NCBI RefSeq assembly: GCF_003628535.1
Contig: NZ_RBCI01000003.1
Coordinates: forward strand, 434,001-498,000
DNA length: 64,000 nucleotides
Origin: Flavisolibacter nicotianae
Lineage (GTDB): Bacteria > Bacteroidota > Bacteroidia > Chitinophagales > Chitinophagaceae
Direction of reading: 5' to 3'
Positions 1 to 64,000 of this stretch are shown piece after piece. A program made the translations under genes and the position numbers. Positions within the stretch are counted from its first letter, which is position 1, and the number at the start of each line of letters is the position of its first letter. Below the pieces are notes generated by a model. The model was not told where the DNA came from and did no database searches. It saw only the letters and a list, made by a program, of their open reading frames with translations.

Positions 1-626
1 ACTATTCCCGTTTGCTGCCTTCTTCCTGGAGAGATTATACCTGGATTCTCTATATCCTTGTCACCATCTTTATCATTACGGCGGTTTCCAACGGTGCGAA
101 TATTACGGATGGGCTGGATGGCCTTGCAACGGGTACGTCGGCCATTATTTGTGCTGTCTTTGGCATTTTCGCCTATGCCAGCGGCAGCCTGCTGATCGCC
201 GATTATCTCAACATCATGTACATCCCCAATCTGGGCGAATTATCCATTTTCATTGGCGCTCTGGTGGGAGCCTGCGTAGGGTTTTTGTGGTACAATTCCT
301 TCCCCGCCCAGGTTTTCATGGGCGACACGGGAAGCCTGACGTTGGGTGGCATCATTGCGGCCCTGGCATTTATCGTTCACAAAGAATTGCTGATACCGAT
401 CATCTGCGGCGTGTTTCTCGTGGAGAACCTGAGCGTGATGTTGCAGGTGTCGTATTTCAAATACACGAAGAAAAAATACGGTGAAGGCCGGCGGATCTTT
501 TTAATGAGTCCCCTGCATCACCACTATCAAAAGAAAGGTTACCACGAAGCAAAGATTGTCACACGGTTTTGGATCGTGACCATCCTGTGTGCCATTATTT
601 CCATCGTGACCTTAAAAATCAGATAA
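1..626 (+). CDS. mraY: Phospho-N-acetylmuramoyl-pentapeptide-transferase, C-terminal half (5' end outside window)
   Basis: MraY transfers phospho-MurNAc-pentapeptide to undecaprenyl phosphate, making lipid I at the cytoplasmic membrane. The reading frame is open from the first base of the window, so the gene starts upstream; about 208 residues of an expected 350-420 remain. Family hallmarks are visible: [26 protein letters not shown] and the histidine-rich [17 protein letters not shown] near the end, together with several hydrophobic membrane segments. It is followed after about 90 nt by murD on the same strand, the usual cell-wall cluster order. The first in-frame start codon in the window (TTG at 12) is internal and not the real start. 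Confidence 0.97.
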
Positions 627-719
627 ACGAAAAACCACCATAAAGGGGCCCTTTTGAAAACAACCCGTGCACTAGAGAAAAAATTGAATACGTATGAAGA
701 ACCAAACCACCCTTGAGCG

Positions 720-2057
720 ATGAACACGAAACTGGTTATCCTGGGCGGAGGAGAAAGCGGCGTAGGGGCGGCCATGCTGGCCCGGAAAGAGGGATACGAT
801 GTGGTGCTGATGGATGAAGGCTCTTTGAAAGAAGGTTATCGTAACGAACTGAAAAAAGCAGGAATTGAATTCCTGGAAGGCGGCGTTAACGAAGAACGGT
901 TGATGGCGGCCGATGAAGTGGTGAAGAGCCCCGGCATTCCGGAAAAGAATGCATGGGTGAAAATGCTACGAAGCAAAAGCATTCCCATCATCAGCGAGAT
1001 TGAACTGGCCTACCGGCACAAAGGTGACAGCCGGATCATTGCCATCACCGGCAGCAATGGCAAGAGTACCACCACGGCACTTATTTACCATGTCTGCAAA
1101 ACCGCCGGTCTGGACTGTGCGCTGGTGGGCAACATCGGGTATTCGTTCGCCAAACAGGTTGCCGAAGATCCAAAGCCGTTGTACGTGGCAGAGATCAGCT
1201 CTTTTCAGTTGGATGATATCGTCACCTTTCGACCCGATGTGGCCGTGCTGTTGAACATCACGGAAGACCACCTCGACCGGTACGATTATCAGTTCGGGAA
1301 CTATGTGAAAAGCAAGTTCCGGATTACGATGGCCCAGACCTCAGACGATTATTTTATTTACAATCTCGATGATGACGTCATCACCGGGTATATGGAGCGA
1401 AACCCAATTCACTCAATTCAATTACCAATGAGTATGAAGCAGAAAGTGTCTCAAGGCGGTTACATTCAGCAGGATGAAATGCACATCAAAACCGGTTCGG
1501 AAGAGCAAAGCATGAGCGTGTATGACTTTGCATTAAAAGGAAAGCATAACCAATACAACACCATGGCAGCAAGCATTGCCGGTGCCACAATGGACATCCG
1601 GAAAAACAAGATCCGCGAGGCCGTGCAAACCTTCGAGAACCTCGAGCACCGCATGGAGCCTGTCGCAACGGTAAGAGGCGTGGAGTTTGTGAACGACAGC
1701 AAAGCCACCAACGTGAACTCGACCTGGTATGCATTGGAGAGTATGACCAAACCAACGGTGTTGATCCTGGGTGGTGTCGACAAGGGGAACGACTATTCGC
1801 TCATCACCGACCTGGTTACCGAAAAGGTAAAGGCCATTGTCTGCATGGGTACGGATAATTCCAAAATCCACCAGGCCTTCGACGGCATGGTAAGGGTGGT
1901 GGACACGGCCAGTGCCGAAGCGGCGGTGAAGGCTTCGTTTGAGCTTTCTTCTCCCGGCGACGTGGTGCTGCTGAGTCCTGCCTGTGCTTCGTTCGATCTG
2001 TTCAAAAATTACGAAGACCGCGGCAAGCAGTTTAAAGATGCGGTGAAGAACTTATAG
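720..2057 (+). CDS. murD: UDP-N-acetylmuramoylalanine--D-glutamate ligase
   Basis: MurD adds D-glutamate to UDP-MurNAc-L-alanine in the cytoplasm, using ATP. The 445-residue protein has the usual family length. A Rossmann-like N-terminal domain is followed by the Mur ligase P-loop AITGSNGKSTT at residues 109-118, a central-domain motif ISSFQLDDI, and a C-terminal region with FVNDSKATN and ILGGVDKGNDY that is typical of MurD. The ATG at 720 is the first usable start and directly precedes the N-terminal MNTKLVILGGGESG. It sits between mraY and ftsW in a one-directional cell-wall cluster. Confidence 0.98.
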   Translation: MNTKLVILGGGESGVGAAMLARKEGYDVVLMDEGSLKEGYRNELKKAGIEFLEGGVNEERLMAADEVVKSPGIPEKNAWVKMLRSKSIPIISEIELAYRHKGDSRIIAITGSNGKSTTTALIYHVCKTAGLDCALVGNIGYSFAKQVAEDPKPLYVAEISSFQLDDIVTFRPDVAVLLNITEDHLDRYDYQFGNYVKSKFRITMAQTSDDYFIYNLDDDVITGYMERNPIHSIQLPMSMKQKVSQGGYIQQDEMHIKTGSEEQSMSVYDFALKGKHNQYNTMAASIAGATMDIRKNKIREAVQTFENLEHRMEPVATVRGVEFVNDSKATNVNSTWYALESMTKPTVLILGGVDKGNDYSLITDLVTEKVKAIVCMGTDNSKIHQAFDGMVRVVDTASAEAAVKASFELSSPGDVVLLSPACASFDLFKNYEDRGKQFKDAVKNL

Positions 2058-2112
2058 GTTACCGTTTTGGGTTTACCGTTAGAGCTCTCTTAACGGTAAA
2101 CGGTAATGGTAA
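2058..2112 (+). repeat. Heptad inverted repeat between murD and ftsW
   Basis: The left arm (2058-2081) is built of seven-base units such as GTTACCG and TTTACCG. The right arm (2091-2112) carries the complement in the same phase, for example TTAACGG and TAAACGG. The RNA could fold into an imperfect hairpin around GAGCTC at 2082-2087. There is no T-run, so it is not a classical terminator. It belongs to the heptad family seen at other intergenic sites of this window. Confidence 0.75.
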
Positions 2113-2152
2113 GCTGCAAACGATATTCTGAAAAACCAATCGGGAAGAAACA

Positions 2153-3526
2153 ATGGACCAATCGCAAGACATAAAATTCACGGACCTCGCACAGAATTTC
2201 AAAGGCAAGGCGCTGCTGCAAAAAACCAGTGGCGACAAGGTCATTTGGGCCCTCGTACTGTTGCTGGGGCTTGTTTCCTTGCTGATTGTCTACAGCGCTA
2301 CCGGTTCATTGGCCTACAAAATGTACAAAGGCAATACGGAGGTTTACCTCTTCAAACAAATTGCCTTTATTGCCATCGGCTGTGTCATCATCTATTTTGC
2401 ACACCGGGTGAATTACACCATCTATTCCAAGGTGGCGAAAATTCTTTATCTCCTGTCTGTTCCTTTGCTGCTATATACTTTGTTTTTCGGCGTGAGCATG
2501 AATGAAGGAAGCCGCTGGATCCGCCTGCCGATCATCAACATGACCATGCAGACGTCGGACCTGGCAAAGCTGGCGCTTTTCATGTTCCTGGCACGGTTGC
2601 TAAGCCGGAAACAAAACAAGATCAAAGATTTTAAAAAAGGCTTTTTGCCCGTGATCATGCCGGTGGCCTTTACCTGCATGCTCATTGCGCCGGCCAACTT
2701 GTCGACTGCTTTGCTGCTCGGGGCAAGCTGCATGCTGCTGATGTTCATCGGCCGGGTTAGCATCAAACACATTTTACTGACCATCGGCTGCGCCATGATC
2801 CCGCTTGCCTTCCTTATTATGGCCGCGGTGGTCAAACACAAATCCGGTGGCGCGGACGACGAAGTGGCCGCAACGGCGACTGTCAAAAAACAAAAATCAT
2901 CCCGCCTCACGGCAAGGGTCGGCACCTGGATCGGCCGCGTGGAAAATTTTATCTACGGGTCGAAAGATGCCAACGACGATGATCACTACCAGGTGAACCA
3001 GGCAAAGATTGCCATTGCCCGCGGCGGTATTATGGGCAAAGGGCCCGGCAACGGCGAAGCCCGGAATTTTTTGCCCCAGGCCTACAACGATTACATCTTC
3101 GCGACGCTGATCGAAGAATACGGATTGATCGGTGGTGCGTTTATCATTTTTATTTACCTCGTGTTCCTGTACCGGAGCATACGGCTGTTTAAAAAATGCC
3201 CGTTTGCCTTTGGTGCTTTCCTGGCACTCGGGTTAAGCTTTACGCTGGTGATCCAGGCCATGGCCAACATGGCGGTGAACGTGAATTTGTTCCCGGTAAC
3301 GGGGGTAACGCTGCCGCTGGTGAGCATGGGTGGCAGCAGCTTCCTCTTTACCTGCCTTTCTATCGGTATCATCCTCAGCGTGGCAAGAAACGTGGAGCAA
3401 CTGGAAGGCAAGAAAGCCCAGGAAGCCGCCGAGGCCGACAAGGAGTACGACGAGATCGATGAAGACGGCGAGGACGATGAAGAAGAGGAGTTAGAGGAAA
3501 CAAAAAAACAACCTGCAATCGCATAA
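2153..3526 (+). CDS. ftsW: Lipid II polymerase / cell-division SEDS protein FtsW
   Basis: FtsW is the septal SEDS-family peptidoglycan glycosyltransferase that works with FtsI. The 457-residue protein shows about ten hydrophobic segments. SEDS motifs seen are NEGSRWIRL, the extracytoplasmic region with IARGGIMGKGPGNGEARNFL, YNDYIFATLIEEYGLIGG and FPVTGVTLPLVSMGGSS. Two features lengthen it beyond typical FtsW: a charged insertion around residues 225-285 before IARGG, and a strongly acidic cytoplasmic tail (residues about 430-450, nearly all Asp and Glu). It lies between murD and murG and the next gene starts only 8 nt after its stop codon. Confidence 0.96.
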   Translation: MDQSQDIKFTDLAQNFKGKALLQKTSGDKVIWALVLLLGLVSLLIVYSATGSLAYKMYKGNTEVYLFKQIAFIAIGCVIIYFAHRVNYTIYSKVAKILYLLSVPLLLYTLFFGVSMNEGSRWIRLPIINMTMQTSDLAKLALFMFLARLLSRKQNKIKDFKKGFLPVIMPVAFTCMLIAPANLSTALLLGASCMLLMFIGRVSIKHILLTIGCAMIPLAFLIMAAVVKHKSGGADDEVAATATVKKQKSSRLTARVGTWIGRVENFIYGSKDANDDDHYQVNQAKIAIARGGIMGKGPGNGEARNFLPQAYNDYIFATLIEEYGLIGGAFIIFIYLVFLYRSIRLFKKCPFAFGAFLALGLSFTLVIQAMANMAVNVNLFPVTGVTLPLVSMGGSSFLFTCLSIGIILSVARNVEQLEGKKAQEAAEADKEYDEIDEDGEDDEEEELEETKKQPAIA

Positions 3527-3534
3527 AAAAAGCT

Positions 3535-4632
3535 ATGGCAAAACGGATCATTATTGCAGGTGGCGGAACGGGCGGACATATTTTTCCGGCCATTGCCATT
3601 GCCAATGCCTTAAAAAAAGAAGACCCGTCGATCGGGATTTTGTTTGTGGGGGCAAAGGGAAAGATGGAGATGGAAAAAGTGCCGCAGGCTGGGTATAAAA
3701 TAGAAGGGTTGGACATCGCGGGATTGAACCGCAGTTCTTTGATCAAAAATGTCGGCTTGCCGCTCAAATTGCTGAAAAGCTTTTTGCAGGTGCGCCGTAT
3801 TTTCGGCCGCTTCGCACCGGATGCCGTGATTGGTGTTGGTGGCTATTCTTCGTTTCCTGTTTTGCGTTTTGCACAGGCCCGGGGAATTCCCACGTTCATT
3901 CACGAGAGCAATTCGTTTGCGGGAAAATCAAACCAGTTGCTGGGTAGAAAAGCAACAAAAATTTTCGTGGCGACCGACGGCATGCAGCAATTTTTTCCGG
4001 CGGAAAAACTTGTTGTGACAGGTAACCCTGTGCGGCCGGATATCGTCAATGTTGCCACCGTTGCAAAAGAAGAGGCCTTGCGCTATTTCAGTTTGCAGAC
4101 GGGAAAGAAAACGGTTCTTGCTGTCGGCGGAAGCCTGGGTGCCCGTTCGATCAACGAAGCCGTTGCAGCCGGACTGGATGCAATGAGCGATGCCGGCTTG
4201 CAGGTGATCTGGCAGACCGGCAAAACCGACGCGGCCAGATGGAAAGAAGCGGCAGCAGGCCGAAGCAATGTCTGGGCGAGTGATTTCATCACGCAAATGC
4301 AATATGCGTACGCCGCGGCAGATTTTGTGATTTCGAGAGCAGGGGCAATGGCGATTGCGGAATTGTGCCTGGTGAAAAAGCCGGTGCTCTTTGTACCCTA
4401 CCCGTATGCTGCGGAAGATCACCAAACCGTGAACGCACAGAATTTGGTGCAAAAAAACGCGGCGCTGATGGTGAAGGACAGCGACGCAAAAGAAAAACTG
4501 GTGCCTGCCATCATTGCGCTGGCCCGGGATACGCAAAAGCAAAACGAGTTAACGAAAAATATTTCAGTGCTGGGTGTAACAGACGCGGATATAAAAGTTG
4601 CAGACGAGATTTTAAAAAGTACCGGGAGATAA
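3535..4632 (+). CDS. murG: UDP-N-acetylglucosamine--lipid I GlcNAc transferase
   Basis: MurG adds GlcNAc to lipid I, producing lipid II, on the inner face of the membrane (GT28). The 365-residue length is typical. The glycine-rich N-terminal motif GGGTGGHIFPAIAIA (residues 9-23) binds acceptor. The region GVGGYSSFPVL and the C-terminal donor-binding motif ISRAGAMAIAEL followed by PYPYAAEDHQTVNA are diagnostic. The ATG at 3535 follows ftsW by 8 nt, and murC starts 11 nt after its stop, so the three are almost surely cotranscribed. Confidence 0.98.
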   Translation: MAKRIIIAGGGTGGHIFPAIAIANALKKEDPSIGILFVGAKGKMEMEKVPQAGYKIEGLDIAGLNRSSLIKNVGLPLKLLKSFLQVRRIFGRFAPDAVIGVGGYSSFPVLRFAQARGIPTFIHESNSFAGKSNQLLGRKATKIFVATDGMQQFFPAEKLVVTGNPVRPDIVNVATVAKEEALRYFSLQTGKKTVLAVGGSLGARSINEAVAAGLDAMSDAGLQVIWQTGKTDAARWKEAAAGRSNVWASDFITQMQYAYAAADFVISRAGAMAIAELCLVKKPVLFVPYPYAAEDHQTVNAQNLVQKNAALMVKDSDAKEKLVPAIIALARDTQKQNELTKNISVLGVTDADIKVADEILKSTGR

Positions 4633-4643
4633 CTAACTGCTGC

Positions 4644-6068
4644 ATGAAGGAAACAGTGAACATACAGGAAATTTTGGCCTCTGGCAGAAGTGTCTACTTC
4701 ATTGGCATTGGCGGTATTGGCATGAGCGCCATTGCCCGCTATTTTCTTTCCCTGGGTGTAAAGGTGAGCGGGTACGATAAAACGGAAACGCCGCTGACGA
4801 AACAATTGACAGCCGAAGGCATCGTGATCCACTACACGGAAGATGTAAACCTCGTTCCGAAAGACGCGGGCCTTGTGGTGTACACACCGGCTGTTCCGAA
4901 AGAACATGCGGAATTGGTGTACTACCAATCCAACGGCTATGCTGTGGTGAAGCGCAGCGATGTGCTGGGAGCTATCAGCCGTGATGCGTTCAACATCTGC
5001 ATTGGCGGCACACATGGCAAGACAACGATCACGACCCTGGTGGCACATATCCTGCGTCACAGCGGCTACGGCTGCAATGCTTTCCTGGGTGGCATTTCCG
5101 TGAACTACGGCACCAACTTCTGGAGTAGCAACAACAATGTGTGTGTGATCGAAGCGGATGAATACGACCGGAGCTTTTTGAAATTGAGTCCCAACGTGGC
5201 CGTTATTACGTCCATGGATGCGGATCACCTGGATATTTACGGCGACGAGAAATCATTGCAGGATGCCTTCGTGGCCTTTGGCGCCAAAGTGAAAAGCGGC
5301 GGTCTGCTCATTGGAAAGTTCGGGCTTGGGCGTTTGAAGGAAACCGGCGTGGAGCGGCGGTGGACCTACAGCCTGCAAAACGATGCGGCTGATGTCTCTG
5401 CTTCAAACATCCTCATCGAGGAGGGCGGTTACCGGTTCGACATCCGGTTAAAAGACAGGTTGCTTGCCAACTGTTCCTTGAAAATTGGCGGTATGCACAA
5501 TGTGGAGAACACAGTGGCGGCTGTTGCTGTCGCAGCAGAACTCCGCATCGACGATGAAAAGATCCGGCAGGCCCTGGCTGATTTTAAAGGGGTGAAGCGA
5601 CGCTTTGAGTACGTCATTCCACCGAAAAAAAACAGCGGAAACAACTTTGTGCAGCCTGTTTTGGTCGACGACTATGCGCATCATCCGGAAGAATTACGAG
5701 CTTTGCTCGGTAGCGTGAGGAGTTTGTTCCCGCAAAGGGTTGTGACCGTCGTTTTTCAGCCACATTTATATTCAAGGACCCGCGATTTGGCTGGTGGATT
5801 TGCCGAAGCACTTTCGCTTGCCGACAGGGTGATTCTTTTGCCCATTTACCCGGCAAGAGAACTGCCCATCGAAGGCGTGAGCAGTGAAATGATCCTGGAT
5901 CGAATTGAGCGGGAAGACAAACAGGTTTTGTCCAAAGACGCGTTTCTTGAATGGATGAAAACGCATGCGGAGCAACTGGATAAAGAATTTGGAGAAGTGA
6001 TTGTCATGGCGGGAGCCGGAGATATTGATGCGTTGGTGGAACCGGTGAGAGTGTTATTAGGGTATTGA
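4644..6068 (+). CDS. murC: UDP-N-acetylmuramate--L-alanine ligase
   Basis: MurC starts the peptide stem by attaching L-alanine to UDP-MurNAc. The protein is 474 residues from the ATG at 4644. A longer open frame runs upstream into murG, but the extension overlaps murG by about 270 nt and has no Mur ligase features. Visible motifs are the N-terminal GIGGIGMSAIARYF (21-34), the P-loop GGTHGKTTITTLV (121-133), EADEYDRSFLKL, and YAHHPEELRALL in the C-terminal domain. The stop codon overlaps the ftsQ start by 4 nt (TTGA), which suggests translational coupling. Confidence 0.97.
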   Translation: MKETVNIQEILASGRSVYFIGIGGIGMSAIARYFLSLGVKVSGYDKTETPLTKQLTAEGIVIHYTEDVNLVPKDAGLVVYTPAVPKEHAELVYYQSNGYAVVKRSDVLGAISRDAFNICIGGTHGKTTITTLVAHILRHSGYGCNAFLGGISVNYGTNFWSSNNNVCVIEADEYDRSFLKLSPNVAVITSMDADHLDIYGDEKSLQDAFVAFGAKVKSGGLLIGKFGLGRLKETGVERRWTYSLQNDAADVSASNILIEEGGYRFDIRLKDRLLANCSLKIGGMHNVENTVAAVAVAAELRIDDEKIRQALADFKGVKRRFEYVIPPKKNSGNNFVQPVLVDDYAHHPEELRALLGSVRSLFPQRVVTVVFQPHLYSRTRDLAGGFAEALSLADRVILLPIYPARELPIEGVSSEMILDRIEREDKQVLSKDAFLEWMKTHAEQLDKEFGEVIVMAGAGDIDALVEPVRVLLGY

Positions 6069-7294
6069 GTTATTCGGTTATTGCGTCACTTAAAAAAACG
6101 ATACGTTCAATTAAAGAGGAATTGAGATTTAAAAGACCCATATACAGGTATTTGTTTTACACGGCATGGATCGTCGTGCTTGGTGGGATCGTGACCCTGC
6201 TGGTGGCGGCCAATAGCAAGGCAAAGGCCCGGGCCTGCAAGGGCGTGGTTGTTTCCATCAACAATGGGGGCGACCGTATTTACGTGGAGAAGGAAGACGT
6301 GCTGAAAAACATGCAGAAAACAACCCGCGGCCCGATCGTGAACAAGCATACCGGCGATATCAACCTGGGTTCGCTGGAGCGAAACCTGGAAGCCAATCCC
6401 TGGATCCGCGATGCCGAATTGTATTTCGATACGAAAGATATTTTGCACGTGTCGATCGCGGAAAGAGTCCCGGTGGCAAGGGTCTTTACCACGGCGGGAA
6501 CATCGTTTTACATCGACAGTGCGGGTGCGCAAATGCCATTGCTGGAGTCGTACAGTGCCAAGTTGCCCGTCGTAACCGGATTCCTGGCAGCCAGGCGGCG
6601 GACTGCGGCCGACAGCGCCCTGTTACAGGAAACAAAAGAAGTGGTAAGAACCATCAGTGCCGACCCATTTTGGAATGCACAAATCGGGCAGATCGATATT
6701 ACGCAGGACCGCAAGTTTGAACTGATACCGGTGCTGGGAAGCCACGTGATCAAACTGGGGGCGGGCAGCAATGTCGGCGAAAAACTGGCAAAGCTGATGC
6801 TGTTTTACAGGCAGGTTTTACCCAAAGCCGGCTTTGCCAAATACAGTGCGCTGGACGTGCAGTTCGGCGGGCAGGTGGTTGCTGTCAGGCGAGGCCCGAC
6901 TTCGGTTGTAGACAGCATCCAGTTGCAGAAGAATATCCAGGAATTAATGGAAAAGAAAATGGCCGAACAGGAGCCGGATGAATCCGTTCAACCGGTGAAT
7001 GAACCGGCGCAGGCTGCCAGCGGCGATATTGAAGAACCCCTGGCAGGTGACAGCACCACGACAAAGGCCGTGGTCGTCAGCGAAAAGCCGGTTGCGCCGG
7101 TAAAGGCAGCGCCGGCCGTGAAAACCAATTCCAATCCACGATCCACCCCTGCGAAATCAACCACCAATTTGAAATCCACTCTGCGAAAAACCAACACAAA
7201 ATCCAAACCTGAACAGAAACAAGCGACAACGATAAAACCAGCCGTATCAAGGCCTAAAGCCGTGATGCCAAGGAGAGCGTCGAACCAATATTGA
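6065..7294 (+). CDS. ftsQ: Cell division protein FtsQ (POTRA protein) with long basic tail
   Basis: FtsQ is a single-pass division protein that bridges early and late divisome proteins. The protein has a short basic cytoplasmic segment, one membrane helix (about residues 28-49), then a POTRA-like and beta domain in the periplasm (for example ANPWIRDAELYFD and the region to about residue 295). The start is inferred as TTG at 6065, overlapping the murC stop; no ATG lies near. Residues about 300-409 form an Ala/Pro/Thr/Lys-rich, low-complexity tail that FtsQ proteins usually lack. Assignment rests on this architecture and on the murC-ftsQ-ftsA-ftsZ gene order. Confidence 0.9.
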   Translation: MSYSVIASLKKTIRSIKEELRFKRPIYRYLFYTAWIVVLGGIVTLLVAANSKAKARACKGVVVSINNGGDRIYVEKEDVLKNMQKTTRGPIVNKHTGDINLGSLERNLEANPWIRDAELYFDTKDILHVSIAERVPVARVFTTAGTSFYIDSAGAQMPLLESYSAKLPVVTGFLAARRRTAADSALLQETKEVVRTISADPFWNAQIGQIDITQDRKFELIPVLGSHVIKLGAGSNVGEKLAKLMLFYRQVLPKAGFAKYSALDVQFGGQVVAVRRGPTSVVDSIQLQKNIQELMEKKMAEQEPDESVQPVNEPAQAASGDIEEPLAGDSTTTKAVVVSEKPVAPVKAAPAVKTNSNPRSTPAKSTTNLKSTLRKTNTKSKPEQKQATTIKPAVSRPKAVMPRRASNQY

Positions 7295-7474
7295 CGATAA
7301 CGAGAGAAGGATGCTGTTTGAAAAGAGGCCAGCCGGCAAAGCAAATTCCCGGCAGGCTGAAAGAGGTTACTGAACGCCCAGGTGTGATTGTACGCGTTTT
7401 GCTGTCGGAAGAAGCAAGACAACCCATCACCGATGACGACAGATAGGGAGAAGGCGGTGCAGTAACACAAATCC

Positions 7475-7550
7475 AGGAGAGGAAAGAGTCGTAATGAGAG
7501 AAAGAGGTAGCAATAAATATCTTTTTGTCTCCTTTCCGGCTTTCTCTCTT
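7475..7550 (+). repeat. Heptad inverted repeat in the ftsQ-ftsA gap
   Basis: The 293-nt gap between ftsQ and ftsA holds no gene. Near its end a purine-rich arm (7475-7508, with GGAGAGG and AAAGAGT) faces a pyrimidine-rich arm (7521-7550, with CTCCTTT and TCTCTCT). The arms are imperfectly complementary and step in units of about seven bases, as at the other heptad loci. It lies about 40 nt before the ftsA start and could affect ftsA translation or transcript ends. Confidence 0.6.
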
Positions 7551-7587
7551 AGCCCAGAAAAGTCAACAACTAAAAACAACATACAAC

Positions 7588-8964
7588 ATGAACAACGAGC
7601 AACCAATCATTGTGGGGCTTGACATCGGAACCACCAAAATTGCTGTCATTGCCGGACGCAAGAACGAGTTTGGCAAGCTGGAGATTTTGGGTTTCGGCCG
7701 GGCCAACTCCAATGGTGTCAAACACGGCCAGGTACTGAACATCGACGAAACCATCAAGGCGATCCGGCAGGCGCTGGATGCCTGCTACTCTTCGAACCCC
7801 GACCTGGTGATCAACGAGGTGTACGTGGGCATTGCGGGTCATCATATCAAGAGCCTGCAAACCCGTGGCGACATCGTGCGCCAGGAAACCGAGAACGAGA
7901 TTGCACAAAAAGAAATTGACCAACTGATAGCCGACCAATACAAAACCTATATTCCTGCCGGCGACCAGATCATCGACGTGATCCCGCAGGAATTTACGGT
8001 CGATAATTTTCAAAATATCCAGGACCCGATTGGGTACAGCGGTGTAAAGGTGGGCGCCAACTTCCACATCATCACCGGCGACAAGAATGCCATCCGCAAT
8101 ATCAAGCGTTCGGTTGAAAAATCGGAACTGTTTACAAAAGACCTGGTGCTGCAGCCCCTGGCTTCAGCGGCGGCCGTTATGGCGCAGGAAGACCTGGAGG
8201 CCGGCGTAGCCATCGTGGACATCGGCGGCGGTACTACCGACCTGGCGATTTTTTATGAAGGCATCCTCAAGCACACGGCGGTTATCCCGTTTGCCGGGGA
8301 AAACATCACCAACGACATCAAGACCGGTCTCGGGGTGTTAAAAACCCAGGCCGAGCAGATGAAGGTGCAGTTTGGCAGCGCCCTGGCCAACGAGGCCAAG
8401 GCCAACGCCTACATCACCATTCCCGGTTTGCGTGGCATGCCGCCAAAAGAAATCAGCGTGAAGAACCTGGCGCACATCATCCAGGCTCGTATGAGCGAGA
8501 TCCTGGATTTTGTCTCCTACCATTTAAAGCAGGTAGGCCTGGACAACAAAATGCTGAACGGCGGGATCATCCTCACGGGTGGCGGTTCGCAGTTGAAGCA
8601 TTTGATTCAACTAACCGAATACGTTACCGGTTTGAATGCCCGCATTGGCCTGCCCAACGAACATTTGGCTCCCAATCATATTGATGAATTAGCGAAACCA
8701 ACTTATGCCACCTGTCTTGGTTTAATCCTGAAGGGCTACGATGATTTCGAACACAATCGCAAGCAGTTCGAAACATCCTTCCGCAAAGTGGAAGTGCCCG
8801 AAGGATTAAAAGCCGAAGATTTGCAGGAAGAAGAGATGGAAGAAATGGGTTCTGGCATTACTGTTGTTAAGACAGCACCGCGAAAAGGCATCTCTAACTT
8901 CTGGGGAAAGTTCAAGAACAGCTTGATTGACATTTTCAAAGAAGAAGAAGACAGCCAGTTTTAG
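7588..8964 (+). CDS. ftsA: Cell division protein FtsA (actin-like membrane tether of FtsZ)
   Basis: FtsA is an actin-fold ATPase that anchors FtsZ filaments to the membrane. The ATG at 7588 gives 458 residues; an upstream in-frame extension to 7525 shows no conservation with the family start. Motifs are the phosphate-1 region GLDIGTTKIAVIAG (about residues 9-22), the 1C/SHS2 domain around YVGIAGHHIKS, the phosphate-2 motif VDIGGGTTDLAIF, and the adenosine motif GGIILTGGGSQLKHL. The C-terminus ends with an amphipathic-looking segment, NFWGKFKNSLIDIFKEEE, as expected for membrane targeting. It is followed by ftsZ. Confidence 0.97.
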   Translation: MNNEQPIIVGLDIGTTKIAVIAGRKNEFGKLEILGFGRANSNGVKHGQVLNIDETIKAIRQALDACYSSNPDLVINEVYVGIAGHHIKSLQTRGDIVRQETENEIAQKEIDQLIADQYKTYIPAGDQIIDVIPQEFTVDNFQNIQDPIGYSGVKVGANFHIITGDKNAIRNIKRSVEKSELFTKDLVLQPLASAAAVMAQEDLEAGVAIVDIGGGTTDLAIFYEGILKHTAVIPFAGENITNDIKTGLGVLKTQAEQMKVQFGSALANEAKANAYITIPGLRGMPPKEISVKNLAHIIQARMSEILDFVSYHLKQVGLDNKMLNGGIILTGGGSQLKHLIQLTEYVTGLNARIGLPNEHLAPNHIDELAKPTYATCLGLILKGYDDFEHNRKQFETSFRKVEVPEGLKAEDLQEEEMEEMGSGITVVKTAPRKGISNFWGKFKNSLIDIFKEEEDSQF

Positions 8965-9037
8965 AAATGTTGAAGTAGAAATGCTGAATGGTGAATAGGA
9001 GCGATCCTTATTTGAAATTTATCATTTAACATTTCGC
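8965..9037 (+). repeat. Heptad inverted repeat between ftsA and ftsZ
   Basis: The left arm (8965-9000) is divided cleanly into sevens, for example AAATGCT and GAATGGT. The right arm (9005-9037) holds units such as TCATTTA and ACATTTC. The tip of the predicted hairpin is AGGA, a GCGA loop, then TCCT. There is no T-run. The arms lie entirely in the 137-nt gap and end about 65 nt before the ftsZ start. Confidence 0.72.
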
Positions 9038-9101
9038 CATCCATCCATCAAAGACATTAACACCCCGTTGTTGCTGTAGGCAACAACTTAAACCACATTT
9101 T

Positions 9102-10979
9102 ATGAGTATGATACATTTTGATTTGCCTAAAGAAAAATCGTCCATTATAAAAGTGATTGGAATTGGCGGCGGCGGTAGCAATGCTGTCAATCACATGTAT
9201 AGCCAGAACATTGAAGGTGTCAACTTTATTATTTGTAATACCGATGCACAGGCCATTGCGCTGAGCGAGGTACCCAATAAAGTGCAGCTCGGGCCGCACC
9301 TCACCCAGGGCCTGGGTGCCGGCGCCAACCCGGAAATTGGCCGCCAGGCAACAGAAGAGAGTCTCGAAGAAATCAAGCGCATCCTGGAAGTGAATACCAA
9401 GATGGCCTTTGTGACGGCCGGAATGGGCGGTGGTACCGGAACCGGTGGCGCACCGATCATTTCTAAAATCTGCAAAGACCTGGGCATCCTGACGGTTGGC
9501 ATCGTGACCACGCCGTTTTCTTATGAAGGAAAGAAGCGCCAGATGCAGGCCGAAGAAGGGATCAAAAACCTGAAACAGTACGTGGATACGCTGCTGGTGA
9601 TCAGCAACGACAAACTGCGTCACCAGTTTGGGAACCTGAAAATGCGGGAGGCGTTCGCCAAGGCCGACAACGTGCTGGCAACTGCTGCCAAATGCATTAC
9701 CGATGTGATCAACAGCACCGGCCAGATCAATGTTGACTTTGCCGATGTATGCACCGTGATGAAAAACGGTGGTGTGGCCATCCTGGGTAATGCGGCCTGC
9801 TCGGGTGAAGACCGTGCACAGCGTGCCATCGAGGATGCGCTGAACTCGCCGTTGCTCAACGACAACGATATCCGTGGTGCGAAATGGATCCTCATCAACA
9901 TCAACTCTTCCGAAGGCGAGAACGAGTTTACGATGGACGAAGTAGAGATCATCCAGACACATCTTTTAAGCCAGGCAGGCGAGCACACCGATGTGATCCT
10001 CGGTCTTGGCTACGACAATACACTCGGCGAAAAGATCGGCATCACGCTGATCGCAACGGGCTTTGAGCACAAAGACCCGTTTGTGAAGAAGTTGGCCATC
10101 AAACAGCAGCCGAAAGAAGAGCGAATTGTAATGACACTGGGCGACCAGCCCCAAAAGCCCGCACCCGTTCCGGAGCCGGTCGTGGAAGACACGCTGGCGC
10201 CGACATTGGTGGACGCCGACAACTTCGTTGACGCTGCGGCGCCGGACCTGAACGAGGTGGTAGAAGAAGCAGAAGTACCGATCCAGTATTTCGAACTGGG
10301 GGCCGCGGAGCAAAAGGAAACACAGAAAGAAGAAGAGGAAGTGCTGCCGACGGGGCTGCAGATGAAGTTCCGTGAAGAACCCAAAGTCGATGCGGAATGG
10401 GACCAGGAGAAAAAAGACCTGGAAAGGCAAAAGAAAGCACTGGAAGACAAGTTTGAAGCACTTCGCCAGAACGTGCTGGGACAAAATGTATCGGCCGGGA
10501 ATACACCATCGCAGCCAACACCGGCAGCGGGTGGTTACCTGTCGAGGCCATCCAATATTTATGCGGAAAACAAGAAGCAGGAAGATCCGGTTCGGAAAGC
10601 AAGTGCACAGTCGGGGCAAGACGATGGGTTTGATATGCAACTGGTGATTCGTAACGAAAATCCCGTTGCCGATACGCCCAAGGTGCAACCAACAGCCACA
10701 AGCCAGGAGGATGTGCAGGGTGGCAATGCCGATGGCGACAAACAGCGTGCGACCGAACGTTTGCAGAAGCTGCGCAACCTGTCGTTCAACCTCAATGCAG
10801 CCGATCCCAATAACGAGTACGAAAACGTGCCGGCCTATATCCGGCGCAACATGGAGTTGAACCAAGGAACGTCCGCCGTGGAAAATTTCTATAGCAATTA
10901 CACGGTGAAAAGCGATGGAAAGAGCAACGCGACCATCAGCACCATCAATACATTTTTAGACGGCAAAAAGCCGGATTAA
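9102..10979 (+). CDS. ftsZ: Cell division protein FtsZ (tubulin-like GTPase), long C-terminal region
   Basis: FtsZ polymerises into the division ring. The N-terminal GTPase domain shows IGIGGGGSNAVNHM (19-32), the tubulin signature GGGTGTGGAPI at about 109-119, and NVDFADVC in the T7 loop. At 625 residues it is much longer than the usual 380-450. The extra is a linker of about 230 residues rich in Glu, Gln and Lys, with a short coiled-coil-like part near 430-460. A likely conserved C-terminal peptide, VPAYIRRNMELN (about 576-587), is followed by some 38 more residues. The start may be ATG 9102 or 9108. A strong terminator follows. Confidence 0.97.
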   Translation: MSMIHFDLPKEKSSIIKVIGIGGGGSNAVNHMYSQNIEGVNFIICNTDAQAIALSEVPNKVQLGPHLTQGLGAGANPEIGRQATEESLEEIKRILEVNTKMAFVTAGMGGGTGTGGAPIISKICKDLGILTVGIVTTPFSYEGKKRQMQAEEGIKNLKQYVDTLLVISNDKLRHQFGNLKMREAFAKADNVLATAAKCITDVINSTGQINVDFADVCTVMKNGGVAILGNAACSGEDRAQRAIEDALNSPLLNDNDIRGAKWILININSSEGENEFTMDEVEIIQTHLLSQAGEHTDVILGLGYDNTLGEKIGITLIATGFEHKDPFVKKLAIKQQPKEERIVMTLGDQPQKPAPVPEPVVEDTLAPTLVDADNFVDAAAPDLNEVVEEAEVPIQYFELGAAEQKETQKEEEEVLPTGLQMKFREEPKVDAEWDQEKKDLERQKKALEDKFEALRQNVLGQNVSAGNTPSQPTPAAGGYLSRPSNIYAENKKQEDPVRKASAQSGQDDGFDMQLVIRNENPVADTPKVQPTATSQEDVQGGNADGDKQRATERLQKLRNLSFNLNAADPNNEYENVPAYIRRNMELNQGTSAVENFYSNYTVKSDGKSNATISTINTFLDGKKPD

Positions 10980-11056
10980 CCGTTGTTTCAATGAAGCCAC
11001 CGTTCCGTAGCAGTTGAACTGCGGAACAACAGAATAGGCTTGTGTTTTTAGTTGTT

Positions 11057-11085
11057 CCCCCGCTGTTTACAGCGGGGGTTTTTTT
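11057..11085 (+). terminator. Rho-independent terminator after ftsZ
   Basis: A perfect 9-bp GC-rich stem (CCCCCGCTG at 11057-11065 and CAGCGGGGG at 11070-11078) with a 4-nt loop is followed by seven T residues. It lies about 80 nt after the ftsZ stop and ends the cell-wall and division cluster. Confidence 0.92.
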
Positions 11086-11206
11086 GTACTTGTTACGGTG
11101 CTTGCAATGCGGTGAAAGGTTTATCAAGCAGAGTTGGTTAGAACGATGAATTGAGGCGAATGGTAAACATCAGATCAAAGCCGGTGAGCTTTTTGGGAAA
11201 TACTTG

Positions 11207-11482
11207 TTAGAATATGTGCTTTCGTTTTCCCTCCTGATCAAAAAGGTTGTTTATATGCTTGTTGACCATTGTGGTCAACACCAGGAAGGTCGTCACAATC
11301 AATGTCGATGCCGAGGACATCGAAAGGTGCCGAAGACCGGCGAAGATAGCCGGAAGCCATCGCGCTACTGTCAGCAGCAGGCCTGCAAGGAGGATTGGTG
11401 AAGCGGCAAACCGAACTGCTTCTATCCATGCATCCTCGCTGCGTCTTGCCGATTTAAGCTGCATGGCACCGTACCGGGTCAT
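11207..11482 (-). CDS. Doubtful small membrane protein or gene remnant
   Basis: The 91-residue frame is not recognised. It shows two hydrophobic stretches (about residues 25-46 and 55-71), a charged N-terminus and a basic end, so it could be a two-helix membrane protein. It could also be a leftover of a larger permease, since it stands alone in a gene-poor region without a clear promoter. No catalytic motif is visible. An overlapping plus-strand frame is no better. Confidence 0.25.
   Translation of the reverse strand: MTRYGAMQLKSARRSEDAWIEAVRFAASPILLAGLLLTVARWLPAIFAGLRHLSMSSASTLIVTTFLVLTTMVNKHINNLFDQEGKRKHIF
11261..11279. repeat. Perfect small palindrome
   Basis: GTTGACCA (11261-11268) and TGGTCAAC (11272-11279) are perfectly complementary around a 3-nt centre. 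It lies inside the doubtful ORF 11207-11482 and may be an operator or a chance hairpin. No T-run follows on either strand. Confidence 0.4.
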
Positions 11483-11755
11483 TGTCGTCGGAGGCTTTAG
11501 CTAGTATAGGAGGCCTGTGATGAGCAGCAGCCCGCCGGCTGATAACGTTAGGAAACAAAAATCATTTAATCGGTTCAGATCCATCGACGTACATTTTAGG
11601 TGAAAGTCCACGAATAATGCGCATACACTTCATCGCTTGGCGGGATGTTTATATTTCGCATGAATTTATGGCTGATAAACGATTTACGGCCATCCTGATT
11701 CCGTCAGGAAACGCAGCAAAAGAATCGATGATCGCGGTAAGCGATTGCCGGTTGG

Positions 11756-12283
11756 TTATTTTGTTGTCTTGGCCCCCATTTGTTCGCCCAACTTCTCGTA
11801 TTCGATATCGTTTGGCTCCCAGAGTTCTATTTTGTTCCCTTCAACATCAACAATGTGAACAAATTTTCCATATTCATATGTTTCGATTTTGTCGGTAATT
11901 GTGACGCCTTCTTTTTTTAGTTGTTCGACAAGTTCTTCGATATTTTCTACACGGTAATTGATCATAAAATCCTTTGCCGAAGGCTCAAAATATTTTGTTG
12001 TCTCGGCAAACGGACTCCATTGCGTAAACCCTTTTTTTGTTGTGTCAGCGCCTTGCCGCCATTCAAATACGGCTCCATAGGGATTGGTATTTAATCCAAG
12101 GTGTTTTTGATACCATTCACGCATTTTGTTGGGGTCTTTGCATTTGAAGAAAATGCCGCCGATACCTGTTACTTTTTTCATTTGTATTTGTTTGTTCGAT
12201 TGATTTATGGTGATTGTCTTGAAGGCAAAACCAAAACAAAAGGACGCTGTAATTGCCAAAACGATGAATGCCGTTTTTTTCAT
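11756..12283 (-). CDS. VOC (glyoxalase/bleomycin-resistance fold) protein, possibly exported
   Basis: The 175-residue protein has a single VOC domain: it begins near VTGIGGIFFKCKDP and ends with FVHIVDVEGNKIELWEPND, the usual last strand with the metal-ligand glutamate position. The longest form (start 12283) begins with MKKTAFIVLAITASFCFG, a plausible signal peptide or lipoprotein-like leader. An internal ATG at 12181 would give a normal cytoplasmic VOC protein of 141 residues. The substrate is unknown. The gene is visibly AT-richer than its neighbours, as is the cytochrome gene upstream, which hints at recent arrival. Confidence 0.75.
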   Translation of the reverse strand: MKKTAFIVLAITASFCFGFAFKTITINQSNKQIQMKKVTGIGGIFFKCKDPNKMREWYQKHLGLNTNPYGAVFEWRQGADTTKKGFTQWSPFAETTKYFEPSAKDFMINYRVENIEELVEQLKKEGVTITDKIETYEYGKFVHIVDVEGNKIELWEPNDIEYEKLGEQMGAKTTK

Positions 12284-12438
12284 TTTATCTGAAATTGTGT
12301 GTTCTTGGATTCTAAAATAACAAGCTTTTCAGCAGCGCGGGTGTTCCTTGTTCTGCCGACTCAAATAATTTGCCTGAACAAAATAGTAATTCTTTTGGTG
12401 AGCTTATATTCGTTCGGCAGTATTACTTAAAGCAAGTA

Positions 12439-12909
12439 CTAGTGGTCTTTGCCCTGATATCGTTGTTTTGCAGCAACCTTTATATATGTAATCAGGTTGG
12501 CAAAATTGCTGGCTGATAAACTGTCTCTGAAGTGATGCTCATATGCATTATTCCACACATCGTCAATCTGTTTTGCGTATTGGTCTCCTGATGCTTTTAA
12601 GGCCCTGCTATCAGAAATGTAATTGGTAAAATATTCTACGGCGGGTTGTGGCAGTCGCTCGAAGAGATTATCAAAAGTGTACTGGTCAAGTACATTCTTA
12701 TCAGGCGTATAATGGCAAGTGTTACAAAACCTGCCAAACAGTTGTTTTCCTTCCCTGAAACTTACGGCAACCTGTTTGAACTCGATAGTGTCGATCTGAT
12801 TTTTGACCTCGTCAGCATTTTTTATATAGTTTTCTTTACCAGAACTGCAACTACAAAATACAATCACTGCAAATGAAAGCAGGAGACGTACTTTGATCTC
12901 TTTTAGCAT
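12439..12909 (-). CDS. Small c-type cytochrome lipoprotein
   Basis: The start at 12909 gives 156 residues beginning MLKEIKVRLLLSFAVIVFCS, a lipoprotein signal whose lipobox ends at the cysteine pair near residue 21. A longer frame reaches 12990 but its extra residues are not leader-like. The heme c site is FCNTCHY (CxxCH), about residue 62. A methionine axial ligand is not evident, so it may be a bis-His or degenerate cytochrome. It is probably anchored in the periplasm and carries electrons, but the partner is unknown. It shares low GC with the VOC gene downstream, from which it is separated by 155 nt. Confidence 0.7.
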   Translation of the reverse strand: MLKEIKVRLLLSFAVIVFCSCSSGKENYIKNADEVKNQIDTIEFKQVAVSFREGKQLFGRFCNTCHYTPDKNVLDQYTFDNLFERLPQPAVEYFTNYISDSRALKASGDQYAKQIDDVWNNAYEHHFRDSLSASNFANLITYIKVAAKQRYQGKDH

Positions 12910-13085
12910 TGTTGGTTGGTGGAGAAGATTGGTCATGGTGGCTATCACGCTGGTGTCTGTGTGTGTTTCAACAAGAACAAGTTTAGCCATTTTGTTTTGA
13001 AGATCATAGTATCAAGCATTTGCATAAACGTTTTGGAAGACTTTGTTTGTTCGCGAATCCCAAGCCACGGTTCCCTGCCTGTTTC

Positions 13086-13115
13086 AAAAAAAACGCAGCC
13101 ATTCGGGCTGCGTTT
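13086..13115 (-). terminator. Terminator of the M1 peptidase gene
   Basis: On the minus strand a 10-bp stem (AAACGCAGCC at 13091-13100 with GGCTGCGTTT at 13106-13115) leads straight into a T-run of about eight. It lies about 35 nt after the stop codon of the peptidase. Confidence 0.88.
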
Positions 13116-13149
13116 CAACGTTCGAAAGATGATCAGGATTTTCTGTGGC

Positions 13150-15003
13150 TTACCACTTCAACTCTATCTTGTTGTTCTTCCAGTTGCCATCGGCCATCCG
13201 GCCCGACGGATCAATTTCAACTGTTGTGATATCCGTTAGTTTTTTGCCGGTGCTAATGTTGTACGTAGGACTGGTCCACCGCCACTCCGGATAAACTTTG
13301 CGGTTCCGTTGTTCGGGTTCTGCGGGCTTTTCGCCAAACATTTCGTAAGCGGGAATGTAATGCCATTCGCTACTGCCGTCCTTAAATGTAATCCGCACAT
13401 CAACGGGCATCGGCACCATCCCGATCTTGCTCAGGCGGATCGTGGTGGCGCCACCCGTTTCCCACAGGCTGTCGATGCCATAGTCGATGGTCTTGGTGCT
13501 GCTGATCCAGTACTCTTTGTACCAGTCCAGTTTCAGCCCGCTGACCTTTTCTGCCACACGGACAAAGTCGCTGGCATTAGGATGTTTAAACCGCCATTGG
13601 CGGTAGTATTCCAGCAGGATCTTGTTGCGGACACTGTCACTAACGATATAGCCCAATTGCGACAGGAAAACAGAACCTTTGGAATAGGAGGCAATGCTAT
13701 AGGCAAAGTTGGTATTGTAATGATCGGCATGGGTCGTCATCGGTTCTTCCAGTCCCGACTTTGCCAGTGCGAAATAACTGTTGTAGCTGTCTTCGTGCGG
13801 AAACTCCTGCGATTTGTTCAGAAAGGCCAGGGTCTCTTCTTCGGCAAACGTGGTGAAGCCTTCGTCCATCCACGGGTACAGGCTTTCGTTGGTGCCCATC
13901 ATCCCCTGGTACCAGCTATGCAAAAACTCATGCACGGTAACACCGTCGCCGGGACCGCTGATCATGGTTGTCATGGGATATTCCATACCCCCGTCGCCGC
14001 CGTGAACCCAGGAGTATTGCTTGTAGGGATAAGCACCGAAATGTTTCTCCACAAAGGGAAAAATCTTTTCCATTTTCGGCAGCACCTCGTTCCATTCCTG
14101 CACACGCTTATCGGTTTTGTCGTACAACACGTGCAGCGTTAAATCGGGGCGGATTTTTTTCGACAGGTGCACAAAATCCGGGTCGGCTGCCCAGGCAAAG
14201 TCGTGCACGTTGGGCGCAGTGAATTTCCATACCAGTTTATTGCCAGCCGGACGTTGCACGGTCGTGCCTTTTTCTTCGTAGCCATAGCCTACCTGTGAGG
14301 CGTTCTGCAGGTAGCCCGAGCCGCCAAGGATGTAGGTTTTGTCAATGGAGATCGTTACGTCATAGTCGCCCCAAACGCCGTAGAATTCGCGGCCCACGTA
14401 AGGTGTGGGGTGCCAGCCTTCGTAATCGTATTCCGCCATTTTGGGATACCACTGCGTCATCGTGTACCGAACGTTGGAATTGGGATTGTCCCTGCCGCTG
14501 CGACGCACCTGCAACGGAACCTGCGCATCCCACTGCAGGTCGAACGAGACTTGCGATTTCGGCAGGATCGGCCGGTCGAGAACAACTTCGAGGATAGTCT
14601 CGTGCAGTTTCGTTTTTTGCTCACGGCCGTTCATTTTTACAAAGGCTACTTTTTCGTAGCCGATTTCATCCGGCTTCAGGTTGATGATCCGGTCTTTTAC
14701 ACGGGCATCCCAGTCAGGGCCCTGCGTGTTGCCCTTGGGCACCTGGATGCCGCCCTGCCTGCGGCTGCGTTCGTCCATCATGCTGCCGGGCTGAAAGGCA
14801 TTCCAGTAAAGGTGAAAAAAAACTTTGTGCAAGGTGTCGGGTGAATTGTTCCAGTATTGAATGCTTTGCTTTCCGGTGAACTGGTTAGTCTGCACATTCA
14901 TGTCGATGGCCATCGTGTACTTGATGCGCTGCTGCCAGCGATCGGGTTGGGCAAAGAGTGAAAAGGTTGAAAAGAGAAAAAGAGAAAGAATGGTCGTTTT
15001 CAT
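13150..15003 (-). CDS. M1-family zinc aminopeptidase-like protein, secreted
   Basis: The protein is a gluzincin of the M1 type. The zinc motif HEFLHSW lies near residue 355 and the third ligand is in WMDEGFTTFAEEE about 20 residues on. Upstream is GGMEYPMTTM, equivalent to the GxMEN exopeptidase motif. The start at 15003 gives 617 residues beginning MKTTILSLFLFSTFSLFAQ, a clear signal peptide cut after AQ; an ATG four codons upstream (15015) is also possible. The longer frame to 15108 has no leader. It is probably periplasmic or surface-exposed. The metal ligands are intact, so an active enzyme is expected; the natural peptide substrate is unknown. Confidence 0.9.
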   Translation of the reverse strand: MKTTILSLFLFSTFSLFAQPDRWQQRIKYTMAIDMNVQTNQFTGKQSIQYWNNSPDTLHKVFFHLYWNAFQPGSMMDERSRRQGGIQVPKGNTQGPDWDARVKDRIINLKPDEIGYEKVAFVKMNGREQKTKLHETILEVVLDRPILPKSQVSFDLQWDAQVPLQVRRSGRDNPNSNVRYTMTQWYPKMAEYDYEGWHPTPYVGREFYGVWGDYDVTISIDKTYILGGSGYLQNASQVGYGYEEKGTTVQRPAGNKLVWKFTAPNVHDFAWAADPDFVHLSKKIRPDLTLHVLYDKTDKRVQEWNEVLPKMEKIFPFVEKHFGAYPYKQYSWVHGGDGGMEYPMTTMISGPGDGVTVHEFLHSWYQGMMGTNESLYPWMDEGFTTFAEEETLAFLNKSQEFPHEDSYNSYFALAKSGLEEPMTTHADHYNTNFAYSIASYSKGSVFLSQLGYIVSDSVRNKILLEYYRQWRFKHPNASDFVRVAEKVSGLKLDWYKEYWISSTKTIDYGIDSLWETGGATTIRLSKIGMVPMPVDVRITFKDGSSEWHYIPAYEMFGEKPAEPEQRNRKVYPEWRWTSPTYNISTGKKLTDITTVEIDPSGRMADGNWKNNKIELKW

Positions 15004-15015
15004 GTTGTTCTGCAT

Positions 15016-15385
15016 TGTTCCGTTCTGTAATCGAATTTCGGGAAGGGATAAAATTCGGGTAAATCCTGTTACGGGAATGAGAAAAAGTTGGCAGGAATCT
15101 GTAGGCATCTATTTGTTATTACCCGCAAATTCGTGCTTACAAAACCAGGATGTGCAACGAAGCTGCCATGCATTTTCACAAGGGTGGTAGCTGTTTACTT
15201 TGGTTGGTTGAAGGCAGGATAGTGCGAAAGGCGGATCGTGATGAAAGAAGCGATCCTGGTGTTTAACAAGCCCTATAACTCCTGATCTCCTGTTGCTAGA
15301 CAGAAACGGATGTTGCCCGTTCGCCGGCCATCAAAAAGAAAGCCCTCAGAAGAGGGCCTTCGTATTTATTCATCATCTATAACCT
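15016..15385. other. Gene-free region between pckA and the M1 peptidase
   Basis: About 370 nt lie between two genes transcribed in the same (minus) direction. It holds the pckA terminator (15332-15360). The remainder should contain the peptidase promoter, but no convincing TAnnTTTG box was found. No ORF with recognisable features is present. Confidence 0.5.
15332..15360 (-). terminator. Terminator of pckA
   Basis: On the minus strand GCCCTC and GAGGGC (15342-15347 and 15352-15357) form a stem with a 4-nt loop, followed by CTTTCTTTTTG. It lies 26 nt after the pckA stop codon. Confidence 0.8.
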
Positions 15386-16990
15386 TTACAACTTGGGGGC
15401 GGCAGCAAGCACGTCGGAAGAAACGCCGTCTGCAAATTTCCGGAAATTTTCCACGAAAAGTCCTGCAAGATACCGGGCTTTTTCGTCATACCCCGTTTTA
15501 TCGAGCCAGGTATTCCGCGGTTGCAGCAGGTAGTCGGGCACACCCGGAACGGCGACCGGTATGGCGAGGCCAAAAACAGGGTCGCACACCGTTTCCGCCT
15601 TGTCCAGTTCTCCGGCCAATGCTGCACTGATCATGGCTCTTGTATACGAAAGCTTCATGCGGTGACCTTTGCCATACGGACCGCCTGTCCAGCCGGTATT
15701 CACCAGCCAAACGGAAACAGTGTGCGCTTCCATTTTCTGTCCCAGCATCTCGGCATATTTCGCAGGATGCAGCGGGAGGAAAGGTGCTCCAAAACAGGCG
15801 CTGAAGGTAGGCCTGGGCTCTGTAATGCCGGCTTCGGTACCGGCCACCTTTGCCGTGTAACCGGAAATGAACTGGTACATCGCCTGCACTTTCGAAAGTT
15901 TGGAAATGGGTGGCAGCACGCCGTAGGCATCACAGGTCAGGAAAAAAATGTGTTTCGGCACACCGCCAATCGACGGCTCCTGGATGTTGGAAATAAACGG
16001 AAGGGGATAAGAAACCCGTGTGTTTTCGGTGATCGACGCATCATCAAAATTGATGCGGTTGGTGCCGGGAAAAAACTGTGCATTTTCTACGATGGCGCCG
16101 GCACGAATGGCTCCATAAATCTCCGGCTCCTGTTCGGCCGACAGGTTGATCAACTTGGCATAACAGCCGCCTTCGAAATTGAAAATGCCGTCGCTGGTCC
16201 AGCCGTGTTCATCATCACCAATGAGCTTGCGGGCCGGGTCGGTGCTTAGCGTTGTTTTGCCGGTGCCGCTCAGTCCAAAGAAAACGGCCGTGTCGCCATC
16301 TTCGCCGATGTTGGCGCTGCAGTGCATGCTCAGCACGCCTTTCTCCTGCGGAAGAAGATAATTCAGAATGGAGAAAATGCTTTTTTTGGTTTCACCTGTG
16401 TAGCCCGTGCCTGCAATCAAGATGGTTTTGTGTTTGAAGGAGACAATCGTTGCATTGTGTTGCCGGGTGCCGCATTCTTCCGGGTCCAGCTTCAGGTCGG
16501 GTGCCGAGAGCACATGCCATTGGGGAATGAACTCTTCCAGTTCATCTTCCGTAGGCCGTAAAAACATGTTATACGCAAACAAATTCGTCCAAGGCTTTTC
16601 GGTTACTACACGGATGTTCAGGCGGTAGCGCGGATCGGCGCAGGCATAGCAATCGCGGATCCATATTTCGCTTTTGCCATTCAGGTAGGCCAGCATTTTT
16701 TGGTGCACAATGCGGAAGTATTTTTCTTCCATCGGAATGTTGAAATTGTTCCAGTGCACGCTGTCTTCGGTGATGTCGTCTTTGACGGTGAACTTGTCCA
16801 GCGGTGACCGCCCGGTGAATTCACCGGTTTGAATGGCCAGCGCGCCGGTGTCTGTGAGGCTGCCTTCGCCGATACGGAGAGTGTCTTGCACGAGTTCATC
16901 GGGTGACAGTTGATAGTGAATGTTGTCGGAGACAAAAAGCCCCAACCTCGCCAGGTCTCCCGGCGGGAAAGAAAGAATAGGTACTGACAT
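15386..16990 (-). CDS. pckA: Phosphoenolpyruvate carboxykinase (ATP)
   Basis: PckA converts oxaloacetate and ATP to PEP, CO2 and ADP at the entry of gluconeogenesis. The 534-residue length fits the ATP-dependent family. The kinase-1a P-loop GLSGTGKTTLSTDP is near residues 238-251. Other motifs are FTGRSPLDKFTV, MHCSANIGEDGDTAVFFGLS, DDEHGW, ENTRVSYP and the C-terminal GRPYGKGHRMKL-like stretch (here GGPYGKGHRMKLSYTRAM). The start at 16990 is the first ATG before VPILSFPPGDLARLGL. A near-perfect -7 box lies 26 nt upstream. It is divergent from pepP. Confidence 0.98.
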   Translation of the reverse strand: MSVPILSFPPGDLARLGLFVSDNIHYQLSPDELVQDTLRIGEGSLTDTGALAIQTGEFTGRSPLDKFTVKDDITEDSVHWNNFNIPMEEKYFRIVHQKMLAYLNGKSEIWIRDCYACADPRYRLNIRVVTEKPWTNLFAYNMFLRPTEDELEEFIPQWHVLSAPDLKLDPEECGTRQHNATIVSFKHKTILIAGTGYTGETKKSIFSILNYLLPQEKGVLSMHCSANIGEDGDTAVFFGLSGTGKTTLSTDPARKLIGDDEHGWTSDGIFNFEGGCYAKLINLSAEQEPEIYGAIRAGAIVENAQFFPGTNRINFDDASITENTRVSYPLPFISNIQEPSIGGVPKHIFFLTCDAYGVLPPISKLSKVQAMYQFISGYTAKVAGTEAGITEPRPTFSACFGAPFLPLHPAKYAEMLGQKMEAHTVSVWLVNTGWTGGPYGKGHRMKLSYTRAMISAALAGELDKAETVCDPVFGLAIPVAVPGVPDYLLQPRNTWLDKTGYDEKARYLAGLFVENFRKFADGVSSDVLAAAPKL

Positions 16991-17015
16991 AGTAGCAATC
17001 GTTTATGTTAGAAAA

Positions 17016-17050
17016 CAAAGGTAGGAAGGGAATCCCGGAGCACCTACCAA
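17016..17050 (-). promoter_or_regulatory. Probable pckA promoter (Bacteroidota type)
   Basis: On the minus strand TACCTTTG (17016-17023) matches the TAnnTTTG -7 consensus. A TTGG at about 17047-17050 could be the -33 element, though the spacer of about 24 nt is a little long. Transcription would start about 20 nt before the pckA ATG. Confidence 0.5.
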
Positions 17051-17078
17051 GCGTGTCCTCGTTACACGTTGGATTGAT

Positions 17079-17180
17079 CAATCAAAAGTCAATCGTCAAA
17101 CGTCAAAAACGAAGAGGTAGAATAGGTGCTGTCGCCTTTTGGGATTTTGACTTTTTACTTTTGACTTCTCTATTTTCGGT
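17079..17180 (+). repeat. Heptad inverted repeat between pckA and pepP
   Basis: The left arm (17079-17126) reads as sevens such as GTCAATC and GTCAAAC. The right arm (17136-17180) carries the complementary theme in the same phase, for example ACTTTTT and ACTTTTG. It lies upstream of both divergent genes, so here it cannot serve as a terminator for either. Confidence 0.72.
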
Positions 17181-17211
17181 TACTTTGCTGCTGTTGTCAA
17201 AACCCGAATGC

Positions 17212-18525
17212 ATGAAAAATTTGCCTCTGAATCCCGAATTGTTTGTCACCAACCGGAAGCGCTTTGTCGAAAAGATGAAACCCAACAGCATAGCCATCTT
17301 TGTCAGCAACGACGAAGTGCCCAGCAACGGCGATGCGCTTTACCCGTTCAAGCAAAACAGCGATCTGTACTGGCTTAGCGGCATTGCGCAGGAAGACAGC
17401 ATGGTGATCCTGTTCCCCGACAACCCGGATAAAAAATACCGCGAGGTGCTGGTACTGGTTCGTCCCAATGAACTCAAGGAAAAATGGGACGGCAAGCGGC
17501 TGCGCAAAGACGAAGCAACAGCCATCAGCGGCATCCAGACCATTCTTTGGGTAGACAGCATTGACGCCGCCCTGCAGCCCTGGATACACCTGGCCGATAC
17601 AATCTATTTGGATACGAATGAGAACGACCGCAAAGCAAGCCTTGTTCGCACAAGGGATTACCGCTTCGTGGATGAAATGAAATCGCGTTACCCCCTGCAC
17701 CAGTACGAACGGGCCGCAAGGATCATGAAGGAATTAAGAGGAGTAAAAACGGAATATGAAATCGAGGTGGTGAAAAAAGCGGTGGATATCACCCACAACG
17801 CTTTTACAAGGGTGATGCAGTTTGTGCGACCCGGCGTAATGGAATACGAGATCGAGGCCGAGATCCTGCATTCGTTTATCAGCCAGCGGGCGGATGGTCC
17901 GGCCTACAGCAGCATCATTGCCAGCGGCGACAGGGCCCGGACGCTGCATTATGTGTCCAATAGCGAGGAGTGCAAAGACGGCGAACTGGTGCTGATGGAT
18001 TTTGGCGCCTCTTACGGTGGTTATGCAGCCGACCTGACGCGGACGATTCCTGTGAACGGGAAATTCAGCCAGCGGCAAAGAGAGGTGTACAATGCCTGCC
18101 TGCATTTGCACAACTACAGCAAGTCTCTGCTGAAGCCCGGGATCACCATTGCCGAATACACAGAAAAAGTGGGAGATGAAGCCACGGTGCAGTTCATGAA
18201 ACTGGGCTTGCTGAAGGAAGACGATTTTAAAAACGAAGACCCTGACAACCGTGCCTACCGCAAATACCTCTATCACGGCATCTCGCACCACCTTGGACTG
18301 GATGTGCACGATCTCGGCACACGGACCGAACCGCTCACGGAAGGGATGCTCCTGACCGTCGAACCGGGCATTTACATCCAGGAGGAAGGCATTGGTATCC
18401 GGATCGAAAACAACGTGTGGATCACGAAGAACGGCAACGTTGATTTGTTTGAAGGCATTCCCATTACGGCAGATGAAATCGAGGCCGTAATGGCGAACAA
18501 CAAGGTGGCCGACATTGTGCTTTAA
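17212..18525 (+). CDS. pepP: M24 metallopeptidase, Xaa-Pro aminopeptidase type
   Basis: Aminopeptidase P removes N-terminal residues before proline, using two metal ions. The ATG at 17212 gives 437 residues and matches the family start (NPELFVTNRKRFVEKMK); the longer frame to 17005 runs through repeats and is not leader-like. An N-terminal AMP_N domain is followed by the pita-bread domain. Metal ligands can be seen: two Asp in LMDFGASYGGYAADLTRT (about 262 and 273), His in HHLGLDVHD (about 357), Glu in TVEPGIYI and Glu in IRIENNV. The gene is divergent from pckA and 40 nt upstream of pssA. Confidence 0.93.
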   Translation: MKNLPLNPELFVTNRKRFVEKMKPNSIAIFVSNDEVPSNGDALYPFKQNSDLYWLSGIAQEDSMVILFPDNPDKKYREVLVLVRPNELKEKWDGKRLRKDEATAISGIQTILWVDSIDAALQPWIHLADTIYLDTNENDRKASLVRTRDYRFVDEMKSRYPLHQYERAARIMKELRGVKTEYEIEVVKKAVDITHNAFTRVMQFVRPGVMEYEIEAEILHSFISQRADGPAYSSIIASGDRARTLHYVSNSEECKDGELVLMDFGASYGGYAADLTRTIPVNGKFSQRQREVYNACLHLHNYSKSLLKPGITIAEYTEKVGDEATVQFMKLGLLKEDDFKNEDPDNRAYRKYLYHGISHHLGLDVHDLGTRTEPLTEGMLLTVEPGIYIQEEGIGIRIENNVWITKNGNVDLFEGIPITADEIEAVMANNKVADIVL

Positions 18526-18565
18526 CCCAATCAACCTGACCCAAATTTTCTAACTTTCGCCTTTC

Positions 18566-19399
18566 ATGAAACAGATTCCCAATTTCTTCACCCTGCTTAA
18601 CCTGTTCTTTGGCTGTATTGCCATTGTGTTCATTTTGCAAACAGGGCAAAGCCTTGTTGTACTCAATGAGCAAACCGGTTCCTACGATCCGTTCTTTCCG
18701 GAGAAAATGGGGTGGGGGGCTTTGTTTATTTTTTTTGCAGCAGCCGTTGATTTCCTCGATGGTTTTATGGCTCGCCTGCTAAAGGCTTCCACCGACAAAG
18801 GCAAGCAGCTCGACAGCCTGAGCGATGTGGTGAGCTTTGGCGTGGCGCCGGGCATGATCTTCTATCAATTGCTCCGGTTGGGTTTTGCCAAGGAAGAAGG
18901 CGGGCTGGATGTGTCGTTTGCCTGGTTGCTACCGGCATTTGTTTTTTCCTGCGCGGTGGCCTGGCGACTGGCAAAGTTTAATGTCAGCACCAACCAGTCG
19001 GATAGTTTCAAGGGGGTGCCCTCGCCGGCGGCCGGCCTCGTAGTCGCTTCGTTCCCGCTCATCATTTGGTACGCCGATGCCAATCCCGGTAGCTGGAAGA
19101 CGCAACTGAACATCCCGCAATACCTGATCAATGTGTGGCTGCTTTATGCAATCATTGCCCTGCTTAGCTTTTTGATGGTTTGCAACCGGACGTTTATCGC
19201 CATGAAATTCAAGGATTATTCGTTCAAGAACAATGTCCTGAAATATACCCTTCTTGCTCTCTCGCTGGTTTTGCTTGTCGTGCTGCAGTGGCTGGCGATA
19301 CCGGTCATTTTTATTCTTTACCTGGTGTTTTCTTTTTTCTCCAAGACACCACCGGCCGGCGGGAAAAGCAGCGAAAAAACGGTGGATATCACCGTGTAG
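18566..19399 (+). CDS. pssA: CDP-diacylglycerol--serine O-phosphatidyltransferase
   Basis: PssA makes phosphatidylserine, the precursor of phosphatidylethanolamine, in the inner membrane. The CDP-alcohol phosphatidyltransferase signature DGx2ARx8Gx3Dx3D is complete: D65, G66, A69, R70, G79, D83 and D87. About seven hydrophobic segments fit the 277-residue family. The start follows the pepP stop by 40 nt. A weak -7-like sequence, TAACTTTC (18551-18558), lies so close to the ATG that a transcript from it would be nearly leaderless. Confidence 0.95.
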   Translation: MKQIPNFFTLLNLFFGCIAIVFILQTGQSLVVLNEQTGSYDPFFPEKMGWGALFIFFAAAVDFLDGFMARLLKASTDKGKQLDSLSDVVSFGVAPGMIFYQLLRLGFAKEEGGLDVSFAWLLPAFVFSCAVAWRLAKFNVSTNQSDSFKGVPSPAAGLVVASFPLIIWYADANPGSWKTQLNIPQYLINVWLLYAIIALLSFLMVCNRTFIAMKFKDYSFKNNVLKYTLLALSLVLLVVLQWLAIPVIFILYLVFSFFSKTPPAGGKSSEKTVDITV

Positions 19400-19440
19400 A
19401 GAAATCTTTTTTCAAAAACAGATCGTAGAGGCGCTTCACC

Positions 19441-19448
19441 TAAATTTG
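19441..19448 (+). promoter_or_regulatory. Possible purS -7 box
   Basis: TAAATTTG matches the Bacteroidota TAnnTTTG consensus exactly and lies 24 nt upstream of the purS ATG. No clear -33 TTG was found at the right distance, so the call is tentative. Confidence 0.4.
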
Positions 19449-19472
19449 CTGCGCAAACGTTAAATCACTCCA

Positions 19473-19730
19473 ATGAAATATTCAGTACAGGTGCACGTCA
19501 TGCCATTGAAAGAATTGTTAGATCCGCAAGGGAAAGCTGTTTTGGGTGGCTTGAAAAATTTGGGACTCGGTGCCGTTGAAGATGTTCGCGTGGGCAAGCA
19601 CATTTCTTTGCAGGTAGAAGCCGCCTCGGAGGCGGAAGCCAAAAGTCTGGCCGAAGAAGCAAGCAAAAAATTACTGGCCAATCCTGTGATGGAATTTTAC
19701 GAGATCACTGTCAACGCGGTCAATTCCTAA
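19473..19730 (+). CDS. purS: Phosphoribosylformylglycinamidine synthase subunit PurS
   Basis: PurS is the small structural subunit that joins PurL and PurQ in the FGAM synthase complex of purine synthesis. The 85-residue protein starts MKYSVQVHVMPLKELLDPQG and has the family pattern GLGAVEDVRVGKHI. No purL or purQ is next to it; it lies alone between pssA and rsmI. A PurS implies that this organism has a separate small PurL rather than the single large enzyme. Confidence 0.93.
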   Translation: MKYSVQVHVMPLKELLDPQGKAVLGGLKNLGLGAVEDVRVGKHISLQVEAASEAEAKSLAEEASKKLLANPVMEFYEITVNAVNS

Positions 19731-19761
19731 CACCCAGCCGGGTTCTTTTTCCTGCGCAGGC

Positions 19762-20493
19762 ATGCAACAAGACGAAATGCACGACAGTTCAACGGACAAT
19801 CTTTCGCCCCGGGGGGCAGGAGGAATCCTATATCTTGTTCCAACACCCATTGGCAATTTAAAGGACATCACGCTGCGGGCACTGGACGTGTTACAGCAAG
19901 TGGATGTGATCCTTGCCGAAGATACCCGCACCACGTCGAAGCTGCTTAACCATTACCAAATTCAAAAGCCGCTTTCGCCTTATCACCAGCACAACGAGCA
20001 CAAAATCTTACAGCACCTCGTCGACCAGTTGCTCGCCGGCAAAACGATGGCTGTCGTTACCGATGCCGGTACACCGGGTATCAGCGACCCGGCTTTTTTG
20101 TTGGTCAGAGAATGTATCCGCAACGGCGTCCGGGTGGAAAGCTTACCGGGAGCCACGGCCTTTGTACCGGCGCTGATCAACAGCGGCCTTGCCACCAACC
20201 GTTTTGCTTTTGAGGGCTTTCTTCCGTTGAAAAAAGGACGGCACACGCTCCTGACGCAACTGGCTACGGAAGAACGCACCATGATCTTTTACGAAAGCCC
20301 CATGCGACTCGTGAAAACCCTGGAAGATTTTATGCAATACTTCGGGCCCGAACGCAGGTGCTGTGTCAGCCGCGAACTCACCAAACTATTCGAAGAGAAT
20401 GCCCGTGGTTCACTCAAAGAAGTGTGCGATCATTTCCGGAAAAAAACTGTCAGGGGAGAGATCGTAATCGTGGTAGAAGGAAAAAGCGAATAG
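19762..20493 (+). CDS. rsmI: 16S rRNA (cytidine-1402 2'-O) methyltransferase
   Basis: RsmI methylates C1402 of 16S rRNA, using S-adenosylmethionine. The tetrapyrrole-methylase fold motifs are clear: LYLVPTPIGNLKDITLRAL, LAEDTRTTSKLLNHY and VTDAGTPGISDPAFLLV. The normal family start would be near ILYLVP, but no ATG, GTG or TTG exists there. The usable starts are ATG 19762 or 19777, which add about 18-23 residues. This N-terminal addition is partly encoded by a GC-rich palindrome (SPRGAGG); leuB in this window has a similar one. Confidence 0.96.
   Translation: MQQDEMHDSSTDNLSPRGAGGILYLVPTPIGNLKDITLRALDVLQQVDVILAEDTRTTSKLLNHYQIQKPLSPYHQHNEHKILQHLVDQLLAGKTMAVVTDAGTPGISDPAFLLVRECIRNGVRVESLPGATAFVPALINSGLATNRFAFEGFLPLKKGRHTLLTQLATEERTMIFYESPMRLVKTLEDFMQYFGPERRCCVSRELTKLFEENARGSLKEVCDHFRKKTVRGEIVIVVEGKSE
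19806..19823. repeat. GC-rich palindrome encoding the RsmI N-terminus
   Basis: GCCCCGGGGGGC and the following AGGAGG resemble the TCCCC-n-GGGG repeats at 42163-42183, 43339-43362 and 49645-49670. Here it lies in frame at the start of rsmI and is read as Ser-Pro-Arg-Gly-Ala-Gly-Gly. Confidence 0.45.
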
Positions 20494-20575
20494 GAAATAT
20501 GCAATAAGAAAAAGGCAAATCAGGATCATTTGTCCATTGTCCTTTGCCGATTGTCGATTGCTCTCCGCCTATTGC
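20491..20575 (+). repeat. Heptad inverted repeat between rsmI and the FadN-type gene
   Basis: The left arm (20491-20525) contains units such as AATATGC and AAAAGGC. The right arm (20529-20575) is one of the clearest heptad series in the window, with CATTGTC and GATTGTC repeated every seven bases. The arms are imperfectly complementary and start at the rsmI stop codon, so the structure could define the 3' end of the rsmI transcript. Confidence 0.75.
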
Positions 20576-20636
20576 TTTTTTGCGCATTAATTCCCTATCT
20601 TCATGCTTATAGTTGTTTAACTAACTATTCTTCGCT

Positions 20637-23018
20637 ATGAGCAAACGTGTCATCAAAAAGGTTGCAGTTTTAGGAAGCGGCGTTATGGGTTCCCGCATTG
20701 CCTGTCACTTTGCAGGCATTGGCTTGCAGGTCTTGCTGCTGGACATTGTTCCGGCCGAAGCAAAAGAGAGTGGAGACAAAGCCGCACGCAATAAAATTGT
20801 CAACAGTTCGCTGGAAGCGGCAATGAAAAGCAATCCCTCGCCAGTTTACACCAGGGATGTGGTCAAGCGCATCACCACCGGCAATTTTGATGATCATTTA
20901 AAAGACATAGCCACCTGCGACTGGGTGATAGAAGTGGTGGTGGAGCGCCTCGACATCAAGCAGGCGTTGTACGAAAAAGTGGAGCAGTTCCGCAAAAAGG
21001 GAACGCTGATCACGACCAACACGTCGGGCATCCCGATCCACCTGCTCTTGCAGGGGAGGAGCGACGATTTTAAAAAGCATTTTTGCGGCACGCATTTCTT
21101 CAACCCGCCGCGCTACCTGCGGCTGCTGGAGATCATCCCTTCTCCCGACACGGACAAGGAGGTCATTGACTTTCTGCTGCACTACGGTGATTTGTATCTT
21201 GGCAAGACCACTGTCCTCGCCAAGGACACGCCGGCCTTTATTGCCAACCGCATCGGGGTGTTTGGCATCATGGCCATCTTCCAGTTGGTGGAAAAAATGG
21301 GCCTGACGATCGATGAAGTGGATGCTCTTACCGGTCCCCTTATCGGCCGGCCCAAATCAGCAACCTTCCGCACGGCCGATGTGGTGGGCATCGATACCCT
21401 CGTAAAGGTGGCCAACGGTGTGGCGGAAAATTGTCCCGATGATGAGCAGAAAGCCATTTTCCAAATACCCTCCTGGCTGAACAAGGTCGTTGAAAACAAC
21501 TGGCTGGGAGATAAGACAGGACAGGGTTTTTTTGCGAAAAGAAAAGGAGAAAAAGGCGAAAAAGAAATTTATACGCTTGACCTGCAAACGCTGGAATACA
21601 AGCCAAGGCAAAAACCAAAGTTCGCTTCCGTTGATGCCGCCAAAGCCGTTGATGACCTGAGGCAGCGGTTGAAAATGCTGGTGGCCGGACAGGACAGGGC
21701 CGGTGAGTTTTTTCGTCATTTTCATTACGGCCTGTTCTCTTACATCTCGCACCGTATACCGGAAATCAGCGATGAAGTGTACCGCATCGACGACGCTATG
21801 AAAGCCGGCTTTGGCTGGGAGATCGGTGCCTTCGAAAGCTGGGATGTGCTGGGCGTGGAACGAACCGCGAAGGCCATGAAAGAAGCCGGTTACAGCGTGG
21901 CGCCCTGGGTGGATGAAATGCTGGCAGCCGGTCACAAGACCTTTTACAAAGTGGAAGGTGGCAAGCCCCTGGTTTACGATCCTGTTTCGAAAACCTACAA
22001 GAACATCCCGGGTACCGGAGAATTCATTGTTCTTTCCAACTACACCGACAAACTCGTCTGGAAGAATAGCAGCAGCCGTGTGTACGACATTGGTGACGGG
22101 GTGCTGGGACTTCAATGGAACACCAAGATGAACACCTTGGGCGGCGATGTGCTGAGCGGCATCAGCAAAGCCATCGAACTGGCGGAAAAAGATTACAAGG
22201 GACTCGTGATTGCCAACGACGGGGCCAACTTCAGTGCGGGTGCCAACGTGGGGATGATCTTTATGTTTGCCATTGAGCAGGAGTGGGACGAACTGGACAT
22301 GGCCATTCGTTTGTTTCAAAATACTATGATGCGTTGCCGTTATTCTTCCGTACCGGTGGTGGTGGCACCACACGGCCTGGCACTGGGCGGCGCCTGCGAA
22401 ATGAGCCTGCACAGCGACAAGGTTTGCGCCGCCGCAGAAACCTACACGGGCCTCGTAGAATTAGGTGTCGGCCTAATTCCCGGCGGCGGCGGTACAAAAG
22501 AATTTGTGCTGCGAGCTTCCGACGAAATGCACGAAGATGAACCGGAAACCATCACATTGAAAAATCGCTTTCTGACAATTGCGACGGCGAAAGTCGCCAC
22601 ATCTGCACACGAGGCTTTCCAGTTGGGTATTTATCGAAAGGGGCTGGATGAAGTGGTGATGAACCAGGATCGTCGTGTACGGGAAGCAAAGAAGTCGGTG
22701 ATTGAATTGGCTGACAGCGGTTACGTAATGCCGGTACAACGAAAAGATGTCAGGGCACTGGGCCGCGGAGCCCTGGGCGCTCTGCTTGCCGGGATCAACG
22801 GGATGGAAAAGGCCAACTATGCAACCGAGCACGATGCGTTGGTTGCCCGGAAACTGGCTTACGTGATGTGCGGCGGGGATTTGAGCGAAGCAACCCTCGT
22901 GAGTGAGCAATACCTTCTGGATTTGGAAAGAGAGGCTTTCCTTTCGCTTTGCGGCGAACGGAAGACCCTCGAGCGGATCCAAAGCGTGTTGAAGGGCGGT
23001 AAGCCGGTTCGCAATTAG
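20637..23018 (+). CDS. fadN: 3-hydroxyacyl-CoA dehydrogenase / enoyl-CoA hydratase, FadN type
   Basis: This 793-residue protein fuses the two middle activities of fatty-acid beta-oxidation. The dehydrogenase comes first: VLGSGVMGSRIACHFAGIG (about 12-30) binds NAD and THFFNPPRYLRLLEIIP carries the catalytic His. The hydratase domain follows from about residue 470, with NDGANFSAGANVGMIF for the oxyanion hole and VELGVGLIPGGGGTKEF with the catalytic Glu. This order is that of Bacillus FadN and the reverse of FadB. No thiolase or acyl-CoA dehydrogenase lies next to it, unlike the usual fadNAE operon. Confidence 0.93.
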   Translation: MSKRVIKKVAVLGSGVMGSRIACHFAGIGLQVLLLDIVPAEAKESGDKAARNKIVNSSLEAAMKSNPSPVYTRDVVKRITTGNFDDHLKDIATCDWVIEVVVERLDIKQALYEKVEQFRKKGTLITTNTSGIPIHLLLQGRSDDFKKHFCGTHFFNPPRYLRLLEIIPSPDTDKEVIDFLLHYGDLYLGKTTVLAKDTPAFIANRIGVFGIMAIFQLVEKMGLTIDEVDALTGPLIGRPKSATFRTADVVGIDTLVKVANGVAENCPDDEQKAIFQIPSWLNKVVENNWLGDKTGQGFFAKRKGEKGEKEIYTLDLQTLEYKPRQKPKFASVDAAKAVDDLRQRLKMLVAGQDRAGEFFRHFHYGLFSYISHRIPEISDEVYRIDDAMKAGFGWEIGAFESWDVLGVERTAKAMKEAGYSVAPWVDEMLAAGHKTFYKVEGGKPLVYDPVSKTYKNIPGTGEFIVLSNYTDKLVWKNSSSRVYDIGDGVLGLQWNTKMNTLGGDVLSGISKAIELAEKDYKGLVIANDGANFSAGANVGMIFMFAIEQEWDELDMAIRLFQNTMMRCRYSSVPVVVAPHGLALGGACEMSLHSDKVCAAAETYTGLVELGVGLIPGGGGTKEFVLRASDEMHEDEPETITLKNRFLTIATAKVATSAHEAFQLGIYRKGLDEVVMNQDRRVREAKKSVIELADSGYVMPVQRKDVRALGRGALGALLAGINGMEKANYATEHDALVARKLAYVMCGGDLSEATLVSEQYLLDLEREAFLSLCGERKTLERIQSVLKGGKPVRN

Positions 23019-23134
23019 CAGGAATAAATCCGCTGCTCTAATTTTTACAACAATCCATTTCTTACCGTCTAAAAAACTAGCCTGGCCGCCTGTTTTGATT
23101 TCTGGAGCTAACCTGCTTTTTAAAACGCAATACA

Positions 23135-23824
23135 ATGGGTGAAGCGGAACTGATCTCGGGGAAAAAGGTGCTTGCGCTTTCGTCTCATATCATCACGTAC
23201 GGCAATGCAGCCGATGCATCGCTGACGGAACAGATGCGTGATGAGATCGAAACGCTTTGGAACGAACCCCGCGCCACCGTGATGGTATACGGTCAGCTCT
23301 GCCTCGTCCAATTCCGGATCACGGCGCAATTGCGGCTTGATATCACGGAGATGGAAGTATTGCAGAACACAGATCCCCGGAACAACTATTTCCGCATCGA
23401 GGATTTTGCCCACGGCAATATTTCTTTCGTGGACGGACTGGGATGCAACACCGGTTATTTTCTGGTTGAAAATTTATACAAAGGTTCCACCACGGCTGCC
23501 CACGAATACGGGCATACGATAGGGCTGGATCATCCCAAAATCTTAGATATCCGCGGAAAAGGTGTACCCGGAATTATGTACCCGCGGGGTACGCTGGTGG
23601 ATCCGCAGTACCAGTACGATCCTTCAAAGCCGGCCGGCGTTACCGGTGGCACCATGCATCCCATGCACCGCAGGGTCAGGCAGGAAGACATCGCCGGTTT
23701 GAATCTGCACCGGCTTTCTTTTACAAATGCACGGGCGGTTGTAGGAGAGTTTACCAATGTGTTTCACTGGAGTCACGGGGAAGGAGGAACAACCGGCTTT
23801 TTTTCGCCGCCCCTTTTGGGCTGA
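23135..23824 (+). CDS. Metzincin-like zinc metallopeptidase, no signal peptide
   Basis: The 229-residue protein has the full metzincin signature HEYGHTIGLDH (residues 123-133, HExxHxxGxxH), with three His ligands and the catalytic Glu. A Met-turn follows at PGIMYPRG (Met148). Otherwise it is not recognised; the N-terminal 120 residues contain mixed strand-like segments. There is no signal peptide and no membrane segment, which is odd for a metzincin because these are normally secreted. It follows the FadN-type gene by 116 nt on the same strand and converges on the epimerase gene. Substrate is unknown. Confidence 0.75.
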   Translation: MGEAELISGKKVLALSSHIITYGNAADASLTEQMRDEIETLWNEPRATVMVYGQLCLVQFRITAQLRLDITEMEVLQNTDPRNNYFRIEDFAHGNISFVDGLGCNTGYFLVENLYKGSTTAAHEYGHTIGLDHPKILDIRGKGVPGIMYPRGTLVDPQYQYDPSKPAGVTGGTMHPMHRRVRQEDIAGLNLHRLSFTNARAVVGEFTNVFHWSHGEGGTTGFFSPPLLG

Positions 23825-23935
23825 TCGCGGGTTAGCTGCGAAACCAACCGCGACTTCAATGCGACAATCGTCCCCACCGCCATCGGTCGTCCCTCAACTG
23901 TCGGCTGAAATCCCTTATGTAAAAACACTTCGGGA

Positions 23936-24862
23936 TTAGTCTTCTTTGTGCGTAAGCGCTGCAACTGCTTTGTCGATGGTGGGGTAGAGGAAGGTGAAAC
24001 CGTTTGCTTCGGCCTTAATTGCGCTGACGGTTGTGCTTTTTAATACTTCCGTACTCATCTCGCCCAACATTGCTTTCAAGACAAAGGAAGGCACGTGAAA
24101 CGGGATAGAAAACCTGCCGCGTTGCCTGGCTATTTCCGTTACCAGGGCTTTGTTGGAAACAGGATTTGGCGCCACGGCATTGTAAACGCCCTGCCACTGG
24201 TTAGCCTCAATGGCGGTTGTAAAAAGCCGTGCGAGGTCATTGATGTGAATCCAGCTGACAACCTGGTTGCCTTTACCTAAAATGGCGGCCGCACCCAGCT
24301 GTACCGGTTTTTTGAATTCCACGTAAGCGCCACCTTCATTGCTCAACACAATGCCGAGCCGGAAAATAACGAGACGTTTTCCAAGGGTGGTAACCGGGCT
24401 GATGGCATCCTCCCATAGCTTGCAGGTTCTGCCCAAAAATCCTTGGTCCGGCGGATCGGTTTCCACGAAGGGCCGTGGGTTGGGGATGCGGGGATCTTCG
24501 CCATACCAGCCCTGGGCCGAAGCACTGATGACTGCCTTGACGTTGTTGGGCAAATTGTGCAGGGATTTTACCAGCAACTCACCACTCTTTACCCGGCTGT
24601 CGACAATTTCTTTTTTCCGTTTTTCGGTCCAGCGTCCGCCGGCAACGTTGGCACCGGCCAGGTGCACGATGTAGTCGGCTTCACGAATGGCTGTGGGATC
24701 GATCGTGCCCTTTTCAATATCCCACTCTTTGTAGACCACCCGTCCTGCCGCAGGCCTTGCCTTGCGGGTAAGGACAAAGATGGTGTGCCCTTTTGCGAGC
24801 AGTTTCTTTGTAAGAGCCGAGCCCACCAACCCGGTGCCGCCGGTAATTGTAATCGTTGCCAT
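23936..24862 (-). CDS. NAD(P)-dependent epimerase, TIGR01777 (YfcH/SDR39U1) type
   Basis: The protein is an extended short-chain dehydrogenase of the TIGR01777 family. The start at 24862 gives 308 residues beginning MATITITGGTGLVGSAL, with the nucleotide-binding GGTGLVG at 8-14; the frame upstream of it is not conserved. Other family features are ADYIVHLAGANVAGGRWTEKRKKEI, SASAQGWYG and the C-terminal DUF1731-like end with LGEMSTEVLKSTTVSAIKA. The true substrate of this family is not established. It is convergent with the metzincin gene and divergent from the ABC transporter. Confidence 0.92.
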   Translation of the reverse strand: MATITITGGTGLVGSALTKKLLAKGHTIFVLTRKARPAAGRVVYKEWDIEKGTIDPTAIREADYIVHLAGANVAGGRWTEKRKKEIVDSRVKSGELLVKSLHNLPNNVKAVISASAQGWYGEDPRIPNPRPFVETDPPDQGFLGRTCKLWEDAISPVTTLGKRLVIFRLGIVLSNEGGAYVEFKKPVQLGAAAILGKGNQVVSWIHINDLARLFTTAIEANQWQGVYNAVAPNPVSNKALVTEIARQRGRFSIPFHVPSFVLKAMLGEMSTEVLKSTTVSAIKAEANGFTFLYPTIDKAVAALTHKED

Positions 24863-24997
24863 ATTCTTTTCTACAATCAAAGATGCAATTTGTTTGGTCG
24901 CGACAAAACGGGAAAATATACCTGCAAACAAACCATTCGTGGAAAACTTGATGGAAATGTGCGGGAAGAACTATCTTCCAAAAAAACTACCTACCAG

Positions 24998-25912
24998 ATG
25001 ACTGCTGTTTTATCGGTAAAAAGTCTCACCAAATTTTACGGTTCTATCCAGGCCCTGAAAAATGTTTCGTTCGATGTGCCGAAGGGAAGTGTGTTTGGTA
25101 TTCTCGGGCCAAATGGTTCGGGAAAGACAACGCTTCTCGGCATCGTGATGGATGTGCTGAAACCGTCGTCCGGCACGTTTGAATTTTTTGGGAAAAATCC
25201 GGATGCGGAGACACGGCGGCACATGGGCACCCTGCTCGAAACTCCCAATTTTTACCATTACCTCTCGGGCGAACAAAACTTGCGCATTGCCGCCGAGATC
25301 AAGCAGCGTGGTGAAGAACAGATCGATGACGTGTTGAAGAAAGTCAATCTTTACCAGCGGCGCAAAAGCAAGTTCAGCACCTATTCGCTGGGAATGAAGC
25401 AAAGGCTGGCCATTGCATCCAGTTTGCTGGGGAATCCCGACGTGCTGGTATTTGACGAGCCGACCAACGGCCTTGACCCGGTAGGAATTGCTGAGATCAG
25501 GGACCTGATTCGCCAGCTGGCTGCAGAAGGCAAAACGATCATCATGGCCAGCCACATCCTCGATGAAGTGGAAAAGGTATGTACACACGTGGCCATTATC
25601 CAGAAAGGGGACCTGAAAACGGTGGGCACTGTGGCCGACGTTCTTTCGTACCACGCCGATGAAACACTATCCACCGAGATCAGTTCCGACAACAACGAAC
25701 AACTCCTTGTTGTTGTGCGAACCCTTCCCGGCGTGATCACGGCCTTCGCGGAAGAAGGGCACGTAAGAGTGGTCAGCGAAAAATCGTTTACGGCCAAAGA
25801 CCTGAACCGGCTTTGCTTTGAAAACGGGATAGTACTGAACCGCCTGGTGCAGCAGCGCAAATCACTTGAAACAACCTTCCTCGAAATCACCGGGAAAGTA
25901 AGCGAACAATAA
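24998..25912 (+). CDS. ABC transporter ATP-binding protein
   Basis: The start at 24998 gives 304 residues; the much longer frame to 24443 is antisense to the epimerase and is not part of the gene. Motifs are complete: Walker A GPNGSGKTT (37-45), signature YSLGMKQRLAIA (about 129), Walker B VLVFDEPTNGLDP and the switch His in MASHILDEVEKV. The C-terminal region of about 85 residues is typical of DrrA/CcmA-like ABC-2 exporters. It is followed after 24 nt by its membrane partner. The substrate cannot be told; antibiotic, lipid or peptide export are all possible. Confidence 0.93.
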   Translation: MTAVLSVKSLTKFYGSIQALKNVSFDVPKGSVFGILGPNGSGKTTLLGIVMDVLKPSSGTFEFFGKNPDAETRRHMGTLLETPNFYHYLSGEQNLRIAAEIKQRGEEQIDDVLKKVNLYQRRKSKFSTYSLGMKQRLAIASSLLGNPDVLVFDEPTNGLDPVGIAEIRDLIRQLAAEGKTIIMASHILDEVEKVCTHVAIIQKGDLKTVGTVADVLSYHADETLSTEISSDNNEQLLVVVRTLPGVITAFAEEGHVRVVSEKSFTAKDLNRLCFENGIVLNRLVQQRKSLETTFLEITGKVSEQ

Positions 25913-25936
25913 TCTAAACCTTACAAACGAATCACG

Positions 25937-26722
25937 ATGCTTCATTTGCTCAAAATCGAATGGCTTAAAATAAAAAATTACCGCGCCTTCTGGGTGTTTT
26001 GCATTCTTTACCTGGCGTCTATTTTTCTCATCAACTACATTGGCTGGACGACACAGAAGCAGGCCTTTGCGTCGGCAAAGGGCGCCGAACAAATGTTTGG
26101 CAATGCCTATGCCTTTCCGCGGGTCTGGCAAACAGTGGGATGGATGAGCAGTTGGCTGCTTTACTTCCCCGGTATGATGATCATTATGCTCATGACCAAT
26201 GAATTCAATTTTAAAACGCACCGGCAAAACATTATCGATGGTTTGAGCCGGCAGCAATTCATTGGCGTAAAAATCTTACTAGCCGTTCTTCTGGCCGTTT
26301 TGATTACTGTTCTCAATTTTATTACCGCTTACATCTTTGGAACGATGACCGGTACAGCCTTTAGCAGCAGCGGCATGGAAAACCTGGCGTACATTTTTCT
26401 GCAGGCCGTGGCCTACATCTTTTTTGCACTGATGCTGGCGGTGCTCTTTCGCCGGAGCGGCCTGGCCATCATCATTTTTATTTTGTATGGAATTATTTTC
26501 GAATGGCTCATTTCCGGGCTGATGACGTTCCAGCTACACCTGGCGCCCTATAGTTATTTCCTGCCCCTGCAGACGTCTGATGTGCTCATCCCGATCCCGT
26601 TTGGGAAAAAGGTTTTTTATCCCGACTCACCCTCTGTTGCCAGCCTGGTGATCGGCATCGGTGCTTACCTGGCGATCTACCTTTTTTTTACGCGGAAAAA
26701 ATTTGTTACAGACGATCTGTAA
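25937..26722 (+). CDS. ABC-2 type membrane permease
   Basis: The 261-residue protein has six hydrophobic segments (about residues 18-36, 70-92, 112-135, 145-170, 175-197 and 237-255) and is the likely channel subunit for the ATPase encoded 24 nt upstream. The early segment LKIEWLKIKNYRAFWVF is typical of ABC-2 permeases that are encoded beside a single ATPase. No substrate-specific motif is visible. The next gene lies beyond a 120-nt gap with its own repeated elements. Confidence 0.88.
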   Translation: MLHLLKIEWLKIKNYRAFWVFCILYLASIFLINYIGWTTQKQAFASAKGAEQMFGNAYAFPRVWQTVGWMSSWLLYFPGMMIIMLMTNEFNFKTHRQNIIDGLSRQQFIGVKILLAVLLAVLITVLNFITAYIFGTMTGTAFSSSGMENLAYIFLQAVAYIFFALMLAVLFRRSGLAIIIFILYGIIFEWLISGLMTFQLHLAPYSYFLPLQTSDVLIPIPFGKKVFYPDSPSVASLVIGIGAYLAIYLFFTRKKFVTDDL

Positions 26723-26750
26723 GTTGAAAAACGGCGTCCTGTTTATCATG

Positions 26751-26837
26751 GACACTATCGAATAAAAAAGAAAATATATTATTCGTAAAAACACGACACT
26801 ATCCGATTGTGTTGTATTTTACCGACTGAAACTATCG
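26751..26837 (+). promoter_or_regulatory. Three direct copies of an ACTATCG motif before a receiver gene
   Basis: GACACTATCG (26751-26760), GACACTATCCG (26795-26805) and GAAACTATCG (26828-26837) lie in the same orientation in the 119-nt gap before the response regulator; the last ends 4 nt before its ATG. They could be activator or repressor sites. The AT-rich stretch at 26761-26790 may contain the promoter. Confidence 0.4.
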
Positions 26838-26841
26838 CATT

Positions 26842-27261
26842 ATGAGTACAAGCCACAGCATTCTTTTGGTGGAGGACGATGCAGACGACAGGTATGTAAT
26901 GCATCTGGCTTTCACAGAATTAAACTATTCCGACCAGGTAAAAGTGTTCAATAGCGGGGAAGACATTCTCCGGTATTTGCACAACCTGCCCAATTCTTCA
27001 CTTTATCCTTCCCTGATCGTACTGGATTACAACATGCCCGGCATGAATGGCGGCGAGGTGCTGATGCGATTAAAAATGGATGACTCCCTTCGTGATATTC
27101 CGGTTGCCATGTGTTCATCCGGTATGGCTGCACTGGAGAGCAAAATGAAAGGACTGGGTGCAGCTTTCTGCTTTGAAAAAACTGGCCAGCTCACGGATGT
27201 GTACACGCTTGCCCTGCGCCTGAAACAGATCGTCGAAGACGGCCAGGTCGTGGAGGAATAG
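26842..27261 (+). CDS. Single-domain response regulator (receiver only)
   Basis: The 139-residue protein is a lone CheY-like receiver of the Rcp1 kind. The acidic pair is E11/D12 in LLVEDDADD, the phosphoacceptor is D62 in VLDYNMPGMNG, the switch Ser/Thr is in AMCSSG (about 91-93) and the conserved Lys is K113 in FEKTG. No output domain follows, so it should act by protein contact or in a phosphorelay. No histidine kinase gene is adjacent. It converges on the Nramp gene. Confidence 0.92.
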   Translation: MSTSHSILLVEDDADDRYVMHLAFTELNYSDQVKVFNSGEDILRYLHNLPNSSLYPSLIVLDYNMPGMNGGEVLMRLKMDDSLRDIPVAMCSSGMAALESKMKGLGAAFCFEKTGQLTDVYTLALRLKQIVEDGQVVEE

Positions 27262-27298
27262 CGAAGCCCGCGGCCATTCCTGTTTACGACGGGCTCGC
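27261..27298. terminator. Possible terminator between convergent genes
   Basis: An imperfect GC-rich stem (GCGAAGCCCG with CGGGCTCGC) occupies the short gap between the receiver gene and the Nramp gene. There is only a weak T-run after it, so the call is tentative. Confidence 0.3.
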
Positions 27299-27306
27299 CG
27301 TGATTT

Positions 27307-29184
27307 TCACACAATCAAAACCGGGATCTTCAGCCGGTGTCGCACCGCGTCGATGGTTTCGCCATACAGCCAGTCTTTCATCCCACGGTGGCCGTGTGCG
27401 CCGATAATGAGCATTTCGGCTCCCGACTCCTGAACAATGCGTGCAATCTCCTGTGTGCGGTTGCGAAAACCCAGGCAGGTCTTCGTGCGGAGGTGGTGGT
27501 GCTCGAGGTGCGCTGCGTACGCCTCCAGTGTTTGCTGGTCATCGCGTGTCTCGAAATCATCGCTTTGCTCACCCAGGATTTTTGCCGGTGCGCTTTCCAC
27601 TACATGCACCAGGATAATCGTGGCGCCGGGGGCAGCCTGCGATACGGCATGCGTCAATACCTTTTGATCCCTTTCGCTGAAGTCAAGAGCAACTGCCACC
27701 CGCTGGTAGCGGGGAAGCGATACTGCTTCGATGGGGGCTTCTTTTTTATGCACCTGGATTGAAGTGGTAACGGGCTTGTGTTTGACCAGCGGGTAAACAA
27801 TGGCAGTCAGCAAAAGCCCTACAAACAGGAGTGCGGAAAGCAAGATGACAGCTTTCCAAATCAGGCTGTCGTTTGTCGTGAAAAAGTCGCTTGCCTGTTC
27901 AAATACCATCCGCATATTCAGGTAAACCAGGACGGCTGTGATCAGCCATGCAAGAATCTGGATGGACGGCTTGATACTGAAGATGCCCATCGTTTTTTTG
28001 TCGCTGACGAAATGAATGAGCGGAATAATGGCAAAGCCCAATTGGAGGCTTAATATCACCTGGCTTAGAACCAGCAAGTCGTCAATGTTTTTCTCCCCGT
28101 TAACCAGGATAACAATCACCGCAGGCGTAATTGCAATGAGGCGGGTCAGCAGTCTTCGCATCCAGGGGTTGATGCGGATGCGCAGGTAGCCTTCCATTAC
28201 GATTTGCCCGGCCAGTGTGCCGGTCACCGTGCTGCTTTGCCCGGCGGCAATCAGGGCAATGGCGAAAAGTGTGGGAGCCAGTTTTGTACCCAGGAAGCCG
28301 CTGAGTAATTCGTGCGCTGTTTTGATCTCCGCCACATCGGAACGGCCGGCTTTGAAAAAGACGGCGGCTGCCAGGATGAGAATGGCGGCATTCACAAAAA
28401 AAGCGGCATTCAGCGCGATGGTGCTGTCAATGAAATTTAGTTTGAGCGCTCTTCGGATGCCCGGTTCGTCGCGTTTGATCTTTCTTGTTTGCACCAGTGC
28501 CGAATGCAGGTAAAGATTGTGCGGCATTACCGTGGCGCCGATGATCCCGATGGCAATGAACAGGGCATCTTTGTTTGGAATGGAAGGCACAAAGCCGGTG
28601 GCCACTTCGCCAAAATCCGGCCTGGCCAGGATGATCTGCACAAGGAAAGAAATCCCGATGATCGCCACCAGCACAATGATAAAGGCTTCCATCTTGCGCA
28701 TGCCAAGCCGCTGCAAAAGCAGGAGCAAAAAGGTGTCGAACACCGTGATAAGAACGCCCCAGATCAACGGCAGGCCGGTAAGCAGTTGAATCCCGATCGC
28801 CATTCCCAGCACTTCGGCAAGGTCGGTTGCCGCAATGGCCACTTCGGCCAGCACGTACAGGATGAAGTTGATTGTTTTGGGATAGGTTTCGCGGTTGGCT
28901 TGCGCCAGATCGCGGCCGCGAACGATACCCAGCCTTGCAGAAAGGCTTTGGAGCAGGAGTGCCATCAGGTTGCTCATCAGCAGGACCCAGATCAGCGCAT
29001 AACCAAAGCGGCTGCCGCCCTGCAGGTCCGTGGCCCAGTTGCCGGGATCCATGTAGCCAACACTTACCAGGTAAGCGGGCCCAAAAAAGGAAAGGATCCG
29101 CCGCCATTTTGGCTTGGTTAGATTGGTCGTATCCACGCTTTGGTGCACTTCGCTCAGCGAAGCGTCAGTTTGCATTCTCATCAT
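27307..29184 (-). CDS. mntH: Nramp manganese/iron transporter fused to a universal stress protein domain
   Basis: The first 450 residues form an Nramp proton-coupled divalent metal transporter with about eleven membrane helices. Metal-site motifs are VGYMDPGNWATDLQGG (D46, N49) in helix 1 and ATVMPHNLYLHSAL in helix 6. From about residue 485 a UspA domain follows: RVAVALDFSERDQKVLTHAV, then IIGAHGHRGMKDWLYGE, which fits the G-2x-G-9x-G nucleotide-binding pattern. Total length is 625, versus about 410-450 for a plain MntH. The gene overlaps the end of mntR by 20 nt, so the two are translationally coupled. Selectivity for Mn is inferred from mntR. Confidence 0.93.
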   Translation of the reverse strand: MMRMQTDASLSEVHQSVDTTNLTKPKWRRILSFFGPAYLVSVGYMDPGNWATDLQGGSRFGYALIWVLLMSNLMALLLQSLSARLGIVRGRDLAQANRETYPKTINFILYVLAEVAIAATDLAEVLGMAIGIQLLTGLPLIWGVLITVFDTFLLLLLQRLGMRKMEAFIIVLVAIIGISFLVQIILARPDFGEVATGFVPSIPNKDALFIAIGIIGATVMPHNLYLHSALVQTRKIKRDEPGIRRALKLNFIDSTIALNAAFFVNAAILILAAAVFFKAGRSDVAEIKTAHELLSGFLGTKLAPTLFAIALIAAGQSSTVTGTLAGQIVMEGYLRIRINPWMRRLLTRLIAITPAVIVILVNGEKNIDDLLVLSQVILSLQLGFAIIPLIHFVSDKKTMGIFSIKPSIQILAWLITAVLVYLNMRMVFEQASDFFTTNDSLIWKAVILLSALLFVGLLLTAIVYPLVKHKPVTTSIQVHKKEAPIEAVSLPRYQRVAVALDFSERDQKVLTHAVSQAAPGATIILVHVVESAPAKILGEQSDDFETRDDQQTLEAYAAHLEHHHLRTKTCLGFRNRTQEIARIVQESGAEMLIIGAHGHRGMKDWLYGETIDAVRHRLKIPVLIV

Positions 29185-29833
29185 ACGTTACAAAAATGTT
29201 TTTGGCTAATTGTTCACTGATGGTAACAATTTGCTTTTTGATTTTCAGTTCCAGCGACTGGTCGAAGGGGAAATGTTTTCTCACTTCTAGCTTTGTTCCG
29301 ATGCCGATGCTTTTGTGCTTCAGCAACTCCAGCATTTCTGCCGACTGGTTGGTCACCTGGCACACGATGCCCGGCTTGTTTTTGGGCAACAGACTTAGCG
29401 GCAGGTTGTTGCGGCTCGCAATCCGGCCCTTGCTGTCGGGGATAGGGTCGCCGTGCGGGTCAAAGGGAGGAAAACCAAGAAATTCATCAAGGCGGTCGAT
29501 CAGCACCTTATTGCTTACATGTTCCAACTCTTCGGCCAGTTGGTGAACTTCTTCCCAGTCAAAACCCAGTTTTTGCGAAAGGAAAAACTCCCAAAGACGG
29601 TGACGGCGGATGATGAACAGGGCAACTTTTTTTCCTTCCGTACTTAAGGTAAAACCGTAGTAGGGCTTATAGTTCAGGAGTTTTTTTGCACTGAGCTTTT
29701 TCATCATGTCGGTAACCGACGCAGCTTTGGTCGACAGTTTTTCGGCAAGGGCATTCGTGGTCACCGTGCCGCTTTCCCCCTGCAGGTGATAAATGGCCTT
29801 GATGTAGTTTTCTTCACTGATCGAATAATTCAA
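29165..29833 (-). CDS. mntR: DtxR/MntR-family metal-dependent repressor
   Basis: The 222-residue protein begins with a winged helix (SEENYIKAIYHLQGESGTVTTNALAEKLSTKAASVTDM covers the helix-turn-helix), followed by the metal-binding dimerisation domain (HRLWEFFLSQKLGFDWEEVHQLAEELEHV, with several candidate ligands) and a C-terminal FeoA/SH3-like domain from about residue 150. It is the first gene of an operon with the Nramp transporter. A palindrome just upstream includes its own -7 box, so autoregulation is expected. The three-domain length fits the longer DtxR type; Mn is preferred by context, but Fe cannot be ruled out. Confidence 0.93.
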   Translation of the reverse strand: MNYSISEENYIKAIYHLQGESGTVTTNALAEKLSTKAASVTDMMKKLSAKKLLNYKPYYGFTLSTEGKKVALFIIRRHRLWEFFLSQKLGFDWEEVHQLAEELEHVSNKVLIDRLDEFLGFPPFDPHGDPIPDSKGRIASRNNLPLSLLPKNKPGIVCQVTNQSAEMLELLKHKSIGIGTKLEVRKHFPFDQSLELKIKKQIVTISEQLAKNIFVTYDENAN

Positions 29834-29838
29834 GTTTA

Positions 29839-29887
29839 TCTAATTTAAAATTTAGACAAATCTAAAAAATGACAACAACTGCGCCAA
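29839..29887 (-). promoter_or_regulatory. mntR-mntH promoter with overlapping metal-repressor operator
   Basis: TTTAGA-CAAA-TCTAAA at 29851-29866 is a perfect 6-bp-arm palindrome. Read on the minus strand it contains TAGATTTG (29857-29864), an exact TAnnTTTG -7 box, with TTGG (29884-29887) 19 nt upstream as -33. An overlapping second inverted repeat, TCTAA-N8-TTAGA, covers 29839-29856. A repressor bound here would block RNA polymerase directly. The divergent lipoprotein gene begins about 70 nt away and may be co-controlled. Confidence 0.7.
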
Positions 29888-29934
29888 CCCCTCGTCTGCT
29901 TTTTTTTTCCTTTATTTACACAAAACTTAGACGT

Positions 29935-30939
29935 ATGGACAGGATTGGCCTGGCGTTGCTGGTGTGCCTGCTTTGGGCGTGTAACGCAAAAGACCGGAAG
30001 ACAGACACGAAGCCGGAACAAACAACACCGGGAAAAACAACGGATGCCGCTCCTGTTGCCTTGAACGGCCGGTTTGCGGCAAGCCAACTTCCTTATCAGC
30101 TAACCGATACGGCCTTGCTGAACAACAAAGACACCGCTTCCCTGCCCGCTGTGGAAGTGAAGCCGCTGGTACCCGACACCACGCTTCAAAAAATATTCGG
30201 GAAGACGTCCGGCATCCGGTATACACCGCTGGTGAAAATGGGAGAGAAGAATAAAGAAACATACTACCTGCTGAAGGCTGGCTCCGGAAACAAAAAAGCG
30301 GCCCTGCTGGTTGTTTTTGATAAAACCGGCAACTACGGTGCAACACTGCCTTTTTTGGTACCCGACGAAAATGCATCCACTTCACAAGTGAGCCTGATCG
30401 ATAAGTCGTACGCCATCACCAAATCAATCACGCAGCGCAGCGCAAGCGAAGTGACCGGCGAAGGAAAGGAAGTGCTTTCGTACGATGCCAGGGAAAAGCG
30501 CTTCAGCCTAATCATGACCGACCTGCTGAATGACAACCCGGCTGTTTTAGTAAATCCGCTCGATACGTTTCCAAAATCAAACAGATTAGCCGGTGATTAC
30601 TACCTGAATAAAAAAAACCTGGTGGCCGTACGCGACGGCCGTCATCCGAACCAAATCCTGGTTTACATTCATACAGAAAACAGCGAGGGCGACTGCAAAG
30701 GAGAACTCAAAGGCGAGTTTCTGCTGACCAGCACCACGACCGCGGTTTACCGGCAGGGCGGCGATCCTTGTATACTTAGCCTTACCTTTGCCGGCAATTC
30801 AGTATCCATTCATGAAGAAAGCGGATGTGGCAACTACCGTGGGCTCGACTGCCCGTTAGGTGGAAAGTTTACCCGCAAAAAGGAGGAAAAACCGAAAGAA
30901 CCGACAAAATCCACCAAGCGGCCGAAACAGGCTCAATAG
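29935..30939 (+). CDS. Unrecognised lipoprotein divergent from mntR
   Basis: The start at 29935 gives 334 residues beginning MDRIGLALLVCLLWACNAKD, a clear lipoprotein signal with the lipobox ending at Cys16. A longer frame to 29869 lacks a leader form. After a Lys/Thr-rich spacer comes a soluble region with several beta-like segments. A C-terminal part has four cysteines (in SEGDCKGELKG, GDPCILSL, SGCGNYRGLDCPL) that may form disulfides. The end is rich in Lys, Pro and Thr. No family was recognised. Its position across the metal operator suggests a link to metal uptake, but this is only context. Confidence 0.75.
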   Translation: MDRIGLALLVCLLWACNAKDRKTDTKPEQTTPGKTTDAAPVALNGRFAASQLPYQLTDTALLNNKDTASLPAVEVKPLVPDTTLQKIFGKTSGIRYTPLVKMGEKNKETYYLLKAGSGNKKAALLVVFDKTGNYGATLPFLVPDENASTSQVSLIDKSYAITKSITQRSASEVTGEGKEVLSYDAREKRFSLIMTDLLNDNPAVLVNPLDTFPKSNRLAGDYYLNKKNLVAVRDGRHPNQILVYIHTENSEGDCKGELKGEFLLTSTTTAVYRQGGDPCILSLTFAGNSVSIHEESGCGNYRGLDCPLGGKFTRKKEEKPKEPTKSTKRPKQAQ

Positions 30940-30999
30940 TGTAATTCCTACACATTACTTTTAAAATCCTTTATTTTGTGCACTTGAAAAAGAGAAAAC

Positions 31000-32709
31000 A
31001 TGAATTTTACATCGTATAAGGTTCCATACCCGATTGATAAACGCTTTACCAAAAAAGTCGCTTATTTCTCGATGGAATTTGCCATCCATCAACCTTTGAA
31101 AATCTATAGCGGTGGCCTCGGCTTTTTGGCCGGCTCTCACCTGCGCAGTGCGTACGAATTACGCCAGAATTTAGTCGGCATCGGTATTTTGTGGAAGTAT
31201 GGTTATTACGACCAGGCCCGCAACCAGGATCAATCTCTCCAGGTGACCTGGATGGAAAAAATCTACAGCTTTTTGGAAGATACCGGGATTAAATTTTCGA
31301 TCACCATTCACGACCACCCGGTTTGGGTAAAGGTGATGTACCTGCCCCCGACAACATTCTGTTCGGCTCCGCTCTTCCTGATGACGACCGATATTCCCGA
31401 GAACGATTATGTTTCGCAAACCATCACGCACCGGTTGTATGATGCGAACGTGTCTACAAAAGTGGCACAGTTCATTTTACTGGGTGTCGGCGGCGCCAAA
31501 CTGCTGGAACAGATCGGTTTCAATCCCGAAGTGTACCACTTGAACGAAGCACACGGCGTTTCGGCAGCTTTTTACCTTTACCAGAAGTTCGGAAAGAACG
31601 TCGAAGAAGTGAAAAAGCGCCTGGTGTTCACAACACACACACCCGAGGAAGCCGGTAACGAAAAGCACGATATGTATCTCTGTGCTAAAATGAGTTATTT
31701 CTGCGGCCTCTCGGTGGATGAAGTACGGCAACTGACCGGCATTACTGACGACCAGTTCAACCACTCGCTGGCAGCGCTGCGGTTTGCCCGCATTGCCAAC
31801 GGTGTGTCGCAACTGCACGGCGAGGTTTCCCGCCAGATGTGGGCGAAGTACGAAGGCATCTGTCCGATTCTTTCCATTACCAATGCGCAGAACTGGCGTT
31901 ATTGGGCCGACAAGCAATTGTACCGGGCCAAAGAAGAAAATGACGATGTGGTGTTTGACGACCGCAAGAAATGGATGAAGAAAAGAGCGTTCGAGATCGT
32001 TGCCGATCAAACCGGAAAGATCATGGACCCGAATGTCTTCACCATCGTATGGGCACGCCGCTTTGCCGGTTACAAACGGGCAGGCCTGATCGCGTCGGAC
32101 AAAGAGCGCTTTGAAGCCTTGCTGAACAACAAGAAATATCCCGTCCAGATCATCTGGGGCGGTAAGCCATACCCTGTTGATTATCCTGCCATTTCCGAAT
32201 TCAATCACCTGGTTCATTTGAGCAAGGCCTACAAGAATGTGGCAGTGGTGGTGGGATACGAGCTTGCCCTCTCCAAGCGTCTGAAACAAGCTGCGGACTG
32301 CTGGTTGAACAATCCCCGCGTACCCCGCGAGGCATCGGGCACCAGTGGCATGACAGCGGCGATGAACGGTGCGGTGAATTTCAGTACCAACGATGGCTGG
32401 ATCCCGGAGTTTGTGCATCATGGCAACAATGGCTTTGTGGTGCCACCGGTTGATTACAGCAACATCACCGTGCAGGAGCAGGATCAGTACGACCTCGATC
32501 AATTGTATAAAATCCTGAACGAAGAAATTCTGCCGCTTTACTACGACGACCATGCAACCTGGCGCCAGATTGTAAAGAACGGGATGCGTGACGTGCAGTT
32601 CCGCTTCGACAGCAACCGCATGGCCGAACAGTACTACGACCTTTTGTACAACAAGGAGTTTGTGCCGAAAGGAAAGCAGGTCCTCGTTAAAGACGACATG
32701 GCTCACTAA
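31000..32709 (+). CDS. GT35 alpha-glucan phosphorylase-like protein with substituted PLP lysine
   Basis: Glycogen phosphorylases cut alpha-1,4-glucans with phosphate, using pyridoxal phosphate. The 569-residue protein has the short-type GT35 landmarks: VAYFSMEFAIHQPLKIYSGG, YHLNEAHG, TTHTPEEAGNEKHD, NGVSQLHGEVSRQMW and VWARRFAGYKR. The region that normally holds the PLP Schiff-base lysine reads EASGTSGMTAAMNGAVNF, with Thr at about residue 451 where NMK is expected. So it may not be a PLP-dependent phosphorylase, or may bind cofactor in another way. The codon is ACA at 32351-32353. It is followed by a bidirectional terminator. Confidence 0.85.
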   Translation: MNFTSYKVPYPIDKRFTKKVAYFSMEFAIHQPLKIYSGGLGFLAGSHLRSAYELRQNLVGIGILWKYGYYDQARNQDQSLQVTWMEKIYSFLEDTGIKFSITIHDHPVWVKVMYLPPTTFCSAPLFLMTTDIPENDYVSQTITHRLYDANVSTKVAQFILLGVGGAKLLEQIGFNPEVYHLNEAHGVSAAFYLYQKFGKNVEEVKKRLVFTTHTPEEAGNEKHDMYLCAKMSYFCGLSVDEVRQLTGITDDQFNHSLAALRFARIANGVSQLHGEVSRQMWAKYEGICPILSITNAQNWRYWADKQLYRAKEENDDVVFDDRKKWMKKRAFEIVADQTGKIMDPNVFTIVWARRFAGYKRAGLIASDKERFEALLNNKKYPVQIIWGGKPYPVDYPAISEFNHLVHLSKAYKNVAVVVGYELALSKRLKQAADCWLNNPRVPREASGTSGMTAAMNGAVNFSTNDGWIPEFVHHGNNGFVVPPVDYSNITVQEQDQYDLDQLYKILNEEILPLYYDDHATWRQIVKNGMRDVQFRFDSNRMAEQYYDLLYNKEFVPKGKQVLVKDDMAH

Positions 32710-32734
32710 ACAAAGCCATCAACCTTCTTTCAAT

Positions 32735-32770
32735 AAAAAAAGACGTTACACCATGTAACGTCTTTTTTTT
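32735..32770. terminator. Bidirectional terminator between convergent genes
   Basis: A long stem (AAAAAAAGACGTTACA, 3-nt loop, TGTAACGTCTTTTTTT) has a T-run after it on both strands. It separates the glucan phosphorylase-like gene from ispH, which converge here. Confidence 0.93.
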
Positions 32771-32787
32771 ATTCAGGTGAAACCGTA

Positions 32788-34014
32788 TCAGGCAAAGGAT
32801 TCAATCAGTTGATCTACGTCGTTGCCTTCCGGGAAAAAGCCAACCACTTTGCGGATCACATTTTCCACGATGGCGTCCGGGCAGGAGGCACCGCTTGTAA
32901 TGAGGATGCTGACCGGTTCTTTTTGGGGAATGTAATTTTCGCTGATCAACTCTTCATGCGTATGAAAATTATAGTGGAGAATTGTTTGCGCCGACAGGAT
33001 TTTTTCTTCGCTGCTGATAAAATAGGTGGGGAGTTTTTCTTCGCACAATTCGACCAGGTGCGACGTGTTGGATGAATTGTAACCGCCGACAACGATGGCC
33101 AGGTCCGCCGGTATTTCCAGCATGCCGCTGACGGCTGTCTGGTTGTCGTTGGTGGCATAGCAAAGCGTGTCGCGGGTATCAGCAAAATGTTCCCGTACAT
33201 TCTCGTCTGTGAGGCTGAATTTGCGGATCATTGTCTCCCGCAGAAAATCAGCGATCGCCTGCGTATCCGATGCAAGCATGGTAGTTTGATTCACCACGCC
33301 GATGCGCTGCAGGTCTTTTGTGACATCAAAGCCTGCGGAGTACTGGTGGCGGAATTCCGTATAAAAATCTTCCGCCGGTTTTTCGCCGAGAATGTATTTC
33401 GCCAGCTCGATGGTCTGCTGCATGTCTTTCACCACAACCGATGGCGCATTGGCCGCCGCATGCGAAAAGGTAGCCCTTGTTTCTTCATGTGTGGGCTTGC
33501 CGTGAATGATGATGGTATAGGCTTTTTTTGCAATCGCTTCGCTGCGGTTCCAAACCTTTTCCACAAAAGGACAGGTTGTGTTGTATTTCTCTACCTGGAT
33601 GCCGATCTGTCGCAGCTTTTGCTCAATGACCAGCGTCGTTCCAAACGCCGGGATCAGCACAATGTCTTCTGCCGTCAGGCTTTCGAACGGGATGATCTGC
33701 TTGCCGTAATTATCCTGCAAAAATGCCACGCCGCTGCGCTTCAGGTCCGCATTGACCTGCGGGTTATGGATCATTTCACTGAGAAGGAAAATGCGTTTGC
33801 CGGGATTTTCCTCAACGGTGCGAAATGCAATGTCGATGGCGTTTTCCACGCCATAGCAAAAACCGAAGTGCCGGGCCAGGTAAATCCGTACCGGGCCGAA
33901 ATCGAGGAGCGAGGGAGAGAAATCCTTTTTCATGCGGTCTTCTTCCTTGCGCTTTTTCTTGATGGCGGAGATCAGTGGGCTGCGGTAAACTACAGGAACA
34001 TCGAAGCTTTTCAT
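32788..34014 (-). CDS. ispH: 4-hydroxy-3-methylbut-2-enyl diphosphate reductase
   Basis: IspH (LytB) is the last enzyme of the MEP isoprenoid pathway and holds an iron-sulfur cluster. The start at 34014 gives 408 residues. The cluster cysteines are visible: C53 in RHFGFCYGVENA, C148 in NTTCPFVEKVW and C378 in TSGASCPDAIVE. HGKPTHEETRAT is also diagnostic. The protein has an extra N-terminal part of about 42 residues (FDVPVVYRSPLISAIKKKRK region), as in other Bacteroidota. A -7 box lies only 8 nt upstream, so the mRNA may be leaderless. Confidence 0.97.
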   Translation of the reverse strand: MKSFDVPVVYRSPLISAIKKKRKEEDRMKKDFSPSLLDFGPVRIYLARHFGFCYGVENAIDIAFRTVEENPGKRIFLLSEMIHNPQVNADLKRSGVAFLQDNYGKQIIPFESLTAEDIVLIPAFGTTLVIEQKLRQIGIQVEKYNTTCPFVEKVWNRSEAIAKKAYTIIIHGKPTHEETRATFSHAAANAPSVVVKDMQQTIELAKYILGEKPAEDFYTEFRHQYSAGFDVTKDLQRIGVVNQTTMLASDTQAIADFLRETMIRKFSLTDENVREHFADTRDTLCYATNDNQTAVSGMLEIPADLAIVVGGYNSSNTSHLVELCEEKLPTYFISSEEKILSAQTILHYNFHTHEELISENYIPQKEPVSILITSGASCPDAIVENVIRKVVGFFPEGNDVDQLIESFA

Positions 34015-34021
34015 GTGGCTA

Positions 34022-34029
34022 CAAAAGTA
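34022..34029 (-). promoter_or_regulatory. Probable ispH -7 box
   Basis: On the minus strand TACTTTTG matches TAnnTTTG exactly. It is 8 nt upstream of the ispH ATG at 34014, so transcription would begin at or within a few bases of the start codon. No good -33 element is visible. Confidence 0.45.
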
Positions 34030-34033
34030 AGCC

Positions 34034-34272
34034 AAGAGGGAAAAGGTTAAAAAGAGGGAACGAGAAAGTATTCTTAAGAGTCGGTGGCAAACCCCTGTTG
34101 CTGCGTCATCGTTTCTTCTTCGGGTGGACAGACCTCACAGGTTTTCAAAGCCCTTGAAGTCTGTCCAGGTTTACCAGAAAAGAAAATCCTGAACGAACAC
34201 GGGTATGGGAAGCCAGGGTGATAAAATTGACGACTGTCTCTTTTTCTTCCTCCAACCTTTGTCTCTTCGCTC
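34034..34272. repeat. Widely spaced heptad arms between ispH and the GH13 gene
   Basis: A purine-rich arm (34034-34067, with AGAGGGA and AAAGGTT) is matched by a pyrimidine-rich arm (34236-34272, with TCCTCCA and ACCTTTG). The arms are imperfectly complementary and step by about seven, as at the other loci, but here about 170 nt apart with a separate palindrome in between. The flanking genes are divergent, so the pair is not a terminator. Confidence 0.55.
34126..34166. repeat. Palindromic repeat, copy 1
   Basis: The outer arms GGACAGAC (34126-34133) and GTCTGTCC (34159-34166) are perfectly complementary, and the centre has the GGTTTTCAAAGCC core. A second element with the same core and arm layout lies at 38771-38813. 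It sits in the divergent ispH-GH13 gap. Confidence 0.7.
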
Positions 34273-34286
34273 TATCTTTAGCCCTT

Positions 34287-35528
34287 ATGCAAAACTGGAT
34301 CAGGCATACGAATATATATGAAGTGAACCTGCGGCAATACACTGCGGAGGGGACGATCAGGGCCTTTGCGGCACACCTGCCGCGGCTGCGGGATATGGGG
34401 GTGGAAACACTTTGGTTTATGCCCATCACACCCATTGCACAGAAAAATAAAAAGGGCAGCATGGGCAGCTACTACGCCTGCTCCGATTATACATCTGTCG
34501 CCGAAGAATTTGGCACCGTCGATGATTTTAAAAACCTGGTGCAACAGGCGCACGACATGGGTTTCAAGGTCATCCTCGACTGGGTGGCCAATCATACCGG
34601 TTGGGATCACTGGTGGACGGTGGAGCACCCGGACTGGTACGAGAAAGACGAGCACACCGGCGACTTTAAAAAGGCGTCGGGGATGGACGATATTATTGAA
34701 CTGGATTTTAAAAATCCCGTAATGCGGAAAGCCATGATTGAGGCCATGGCCTTCTGGATCAGGGAAACCGGCATCGACGGTTTCCGCGCCGATCTTGCGT
34801 TTTGGGTGGAACTGGATTTTTGGCAGGAAGCCAGGCCCGAACTGGAAAAAATAAAACCGATGTTTTGGCTGGGGGAGCTGGACCCGCTGGATAACCCCGA
34901 ATACATGCAGGTGTACGATGCGGCCTATACCTGGCGATGGATGCACAAGGCCGAACATTTTTACAAAAGCAGTGCGTCGTTTGGCGACCTACTGCATGTT
35001 TTGGACCAGTACCGGCAGGCACCGGGAGTGAAAGCCTGGTTTACGGCCAACCACGACGAGAATACCTGGAACGGCACAGAGTATGAAAAATATGGCGCGA
35101 TGGCTGCTTGCCTGGCCGTTTTCAGTTGTACCTGGCCCGGCGTGCCCCTGTTGTACAGCGGGCAGGAATTGCCCAATCACAAGCGGCTGCAGTTTTTTGA
35201 AAAAGATGTAATCGAATGGCGGCCACAGTGCGACCTGCATTCATTTTATAAAACCTTGTTTGCTCTCAAAAAAGAACACCCGGCTTTGGCTACCGATTCC
35301 GAACTCGAAATCATTGCCGCTGATGAACAGCAACGGGTGCTGGCCTTCCGGCGCAAAAGCGGAGAAAGTGAAGTCGTAGTGCTGTTGAATTTTTCCGCTG
35401 AGGAACGGCTTATTCAGCCGAAGGGGCAGGGTGTTTATGTCAATGTGTTTACGCAGGAAAAAACCGGACTTGCAGACGGGAACGGCGTTATGCTGCAGCC
35501 CTGGGGCTTTTCTGTTTTTGCAAAATAA
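34287..35528 (+). CDS. GH13 alpha-amylase family glycosidase, cytoplasmic
   Basis: The start at 34287 gives 413 residues. The four GH13 regions are in order: region I VILDWVANHT, region II GIDGFRADLAFW with nucleophile D169, region III MFWLGELDP with acid E197, and region IV FTANHDENTWNG with D257. A short C-terminal beta domain follows (VLAFRRKSGESEVVVLLNFS). There is no signal peptide, so it acts in the cytoplasm. The short (alpha/beta)8 form and the nearby glucan phosphorylase-like gene suggest work on glycogen or maltodextrin. The exact specificity cannot be told. Confidence 0.93.
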   Translation: MQNWIRHTNIYEVNLRQYTAEGTIRAFAAHLPRLRDMGVETLWFMPITPIAQKNKKGSMGSYYACSDYTSVAEEFGTVDDFKNLVQQAHDMGFKVILDWVANHTGWDHWWTVEHPDWYEKDEHTGDFKKASGMDDIIELDFKNPVMRKAMIEAMAFWIRETGIDGFRADLAFWVELDFWQEARPELEKIKPMFWLGELDPLDNPEYMQVYDAAYTWRWMHKAEHFYKSSASFGDLLHVLDQYRQAPGVKAWFTANHDENTWNGTEYEKYGAMAACLAVFSCTWPGVPLLYSGQELPNHKRLQFFEKDVIEWRPQCDLHSFYKTLFALKKEHPALATDSELEIIAADEQQRVLAFRRKSGESEVVVLLNFSAEERLIQPKGQGVYVNVFTQEKTGLADGNGVMLQPWGFSVFAK

Positions 35529-35536
35529 CCGCAGCT

Positions 35537-35544
35537 TACTTTTG
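35537..35544 (+). promoter_or_regulatory. Probable -7 box of the small membrane protein gene
   Basis: TACTTTTG matches TAnnTTTG exactly, 24 nt before the ATG at 35569. TTTG at 35517-35520 could be the -33 element, with a 16-nt spacer; it overlaps the end of the amylase gene. Confidence 0.45.
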
Positions 35545-35568
35545 TGGCTTCACAATTGAACTATTTGC

Positions 35569-36003
35569 ATGCGCTTTCTTTTACCCCTTCTTGTCGTCGC
35601 GGTTTTAATTGCCAGTTGCTTTTTACCCTGGATGACAATTGAATCGAAGGGCATTACCATTACGGGTTTGAACACGGCCGGCACCACGTACGGCAAACCC
35701 GCTTATTTCCATTTTTTGTGGGTAGGCTTCTTCCTCCTGTTTTTGTTCATTAACAAGGTTTGGTCCACTCGTGCAGCGATGGTGTTTGCAGCGTTGAATG
35801 CCGCCTGGGCCTTTCGTAATTTTTTGGTGCTTCCAATGTGCCAGATGGGCGAATGCCCGGTGCGAAGAACGGGTATTTACCTGCTGTTTTTTTCGTCACT
35901 TGCTTTGTTTTTTGCCGGCCTCGTTGGGCCTGCCAAAGAAAACGAAGAAACCGCAGCACAAATGACTGAGAACCGGGAAGAACCCCAAACGCCAAACACC
36001 TAA
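35569..36003 (+). CDS. Small four-helix membrane protein of unknown function
   Basis: The 144-residue protein has four hydrophobic segments (about 1-18, 47-62, 67-83 and 101-121) and a hydrophilic Glu/Gln-rich tail. The N-terminus has a cysteine after a hydrophobic stretch, but no clear lipobox. No motif was recognised, and no function is proposed. It follows the amylase by 40 nt and has its own promoter-like sequence. It converges on the VIT1/CCC1 gene with an 11-nt gap. The end of the gene overlaps a heptad-like stretch. Confidence 0.7.
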   Translation: MRFLLPLLVVAVLIASCFLPWMTIESKGITITGLNTAGTTYGKPAYFHFLWVGFFLLFLFINKVWSTRAAMVFAALNAAWAFRNFLVLPMCQMGECPVRRTGIYLLFFSSLALFFAGLVGPAKENEETAAQMTENREEPQTPNT

Positions 36004-36014
36004 CTCCCAACTTA

Positions 36015-36731
36015 TTATCCTCCCAGCAGTTTCGCGAGTCCAAATGCGGCCGCGGCGGCAAAGGCGCCGATCAGCATGACCCGGAAGGCGCCATTGAGCG
36101 GTTGGATTCCCGTCATTTTGCTTTTGAACCAGCCAAAAATGAACAGGCAAACCAGCGTAACTCCTGCCGACACTTCCAGAGCCGCCAGGGGCGAATGAAC
36201 AAAGAAATAGGGAGAAAGAGGAACCAGGCCGCCGGCCACATAAGAAGCGCCAATGTTGAAGGCTGATTTGCGTGCACGCTTTGGATCGGGTCTTTCCAAA
36301 CCCAATTCATACTTCATCATAAAGTCAACCCATTTGTCTTTGTCCTGCGCCAGTTCTGCCGTTGCTCTTTCCTGCAGGTCCTCGCTTAACCCAATGCTGG
36401 CAAAAAACTCTTTGGTTTCTTCGATTTCGCGGTGACGCAAATTGTCGACTTCGTAATATTCCCGTTTCAGTTCGCTGTTGTAATGGTCCTGCTCCGTTTT
36501 ACCGGCCAGGTAACCACCCAATCCCATGGCTATGGAACCGGCGGCAATTTCGGCCAGGCCGGCAATCACGATGATCGACGTGGTGTCAACAGCACCACTC
36601 AAGCCTGCTGCCAATGCAAACGGAACGGTAAGTCCATCGCTCATGCCAATGACAACGTCACGTAAAAAGTCCGAACTCTCCAGGTGTTCTTCATGGTGAA
36701 CATGTGTATCGTGGTGCAGGTGTGTATCCAT
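36015..36731 (-). CDS. VIT1/CCC1-family iron/manganese transporter
   Basis: The family moves Fe2+ or Mn2+ out of the cytoplasm. The 238-residue protein starts with a His-rich segment (MDTHLHHDTHVHHEEHLES), probably a metal-binding tail. The first helix holds DVVIGMSDGLTVPFALAAGL and the second IAGLAEIAAGSIAMGLGGYL, both typical of VIT1. A hydrophilic middle region (about 85-145, rich in Glu) matches the cytoplasmic metal-binding domain of the plant relative. Three more helices follow. It may work with the MntR/Nramp module 6 kb away, but no operator like that one is visible upstream. Confidence 0.9.
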   Translation of the reverse strand: MDTHLHHDTHVHHEEHLESSDFLRDVVIGMSDGLTVPFALAAGLSGAVDTTSIIVIAGLAEIAAGSIAMGLGGYLAGKTEQDHYNSELKREYYEVDNLRHREIEETKEFFASIGLSEDLQERATAELAQDKDKWVDFMMKYELGLERPDPKRARKSAFNIGASYVAGGLVPLSPYFFVHSPLAALEVSAGVTLVCLFIFGWFKSKMTGIQPLNGAFRVMLIGAFAAAAAFGLAKLLGG

Positions 36732-36825
36732 GAGACGTTTGCGGTTGGTTGATCAAACGTTGAAGTTATGGTCCGATGGAAAGAAATTCAACTGTTTTTT
36801 CGTCTTCGGTGTTCTTGAAAGATGC

Positions 36826-38058
36826 TCAGGCCAAAGCCGCAAGGCTTTTTTCAAGGATGGCGATGCAGTCGTCAACCTGCTCGCGGGTGATCACCAGCGG
36901 CGGTGCCAGGCGAATCTTGTCGCCGTGGGTTGGTTTTGCCAGAAGGCCATTTTCCTTGAGCGCAAGACAAAGATCCCACGCGGCTTCCTTGTTGGCATGT
37001 GCAATGACAATCGCATTGAGCAGTCCCTTGCCCCTGACCGCCTGGATGAAAGGGGAGCGGAGTGCGGTTAGCTTTTCGCGGAAATAGCTGCCCAGTTCCG
37101 CGGCGTTCCTGGCGAGGTCTTCGTCCTGGATAACCTGAAGAGAAGCAATGGCCACCTTGCAGGCAAGCGGGTTACCGCCATAGGTCGATCCGTGTTCTCC
37201 CGGTCGGATGGTTAGCATCACGGCATCATCGGCAAGTACCGCGCTGACCGGTAAAAAGCCTCCGCTCAGTGCTTTTCCGAGAATCAGCAGGTCGGGACGA
37301 ACGTCCTCGTGATCGCAAGCCAGCATTTTCCCTGTACGGCCCAATCCAGTTTGAATTTCATCCGCGATGAAGAGCACATTGGCCTGCCGGCAAAGCGTAA
37401 ATGCCGTGTGCAAATAGCCATCGTCCGGAACCACCACGCCGGCTTCGCCCTGGATCGGTTCTACCAAAAAACCGGCAACGGTCGGGTCTTTCAGTGCTGC
37501 TTTCAATGCATCAAGATCATTGTACGGTATGGTGATAAAGCCAGGCGTATAAGGGCCAAAATGATTCTTTGCACTGGGATCGGTGCTAAACGAAATAATG
37601 GTGGATGTGCGGCCATGAAAATTGCCTTCGCACACGATGATCTTCGCTTCATTCTCCGCGATATTCTTCACTTCGTATGCCCATTTGCGGGCCAGCTTAA
37701 TGGCCGTTTCCACGGCTTCGGCACCCGCGTTCATGGGCAAGAGTTTATCGTAGCCAAACAGGCTGGTCATGTATTGGGCATATTCGCCCAAAAGGTCGCT
37801 GTGAAAGGCGCGGCTTGTCAGGGTCAGGGTGCTCGCCTGGGCGACCAGGGCTTCCGCGATTTTGGGGTGACAGTGCCCCTGGTTGACAGCGGAATAGCCG
37901 CTCAGAAAATCGTAGTAGCGGTTCCCTTCCACATCCCATAAATACACGCCTTCGCCGCGGTGGAGAACAACAGGGAGTGGATGATAATTATGGGCGCCGT
38001 ATCTTTCTTCAAGGTCGAGATAGTATTTCGTGTCGCGGGCAACGTGTGTCGTTTGCAT
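36826..38058 (-). CDS. rocD: Ornithine aminotransferase
   Basis: RocD moves the delta-amino group of ornithine to 2-oxoglutarate. The start at 38058 gives 410 residues; the long upstream extension to 38517 is antisense to another gene. Class III aminotransferase features are present: [38 protein letters not shown] (specific to this family), [12 protein letters not shown], the Asp in [14 protein letters not shown], and the PLP Lys in [17 protein letters not shown] (about 262). The gene is divergent from the VOC gene at 38211. Use in arginine or proline metabolism is expected; no other arginine gene is adjacent. Confidence 0.96.
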
Positions 38059-38210
38059 AAACGGGAAGTTTAAAAAAATGAACAGGAAAGGATGAACCGG
38101 TTTCGAAACAGGCAAGCGGGCACCGGCCTTTAGTGGTTGAGCAGGTCTAAGTTTTGCGAAAGAAATATGGTTACCACGGTATTCATTTTCGAGAAACAAA
38201 TCTAAGCAAT

Positions 38211-38702
38211 ATGTCGTATACAATTCCACCCGCAACGCGGATCGGTCATGTGCATTTAAAAGTTGCAGACATTGAAAGGGCACTTGGATTTTACCGGGAC
38301 CTGCTTGGTTTTGAAGTGACGCAGTGGTATGGAAAATCTGCGGTCTTTTTGTCGGCCGGTGGTTATCATCATCACATCGGGCTGAACACCTGGTACAGCA
38401 AGGGAGCCCCTCCGGCGCCGGTGCAGTCGGCTGGGTTGTTTCACACCGCCATTTTGTATCCTGCGCGGAAAGACCTTGCAGACGTGCTGGGGCGATTGCT
38501 TGATGCTTCTTACCCACTCACCGGCGCCTCCGATCATGGTGTGTCGCAGGCGCTTTACCTGAACGATCCGGATAACAACGGTGTTGAACTTTACTGGGAC
38601 CGGCCAAAGGAGCAGTGGCCCTTCGACGAAGCGGGAAACCTGCAGATGGTAACAGAAGTCCTGGACCTGAACGATTTGCTGGCTGAACGGGAGCAGCCAT
38701 AG
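38211..38702 (+). CDS. VOC family protein, catechol-dioxygenase-like
   Basis: The start at 38211 gives 163 residues. The pattern [27 protein letters not shown], then [26 protein letters not shown], resembles the CatE branch of ring-cleaving dioxygenases. Putative metal ligands are the two His residues (in GHVHL and SDHG) and the Glu in GVELYWD. At this length it has only one double-module domain, so it may be a dioxygenase-like enzyme of unknown substrate. The neighbours give no hint. The longer frame to 38154 has no support. Confidence 0.87.
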
Positions 38703-38770
38703 GTTCGGCAGGAGGCCTGGGGCTTAATGAAAAGTCCGTAAGGACGAGGGACGTTCAACACTTTTCAATA

Positions 38771-38813
38771 GGCTAAGACCTTCGAGGTTTTCAAAACCCC
38801 GGAGGTCTTAGCC
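38771..38813. repeat. Palindromic repeat, copy 2
   Basis: GGCTAAGACCT (38771-38781) and AGGTCTTAGCC (38803-38813) are perfectly complementary, with the core GGTTTTCAAAACC between them. It shares the core and layout with 34126-34166. It lies between the convergent VOC and queD genes, where it may act as a terminator on both strands, although no T-run is present. Confidence 0.78.
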
Positions 38814-38822
38814 TCTCGCCGA

Positions 38823-39179
38823 TTATTCTCCAGAATAAATCACACCGGTTGTTGGCGTTTCGTACAACTCCACTTTGCTAAGGTTGGTAAGTAGCGGTTT
38901 GATCTTGTTCCAGATCCAGACCGTAATGTTTTCGGCTGTCGGGTTTTGCAGGCCGTCAATCTCGTTGATCAGTTTGTGGTCCAGTTGATCGATAATGGGA
39001 TTGACAATGTCTTTGAGTTCTTTAAAATCCATGACCCAGCCCAGGTGCGGGTGCGGCTGGCCTTTCACAAATACACGCAGTTTGTACGTATGACCGTGCA
39101 TGTTCTTGCACTTGTGCCCGTCGGGAACATGCGGGAGAAAATGCGCTGAATCAAACGAAAAGTCTTTGTAGATCTCCAT
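38823..39179 (-). CDS. queD: 6-carboxytetrahydropterin synthase (QueD/PTPS family)
   Basis: QueD makes 6-carboxy-tetrahydropterin in queuosine synthesis. The start at 39179 gives 118 residues: MEIYKDFSFDSAHFLPHVPD. Zinc ligands are His13 (SAHFL) and the two His in MHGHTY. The catalytic Cys is in GHKCKNMHGH, and the C-terminal end has the family ELYETPTT pattern. The longer frame to 39209 runs into the promoter. No other queuosine gene is adjacent, so a pterin role (PTPS) cannot be fully excluded, but the CxxxHGH pattern favours QueD. Confidence 0.93.
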   Translation of the reverse strand: MEIYKDFSFDSAHFLPHVPDGHKCKNMHGHTYKLRVFVKGQPHPHLGWVMDFKELKDIVNPIIDQLDHKLINEIDGLQNPTAENITVWIWNKIKPLLTNLSKVELYETPTTGVIYSGE

Positions 39180-39186
39180 CAGGCGG

Positions 39187-39194
39187 CAAAAGTA
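39187..39194 (-). promoter_or_regulatory. Probable queD -7 box
   Basis: On the minus strand TACTTTTG matches TAnnTTTG exactly, 8 nt upstream of the queD ATG. Position and sequence are identical to the -7 box of ispH, again implying a nearly leaderless mRNA. Confidence 0.45.
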
Positions 39195-39221
39195 CAGCCT
39201 TGGCTCCAATCGGTTTTGCAG

Positions 39222-40040
39222 CTATATAATTTTCACAAAATAATGAGCCGGGAAGGGCAGGTGGAGAGTGACTGTTCGGGGAAAAATACCGTACACCGTG
39301 GAGCCGCTGCCTGTCATCGCTGCATAGCTGGCACCTTGTTCATAGAGCATTTTTTTGATCGCCGGTATTTCAGGGTGTTGCCTGCCGACCGGTGCTTCAA
39401 AATCGTTCACCAGCCTGTCTTTCCATTCTTCCACCGGGCGCCGGATCATGTCCCGAAGAGAGGGGCGGTTGGCGGAAGGACTGACCTGCGAGAAGGCCCA
39501 ACCCGTGTTGACATGGATCCCCGGATTGACAACGGCGAACTGGTAACCGGATAAATCCAGTTCGATGGGTTTCATCACTTCGCCCCGGCCGGTTGCAAAG
39601 CAGGGTGTGTTGTTGATGAAGAAAGGGCAATCGCTTCCCAGTTGCAGGGCGTACTGAATGAGCTGCTCCTTTGCAAGCCCCAGGTTGAACTTCTTGTTGA
39701 GCAGGACGAGGGCAAAGGCACCATCGGCGCTGCCACCACCCAGGCCGGCACCCATCGGGATGGTTTTGTGCAGGTGCATGGCGATAGGTGTCAACTGCGG
39801 AAAATCGTTCTTCAGCAAGTGATAAGCTTTGATGCAAATGTTGTCGGAAATGGTTCCCTCCACCTTCAGTCCGGAGGCAGTAAATGCGAGGTCTGATACG
39901 GGGGACGGGGGGAGAATGATTTCCAGCGCATCCATCAGTGGAAGGGGATAAAAAACAGTTTCCAGGTCATGAAACCCGTCTTCCCGCTTGCGAAGAATGT
40001 GAAGGCCGAGATTGATTTTGCAGTTGGGAAAAAGAATCAA
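39222..40040 (-). CDS. ispE: 4-(cytidine 5'-diphospho)-2-C-methyl-D-erythritol kinase
   Basis: IspE phosphorylates CDP-methylerythritol, the fourth step of the MEP pathway. The 272-residue protein is a GHMP kinase. It begins FPNCKINLGLHILRKREDGFHDLE, has the ATP motif PMGAGLGGGSADGAFAL (about 92-108), DCPFFIN, and a C-terminal GSGSTVYGIF. The start at 40040 is the first ATG before the conserved NCKINLGL. It lies between bfn and queD on the same strand. Along with ispH it shows that this organism uses the MEP route. Confidence 0.97.
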   Translation of the reverse strand: MILFPNCKINLGLHILRKREDGFHDLETVFYPLPLMDALEIILPPSPVSDLAFTASGLKVEGTISDNICIKAYHLLKNDFPQLTPIAMHLHKTIPMGAGLGGGSADGAFALVLLNKKFNLGLAKEQLIQYALQLGSDCPFFINNTPCFATGRGEVMKPIELDLSGYQFAVVNPGIHVNTGWAFSQVSPSANRPSLRDMIRRPVEEWKDRLVNDFEAPVGRQHPEIPAIKKMLYEQGASYAAMTGSGSTVYGIFPRTVTLHLPFPAHYFVKII

Positions 40041-40169
40041 GTTGGGAGTCTGGGGTTTGGTGTTTGGGGTTGATGTGATAAGGTACTATTCGCTCCCGAA
40101 GGAATATTGCTGGTGTTTTGAGACCTGCGCCTGAAGAACTCCAAACTCCGGACTTCAACCCCAAACTCA
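40039..40169. repeat. Heptad arms between bfn and ispE
   Basis: The left arm (40039-40074) steps in sevens such as GTCTGGG and GTTTGGT. The right arm (40135-40169) shows the complementary theme, for example AACTCCA and AACTCCG. About 60 nt lie between the arms. The repeat fills the whole gap between two minus-strand genes. Confidence 0.7.
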
Positions 40170-40769
40170 CTTTCCTTTCTTCCGGGCATTGATTTCATCC
40201 CTGATGGCAATGGCGCGGATATAATCTTCCTGTTCCAGTACTTCGTTGAGAAGCGTATTCAGTTCCTCGAGTGAAAGGCTTTTCAGGTCGTCTTTTCCAC
40301 CGTGTTCTTCGGTTGTTGTGACCGAGGAGGTTTTCTTCTTTTTGCCGCTGGCGCCTGTGTCTTCCATCAGGATGCCGGCGCTTTCCAGGATGTGCTCGTA
40401 GGTATAAACTGGGCAGCCAAAGCGAACGGCCAATGCCAGGGCATCAGAGGTGCGGCTGTCGATCTCAATCGTATCGTTGTCAGAAGAGCAAATCAGCTTG
40501 GAATAAAAAATTCCTTCCTGCAGGTCGGAGATGATCACTTCGTGAAGCTCGATGTTGAAAGCGTTCATGAAATTCTTCATCAGGTCGTGCGTCAGGGGAC
40601 GGCTGGGTTGCATTTTTTCGAGGGCTACGGCAATTGCTTGCGCTTCAAAACCGCCGATTACAATGGGTAATCTCCTTAATCCGTTGACTTCGCCCAGCAC
40701 TACCGCATAAGAATGTGTTTGCGTGATGCTATGCGACAGCGCCACAATTTCCAGTTCGATTTTTTTCAT
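40167..40769 (-). CDS. Bifunctional nuclease (BFN/DUF151) with C-terminal UVR motif
   Basis: The first 135 residues form a BFN domain (ELEIVALSHSITQTHSYAVV, LPIVIGGFEAQAIAVAL, RTSDALALAVRFGCPVYTYE), a fold with reported DNase and RNase activity. A Lys/Thr/Gly-rich linker leads to a UVR-like helical hairpin (LEELNTLLNEVLEQEDYIRAIAIRDEINA, residues about 168-196), similar to the UvrB/UvrC contact motif. This combination is common in Bacteroidota. The exact role is unknown. A complete promoter lies just upstream. Confidence 0.9.
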   Translation of the reverse strand: MKKIELEIVALSHSITQTHSYAVVLGEVNGLRRLPIVIGGFEAQAIAVALEKMQPSRPLTHDLMKNFMNAFNIELHEVIISDLQEGIFYSKLICSSDNDTIEIDSRTSDALALAVRFGCPVYTYEHILESAGILMEDTGASGKKKKTSSVTTTEEHGGKDDLKSLSLEELNTLLNEVLEQEDYIRAIAIRDEINARKKGK

Positions 40770-40797
40770 ACAAGCTTTACTACGTGTCCAATTTGGT

Positions 40798-40830
40798 CAA
40801 AATTAAGCAGGAAATGCTAAACAGATGCAA
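40798..40830 (-). promoter_or_regulatory. Promoter of the bifunctional nuclease gene
   Basis: On the minus strand TAATTTTG (40798-40805) is an exact TAnnTTTG -7 box. TTGC (40827-40830) lies 21 nt upstream as a -33 element. Transcription would begin about 20 nt before the ATG at 40769. Confidence 0.55.
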
Positions 40831-40957
40831 TTTGAGTTCCAATTACTCTCAATCCTGTGGCGATTTGCAGGAAATGGAAAAGATGAAAAGCGACACTTGT
40901 GGAAAACCAGACTCTTTTGATCTGAAGGATGAGAAAAAGCTGGTTTCGTCTAAACAA

Positions 40958-40991
40958 AAAAAGCCGGATGAACTTGTTCATCCGGCTTTTT
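40958..40991 (-). terminator. Terminator after etfA
   Basis: A perfect 15-bp stem (AAAAAGCCGGATGAA and TTCATCCGGCTTTTT) with a CTTG loop lies 16 nt beyond the etfA stop on the minus strand. T-runs flank it on both strands, so it could stop transcripts in both directions. Confidence 0.93.
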
Positions 40992-41006
40992 GAAAAAGAT
41001 ATGCGT

Positions 41007-41969
41007 TTATTTTCCTTTCAGTTTTTGCACAGCGGCTGTCAGTTTGGGCACAACGTCGAACGCATCACCCACAATGCCGTAATCGGCTGCCTTGAAAAAT
41101 GGTGCTTCGGCGTCTTTGTTGATCACCACGATGGTTTTACTGCGGTTCACGCCTGCCAGGTGCTGAATGGCTCCGCTGATGCCGATAGCAATGTAAAGAT
41201 TCGGCGCAACGGCAATACCGGTTTGCCCGACGTGCTCGTTGTGCGGACGCCAGTGCGCATCGGCAACCGGGCGGCTGCAGGCAAGAGCTGCGCCTAGCGT
41301 GTCGGCGAGTTCTTCCACCATGCCCCAGTTTTCCGGACCTTTCAGGCCACGGCCGGCACTGACCACAATGTCGGCTTCGGTGAGGGCAACTTTGCCGCTG
41401 GTTTTGGACGTGCCTGTCACGTTTGTTTTGGCCGTATCCACAGTGGCATTGAAAGGAACCACTTCAGCCGTGCCTTCGCCCTGCGAAATGGTAAAGGCAT
41501 TTACGTTAAGGGAAATGACTTTGATCTCGCTTTTGATAGCAACGTTGGCAATGGCCTTGCCGGAGAAAACGTTTTTACGAACCACAAAGCCGTTACTGGT
41601 ATCGGGCAAGGCCGTAGCACCAGCCACCAGGCCAGCCTTCAGCCGAACAGCTACACGGGGAGCCAGGGCTTTACCGCTGGAATTATTAGAAAAGATGATC
41701 ACTTTGGCCCCTGTTTGCTCTGCGACCTGCACCAGCACTTTTGTGTACACCTGGCTGTCGAACTGGTTGAGACCTTCCGCCTGCACATGATGGACTTTTT
41801 TTACGCCGTGCTGACCCAGGCTGGCCAGGTCTTCGTTGGTGTTGCCAAGAACCACGGCTTCGGCAGTTTCACCAATTTGTTCGGCGATTTTGGCGCCGTA
41901 TGTAAGCGCTTCATGGGAAGCTTTTTTTATGTGTCCGTCGAGCTGGTCGACAAAGATTAAAACGCTCAT
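41007..41969 (-). CDS. etfA: Electron transfer flavoprotein, alpha subunit
   Basis: EtfA binds FAD and, with EtfB, passes electrons from acyl-CoA dehydrogenases to the quinone pool. The 320-residue protein has the C-terminal FAD domain with VVSAGRGLKGPENWGMVEELADTLG, RPVADAHWRPHNEHVGQTG and the family end LYIAIGISGAIQHLAGV followed by INKDAEAPFFKAADYGIVGD. It is the second gene of an etfB-etfA pair. It fits with the FadN-type fusion 20 kb away in fatty-acid oxidation. Confidence 0.97.
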   Translation of the reverse strand: MSVLIFVDQLDGHIKKASHEALTYGAKIAEQIGETAEAVVLGNTNEDLASLGQHGVKKVHHVQAEGLNQFDSQVYTKVLVQVAEQTGAKVIIFSNNSSGKALAPRVAVRLKAGLVAGATALPDTSNGFVVRKNVFSGKAIANVAIKSEIKVISLNVNAFTISQGEGTAEVVPFNATVDTAKTNVTGTSKTSGKVALTEADIVVSAGRGLKGPENWGMVEELADTLGAALACSRPVADAHWRPHNEHVGQTGIAVAPNLYIAIGISGAIQHLAGVNRSKTIVVINKDAEAPFFKAADYGIVGDAFDVVPKLTAAVQKLKGK

Positions 41970-42008
41970 TTAGTTTGGGGTTTGGGGTTTGGAGTTTGGG
42001 GTTGGAGC
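41970..42008. repeat. Heptad array in the etfB-etfA gap
   Basis: Units AGTTTGG and GGTTTGG alternate with exact 7-nt spacing, beginning at the etfA start codon. This array has no complementary arm nearby, unlike most other loci. The theme is close to that at 40039-40074. Confidence 0.75.
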
Positions 42009-42162
42009 CCGCAAGCTCAAAATCTTTCCTGTTCAATAATGTTCTGAACGTACAAGTGTGCGACGCAACGAAAGTTCAATCGGTATCCTTCTGCTGGTCT
42101 CACAAAAATCTATGTTATTGAAAAGAGCTGGTTGAAGTAAGGAAGGTCACTTTGGCCTAAGT

Positions 42163-42183
42163 CTCCCCTTCAGGGGGACAGGG
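42163..42183. repeat. GC-rich TCCCC-GGGG repeat
   Basis: The stretch CTCCCCTTCAGGGGGACAGG, followed by GG, forms a short hairpin just after the etfB stop codon. It resembles the elements at 43339-43362, 49645-49670 and 19806-19823, and it could help to end or pause the etfB transcript. Confidence 0.55.
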
Positions 42184-42184
42184 G

Positions 42185-42922
42185 TTAAATGGCTCTTGCT
42201 TCTTCGTGCAGCAGGCGCACCAACTCGTCCACGTTATCGGGAGAAACGAGTTTTACGCCGGCCTTGGCGGGCGGTAACTGGAATTTCCGGTATTCGGTGA
42301 GAGGTTCTGTTGCTGCCGGTTCCACTACTTTCAGCGGTTTGGTGCGGGCCGCCATGATTCCACGCATGTTGGGAATGCGGGCTTCGGCCACACCTTTCTG
42401 GCAACTCACCACCACCGGCAGGGGGCATTCGATGGTTTCTTCGCCGCCTTCGATTTCACGTTTGATGGTAGCCGTGGTGCCGGCAAGTTGAAAGTTGGTG
42501 GCATTGGCAACAAAGGGAAGGTCGAGCAGCTCAGCCAGCATACCGCCAACGGCGCCGCCGTTGTAGTCGATGGTTTCCTTGCCCACGAGAATGAGGTCGT
42601 AGTCTTTGGCCACTGCGGCAATTTCGGCAGCTACCTGGTAACTTTCGAGGGGTTGCGTGTTGATGCGGATGGCCTCATCGCCGCCAAGGGCCAATGCCTT
42701 GCGGATGATAGGCTCTGCATCGGTGCCGCCAACCGTCACCAGGTGAATAACTGTGGAGGGGTCGGCTTCTTTCAGTTCAATGGCACGTACCAGCGCATAC
42801 CATTCGTCGTAGGGATTGATGATCCATTGTACACCTGCTTCAGCGAATTTCGTGTTGTTATCGGTGAAGGCTATTTTTGCCGTGGTATCAGGTGTTTTGC
42901 TTATACACACCAAAATTTTCAT
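42185..42922 (-). CDS. etfB: Electron transfer flavoprotein, beta subunit
   Basis: EtfB binds AMP and forms the ETF heterodimer with EtfA. The 245-residue protein begins MKILVCISKTPDTTAKIAF. The diagnostic stretch DLILVGKETIDYNGGAVGGMLAELL is present, along with CPLPVVVSCQKGVAEARIPNMRGIMAARTKPL. It lies 215 nt upstream of etfA on the same strand; the gap holds repeats. A -7-like box is 60 nt upstream of the start. Together with etfA it should serve fatty-acid and amino-acid oxidation. Confidence 0.97.
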   Translation of the reverse strand: MKILVCISKTPDTTAKIAFTDNNTKFAEAGVQWIINPYDEWYALVRAIELKEADPSTVIHLVTVGGTDAEPIIRKALALGGDEAIRINTQPLESYQVAAEIAAVAKDYDLILVGKETIDYNGGAVGGMLAELLDLPFVANATNFQLAGTTATIKREIEGGEETIECPLPVVVSCQKGVAEARIPNMRGIMAARTKPLKVVEPAATEPLTEYRKFQLPPAKAGVKLVSPDNVDELVRLLHEEARAI

Positions 42923-42981
42923 ACAGCTAATTTAATTTGGGAAATGATTAGTTGCATAAGCAACTACCAAAATCTTGTTTG

Positions 42982-42989
42982 CAAATATA
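42982..42989 (-). promoter_or_regulatory. Possible etfB -7 box
   Basis: On the minus strand TATATTTG matches TAnnTTTG exactly, giving a leader of about 50 nt before the etfB ATG at 42922. The same 8-mer occurs before the porin-amt operon. A -33 element at the right spacing was not found. Confidence 0.4.
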
Positions 42990-43008
42990 ACCGCAAACCA
43001 ATCCCGAA

Positions 43009-43335
43009 ATGCAGCCGTCAACAATGGAACGAATAGAAAAATTAAAAGCCTTCCTGTCGCAGAACCCGGCCGACAGTTTTGTGCAGCACGCATTGGCGCT
43101 GGAATATGTCAAGTTGAACGACGACAAATCCGCAAAAGCGCAGTGGGAGGCATTGCTGGCCCGGGAGCCGGACTACGTGGGAAGTTATTATCATTTGGCA
43201 AAGCTCCTGGAGCGGCAGGGCGACAAGGAAAGCGCTATTGCCGTTTATGAAAATGGGCTGCAGGTGGCCAAAAAACTTGGCGACAGGCATGCCTATAGTG
43301 AACTGCAGGCCGCCTATGAAGATTTGATTTACTAG
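43009..43335 (+). CDS. Small TPR-like protein
   Basis: The 108-residue protein (or 103 from ATG 43024, beginning MERIEKLKAFL) consists of helical pairs. One clear tetratricopeptide repeat unit is seen at about residues 56-89 (DYVGSYYHLAKLLERQGDKE...), preceded by a second, weaker one at 20-53. Such small TPR proteins are protein-protein adapters; no partner can be named. It is divergent from etfB and lies upstream of tilS on the same strand with an 88-nt gap that holds a GC-rich repeat. Confidence 0.8.
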   Translation: MQPSTMERIEKLKAFLSQNPADSFVQHALALEYVKLNDDKSAKAQWEALLAREPDYVGSYYHLAKLLERQGDKESAIAVYENGLQVAKKLGDRHAYSELQAAYEDLIY

Positions 43336-43338
43336 CAG

Positions 43339-43362
43339 CCTCCTCAAATCCCCCGGTGGAGG
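43339..43362. repeat. GC-rich CCTCC-GGAGG repeat upstream of tilS
   Basis: CCTCC (43339-43343) pairs with GGAGG (43358-43362) around a CCCCCGG centre. It resembles the GC-rich repeats at 42163-42183 and 49645-49670, and lies right after the TPR-like gene. Confidence 0.5.
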
Positions 43363-43423
43363 ACTTGCCATCGCGAAGCCCTTGCCATTGCATGAGGCAA
43401 AACTTACAAAAGCATTCTTTTAC

Positions 43424-44758
43424 ATGGATTGTTTACACGTGTTTCAGGACAGCCTTCGCAAATTCCATCTTCTTCCGGATAAGAAGAACGTGCTGCTGGC
43501 TGTCAGTGGTGGTATCGACAGCGTGGTTTTGTGCGAGTTGGCCATGGAAACGGGGTTGCCCTTTGCCCTTGCGCATTGCAATTTTGGTTTGCGTGGCGAG
43601 GAAAGCGAACGTGACGAAGCCTTTGTGCGGAGCCTGGCCGGCCGCTATGGTGTGGATGTTTACGTGGCAAAGTTCGAAACGGCGGCCGTTGCCGCAGCGC
43701 AGAAAGTATCGGTCCAGGAAGCGGCGAGAGCGCTGCGCTACGACTGGTTTGACGAACTGCGCAGGGAGCACGGTTTTGCAGCGACGCTCCTGGCCCATCA
43801 TGCCGATGACAAGATAGAAACACTGCTGATGAATTTTTTCCGGGGCACGGGACTGGAAGGCCTGACCGGGATGCCGGAGGAAAAAAAAGAAGCCCGTTGC
43901 CTGCGACCGATGCTGCACCTGCGGCGAAGCGAAATTGAAACCTTTGCGAAAGAACACCGCCTGCAATGGGTGGAAGACAGTTCCAATGCTTCCAGCAAAT
44001 ACACCCGGAATTTTTTCCGCAATGAATTGCTGCCGCAGGTGAGAAAGGTGTTTCCGCAGGCGGAGGAGAACCTGTTGCGCAACATGGAACGGTTGCAGCA
44101 GGTCAATATCCTGTACAAAGAACGGGTGGCAGAATTGAAAAAAAAGGTTTGCGAACTGAAAGGAGAGGAGGTGCATATTCCTGTACTGAAGCTGATGAAG
44201 TACCGGAACACATCGCTTGTTTACGAAATCATTAAAGACTTCGGTTTTGGTGAAAAATTCGTCGGTGAGGTGATCAAACTGGCGGAGGCACCGTCGGGCA
44301 AATACATCGCCAATGAAGCGTACCGGATCATCCGCCACCGGGCCTGGTTCATCATTGCACCAAAGAAAACAACAGCGACAACATTCGTCATAGACAAAAA
44401 AGACGAAGCGGTGCGGTTTGACAGCTATGAACTGCTGCTCAAATTTGTTCGCATCGAAGCATTTTCAATGAATACGTCATCCCTTGTTGCGCAAGTGGAT
44501 GTAGGGCAAATCCGCTTTCCCCTTGTTCTCCGCAAATGGAGAAAAGGCGACTATTTCTATCCCCTGGGCATGCGCAAAAAGAAAAAGCTTGCCCGCTTTT
44601 TTATCGATCTAAAACTTTCGCAAACCGAAAAAGAAAAGGTGTGGGTGCTTGAATCGCACAGGCGGATTGTTTGGGTGGTCGGCCGCCGTATTGACGATCG
44701 TTTTAAAGTAACAGACAAAACCGGCGAGGTGTTGCAGCTTAGTGTGTCCAGCCTTTAG
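43424..44758 (+). CDS. tilS: tRNA(Ile)-lysidine synthetase
   Basis: TilS changes C34 of the AUA-reading tRNA-Ile to lysidine. The start at 43424 gives 444 residues; the longer frame from TTG 43382 adds unconserved residues. The PP-loop AVSGGIDSVVL is at 26-36, followed by HCNFGLRGEESERDE and LLAHHADDKIETLLMNFFRGTG. A C-terminal domain with RKWRKGDYFYPLGMRKKKKLARFF is diagnostic. The 3' end overlaps the convergent rhomboid gene by 20 nt. Confidence 0.96.
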   Translation: MDCLHVFQDSLRKFHLLPDKKNVLLAVSGGIDSVVLCELAMETGLPFALAHCNFGLRGEESERDEAFVRSLAGRYGVDVYVAKFETAAVAAAQKVSVQEAARALRYDWFDELRREHGFAATLLAHHADDKIETLLMNFFRGTGLEGLTGMPEEKKEARCLRPMLHLRRSEIETFAKEHRLQWVEDSSNASSKYTRNFFRNELLPQVRKVFPQAEENLLRNMERLQQVNILYKERVAELKKKVCELKGEEVHIPVLKLMKYRNTSLVYEIIKDFGFGEKFVGEVIKLAEAPSGKYIANEAYRIIRHRAWFIIAPKKTTATTFVIDKKDEAVRFDSYELLLKFVRIEAFSMNTSSLVAQVDVGQIRFPLVLRKWRKGDYFYPLGMRKKKKLARFFIDLKLSQTEKEKVWVLESHRRIVWVVGRRIDDRFKVTDKTGEVLQLSVSSL

Positions 44759-45395
44759 CCTGCATGTACCAGCGAATGCGCATGTAGCCAGCTTCAATGG
44801 CATTATAATCGACCAGTTTGCCGGCAATGATGATGAACAATAGGCCGTAAATGGCACCCCAGATATGCGCCGAGTGGTTGATGTTGGTGCCGCCTTTCCG
44901 GTCCATCCAGGCCGAGATCAGCAAGTAAAGCGGTGCAAAAATGAATCCGGGGATGGGGATAGGGATAAAGAAAATATAGACTTCCGTTTCCGGGGCCAGC
45001 ATCAGGCCGGCGAAGATCACCGCGCTTACCGCTCCCGAAGCGCCGAGGCTGCGGTAATGGTAATTGTTGCGGTTGCGGGAATACGTCGGCAGCAGCGAAA
45101 TGAGCAATGCCGTTATGTACATCAACAGGTAAATATACCGGCCGGACGTTCCGAAAAGACTCACAAAACCAGCCTCCACTTCCTTGCCAAACAGGTAAAG
45201 TGCCAGCATGTTAAAAATCAGGTGACCATAATCGGCATGAATCAACCCGCAGGTGAAAAAGCGGTAGTACTGGTTGTTACGGGAAACCGCCGGCGGGTAA
45301 AAGATCAGGTCGTCCATGATCTTTTGGTTAGTGAAGCCGCCCAGTGAAACCAGAACAGTAATGATGACAATGATAATGGTAATGGAAAGTGTCAT
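44739..45395 (-). CDS. Rhomboid-family intramembrane serine protease
   Basis: The 218-residue protein has six or seven hydrophobic segments. The catalytic dyad is S120 in LGASGAVSAVIFAG and H177 in SAHIWGAIYG. The family motif GLIHADYGHLIFNMLALYLFG is at residues 50-70. There is no extra domain. Substrates are unknown. The gene overlaps the 3' end of tilS by 20 nt on the opposite strand. Confidence 0.93.
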   Translation of the reverse strand: MTLSITIIIVIITVLVSLGGFTNQKIMDDLIFYPPAVSRNNQYYRFFTCGLIHADYGHLIFNMLALYLFGKEVEAGFVSLFGTSGRYIYLLMYITALLISLLPTYSRNRNNYHYRSLGASGAVSAVIFAGLMLAPETEVYIFFIPIPIPGFIFAPLYLLISAWMDRKGGTNINHSAHIWGAIYGLLFIIIAGKLVDYNAIEAGYMRIRWYMQAKGWTH

Positions 45396-45511
45396 GCTGA
45401 AGGACCGGTTTAAAATTTTTGAATGACTATTTTTTCCTGCGTGAATCTTTCGTTACGTGCCCGACACGGAAAGTGAATTACGGCAGGCGTGAAAAACAAT
45501 CCATGATTCGT

Positions 45512-45985
45512 TTAACGATGGTGATATTTTTCGTTGCGCAAAATAGTGCAGGCCCGGTAAACTTGTTCGGCTAATATCAGGCGCACCAATTGGTGGGGAA
45601 AAGTAAGCGGCGACAACGACCATTTCAATTTTGCCGCCTTCAGCACCGATTCGTCCAGTCCAAAGGCACCGCCAATCAAAAACACGAGGTGGCGGGAGCT
45701 TTCATTGGCCCGTTGCTGGATAAATTGTGCCAGTCCCTCTGAGGTTAGCTCTTTGCCCCTTTCATCGAGTGCAATCAGGTAGTCGTCATCTTTTAAAAAA
45801 CCAAGGATCATTTCACCTTCCCGTTTTTTTAGATCCGCTTCCGACAACATGCCGGCATTTTTGGGAACAGGAATGATCGTCCACTGCACGGGAAAATAAT
45901 TGCTAAGCCGCTTGGTGAATTCGTCAACACCGGTTTTCACATAGGCTTCGTGTGCTTTACCGATCGACCAGAAGGAAATCTTCAT
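45512..45985 (-). CDS. rlmH: 23S rRNA (pseudouridine-1915 N3) methyltransferase
   Basis: RlmH methylates pseudouridine 1915 of 23S rRNA on the assembled ribosome. The 157-residue SPOUT protein has the usual length. The knot region LVFLIGGAFGLDESVL and the end PLTFPHQLVRLILAEQVYRACTILRNEKYHH are diagnostic. ALDERGKELTSEGLAQFI is also typical. It stands alone, with a heptad inverted repeat upstream. Confidence 0.97.
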   Translation of the reverse strand: MKISFWSIGKAHEAYVKTGVDEFTKRLSNYFPVQWTIIPVPKNAGMLSEADLKKREGEMILGFLKDDDYLIALDERGKELTSEGLAQFIQQRANESSRHLVFLIGGAFGLDESVLKAAKLKWSLSPLTFPHQLVRLILAEQVYRACTILRNEKYHHR

Positions 45986-46023
45986 AAACTGAATTTGGGA
46001 TCAGGGGCGAAAGGTAGGAAGAA

Positions 46024-46110
46024 TGGATAATTGGATATTTGATAGTGGATATTGTGAAATTGAAGGTTTGCTCTCAAAGAGCGAATATCCACTATCTATT
46101 ACCCAATATC
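46024..46110. repeat. Strong heptad inverted repeat between two minus-strand genes
   Basis: The left arm (46024-46054) divides into ATTGGAT and ATTTGAT type units. The right arm (46082-46110) divides into GAATATC and CACTATC type units in the same phase. GATAGTGGATATT (46041-46053) and AATATCCACTATC (46084-46096) are perfectly complementary over 13 bp. The repeat fills the gap between rlmH and the small gene at 46118-46372, of which it would form the 3' end. Confidence 0.82.
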
Positions 46111-46117
46111 AAAATCA

Positions 46118-46372
46118 TTAGAGAGCCGCACTTTGAAACGTCGTGGGAAGCTGCATGGACAGATCTTCCAGCACCTGGTCGATCAGGTCGCGGTCGTAGG
46201 TACCTTCCACCCGCCAGAGGCCACCTTCGTTTTGGGCATGAATGACAGGGGGTATGACTTCGCGGTTTGGGTTTTCAGCCGGGTTTAGCGACAGACGGTT
46301 TCGCTCTTCTTCCATCACTTTGTAGCCCACCGGGTTCCCCTCCACAAACAAAACTGTTGAAAACAATACCAT
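46118..46372 (-). CDS. Small protein of unknown function, 84 residues
   Basis: The frame is not recognised. It starts MVLFSTVLFVEGNPVGYKVMEEERNRLSLNP and ends with a predicted helix DRDLIDQVLEDLSMQL. Codon usage resembles that of its neighbours and it has no competing frame. It would be cytoplasmic. The region PNREVIPPVIHAQNEGGLWRVEGTYDRDL looks like a small folded core. No operon partner is evident. Confidence 0.6.
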   Translation of the reverse strand: MVLFSTVLFVEGNPVGYKVMEEERNRLSLNPAENPNREVIPPVIHAQNEGGLWRVEGTYDRDLIDQVLEDLSMQLPTTFQSAAL

Positions 46373-46613
46373 AAGGTCGAATTTCCCTTATTTGATCAAA
46401 GAATCGTACCGCCACAAGGGAGGTCTTGCTAAAAAACGTTAAGAATTGCCGCGACTAAGGATTTGCTCCTAGTGCAAAGGGAAGGCATATACGTAAACGG
46501 GATTGCCTTGTATTTGCCTTCTCTCCATTTTGCCAACGCCGAAAAATTTGTGGTCTGTTTATAGGTTACAGCAATGAGGAAGAAAGTTCTCTCCTTGCGG
46601 AGCGGCCCGTGGG

Positions 46614-48191
46614 TTACAGGATTTCCGTTGCCTTGCTTTGTTTTATTTTTCGTCTTTCCAGGTATTTGGCCCGGATCACATCCTGCACTTTTTGCCCGCT
46701 GATCTTGCTTTCGAGCCAGGAAATAATATCCAGGTAGGCAAAGGCCCGGCTTTCGAATTTGTTGTTCTCGATCTGTTTCAGCTTGGCGAGGAGTTTTTCA
46801 AACTCCGGTTTCAGTTCCCTTGGGGAGAGATTGAAGGCCTTGCGCAAAAACTGGAAAATCTCTTCTTCCACCAGGCTCAAGTTCTCCATTTTGGCCATAA
46901 AGCGGTACACTGATTTGGTGAGGTATTCCAGCAGGTCGTAATTGCCCAGTTCGTAGTGCGCAATCAGGTGCAGAAGACGGGCATAGCATTGCAGGTCGTT
47001 GCGGAGATTGAGTTTCCAGTTGATGATCTTCGTAAGAAAGGTCACGGTATTGTCGTAATCGCCGCTGCCGAAGTAGAGAGATGCAATCTTGTAATAGAAC
47101 ACCAGCACCCGGTGCGTGTCGAGGTAAAGCGAGTATTCTTTGAGTTTTTCGGTAATGTGCGGAACGATCTTCAGCCCTTCGTCGAAAGTGCCCTGCATGA
47201 AATGCCGGTTGATTTCCGCCGTATACAGGTACACAAAGACCTGGATCGAATTGTTCTCGCTGTTTTTGACAAAATCGTTTTGCGCAAACTTTTCAAAGGT
47301 TTGCAGTGTTTTTTCGAATTTTTCGTAATTGCGCAAATCAAAATGGGCGCTGATCAGGTTGTGCATGCCCCGGATGTAGTGCCCGGTTTCCACCTGGATC
47401 ATGGATGGCTCTTCGTGAAAAACATCCACCCACTTCTGGGTGTAACGGTAGTACATCAGGTAGTCGAGACGAATAAAGGCATACCAGCAATAACTCTGGT
47501 AGAGGTAAAGCTTCTGGTAAAAGCCCTTGAGGCTGGAGGGTTCGTGCGGCACGCTGTGCTGGAAAAAAAGATTGAGAGCGTCTTCGTCGGCCGGGTTGCG
47601 CACATGGCCGTGATTGATGTACCAGCCATAGAGTTCAAGCGCCAGGTTGGAAAGATGATTGGTCAGCGCCAGTTCATCCATTAGCCCGCTTGACTCTTCG
47701 GCCAGTTGCCTGGCCCTGTCCTTGAGGCTGCGGGTGATATGGAGGGCTTCGATTTTCTTTTCCAGGAAAATTGCCTGGAGCAGGAAGCTGTCCTGGTGGC
47801 GGGCCCGTGCATTCTCCTTTGTCTTTTCCAGGGCCTTCAGGCTTTGCAGGTAAAGGCCTTTGTTGTAAAGGATCCGGGCATAATCAAGCTGTTCGTGAAG
47901 CTGGATGTCGATGTTGTTGTTGCTTTCCAGCAGGCGAAGGCTGGCGAGGATCTGTTTGTACAGGTGTGCTTTCCGGTTGGCCAGTTGCTCTTTTTTGGTG
48001 AACTGTAATTTCTTCAACAAAGCGCCTTCATCGTACTCCTGCATCTTGTCGATGGCATCGAACAACTGGATGATCTTTAGGTCTTCGTTGGAGGAGTTTC
48101 GCTTTACATAGAGCTTGAAATTGCGTTTTTCGCCTTTTTGAAGCGAGTGAATGAGCTGGAAAAGTGTATCGGCCGACCGGCTAGGCATCAT
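46614..48191 (-). CDS. Helical-repeat protein of unknown function, 525 residues
   Basis: No family was recognised. Nearly the entire sequence is predicted alpha-helical, with many Leu and Tyr residues and repeated helix pairs that suggest a TPR-like solenoid (for example YSLYLDTHRVLVFYYKIASLYFGSGDYDNTVTF). The N-terminus, ADTLFQLIHSLQKGEKRNFKLYVKR, is basic and may bind nucleic acid or a partner, but this is inference. It starts at ATG 48191 or 48188. It is divergent from the leu/ilv operon and shares with it a region containing a 19-bp palindrome. Confidence 0.85.
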   Translation of the reverse strand: MMPSRSADTLFQLIHSLQKGEKRNFKLYVKRNSSNEDLKIIQLFDAIDKMQEYDEGALLKKLQFTKKEQLANRKAHLYKQILASLRLLESNNNIDIQLHEQLDYARILYNKGLYLQSLKALEKTKENARARHQDSFLLQAIFLEKKIEALHITRSLKDRARQLAEESSGLMDELALTNHLSNLALELYGWYINHGHVRNPADEDALNLFFQHSVPHEPSSLKGFYQKLYLYQSYCWYAFIRLDYLMYYRYTQKWVDVFHEEPSMIQVETGHYIRGMHNLISAHFDLRNYEKFEKTLQTFEKFAQNDFVKNSENNSIQVFVYLYTAEINRHFMQGTFDEGLKIVPHITEKLKEYSLYLDTHRVLVFYYKIASLYFGSGDYDNTVTFLTKIINWKLNLRNDLQCYARLLHLIAHYELGNYDLLEYLTKSVYRFMAKMENLSLVEEEIFQFLRKAFNLSPRELKPEFEKLLAKLKQIENNKFESRAFAYLDIISWLESKISGQKVQDVIRAKYLERRKIKQSKATEIL

Positions 48192-48257
48192 ATAATGTTT
48201 TAGGTCAAATGCTGGATGGGTAAGGGTTTCAGCGAACGGTTTCCTATTTCATGGATG

Positions 48258-48276
48258 CAAAATAGGTACTATTTTG
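48258..48276. promoter_or_regulatory. Nearly perfect 19-bp palindrome in the divergent region before leuA
   Basis: CAAAATA (48258-48264) and TATTTTG (48270-48276) are perfectly complementary around GGTAC. On each strand TATTTTG is close to the TAnnTTTG -7 consensus, so these could be two face-to-face promoters or an operator. The flanking genes are the helical-repeat gene and leuA. Confidence 0.5.
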
Positions 48277-48315
48277 TTTTCCCGCCCCATCTGCGCTAAG
48301 GTACTTTTAAAGACG

Positions 48316-48334
48316 GTTTGCCTTTGTCGCAAAC
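48316..48334 (+). promoter_or_regulatory. Small leader hairpin before leuA
   Basis: GTTTGC (48316-48321) and GCAAAC (48329-48334) form a 6-bp stem with a 7-nt loop, 33 nt before the leuA ATG. It has no T-run. A role in control of the leu/ilv operon is possible but not shown. Confidence 0.3.
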
Positions 48335-48366
48335 AGAAATTACCACAATTTATTCCGAGATAACGT

Positions 48367-49536
48367 ATGGCCGACAATAAGATATTCATTTTCGATACGA
48401 CGCTACGGGACGGGGAGCAGGTGCCGGGTTGTAAGCTGAATACAACAGAAAAGGTTGCCCTTGCCCTTGAACTGGAGCGCCTCGGCGTCGACATCATCGA
48501 GGCGGGTTTTCCCATCTCCAGTCCCGGCGACTACGAAAGTGTGAACCAGATCTCTCAAAACGTTCGGGAAGCCACTATCTGTGCGCTCAGCCGCGCCGTG
48601 AAGAAAGACATTGAAGTGGCGGCGCAGGCACTGAAATACGCCAAGCGTCCCCGCATTCATACCGGTATCGGGACCTCCGATTTTCACATCAAAAGCAAGT
48701 TCAATTCGACCCGCGAAGAGATTTTGGAAAGAGCGGTTCAGTGCGTGGCCTGGGCCCGCAATTTTACCGACGACGTGGAGTTTTATGCCGAAGATGCCGG
48801 CCGCACCGACAATGAATACCTGGCAAAGGTGGTGGAAGCGGTGATTGCTGCGGGGGCCACCACTGTGAACATCCCGGATACGACCGGATACTGCCTGCCT
48901 GGCCAATACGGCGAAAAGATCGCTTTTTTAAAAAACAACGTTTCCAACATCGATAAAGCGGTGATCTCCTGCCATTGTCACAATGACCTGGGCCTGGCCA
49001 CCGCCAACTCCATTGCCGGCGTCATCGCGGGTGCCCGCCAGATCGAGTGCACCATTAACGGCCTGGGCGAAAGAGCAGGCAACACCTCGCTTGAAGAAGT
49101 GGTGATGATCCTGAAGCAGCACAAGCACCTGGATTTGCATACGAACGTCAATGCGCAATTGCTGAACCCGATCAGCCGCCTGGTTGCCGATACCATGCGT
49201 ATGCCGGTGCAGCCCAACAAAGCCATTGTCGGCGCCAATGCCTTCTCGCATTCCTCGGGCATCCACCAGGATGGTTTTTTGAAAGATGCACTGACGTACG
49301 AAATCATCAATCCCGAAGAAGTGGGGGCGGAGCAAAGCAAGATCGTGCTGACGGCAAGAAGCGGCCGCAGCGCATTGGCCTACCGCCTGCAAAAACTGGG
49401 CTTCCAGTTTAACCGCAATGACGTGGATGCGTTGTACCAGTCATTTTTACAGGTGGCTGATGTGAAAAAAGAAGTAAAGGACGAAGATCTTTTACAGATG
49501 GCAAACGAATATCAACCACAAACAGAAGTAGCGTAA
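48367..49536 (+). CDS. leuA: 2-isopropylmalate synthase, short form without regulatory domain
   Basis: LeuA condenses acetyl-CoA with 2-oxoisovalerate, the first committed step of leucine synthesis. The HMGL-like TIM barrel is complete: [13 protein letters not shown] (9-21), [34 protein letters not shown] with the metal His pair, [18 protein letters not shown] and [21 protein letters not shown]. The protein has 389 residues and stops just after the linker ([13 protein letters not shown]). It lacks the C-terminal leucine-binding domain of about 120 residues found in long forms. A citramalate synthase is less likely, given leuB downstream. It heads a plus-strand operon. Confidence 0.93.
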
Positions 49537-49584
49537 GCCACTGCACCTCTAACGAAGGGAGTAGCTAACGCATAAACCCAATAA

Positions 49585-50778
49585 ATGCAGGACGCTAATC
49601 ACCATAGCACTTCATCACAAAGCGGGGCTTCGCAGCCCGGCCACTCTCCCCGTGGGGATGCGGGGGGGCTGAAGATCGCAGTGATCAATGGTGATGGGAT
49701 TGGACCAGAAGTCACGGCCCAGGCTATCAAAGTGCTCGACGCCGTTGGTGAGCGGTTTGGCCACAAGTTCCACTACAGCCATGGCCTGATGGGTGCCGAC
49801 GCCATTGACAAAACCGGCAACCCGTTGCCTGATGCCACCCTGGAGCTCTGCGGGCAAAGCGATGCCATTCTTTTCGGCGCCATCGGTCATCCCAAATACG
49901 ACAATGATCCCACGGCGAAGGTTCGTCCCGAACAGGGCCTGTTGAAATTGCGCAAGTCACTTCAGCTCTTTGCCAATATTCGCCCGGTCAATACCTATCC
50001 CAGTCTTCACCACCTTTCGCCACTGAAGCAGGATCGCCTTGAGGACGTGGACTTCGTCATCTACCGCGAATTAACGGGTGGTATCTATTTCGGTAAAAAA
50101 GAATTGAGTGCGGATGGTTCGGAAGCTTCAGACCTGTGTGCTTACAACCGTTCCGAAATCGAACGCATTGCACACCTGGCCTTCCAGGCAGCGCAGCAAA
50201 GGAGAAAAAAATTAACACTGGTCGATAAAGCCAACGTCCTGGAAACCTCCAGGCTGTGGCGCAAAGTGGTGCAGGACGTAGCGCCATCGTATGCGGATGT
50301 TGCGGTTGATTTCCTGTTCGTGGACAACGCGGCCATGCAAATCATCGTGAACCCGAAACAGTTTGACGTGATGCTCACCGAAAATATGTTTGGTGACATT
50401 ATCTCTGATGAAGCCAGTGTGATCAGCGGTTCGCTCGGCATGTTACCATCGGCCTCAGTGGGCACGCATACCGCCATGTTTGAACCCATTCACGGTTCTT
50501 ACCCGCAGGCCGCCGGCAAGGATATCGCCAACCCAGTTGGCTCGATCCTGTCCGCTGCGATGCTGCTCGATTATTTCAATCTCTATGAAGAAGCAACGTC
50601 GGTGCGCAATGCTGTGAAGTGGGCACTCGACTCCAAATTCGTTACCAAAGACATTGACCCGATCAATTATTACTTCACGTCCACGGTGGGGGATTTGATC
50701 AGCGATTATGTTGCCGGACGGGTTCCGAATGATATCAATCAGTTGAACGTTGAACTGCGAAAATCAACGCTGATTTAA
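49585..50778 (+). CDS. leuB: 3-isopropylmalate dehydrogenase with N-terminal extension
   Basis: LeuB oxidises and decarboxylates 3-isopropylmalate with NAD. The core begins at KIAVINGDGIGPEV (about residue 30). Catalytic stretches are EQGLLKLRKSLQLFANIRPV, YRELTGGIYFG and EPIHGSYPQAAGKDIANPVGSILSAAMLL. The protein is 397 residues, about 30-35 longer than usual. The N-terminal extra is low in complexity and includes SPRGDAGG, encoded by a GC-rich hairpin (49645-49670). No ATG, GTG or TTG lies nearer the core, so ATG 49585 is the likely start. Confidence 0.94.
   Translation: MQDANHHSTSSQSGASQPGHSPRGDAGGLKIAVINGDGIGPEVTAQAIKVLDAVGERFGHKFHYSHGLMGADAIDKTGNPLPDATLELCGQSDAILFGAIGHPKYDNDPTAKVRPEQGLLKLRKSLQLFANIRPVNTYPSLHHLSPLKQDRLEDVDFVIYRELTGGIYFGKKELSADGSEASDLCAYNRSEIERIAHLAFQAAQQRRKKLTLVDKANVLETSRLWRKVVQDVAPSYADVAVDFLFVDNAAMQIIVNPKQFDVMLTENMFGDIISDEASVISGSLGMLPSASVGTHTAMFEPIHGSYPQAAGKDIANPVGSILSAAMLLDYFNLYEEATSVRNAVKWALDSKFVTKDIDPINYYFTSTVGDLISDYVAGRVPNDINQLNVELRKSTLI
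49645..49670. repeat. GC-rich repeat inside the leuB N-terminus
   Basis: CTCCCCGTGGGG followed by a run of seven G resembles the intergenic hairpins at 42163-42183 and 43339-43362. Here it is in frame and encodes Ser-Pro-Arg-Gly-Asp-Ala-Gly-Gly, immediately before the conserved core of LeuB. Confidence 0.55.
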
Positions 50779-50857
50779 GGGACGCTGACATTGCTGCTTT
50801 TCTTGCTAACGGTTGCTTGCTTTGAACATATTCGTTCCACGAATTAAAAAGAAACCT

Positions 50858-51751
50858 ATGTACTACAACGAAGACACGATTGTTTATTACAATGGCGAGT
50901 TTGTAAAAGCCACCGAAGCAAAAGGCAACGTTTACGATCAGTCGTTGCATTACGGCTACGCCGTATTTGAAGGAATCCGGTCCTATACCACCCACAACGG
51001 AACAAAAATTTTTAAGGCGAAGGAACACTTCAACCGGATGCAATTCTCCTGTGAAAGTATTGGGATCCCTTACACCTTCAACAACCAGGAACTGATCGAT
51101 ATTTCGTACGAAGTACTGCGGCGCAACAATCTCAGCGACGCGTATATCCGTCCGCTGGTGACCTGCACGCCCAACATGCAGCTCACAAAAGGTAGAGAAG
51201 CGCAGCTTTTGATCTGTGCGTGGGAGTGGGGTGCTTACCTGGGAGAGAAGTTGCTGCGATTGACGACCTCTTCTTACCGCCGCATTACACCGGCCTGCTT
51301 TAAGGTAGAAGCAAAAGTTTCCGGCCACTACATTAATTCCATCATGGCCACGCAGGAAGCTAAAGACAAAGGGTTTGATGAAGCGCTTTTGCTTGATGTA
51401 AATGGCTTTGTCGCCGAAGGCCCCGGTGCCAATATTTTCTTTGAGGTTGACGGCGTGTTGCACACACCGCAACTGGGCAGCATTCTTCCCGGCATTACCC
51501 GCGCCACTGTTTTGGACATCTGCAACGACCTGGGTATCGAGGTTGTTCAGCGGCAAATCAAACCCGAAGAAGTGAAGGGAGCCGACGGTTCGTTCATGTG
51601 CGGTACGGCAGCCGAAGTAATCGGTATTCAATCCCTCGATGACGTTGCCTTTACAAAACCCTGGAGCGAAACCCTGGGCGCACGGATCCAGAAAGCCTAC
51701 AAAAATCTTGTACTGGAAAAAGAATACAACACTGTTTTGAAAGTCGCATGA
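50858..51751 (+). CDS. ilvE: Branched-chain amino acid aminotransferase
   Basis: IlvE performs the last step of leucine, isoleucine and valine synthesis with PLP. The start at 50858 gives 297 residues ([16 protein letters not shown]); upstream residues to 50813 are not conserved. Fold-type IV motifs are [15 protein letters not shown], the PLP lysine in [32 protein letters not shown] and [10 protein letters not shown]. The ATGA at its end is shared with the ilvD start (4-nt overlap), which implies coupling. Confidence 0.96.
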
Positions 51752-53430
51752 GTGAACTGAATAAATATAGCAAGACCCTTACGCAGGATGAAACACAGCC
51801 TGCGGCCCAGGCCATGCTTTACGGCATTGGCCTGACGGATGAAGACCTGGAAAAAGCGCAGGTTGGCATCGCCAGCATGGGCTACGATGGCAACACCTGC
51901 AACATGCACCTGAACGATTTGGCAAAGCTTGTCAAACAAGGCGTGTGGGACAGCGACCTGGTAGGCCTGATCTTTAACACCATTGGTGTAAGCGATGGCA
52001 TGAGCAACGGAACGGATGGCATGCGCTACTCTCTCGTGAGCCGCGACATCATTGCCGACTCGATCGAAGCCGTTTGCGGTGCCCAATACTACGATGGCCT
52101 GATTGCGCTGCCGGGTTGCGATAAAAATATGCCGGGCTCGCTCATCGCCATGGGACGTCTTAACCGGCCTTCCATTATGGTGTACGGCGGAACGATTGCA
52201 CCGGGCCATTACAACGGCCAGGACCTGAATATCGTGTCTGCCTTTGAAGCACTCGGGCAAAAGATTGCCGGCAAGATCACGGAAGAAGATTTCCGTTGCG
52301 TGGTAAAAGCGTCCTGTCCCGGTGCCGGCGCCTGTGGCGGCATGTACACTGCCAACACGATGGCCGCTGCGATTGAAGCCTTGGGCATGAGCCTTCCGTA
52401 TTCGTCTTCCAACCCGGCCATCAGCCCGGAGAAAAAAGAGGAATGCCTGGCCGCCGGAAAAGCGATCCGCAACCTGTTGGAAAAAGACATCAAGCCAAAA
52501 GATATCATGACCCGCAAGGCATTTGAAAATGCCATCACGGTCATCATGGTTTTGGGCGGGTCTACCAACGCGGTGCTGCACCTGATCGCCATGGCGAAAA
52601 GCGTGGATGTTGACCTGACACAGGATGACTTCCAGGCCATCAGCAACCGTGTTCCTGTGTTGGCCGATTTTAAACCGAGCGGCAAATATTTAATGCAGGA
52701 CCTGCACCAGTACGGCGGTGTTCCTATAGTGATGAAATACCTGTTGGAGCAAGGCTTTTTGCACGGCGATTGTTTGACTGTAACCGGTAAAACGGTTGCC
52801 GAAAACCTGGCCGATGTGCCTTCGCTGGATTTTGAAAAACAGCCGATTGTTCAGCCGGTTTCGTCCCCGGTTAAGAAAACAGGTCATCTGCAGATCCTTT
52901 ATGGCAACCTGGCTGAAGGCGGAAGCGTGGCCAAGATCAGCGGCAAAGAAGGCGAACGCTTCGAAGGCCCCGCACGGGTTTTCGATGGCGAGCATGAACT
53001 GATCGCCGGCATCAACTCCGGGAAGATCAAGCCGGGTGACGTGGTGGTGATACGATACGTCGGTCCGAAAGGCGGCCCGGGCATGCCCGAAATGCTGAAG
53101 CCAACGTCTGCCATCATTGGCGCCGGTTTAGGCAAATCCGTTGCGCTGATCACCGACGGTCGTTTCAGTGGCGGTACGCATGGTTTTGTGGTGGGACACA
53201 TCACACCCGAAGCCTACGATGGCGGCACCATTGCCCTGGTGAAAGACAATGACATCATCGAGCTGGATGCCACCAATAACACCATCACCCTGAACGTTCC
53301 GGACGAAGAGATTGCACAGCGCCGGAAGGCCTGGAGACAACCCGAATTAAAAGCAACTAAAGGAATTCTATTTAAATATGCAAGACACGTTAAAACAGCC
53401 GCAGAAGGATGCGTTACTGACGAAGACTGA
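51748..53430 (+). CDS. ilvD: Dihydroxy-acid dehydratase
   Basis: IlvD dehydrates dihydroxy acids to 2-oxo acids, using an iron-sulfur cluster. The 560-residue length is typical. Cluster cysteines are likely C51 (GNTCNMHL), C124 ([10 protein letters not shown]) and C196 ([14 protein letters not shown]). [21 protein letters not shown] is near the C-terminus. The gene overlaps ilvE by 4 nt and ilvB by 53 nt. The end [18 protein letters not shown] is as in the family, so the long overlap comes from the ilvB start. Confidence 0.97.
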
Positions 53431-55117
53431 AAGCATTAGCGGTTCCGAAGCCGTAATGCGTGCCTTTGTTGAAGAAGGAGTGGAGACCATTTTTGGTTAC
53501 CCCGGTGGCGCCATCATGCCGATTTACGATGCGTTGTACGACTACCAGCAAAACCTGGAACACATTCTCGTCCGCCACGAGCAGGGAGCGATCCATGCAG
53601 CACAAGGGTATGCGAGAACGTCGGGTCGTACGGGTGTCGTGTTTGCTACCAGTGGTCCCGGCGCCACGAACCTGGTCACCGGTCTCGCCGATGCGTTGAT
53701 CGACAGTACGCCTTTGGTCTGCATCACCGGCCAGGTGTTTGCGCATTTGCTGGGGACTGATGCCTTCCAGGAAACGGATATCATCAACATCACTACTCCT
53801 TGCACTAAATGGAATTACCAGGTAACGGATGCCAACGAAATTCCGGCTGTTCTAGCAAAAGCGTTTTTCATTGCCAACAGCGGCCGTCCCGGCCCCGTGT
53901 TGATCGATATTACGAAGAATGCGCAGGTGCAAAAATTTGATTATAGCGGCTACGAGAAGTGCAACTTCATTCGCAGCTACCGGCCAAAGCCAATCGTTCG
54001 CAAAGAATATATTGAGCAGGCGGCGCAACTGATCAACGAAGCCAAAAAGCCATTTGTCATCTTTGGACAAGGCGTGATTTTGGGCAAGGCCGAAAAAGAA
54101 TTCAAGGCCTTCATTGAAAAAGCCGGCATACCGACTGCGTGGACCATTATGGGTTTAAGCGCCCTGCCTTCGAATCACCCGCTGAACGTGGGGATGCTGG
54201 GCATGCACGGCAACTATGCGCCCAATGTGCTTACCAACGACTGCGATGTATTGATCGCCGTGGGCATGCGTTTCGATGACCGCGTAACCGGCCGTTTGGA
54301 TAAATACGCACGGCAGGCGAAGGTGATCCACCTTGACATTGACCCGGCTGAAATTGATAAGAATGTAAAAACAACGGTTCCGGTTTGGGGCGATTGCAAG
54401 GAAACGCTTCCCCTGTTAACAGAACTGGTGCAATTCCGCAATCACGCCGCGTGGATTCAACGATTCAAAGAATTGGAGCAGGAAGAAATTGATGCTTGTA
54501 TTTACAAGGAACTGAATCCGACGGGCGATGAACTGACGATGGGCGAAGTCATCAAAGTTCTGAATGAACTGACCAACGGTGAGGCGGTGCTGGTAACCGA
54601 TGTGGGGCAGCACCAGATGGTGACCTGTCGCTATGCAAAGTTTATCCAATCAAAAAGCAATATTACATCGGGTGGCCTGGGAACAATGGGCTTTGCATTA
54701 CCCGCCGCTATCGGTGCCAAGTTTGGTGCACCGGATAGAACTGTGGTGGCTATTATCGGTGACGGTGGTTTCCAGATGACAATCCAGGAACTGGGCACCA
54801 TTATGCAAACCGGCATCAATGTAAAGCTGCTCATCCTGAACAACTCCTTCCTTGGCATGGTACGCCAGTGGCAGGAACTGTTCCATAGCAAGCGCTATTC
54901 CTTTGTTGATATTACCAGCCCCGATTTTGTGCTGGTCGCAAAAGGCTACCGCATCGAAGGACAGCGTGTTGCCGACAGAGCCGGCTTGCGGGATGCCCTG
55001 AAAGCCATGCTGGAGCACGACGGCTCTTACCTGCTCGAAGTGATGGTAGGCAAAGAAAACAACGTGTTCCCGATGGTGGAAGCGGGCACCAGTGTTAGTG
55101 AAATACGTCTTAAATAA
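53378..55117 (+). CDS. ilvB: Acetolactate synthase, large catalytic subunit
   Basis: IlvB uses thiamine diphosphate and FAD to make acetolactate or acetohydroxybutyrate. The 579-residue protein has [33 protein letters not shown] at the start, catalytic Glu in [19 protein letters not shown], and the ThDP-binding motif [15 protein letters not shown]...[11 protein letters not shown]. The start at ATG 53378 overlaps ilvD by 53 nt, but the next in-frame ATG (53456) would remove the conserved SGSEAV region, so 53378 is preferred. The regulatory subunit gene starts 6 nt after its stop. Confidence 0.97.
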
Positions 55118-55123
55118 ACGGCC

Positions 55124-55714
55124 ATGAACAAACAGGAATTTACCATTACGGTATATACGGAAAATCAGATCGGTTTGTTGAATCGTATCGCGATCATTTT
55201 TTCCCGCCGCAAGATCAACATCGAAAGCATGAACAGTTCTCCTTCCGAGATCGACGGCATTCATCGCTTCACGATCGTGATGAACGAAACCGAAGAAGTG
55301 GTGCGCAAACTGGTGCGCCAGATTGAAAAGCAGGTGGATGTTTTGAAAGCGTATTACAATACCGGCGACGAGATCGTGTGGCAGGAACTGGCACTGTACA
55401 AAGTGCCCACCGATGAAATTGCGGAGAAGGTAAAGGTGGAAAGGCTGCTGCGTGAATTTGGCGCAAGGGCCGTCGTGATCCGGAAAGATTATACGGTCTT
55501 TGAAACAACCGGGCACCGGGAGGAAACAGACAAACTGATTAAAGTTTTGGAGCCCTATGGCCTGATCGAATTTGTTCGCAGCGCCAGGGTTGCCATCATC
55601 AAGGAAAGCAATGGCTTCCACGAAAAATTGAAAGAGTTTGAAGAACTCAATCCGTCGGTGGAAGTCGTGGCAAACGAATACCTGAACAAGCAGGAGGAAG
55701 TCTTTGATATGTAG
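55124..55714 (+). CDS. ilvN: Acetolactate synthase, small regulatory subunit
   Basis: IlvN binds valine and controls IlvB. The 196-residue protein has an N-terminal ACT domain: EFTITVYTENQIGLLNRIAIIFSRRKINIESMN, with the family asparagine motif at IGLLNRIA. The second domain with ALYKVPTDE...GARAVVIRKDYTVFETTG matches the long small-subunit type. It lies 6 nt after ilvB, so the two should be produced together. Confidence 0.96.
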   Translation: MNKQEFTITVYTENQIGLLNRIAIIFSRRKINIESMNSSPSEIDGIHRFTIVMNETEEVVRKLVRQIEKQVDVLKAYYNTGDEIVWQELALYKVPTDEIAEKVKVERLLREFGARAVVIRKDYTVFETTGHREETDKLIKVLEPYGLIEFVRSARVAIIKESNGFHEKLKEFEELNPSVEVVANEYLNKQEEVFDM

Positions 55715-55716
55715 CT

Positions 55717-55811
55717 GTCGGAGATCAGCAATCGGCGATCAAAAAACAGATAAATAACACAAATAAACAGGATGCTCTCCTGCTGAAAGCCGACGGCAAA
55801 TAGCGGAGAGC
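55717..55811 (+). repeat. Heptad inverted repeat between ilvN and ilvC
   Basis: The left arm (55718-55745) reads TCGGAGA, TCAGCAA and similar sevens. The right part (55781-55804) reads GCTGAAA, GCCGACG and similar sevens, and is flanked by an exact stem, GCTCTCC (55774-55780) with GGAGAGC (55805-55811). It fills most of the 134-nt gap and could set transcript ratios within the operon. Confidence 0.75.
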
Positions 55812-55848
55812 GAATAAACTCAATTCATCATCAACAAAAACAATAACA

Positions 55849-56979
55849 ATGGCAAAATTAAATTTCGGTGGTGTGGAAGAAAACGTCGTCACTCGTGAGG
55901 AGTTTCCTCTTTCAAAAGCACAGCAGGTTTTACAAAACGAAGTCGTTGCCGTGATCGGTTACGGCGTACAGGGTCCCGGCCAGGCATTGAACCAGAAAGA
56001 AAACGGCATCAATGTGATCGTGGGTCAGCGCAAAAATTCCAAATCGTGGGATAAAGCGGTGAAAGACGGTTTTGTTCCCGGCGAAACGCTTTTTGAAATC
56101 GAGGAGGCCCTAGAAAGAGGCACCATCATTTGCTATTTGTTGAGCGATGCCGCACAAATTGCCCTGTGGCCAACCGTGAAAAAACATTTGACGCCGGGTA
56201 AAGCCCTCTATTTCTCTCACGGTTTTGGTATTACCTACAACGACCAGACGGGTATCGTTCCGCCAAAAGATGTCGATGTGTTCCTGGTAGCACCGAAAGG
56301 TTCGGGTACATCGCTGCGCAGGATGTTCCTCCAGGGTCGTGGCCTGAACAGCAGCTACGCTATCTTCCAGGACGCAACAGGCCGTGCCTGGGAAAGAGTG
56401 GTGGCACTGGGTATCGCCATCGGTAGCGGCTACCTGTTCGAAACCGATTTCAAAAAAGAAGTTTACAGTGACCTGACCGGCGAACGCGGTACGCTGATGG
56501 GCGCCATCCAGGGAATCTTCGCTGCGCAATACGAGGTGCTGCGCTCCAAAGGCCACACACCGTCTGAAGCGTTCAACGAAACCGTTGAAGAGTTGACGCA
56601 GTCCCTGATGCCACTGGTGGCAGAAAACGGTATGGACTGGATGTATGCCAACTGTTCGACAACAGCACAACGCGGCGCCCTTGACTGGTGGAAGAAGTTC
56701 CGTGATGCCACAGCGCCTGTGTTTAAAGAATTGTATGAAAGCGTTGCCGCCGGCAAAGAAGCGGCTCGTTCTATCGAAAGCAATTCAAAGGCCGATTACC
56801 GCGAAAAGCTGGAAGAGGAACTGAAAGAGCTTCGCGAAAGCGAATTGTGGCAGGCCGGTAAAACTGTTCGCAGTCTTCGCCCAGAAAATCAAAAACCCGC
56901 CGATCAGAATACATCGGCAGGTGCAGAAGAAAAGCGCCATCAAAAAGTAAAGTTCACTTCTCCTCTTTACCGGGATTAA
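55849..56979 (+). CDS. ilvC: Ketol-acid reductoisomerase, fungal-like type
   Basis: IlvC rearranges and reduces acetolactate with NAD(P)H and Mg. The nucleotide motif is VIGYGVQGPGQAL (35-47). The Mg-binding part includes VYSDLTGERGTLMGAIQG and EAFNETVEELTQSLMPL. Stretches HGFGITYND, LNSSYAIFQDATG, MDWMYANCSTTAQRGALDW and ADYREKLEEELKELRESELW resemble the fungal mitochondrial enzyme (Ilv5) more than the E. coli one. The C-terminus (residues about 345-376) is a charged extra, variable in the family. Confidence 0.94.
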   Translation: MAKLNFGGVEENVVTREEFPLSKAQQVLQNEVVAVIGYGVQGPGQALNQKENGINVIVGQRKNSKSWDKAVKDGFVPGETLFEIEEALERGTIICYLLSDAAQIALWPTVKKHLTPGKALYFSHGFGITYNDQTGIVPPKDVDVFLVAPKGSGTSLRRMFLQGRGLNSSYAIFQDATGRAWERVVALGIAIGSGYLFETDFKKEVYSDLTGERGTLMGAIQGIFAAQYEVLRSKGHTPSEAFNETVEELTQSLMPLVAENGMDWMYANCSTTAQRGALDWWKKFRDATAPVFKELYESVAAGKEAARSIESNSKADYREKLEEELKELRESELWQAGKTVRSLRPENQKPADQNTSAGAEEKRHQKVKFTSPLYRD

Positions 56980-57001
56980 TACGATATCCACAATACCGGA
57001 A

Positions 57002-58228
57002 TTGAACTATCAACAAGCGGTTGAACGACTGAAGCCGGTGGTGACAAGAACACCACTGGCTTACAGTCGCAACCTGTCGCGCCGCTATGGTTGCGAAGTG
57101 TACCTGAAGCGGGAAGACATGCAGGTTGTCCGTTCGTATAAATTGCGCGGCGCCTTTAACCTGATGAGCAGCTTGCCTACCGAACAGTTGCAAAAAGGTG
57201 TTGTGTGCGCCAGTGCCGGTAACCATGCACAGGGCTTTGCATTTTCATGCAAAAAACTGCGGGTGAAAGGCACCGTGTTTATGCCGGTAATCACCCCGCA
57301 GCAAAAAGTACAGCAAACAAAATTGTTTGGTGAAGATTCCGTCGACATCAAATTAACCGGCGATACGTTTGACGACTGCGCCATTACGGCCAAGGAATTC
57401 ACGTTGCAAAACGGCCTTACGTTTATCCCGCCTTTCGACGACTACCGCATCATTGAAGGCCAGGCCACGGTGGGTGTCGAAATCCTGGAAGACCAGTCTG
57501 AAATTGATTTTTTGTTCATGCCATTGGGCGGCGGCGGCTTAAGTGCCGGCGTAGGCTCTTACTTTAAAACCTTTTCTCCCAAAACAAGAATTATTGGCCT
57601 GGAACCGCAGGGCGCACCCAGTATGACGGCGGCTCTGGCTGCCGGGCACCCGGTTACCATTGAAAACATTGAACGGTTTGTCGATGGTGCTGCGGTGAAA
57701 AGAATTGGTGAGATTACGTTTTCCATTTGCAAAGAAGTGCTGGATGAAATGCACCTGGTGCCGGAAGGAAAGGTGTGCACCACCATCCTGCAATTATACA
57801 ATGAAGAAGCTATTGTGGTCGAACCTGCGGGTGCGTTATCGATTGCGGCCCTGGATCATTATGCCGGCAAGATCAGGGGCAAAAAAGTTGTGTGCATCAT
57901 CAGCGGCGGTAACAACGACATCGACCGGATGCAGGAGATCAAGGAACGCTCTCTCCAGTACGAAGGTTTAAAACATTATTTCCTGATTCGGTTTGCGCAA
58001 CGCCCCGGCGCACTGAAAGAATTTGTCAACCACGTGTTGGGCCCGAATGACGATATCACCCGTTTTGAATACATACAAAAGCACGACAAGGAAACCGGGC
58101 CTGCCCTGGTGGGAGTAGAGTTAAAGTCACGGGAAGATTACGACACGCTTCTACAGAATTTGGAAAAATACCGTTTCAATTTTACAGAACTGAATAAGGA
58201 CGATAACCTGTTTGGTTACCTTGTATAG
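57002..58228 (+). CDS. ilvA: Threonine dehydratase with C-terminal ACT-like domain
   Basis: IlvA deaminates threonine to 2-oxobutanoate, the precursor of isoleucine. The PLP lysine is K47 in VVRSYKLRGAFN. The phosphate-binding loop is PLGGGGLSAGVGSYF, and SGGNNDI precedes the regulatory part. Residues about 325-408 (KHYFLIRFAQRPGALKEFV...) form one ACT-like domain, expected to bind isoleucine. The start is TTG at 57002; there is no ATG near the conserved N-terminus. It closes the leu/ilv operon. Confidence 0.95.
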   Translation: MNYQQAVERLKPVVTRTPLAYSRNLSRRYGCEVYLKREDMQVVRSYKLRGAFNLMSSLPTEQLQKGVVCASAGNHAQGFAFSCKKLRVKGTVFMPVITPQQKVQQTKLFGEDSVDIKLTGDTFDDCAITAKEFTLQNGLTFIPPFDDYRIIEGQATVGVEILEDQSEIDFLFMPLGGGGLSAGVGSYFKTFSPKTRIIGLEPQGAPSMTAALAAGHPVTIENIERFVDGAAVKRIGEITFSICKEVLDEMHLVPEGKVCTTILQLYNEEAIVVEPAGALSIAALDHYAGKIRGKKVVCIISGGNNDIDRMQEIKERSLQYEGLKHYFLIRFAQRPGALKEFVNHVLGPNDDITRFEYIQKHDKETGPALVGVELKSREDYDTLLQNLEKYRFNFTELNKDDNLFGYLV

Positions 58229-58633
58229 TCTGCTTCTTGCGGCGCGGCGCTGTGCATTTGCTCGCTTCCGAAGTAAAATTCCCTGCAGTATTTGTTGGCA
58301 GCCCTTGTGCGATTTTCACCTTAAATGAGGCACATTTTTGTGCAGCCTTCCGCCTTTTTTATTTCCCGCATCTTGTCGACGTCTCGTGTTTTTGCCGTAA
58401 CACTTACCTGTGTTGCCCTTTCTGAAAGATGGAAGTGAACGTGTGAATGTTTTCTTGCAACACCCGCAACCGGCTATCTCCTCGTTTGCTTTTTGTAAGG
58501 TTTGCAGGGGAAGCTGCGGCGCATCTCTGTTGTGATTTTTTAGGTTACGACCGATCTTATTGACGCGTCAGCCAGCAATAAAAAAGCCCACTTAGAAAAG
58601 TGGGCTTTACGCAGCTATGGAACAATGAACAAA
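58229..58633. other. Gene-free region between ilvA and amt
   Basis: This 405-nt gap between convergent genes holds the amt terminator (58580-58608). A 62-residue plus-strand frame (58237-58425) is rich in Cys and Phe, has no features, and is not believed. No terminator for ilvA was identified. Confidence 0.5.
58580..58608 (-). terminator. Terminator after amt
   Basis: An 11-bp stem (AAAGCCCACTT and AAGTGGGCTTT) with a 4-nt loop lies 26 nt beyond the amt stop on the minus strand. It is followed there by a run of T (plus-strand A-run at 58580-58585). Confidence 0.88.
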
Positions 58634-60082
58634 CTAAACGCGTTGCTTTTCGACTCCGTTAGATTGGCGGAGGCGCACTTGTTCAGCTTCTTCAGCAAAT
58701 GATTCTGATTCGATCAGCGTGTTGCTGCCATCCCTGTTGGTAACCAGCAGTGTACCCTGAACGTATTTTTCATCGTGCTGGCTGGCATCCAGGCCGGCTT
58801 CTTCATCCTCGTCGGATACACGCAGCGGAACAATGAAATTGATGAATTTGAAAATGATGAAGGAAACGGTAAAGCTGTAGGCGACGGCAATTACCATGGC
58901 TTTGGCCTGTGTCAAAAAGAATGCAAAATTGCCAAGCGCCCAGCCGTCTGAACCGGCTGCATTCACTGCTTTGGTGGCAAACACACCGGTGAGCAACATA
59001 CCAACCATACCCCCGATACCATGGCAGGGAAATACGTCCAGCGTGTCATCCAGCGAGGAACGGGACTTGATCTGTACAGCGATGTTGGAAATGACCGATG
59101 CAATAAAGCCGATGAAGATGCTTTGCGGAATGGCTACAAAACCAGCTCCTGGTGTAATGGCAACCAGGCCAACAACGGCACCCACGCAAAAGCCAACGAC
59201 CGATGGCTTTTTGCCTCTCAACACATCAAAAAACATCCAGGACAAACCGGCTGCGGCAGCGGCGGTATTGGTGGTGGAAAAAGCAGAAACAGCCAGCGCA
59301 TTAGCACCCAGTGCCGATCCGGCATTGAATCCAAACCATCCAAACCACAGGAGACCGGTACCAATCAGAACATACGGGATGTTGGCGGGCTCGTGTGCAT
59401 GTCCATGAATGTGTGACTTGCGACGCTTCAGCACCAGTGCTCCGGCCAGGGCAGCACAACCTGCCGAGATATGTACAACCGTGCCTCCGGCAAAGTCAAG
59501 GGCTCCCATTTTAAACAGGAAGCCATCGGGGTGCCAGCTCCAGTGTGCCAGGGGTGCATAAACGAGAAGGCTGAACAAAATGGTAAAGATGACATAAGCC
59601 TGGAAGCGCATCCGCTCTGCAATGGCACCAACCACCAGGCCCGGCGTGATGATGGCAAACATCAGCTGGAACATGGAGAACAATGGTTTGGGGATACTGG
59701 GCGCCAGCGACCAGGGTTCGCCGGATGCCACGCCTTTATAAAAGAGGTGAGTCGCCGGGTTGCCGATAATACCTTTGATAGATGTGCCGAAGCTGAGGCT
59801 ATAACCGACAATGATCCACAAGACTCCAACCAGGCCGGCAGCCACCACGCTTTTCATCATCGTGGACAGCACGTTTTTGCGGTTGACCATTCCACCATAG
59901 AAAAAGGCGAGGCCTGGTGTCATCAGGAAAACGAGGGCTGTGGCCACCAGGATCCAGGCGGTATCGGCGCCATTGTATTTTCCATCATCGAAATTGGGTA
60001 AGGCCTTTACGAAAGTGGCAGCGATTGCAATGGCTGCCAGGATTAGAAAGGGCAGAGCTGCTTTTAGTTTGAGTTTGTTCAT
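58634..60082 (-). CDS. amt: Ammonium transporter
   Basis: Amt proteins conduct ammonium through the inner membrane. The 482-residue protein has eleven membrane helices and a first helix that may be a cleaved leader. Conserved parts are MTPGLAFFYGGMVNRKNVLS, HWSWHPDGFLFKMGALDFAGGTVVHISAG with the first pore His, and FPCHGIGGMVGMLLTG with the second. The C-terminal tail of about 60 residues is longer and more acidic than in E. coli AmtB. No glnK lies next to it. It follows the porin gene by 31 nt in one transcript. Confidence 0.95.
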   Translation of the reverse strand: MNKLKLKAALPFLILAAIAIAATFVKALPNFDDGKYNGADTAWILVATALVFLMTPGLAFFYGGMVNRKNVLSTMMKSVVAAGLVGVLWIIVGYSLSFGTSIKGIIGNPATHLFYKGVASGEPWSLAPSIPKPLFSMFQLMFAIITPGLVVGAIAERMRFQAYVIFTILFSLLVYAPLAHWSWHPDGFLFKMGALDFAGGTVVHISAGCAALAGALVLKRRKSHIHGHAHEPANIPYVLIGTGLLWFGWFGFNAGSALGANALAVSAFSTTNTAAAAAGLSWMFFDVLRGKKPSVVGFCVGAVVGLVAITPGAGFVAIPQSIFIGFIASVISNIAVQIKSRSSLDDTLDVFPCHGIGGMVGMLLTGVFATKAVNAAGSDGWALGNFAFFLTQAKAMVIAVAYSFTVSFIIFKFINFIVPLRVSDEDEEAGLDASQHDEKYVQGTLLVTNRDGSNTLIESESFAEEAEQVRLRQSNGVEKQRV

Positions 60083-60113
60083 GTTCTTTGTTTTTAGTTA
60101 TACGTTGATGTTT

Positions 60114-61175
60114 TTAAAAGGAATAGACAGCGGCCAGTAAGACGTTTGCAGCCGTTTTCGTAGCGTCACCATTGCTTTTGGTGAAAAGAAGTTTGTTGGA
60201 TGCATCAATCCGGAATTCGGGGATGATGGTCAGGTTCTCGGCTTTGATCTGGGCCGAAAGGGTGGTGGCGAAAATATTTCCATCGCCGGCCAGACCGCCG
60301 TATCGCAATCCATTTTTGTCGCTGAAATATTCGCCGCGAAGTGTAAAGCCCAGGCTTGAGGTGGGATCAATGTTGGCGTATAATCCGGCGGCCCACCAGT
60401 TCTTGTTTTGATCAAACTGGTCTTTTCCCACGTATTTTTTCAGGCTGCTGACCGTGCCATCGAAAGCCAGACTGAATTTGCTGCTTACTTTGCTGGTCAG
60501 CACCAGGTCAACTTGTTTGGATTTGGACGTGTCCAGGCCCTGTCCTCCAACATAGTTCAAATAGCCTTTGAAAATGTCGCCGCCTGAAAAGCTGTACTGG
60601 GCAAGAAGGAATTTTTTATTCATGAACCCGTCGGGCACATATTTGAAATCGGTCGGGTTGGCGACACCGATCATAAATCCGCTTTTCCCCGCTGTAATTT
60701 CAGCCTTGATGCCGGTGTGGAAGAAGGGGCCGTTGGTGAACATGTAGGACATGCTGTAATTGCGGTTGGCATAGGCGTCTACCAGTTCATAGCCTACGTG
60801 GGTGGCCCAGCTTCCCGCCGTTAGTTTCAGCCAGCTATTGGCAGCATACGAAAGATAAAGTTGTTTGACCGCCGCGAGGATCCCCGCATCATTGTAAGAA
60901 AATTCCTGGGCTCTTTTGCCAAAGCCAAGGTCGGCGACCATTTCTACCTTGCTGGCTTTGTAATCGAATTTGACACTGGCCATACCCAGTTCAAAACTGT
61001 TGTGTGAATTGGTGAAGGAGGTTAGGTTATTGGTTTTTGTTTTACCAAAATCGTATTTATAATATACGTCGGCCGACCCGTTAATTGCCAAAGAAGCTGT
61101 TTTGGTGCTGTCCTGCGCATTGGCCGACGAGAGGGCGGCCATGGCTAAAGACACTGAAAAAACTTTTCGTAACAT
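60114..61175 (-). CDS. Outer-membrane beta-barrel porin of the BBP2/OmpL-like type
   Basis: The start at 61175 gives 353 residues beginning MLRKVFSVSLAMAALSSANAQ, a signal peptide cut after NAQ. The rest shows alternating beta strands and a C-terminal aromatic end (LAAVYSF), typical of outer-membrane barrels. Segments such as INGSADVYYKYDFGKTKT and GMASVKFDYKASKVEMVADLGFGKRAQ match the DUF1597/BBP2 family seen in Bacteroidota, often next to amt. It is likely to bring nitrogen compounds or other small solutes across the outer membrane, by context only. The longer frame to 61250 passes through a hairpin. Confidence 0.85.
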   Translation of the reverse strand: MLRKVFSVSLAMAALSSANAQDSTKTASLAINGSADVYYKYDFGKTKTNNLTSFTNSHNSFELGMASVKFDYKASKVEMVADLGFGKRAQEFSYNDAGILAAVKQLYLSYAANSWLKLTAGSWATHVGYELVDAYANRNYSMSYMFTNGPFFHTGIKAEITAGKSGFMIGVANPTDFKYVPDGFMNKKFLLAQYSFSGGDIFKGYLNYVGGQGLDTSKSKQVDLVLTSKVSSKFSLAFDGTVSSLKKYVGKDQFDQNKNWWAAGLYANIDPTSSLGFTLRGEYFSDKNGLRYGGLAGDGNIFATTLSAQIKAENLTIIPEFRIDASNKLLFTKSNGDATKTAANVLLAAVYSF

Positions 61176-61200
61176 TGCGTTGGTTTTTAATTGAAAAAAG

Positions 61201-61261
61201 AAAGGTATTGCTCGTCCGAAAGCTTGTTCCAGAAGCTTTGGGTTTCGCAAGCAATACCTTT
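61201..61261 (-). promoter_or_regulatory. Terminator-like hairpin in the porin-amt leader
   Basis: AAAGGTATTGC (61201-61211) and GCAATACCTTT (61251-61261) pair perfectly over 11 bp. Inside, AAAGCTT (61219-61225) and AAGCTTT (61233-61239) form a second stem. On the minus strand the outer stem is followed by TTTCTTTTTTC, then the porin start codon. It may be an attenuator of porin-amt, or the ppc terminator. Confidence 0.65.
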
Positions 61262-61390
61262 TGTTTTGTTCGTTGAGTGACTAACCGGTTAAGTCAAATC
61301 TTTTCAGTCAGCCCTTCACTGTTTCACTAAAAATTACACAGTATTCCGAGCTATCCTTTGTCTAAGATAGGGATTGAAGGCTTAAAATAA

Positions 61391-61398
61391 CAAATATA
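61391..61398 (-). promoter_or_regulatory. Probable porin-amt -7 box
   Basis: On the minus strand TATATTTG matches TAnnTTTG exactly, in an AT-rich setting. The leader would be about 205 nt and would contain the hairpin at 61201-61261. No clear -33 element was found. Confidence 0.45.
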
Positions 61399-61542
61399 AA
61401 TTATTTTAATGTTAGGTAATTGTGCAGAAAGCAGGGGATTTTAAACGTATTAACCTGAAAATCACAATCGATCAATTTTTTCGAAAGCGTGATTTTTTTG
61501 GATTTCTGGCTGAATTATACGTATATAATAAAAATTAATATT

Positions 61543-64000
61543 TTATACCGAGTTTCTTCCGGCATTGATGATGCCAAAGGATGACCGTACAATCAATCGC
61601 TCCAGTACTTCTTTGTTTTCGATCGTTTTTCCTTCCCGGAGCCTGGCCAGCACATATTGCTGGATGGTTGTCAGGGGAAGAACGATCTTTTCCCGCATTT
61701 GAATCGAAAGCTGGTCGACCGGGTAGGGGGCCATCAACTCGTTGTTTTTCGTGAGCTTGGCCAGGTATTTCACCGTCCGTTCATATTCCTCGTAAATTTT
61801 CAGCCACAGTTCGCCAAACTCCGGATCCTGCGCCAGGTAAGCGGTAAGCGGGAAAAAGGATTTTTTCATGGCCATTTCGCAGTTGTCGATGATAGTGCGG
61901 AAGTAAAGCGATTGCTGGTAGATAGTGGCCACTTCTCCAAGTTTTCCTTCTTTTTCCAGTGCTTCGAGTGCCATACCGACGCCATAAAAGCCCGGCACAT
62001 TCTGTTTAAGCTGGCTCCAGGCACCAACAAACGGAATGGCACGAAGGTCATTGAGTGAAAGGCGTGAGGCCTTGCCGCGTTTCGACGGCCGGCTGCTGAT
62101 ATTGGTCTCGCTGTAGTAATTCAGCGGACTGACCTGGGTGAGATAGGGCAGGAATTGAGGATGGCCTTTCAGTTCCCGGTACGACTGGTAGCTTTTATCG
62201 GCCAGTTCCTGCAGAACCCGCAGGTGGCCGGGTGTCAGGTGGAATGTCGTTTCCGGAAACAAGCTGTTGCTGATGCCAGCGTGCAGCAATTGCTCGATGT
62301 TGAACTGCGCCGCTTCCCGTGTGCCAAAATTCGAGCTCACTGTTTGCCCCTGGATCGTCAGCTGCAACTCCTTGGTTGAGATCCGGTTGCCGATCGATGC
62401 ATAATACTTGTGGGTTTTGCCGCCACCACGTGCCGGCGGACCACCCCGTCCATCAAAGAAAACAACGTCGATGCCGTAGTCCTTGGAAATGGCTGTCAGT
62501 TCTGCCTTGGCTTTGTAAATGCTCCAGTTGGCCATGAAGTAGCCGCCATCCTTTGTTCCATCCGAAAAGCCCACCATGATGGTTTGCTTGTTTCCTCTTT
62601 GCTGCAGGTGGTTTTTATACGCTTCATTGGTATACAGTGTCCGCATGATGCCTGCGGCATTGGTCAGGTCATCGATCGTTTCGAACAACGGTACAATGTC
62701 TACGGAAATCTCTCCTTTCTTCCAGCCGGCGAGAAGGAGGAGGCCATACACTTCCAGTACATTCAGGGCGCTGTTGCACTGGCTGATAATGTAGCGGCTG
62801 GCCCCTTCCCGTCCGTTCAACTGCTGTATGGTGGCGATGGCTTGCATGGAACGCAATGTGTCCTGCACCAGGCCTTCGTATTTTGCTGGGTCGGCTTTCG
62901 CCGTGATCGCTGTTAGTGCGGCGATTTTTTCCTCTTCGGAAAGATCGCTGTAGTGAGAAGGAAGAACCTGCTCTTTTTCAGCGATTGTTTCCAATGCAGT
63001 GCCGTGCACCGTACTTTCCTGCCGTACGTCGAGCGATGCGAAATGCAGCCCGAAAACCTGTACTTTGTAAATGAAGTCATTGAGCAAATGCAGGAAGAGG
63101 CTGTTGTGCTGGTAAACCAGGATTTCTTTGATCTGGAAAAGGTATTGCAGGATCTCTTGTTTCGATAGCTCTGTGATGTTGTCGGGGATGAAAATGTTGT
63201 TGTAAAGCTTTTCTTCCAGTTCGGTAAGGATGGTGTCGATGCCTTTGAACGTGAGTCTTCGTTTTAACCGGCGCACATCGAGGTAATAGCATTTAATGAT
63301 GCTGGAGCGCAGGGCTCCCGCCACTTTCAGCGTGGTTTCGGTTGTTACATTCGGGTTGCCATCCCTGTCGCCGCCCGGCCAGAAGCCCATTTTGATGATC
63401 GGATTTTTTTCCAGGTCGATGTTGTGAAACTGGCTTTTCAGGTTAGAAATGATCTTGCCGACAGCGTTGTAAAATATATTTTCAAGATACCACACAAGGC
63501 TGACCGCTTCGTCGTACGGCGTCGGCCGTTCTTTTTTAAACAGGGGCGTTTTGCCCAATTGCTGGAGGTAGGAGTTGATAAGCGGTGTATTGTTCTCCTT
63601 CAGGGCTTTGGACAGATCGTTGATGATGCCCAGCACGGTGCCGGGATAAAACTGTGTCGGGTGTGCCGTCAGGACTGGCATGACCACGAAGTCGTTGAGT
63701 TTTTCTGCCAGGGCTGCTTCCATGCCTTGTTGCACCACCTTGCTTTCCAGGTGTTTCATGGTACCCACGCCCATCATGTCGTGAATTTCACGGAAGGCCG
63801 CGTCCTCAAGGGCATCAAACAACACCACCTGCCGCTCGGCATATTGAATAAAGCGAAAGAGAAGATCAGTCTGCTCGGCCTCGTTTTTTACCGACGTGTA
63901 CTTTTCAAAAAATTGCTCGATGATTTCTTTCGGGCTTTGCTTCTTTTTATAGCCTTCTTCACAATGGTTTAAAAACAGCGACAACATGACGCCGGTCTTC
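61543..64000 (-). CDS. ppc: Phosphoenolpyruvate carboxylase (5' end outside window)
   Basis: Ppc makes oxaloacetate from PEP and bicarbonate. At least 818 residues are present, and the frame stays open at the window edge (KTGVMLSLFL), so the start lies beyond. Catalytic motifs are present: VLTAHPTQFYPG with the key His, FWPGGDRDGNPNVTTET, GFSDGTKDGGYFMANW and FFDGRGGPPARGGGKT. The extreme C-terminus reads INAGRNSV rather than the common QNTG. It is upstream of the porin-amt operon on the same strand. Confidence 0.96.
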   Translation of the reverse strand, partial: KTGVMLSLFLNHCEEGYKKKQSPKEIIEQFFEKYTSVKNEAEQTDLLFRFIQYAERQVVLFDALEDAAFREIHDMMGVGTMKHLESKVVQQGMEAALAEKLNDFVVMPVLTAHPTQFYPGTVLGIINDLSKALKENNTPLINSYLQQLGKTPLFKKERPTPYDEAVSLVWYLENIFYNAVGKIISNLKSQFHNIDLEKNPIIKMGFWPGGDRDGNPNVTTETTLKVAGALRSSIIKCYYLDVRRLKRRLTFKGIDTILTELEEKLYNNIFIPDNITELSKQEILQYLFQIKEILVYQHNSLFLHLLNDFIYKVQVFGLHFASLDVRQESTVHGTALETIAEKEQVLPSHYSDLSEEEKIAALTAITAKADPAKYEGLVQDTLRSMQAIATIQQLNGREGASRYIISQCNSALNVLEVYGLLLLAGWKKGEISVDIVPLFETIDDLTNAAGIMRTLYTNEAYKNHLQQRGNKQTIMVGFSDGTKDGGYFMANWSIYKAKAELTAISKDYGIDVVFFDGRGGPPARGGGKTHKYYASIGNRISTKELQLTIQGQTVSSNFGTREAAQFNIEQLLHAGISNSLFPETTFHLTPGHLRVLQELADKSYQSYRELKGHPQFLPYLTQVSPLNYYSETNISSRPSKRGKASRLSLNDLRAIPFVGAWSQLKQNVPGFYGVGMALEALEKEGKLGEVATIYQQSLYFRTIIDNCEMAMKKSFFPLTAYLAQDPEFGELWLKIYEEYERTVKYLAKLTKNNELMAPYPVDQLSIQMREKIVLPLTTIQQYVLARLREGKTIENKEVLERLIVRSSFGIINAGRNSV

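Follow-up and report, generated by a model that had tools for sequence, protein, structure and literature searches.

Introduction

Short intergenic hairpins are familiar from REP/BIME sequences with their RAYT transposases and from MITEs, non-autonomous elements that are dispersed by a protein encoded elsewhere. The gene-less hairpins described here (solos) resemble these as short intergenic hairpins and non-autonomous copies. REP/RAYT elements and MITEs have a conserved core and a transposase, whereas the present arms share only a unit theme, with several themes per genome and no conserved palindrome core, and the protein encoded with them is no known transposase. A second point of comparison is the cyanobacterial heptanucleotide repeats, which we take to be the STRR. 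Those of trnL P6b are degenerate heptamers of several themes with hairpin-forming complementary arms, as here; the accessible part of PMC3488679 describes no protein association, whereas on plasmids such arrays are found here to flank genes of the S23/four-helix-bundle (4HB) family. The genome under study likewise holds degenerate intergenic heptamer arrays, with both period 7 and period 8.

As described in the accessible part of PMC4990558, the 23S rRNA IVS with an S23 open reading frame resemble the present elements in that a single small S23/4HB-family gene is enclosed by terminal inverted repeats and in their scattered presence. It had already been proposed that the IVS is mobile and that its reading frame contributes to the mobility. 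The IVS are inserted into helices of the rRNA, from which RNase III excises them (same source), whereas the cassettes described here lie between protein-coding genes rather than in a 23S rRNA helix, occur in many copies, have periodic degenerate arms and are accompanied by many gene-less copies.

Two further heptamer classes are relevant. G-rich heptamers, GGGAATC in Xanthomonas and GGGGA(C/T)T in Nostoc PCC 7120, mostly have four units and often lie less than 50 bp from stop codons, as here, and X. campestris has 70 inverted pairs of them; they differ in being interpreted as quadruplex-forming, and in Nostoc inverted pairs are few and absent from the plasmids (PMC4692102, accessible part). 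A 4HB protein of X. campestris, XCC0516, has a known structure (2gsc). The TAACTGA repeats found in Beggiatoaceae, Cyanobacteria and Bacteroidetes are also intergenic heptamer arrays in the same phyla, and may be missing at a given gene pair in a close relative; they differ in being nearly all direct, with one inverted repeat in the genome described, and in having been interpreted as regulator sites close to start codons (PMC4679880, accessible part).

Arrays and stem-loops in the window

The window is the whole stretch of DNA that was analysed, 64,000 nucleotides of Flavisolibacter nicotianae. An earlier note had proposed heptamer arrays in at least ten of its gaps, of which it listed ten. 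Against dinucleotide shuffles, 200 per site for period 7 and 100 for the stem-loop, this stands for seven sites (2058, 8965, 17079, 20491, 40039, 41970 and 46024), where period 7 lies above all 200 shuffles; 55717 is a marginal case (0.065), and 7475 (0.365) and 34034 (0.40) fail, period 7 being absent there relative to the shuffles. The unit is not always seven bases as had been stated, e.g. site 46024 also has period 8 (0.01). Complementary arms, claimed for nine of the ten, are borne out by a stem-loop equalled in only 0-3 of 100 shuffles at nine listed sites; 41970 has one arm only, with a stem-loop that is not significant (19 of 100 shuffles). The features are as follows, with no strand assigned.

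2056..2115, solo hairpin after murD; arms 2056-2081 and 2091-2115, theme GTTTACC; stem-loop 0/100 shuffles, period 7 0/200
8964..9043, solo hairpin in the ftsA/ftsZ gap; theme ATGNTGAAT; period 7 0/200, stem-loop 3/100
17082..17167, solo hairpin in a divergent gap; arms 17082-17107 (GTCAAAN) and 17145-17167 (TTTTGAC)
18526..18565, array-free gap, also array-free in genome G006
20494..20575, solo hairpin after a stop codon; right arm 20530-20560, theme CAATNGNC
25913..25936, array-free gap of 24 nt
35981..36012, extra single array, AACNCCAAAC, outside the original ten
40045..40168, hairpin with GTTTGGN arms, kept in G006 and G014
41973..42003, single GTTTGGN arm without complementary downstream array; score 29 to the own-genome 4HB cassette L152
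46030..46110, 8-mer hairpin of the GGATATTN kind, matching the own-genome cassette L151
55717..55811, weak candidate; stem-loop 3/100 shuffles, period 7 marginal

The content of these gaps varies among genomes. A hairpin related to that at 2056..2115, its theme drifted, occurs in G006 and G014, and the ftsA/ftsZ gap, compared by eye, holds other hairpin sequences in G003, G006 and G014. Gaps orthologous to 17082..17167 have other content in relatives. The place of 18526..18565 is occupied in G014, G009 and G016 by arrays with different themes (read by eye) and in G003 by a 4HB gene, and the counterpart of 25913..25936 carries GTTGATAA-type arrays in G003, G006 and G014 (by eye). Besides 46030..46110, two hairpins can be related to cassettes of the own genome: 20494..20575 resembles the arms of L149, its best own-genome cassette (score 18, shuffles at most 16), and 40045..40168 matches those of L152 (score 31, shuffles at most 15). 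The pattern GTTGATNN, taken three times, has no match in the own genome.

Periodicity and placement on contig C13

Contig C13 (769,295 bases, 1 of 70 contigs) was scanned for arrays and stem-loops, genes on contigs being called by a simple script without an annotation pipeline. Period-7 autocorrelation, a check suggested earlier, gave 31 intergenic segments at lag 7 and 18 at lag 8, against 0.0 in shuffles for each; lag 14 gave 14 (0.2 shuffled), lag 16 gave 11 (0.6 shuffled), and lags 9-13 just 0-3 each. The second check, for complementary arms in excess of chance, was also positive: stem-loops scoring at least 16 occupy 42 of 414 gaps where 3.8 are expected from shuffles, and those scoring at least 18 occupy 23 gaps (0.5 expected). 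Degenerate heptamer arrays with complementary arms are a real class, and an ordinary repeat search breaks it up, as had been anticipated.

Periodicity at 7 or 8 is present in 22 of the 42 stem-loops. Their gaps are oriented 12 ++, 7 convergent, 2 -- and 1 divergent, against a background of 158 ++, 71 convergent, 104 -- and 80 divergent gaps; the arrays are thus not equally common in codirectional and divergent gaps, contrary to the earlier note. In 19 of the 21 that are not divergent an arm ends at most 20 nt from a stop codon.

Arms around 4HB genes

4HB genes, i.e. TIGR02436 matches, were collected from the own genome and 18 relatives (n=61). Complementary arms of score at least 18 flank 34 of the 61, against 4 of 104 control genes from C13 run at equal settings (Fisher 2e-14; a slightly smaller flank gave the same counts), so that an S23-family frame stands between terminal inverted repeats at these loci, as in the IVS, while the solos have no gene. 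Within the own genome alone, arms of score at least 16 are found at 11 of 16 4HB genes and 5 of 104 controls. Arms of score 18 are absent at the other 27 of the 61, and also at 51 of 77 4HB genes in a scan of named genomes, among the matches listed (80 of 415 relatives, 3 of the 80 loci being skipped at contig edges). Some ordinary genes have arms on both sides (rpsM, an OmpH-like gene and an IscA-like gene), and GxxExxY genes (TIGR04256) have arms of score at least 18 at 18 of 35 loci, with less strict periodicity.

The full element measures about 0.5 kb and consists of a left arm, usually of 4-5 degenerate 7- or 8-nt units (arms of 6, 9 and 10 units occur too), followed by a short leader, a single 4HB gene and an inverted right arm. 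It sits between one gene's stop codon and the next gene's start codon in either orientation, and cassettes occur in all orientations relative to neighbouring genes. Homology between element copies stops at the arm ends: the within-genome copies L153/L158 are alike arm to arm and unrelated outside, as are L152/L157/L159.

Themes and protein lineages

The view that each locus has a private theme is ruled out by recurrence; themes recur over loci and species and follow the phylogeny of the small encoded protein. GTTTGGN is common to 40039, 41970 and further loci, and other recurring themes are GTCAAAA, ATTCAAC and the 8-mers GGATATTG, GTGAAAAT and GTTCACNN. Reversed-pattern controls for the theme searches gave 0 matches in one run and a few in two others. 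On a 4HB tree (52 of the 61 proteins kept, 30 labelled) the arm period, 7 or 8, changes 4 times against 9.7 when shuffled (0 of 500 as low). Among 41 cassettes, with pairs having homologous outer flanks left out, theme similarity goes with protein similarity (Mantel, 0 of 2000), and a theme is common to 14 of 28 non-orthologous pairs with at least 50% protein identity, compared with 0-4% in the other identity classes. Both the period and the theme of the arms track the 4HB protein lineage, also at non-orthologous sites.

Over 117 family genomes, three families show co-occurrence of their theme with the matching 4HB type (one-sided Fisher 2.0e-4, 3.6e-4 and 1.7e-5) at an 85-bit protein cut-off that was picked after the tables were seen; theme A with protein B does almost as well (4.5e-4), and theme C with B gives 0.009. 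For the C13 solos, own cassettes match 14 of 27, above the 7.0 of sets from other genera (0 of 1000); relatives' sets average 10.6, which is not significantly different (p 0.20), and own cassettes can thus not be called the better source of solo themes.

A theme that follows a protein lineage, together with solos positioned at gene ends, could also reflect regulation, the 4HB protein being a nucleic-acid-binding regulator and the arrays its operators, for its own gene (arms) and for other genes (solos), kept by selection. This appears unlikely given that gap content varies even among close relatives and is sometimes absent, that near-identical plasmids (below) differ in the presence of whole units, and that cassettes show no fixed orientation to their neighbours.

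Cyanobacterial plasmids

On cyanobacterial plasmids arms flank 14 of 16 4HB genes; among 51 control genes of 260-600 bp, taken from the same four stretches, 2 have them (an earlier hand list of controls gave 1 of 47). The 16 were used out of 19 records, and L349/L355 and L348/L358 are each the same site in two strains. Period 7 is present at 13 of the 14 loci with arms. The likeness to cyanobacterial heptanucleotide repeats was earlier taken to be one of unit length only; it goes further, in that such arrays flank the same 4HB family on plasmids. Near-identical Nostoc plasmids have two reciprocal occupied/empty sites for the arm-4HB-arm unit, which fills exactly the stretch from stop codon to next start codon.

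A probable relation to mobile elements

Arms flank 4HB genes, theme tracks protein, and sites are found occupied and empty; the solo hairpins of the window are therefore probably gene-less members of 4HB-linked families, each with its own theme. That the hairpins are solo members of very small mobile-element families linked to 4HB is the account we favour, with reasonable though not high confidence. Each 4HB lineage would pair with its own theme and unit length, and therefore the families would look mutually unrelated. A 4HB oligomer would recognise its own theme in DNA, other enzymes would copy or insert the arm-4HB-arm unit, and solos would either be mobilised in trans or be relics that lost the 4HB gene. 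Placement at stop/start junctions may reflect survival or site preference. To our knowledge 4HB has no catalytic domain. Neither target duplication nor movement was seen at the elements, and mapping yielded no clean solo insertion. Between two Xanthomonas species 83% of the heptamers keep their context, and in general they have no association with known mobile elements (PMC4692102, accessible part), which counts against a mobile-element explanation. A literature search, with most subscription papers and preprints outside its scope, returned no earlier link between 4HB and arrays.

A broader proposal is put forward tentatively, and we lean against it as a whole: a transposase-less class in which 4HB would read a periodic code in inverted arms and steer its own unit, and gene-less hairpins that carry this code, towards stop/start junctions; the theme would be an address that coevolves with the protein. 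This class would span at least Bacteroidota and Cyanobacteriota and include the cyanobacterial (possibly Xanthomonas) heptanucleotide repeats and rRNA IVS. 4HB-linked elements may account for the cyanobacterial seven-letter repeats too. If true, one explanation would serve for these separately described repeats, perhaps also for Xanthomonas G-rich heptamers and TAACTGA repeats; the common, uncharacterised 'four helix bundle protein' / 'S23 ribosomal protein' family would gain a role; and IVS-type elements would extend from rRNA to intergenic space. The naturally occurring combinations of a protein lineage with a short repeat are material for recognition studies.

Arm matching and RNA structure

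That both arms are inverted arrays of a single family theme goes most of the way to explaining how they co-vary. Unit order is matched between arms beyond 95% of unit-order shuffles in 12 of 55 elements, with 34 elements above their own shuffle mean and 21 below (Wilcoxon p 0.005). Templated copying between arms, suggested earlier, is thus retained for a minority, and in-register coevolution of arms is rejected as a general rule. Polymerase slippage could have expanded the repeats and hairpin-primed copying written the second arm, 4HB genes being passive passengers; the near-perfect long arrays at C13 327427 and 703307 and the minority with agreeing unit order fit this, and a slippage account of heptamers is cited in the accessible part of PMC4692102. 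It fails to predict the link to one protein family, a theme that tracks the protein tree, or the precise presence and absence of arm-gene-arm units, and we hold it to be very unlikely, although slippage may still act on arms after insertion.

Arm mismatches of G.U type and A.C type on the coding strand number 125:126 in 73 4HB elements, contig-edge loci being skipped here as well; the ratio is 34:27 in periodic solos and 20:7 in 15 non-periodic hairpins. Selection for RNA structure, the other earlier suggestion, receives no support for periodic arrays from this strand-asymmetry test, there being no G.U bias in 4HB elements or periodic solos, whereas the non-periodic hairpins show one. Inverted arrays can mimic RNA hairpins without RNA-strand selection. 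The same ratios, and the absence of any Rfam match at gathering score within the window, make it highly improbable that the arrays were selected as RNA hairpins to terminate transcription or to stabilise mRNA 3' ends, even with solos directly after stop codons. Neither periodic solos nor cassettes show the pairing bias of an intrinsic terminator, in which G.U is tolerated on the transcript. The earlier statement that these are not simple terminators is true of most arrays; a few, in the C13 gaps starting at 44786, 279509 and 386989, wrap what by eye is an intrinsic-terminator-like stem with T-runs.

Periodic hairpins in the window and its contig

The window, with genes that we take to be the mraY-ftsZ cluster and that point to Bacteroidota, lies on contig C13 of the 6.09-Mb F. 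nicotianae genome. At least ten of its gaps had been described in the earlier note as heptamer arrays, nine of them with complementary arms that would coevolve; that finding is real and is more interesting than proposed. Intergenic self-similarity on C13 does peak at lag 7 (31 segments, 0.0 in shuffles), and also at lag 8 (18 segments, 0.0 in shuffles) and at multiples of 7 and 8. The excess of complementary arms was likewise borne out, with stem-loops of complementarity score at least 16 in 42 of 414 C13 gaps against 3.8 expected; 22 of these 42 are periodic at 7 or 8. At the level of individual sites, seven of the ten exceed all shuffles at period 7 and 55717 is marginal, while 7475 and 34034 are non-periodic; 41970 has a single arm only. 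Themes, i.e. the skeletons shared by the degenerate units of an arm, were supposed to be private to each locus. They are not, as the right arm at 17145-17167 by itself matches many places in relatives; across the C13 list a small set of themes comes up again and again.

Other repeats were seen in passing. A further single heptamer array, AACCCCAAACGCCAAAC, lies at 35981-36012. Two AGTTTGG arrays, one of about 8 and one of about 12 units (C13 327427-327483 and 703307-703387), are nearly perfect and far more uniform than the others; they look like fresh slippage expansions. Short palindromes at 34125-34167 and 38770-38814 resemble each other in their halves (AGACCT..AGGTTTT / AAAACC..AGGTCT) and seem to belong to a further dispersed repeat of palindromic type. 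Ordinary genes, namely rpsM, an OmpH-like gene and an IscA-like gene (C13 524723-525104, 387176-387770 and 32313-32661), can likewise be flanked on both sides by gaps with complementary arms that share a theme.

Four-helix-bundle genes between complementary arms

Of 19 genomes searched for the S23/four-helix-bundle (4HB) family TIGR02436, 18 gave matches. F. nicotianae has 17, a number that includes fragments, and all of them lie outside C13. Complementary arms flank 34 of 61 4HB genes at scores of at least 18 and 43 at scores of at least 16, versus 4 and 5, respectively, of 104 C13 control genes of similar length at equal settings. Most arms have a period of 7 or 8, and they usually hold 4-5 units each, a count possible only from about 3 units upward. 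Within F. nicotianae, two sets of copies (L153/L158 and L152/L157/L159) are homologous from arm to arm, with unrelated sequence outside. When named genomes were scanned with a single 4HB subfamily, arms of at least 18 were present at 26 of 77 loci, among them one planctomycete and one lentisphaerote record (from the best 80 of 415 relatives, contig-edge loci excluded).

GxxExxY genes (TIGR04256; L118-L147 and L051) possibly represent a parallel element class, having complementary arms of at least 18 at 18 of 35 loci; their unit, at roughly 9 nt, is looser.

Occupied and empty sites on cyanobacterial plasmids

Searching plasmids with a single 4HB protein gave 25 matching records, 19 cyanobacterial and 4 from Riemerella. 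Arms of at least 17 flank 14 of 16 cyanobacterial loci versus 2 of 51 control genes from four of the same 4HB-bearing plasmids (Fisher 1.4e-10), and 13 of the 14 armed loci have period 7 (GGAGTCA, GGGAGTA, GGGAAAA, AGCTAAA and others). Cassettes, i.e. arm-gene-arm units, sit at sites including cas10/cmr3, cas6/cas4 and nrdB/nrdA; L346, L350 and L351 are armed 4HB genes inside CRISPR operons, at cas10/cmr3 and cas6/cas4.

At two Nostoc sites the unit is present in some plasmids and missing from others whose flanks are nearly identical. At the first, C052 and N6 are occupied, and pNsp_c of ATCC 53789 is empty with 3 nt from stop to start; another plasmid of ATCC 53789 carries the occupied form. 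At the second, where stop and start codons overlap (TAATG), ATCC 53789 is occupied and C052 empty. No target duplication is evident at either junction. Between cas6 and cas4, Stanieria has 5 nt and Nostoc UHCC 0302 has 23 nt; Anabaena 90 and Pseudanabaena galeata have a cassette there, and Dolichospermum a different, non-array hairpin. Nostoc N6 has a truncated 4HB gene with its arms still in place. The comparisons establish the arm-gene-arm unit, its limits, its presence or absence and its site, together with the theme-protein association described below.

Theme and protein lineage

When 52 4HB proteins are placed on a tree, the period label (18 sevens, 12 eights) requires 4 changes versus 9.7 in shuffles, with 0 of 500 as low. 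Among cassette pairs with unrelated outer flanks, themes are alike in 14 of 28 at protein identity of at least 50%, and in 0-4% otherwise; theme and protein similarity are correlated (Mantel, 0/2000). Some of this association would be expected if arms and gene just move as one unit, and such joint movement is precisely what is proposed. Outside the genus, L148-type proteins retain arms of theme GTTCAC or GTTCAA at a number of loci, and these drift as identity drops. Across 117 family genomes, three themes each associate most strongly with their own 4HB type (2.0e-4, 3.6e-4 and 1.7e-5), in a test whose pattern matches include the arms of the cassettes themselves; the pairing of theme A with protein B comes close to these (4.5e-4), and that of theme C with protein B stands at 0.009.

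Gene-less hairpins (solos) on C13 that are periodic match an F. nicotianae cassette in 14 of 27 cases, versus 7.0 for sets from other genera (0/1000) and 10.6 for random sets from relatives (p 0.20); the latter counts against own-genome specificity.

Orthologous gaps in relatives

The gap orthologous to 17082-17167 holds other arrays in several relatives, no evident array in some, and in one (L051, G001) a cassette with a GxxExxY gene. By eye, hairpins in the ftsA/ftsZ gap (8964-9043) differ among F. nicotianae, G003, G006 and G014 in syntenic stretches, and in G009 (L078-L079 stretch) an unrelated CATCCTGAGCGGAGCGCAGCGGAGTCGAAGGATG-like repeat replaces the heptamer hairpin. Gap 18526-18565 lacks an array in F. 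nicotianae and G006 and has other-theme arrays in G014, G009 and G016; in G003 it holds a 4HB gene. Gap 25913-25936, without an array in F. nicotianae, has GTTGATAA-type arrays by eye in G003, G006 and G014; this pattern had zero matches in the F. nicotianae genome. Unlike these changing gaps, the GTTTGGN hairpin at 40045-40168 is kept in G006 and G014.

Known systems and a possible mechanism

By architecture the nearest known kind is the rRNA intervening sequence, for whose reading frame a role in mobility has already been put forward (PMC4990558); the cassettes, however, do not lie in rRNA. Compared by description only, the Nostoc trnL heptanucleotide hairpins (as presented in PMC3488679) and the G-rich heptamers of Xanthomonas and Nostoc (PMC4692102) look similar. 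As far as the latter are described there, their context is mostly conserved, they show no general link to mobile elements and inverted pairs are few in Nostoc, which argues against a simple merger.

The arrays stand, and what calls for explanation is no longer arm coevolution but mobile elements that are linked to 4HB and specific in theme. In such elements 4HB oligomers may bind the arm units (the structures of two homologues, 2gsc and 2rld, each contain five chains), and other enzymes would carry out the DNA steps. Diversity-generating retroelements encode an Avd protein, to which the 4HB proteins are presumably related; a literature search on this relation found nothing. Solos could be non-autonomous or decayed copies: C13 has its 22 periodic stem-loops, yet zero 4HB matches.

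Action at the DNA or RNA level

Selection for RNA structure had been offered as an explanation of the paired arms. Hairpins working as RNA should favour G.U among arm mismatches on the transcribed strand, and no such bias appears in 73 4HB elements (G.U-type to A.C-type, 125:126), 20 GxxExxY elements (41:44) or 27 periodic solos (34:27), whereas 15 non-periodic hairpins give 20:7. Relative to host genes, cassettes are found in every orientation (++17, +-15, --12, -+7; for 21 of 72 no neighbour was called on at least one side), and their arm ends lie close to both stop and start codons. In 12 of 55 elements the two arms match in register in their unit order. Together these results favour a DNA-level process.
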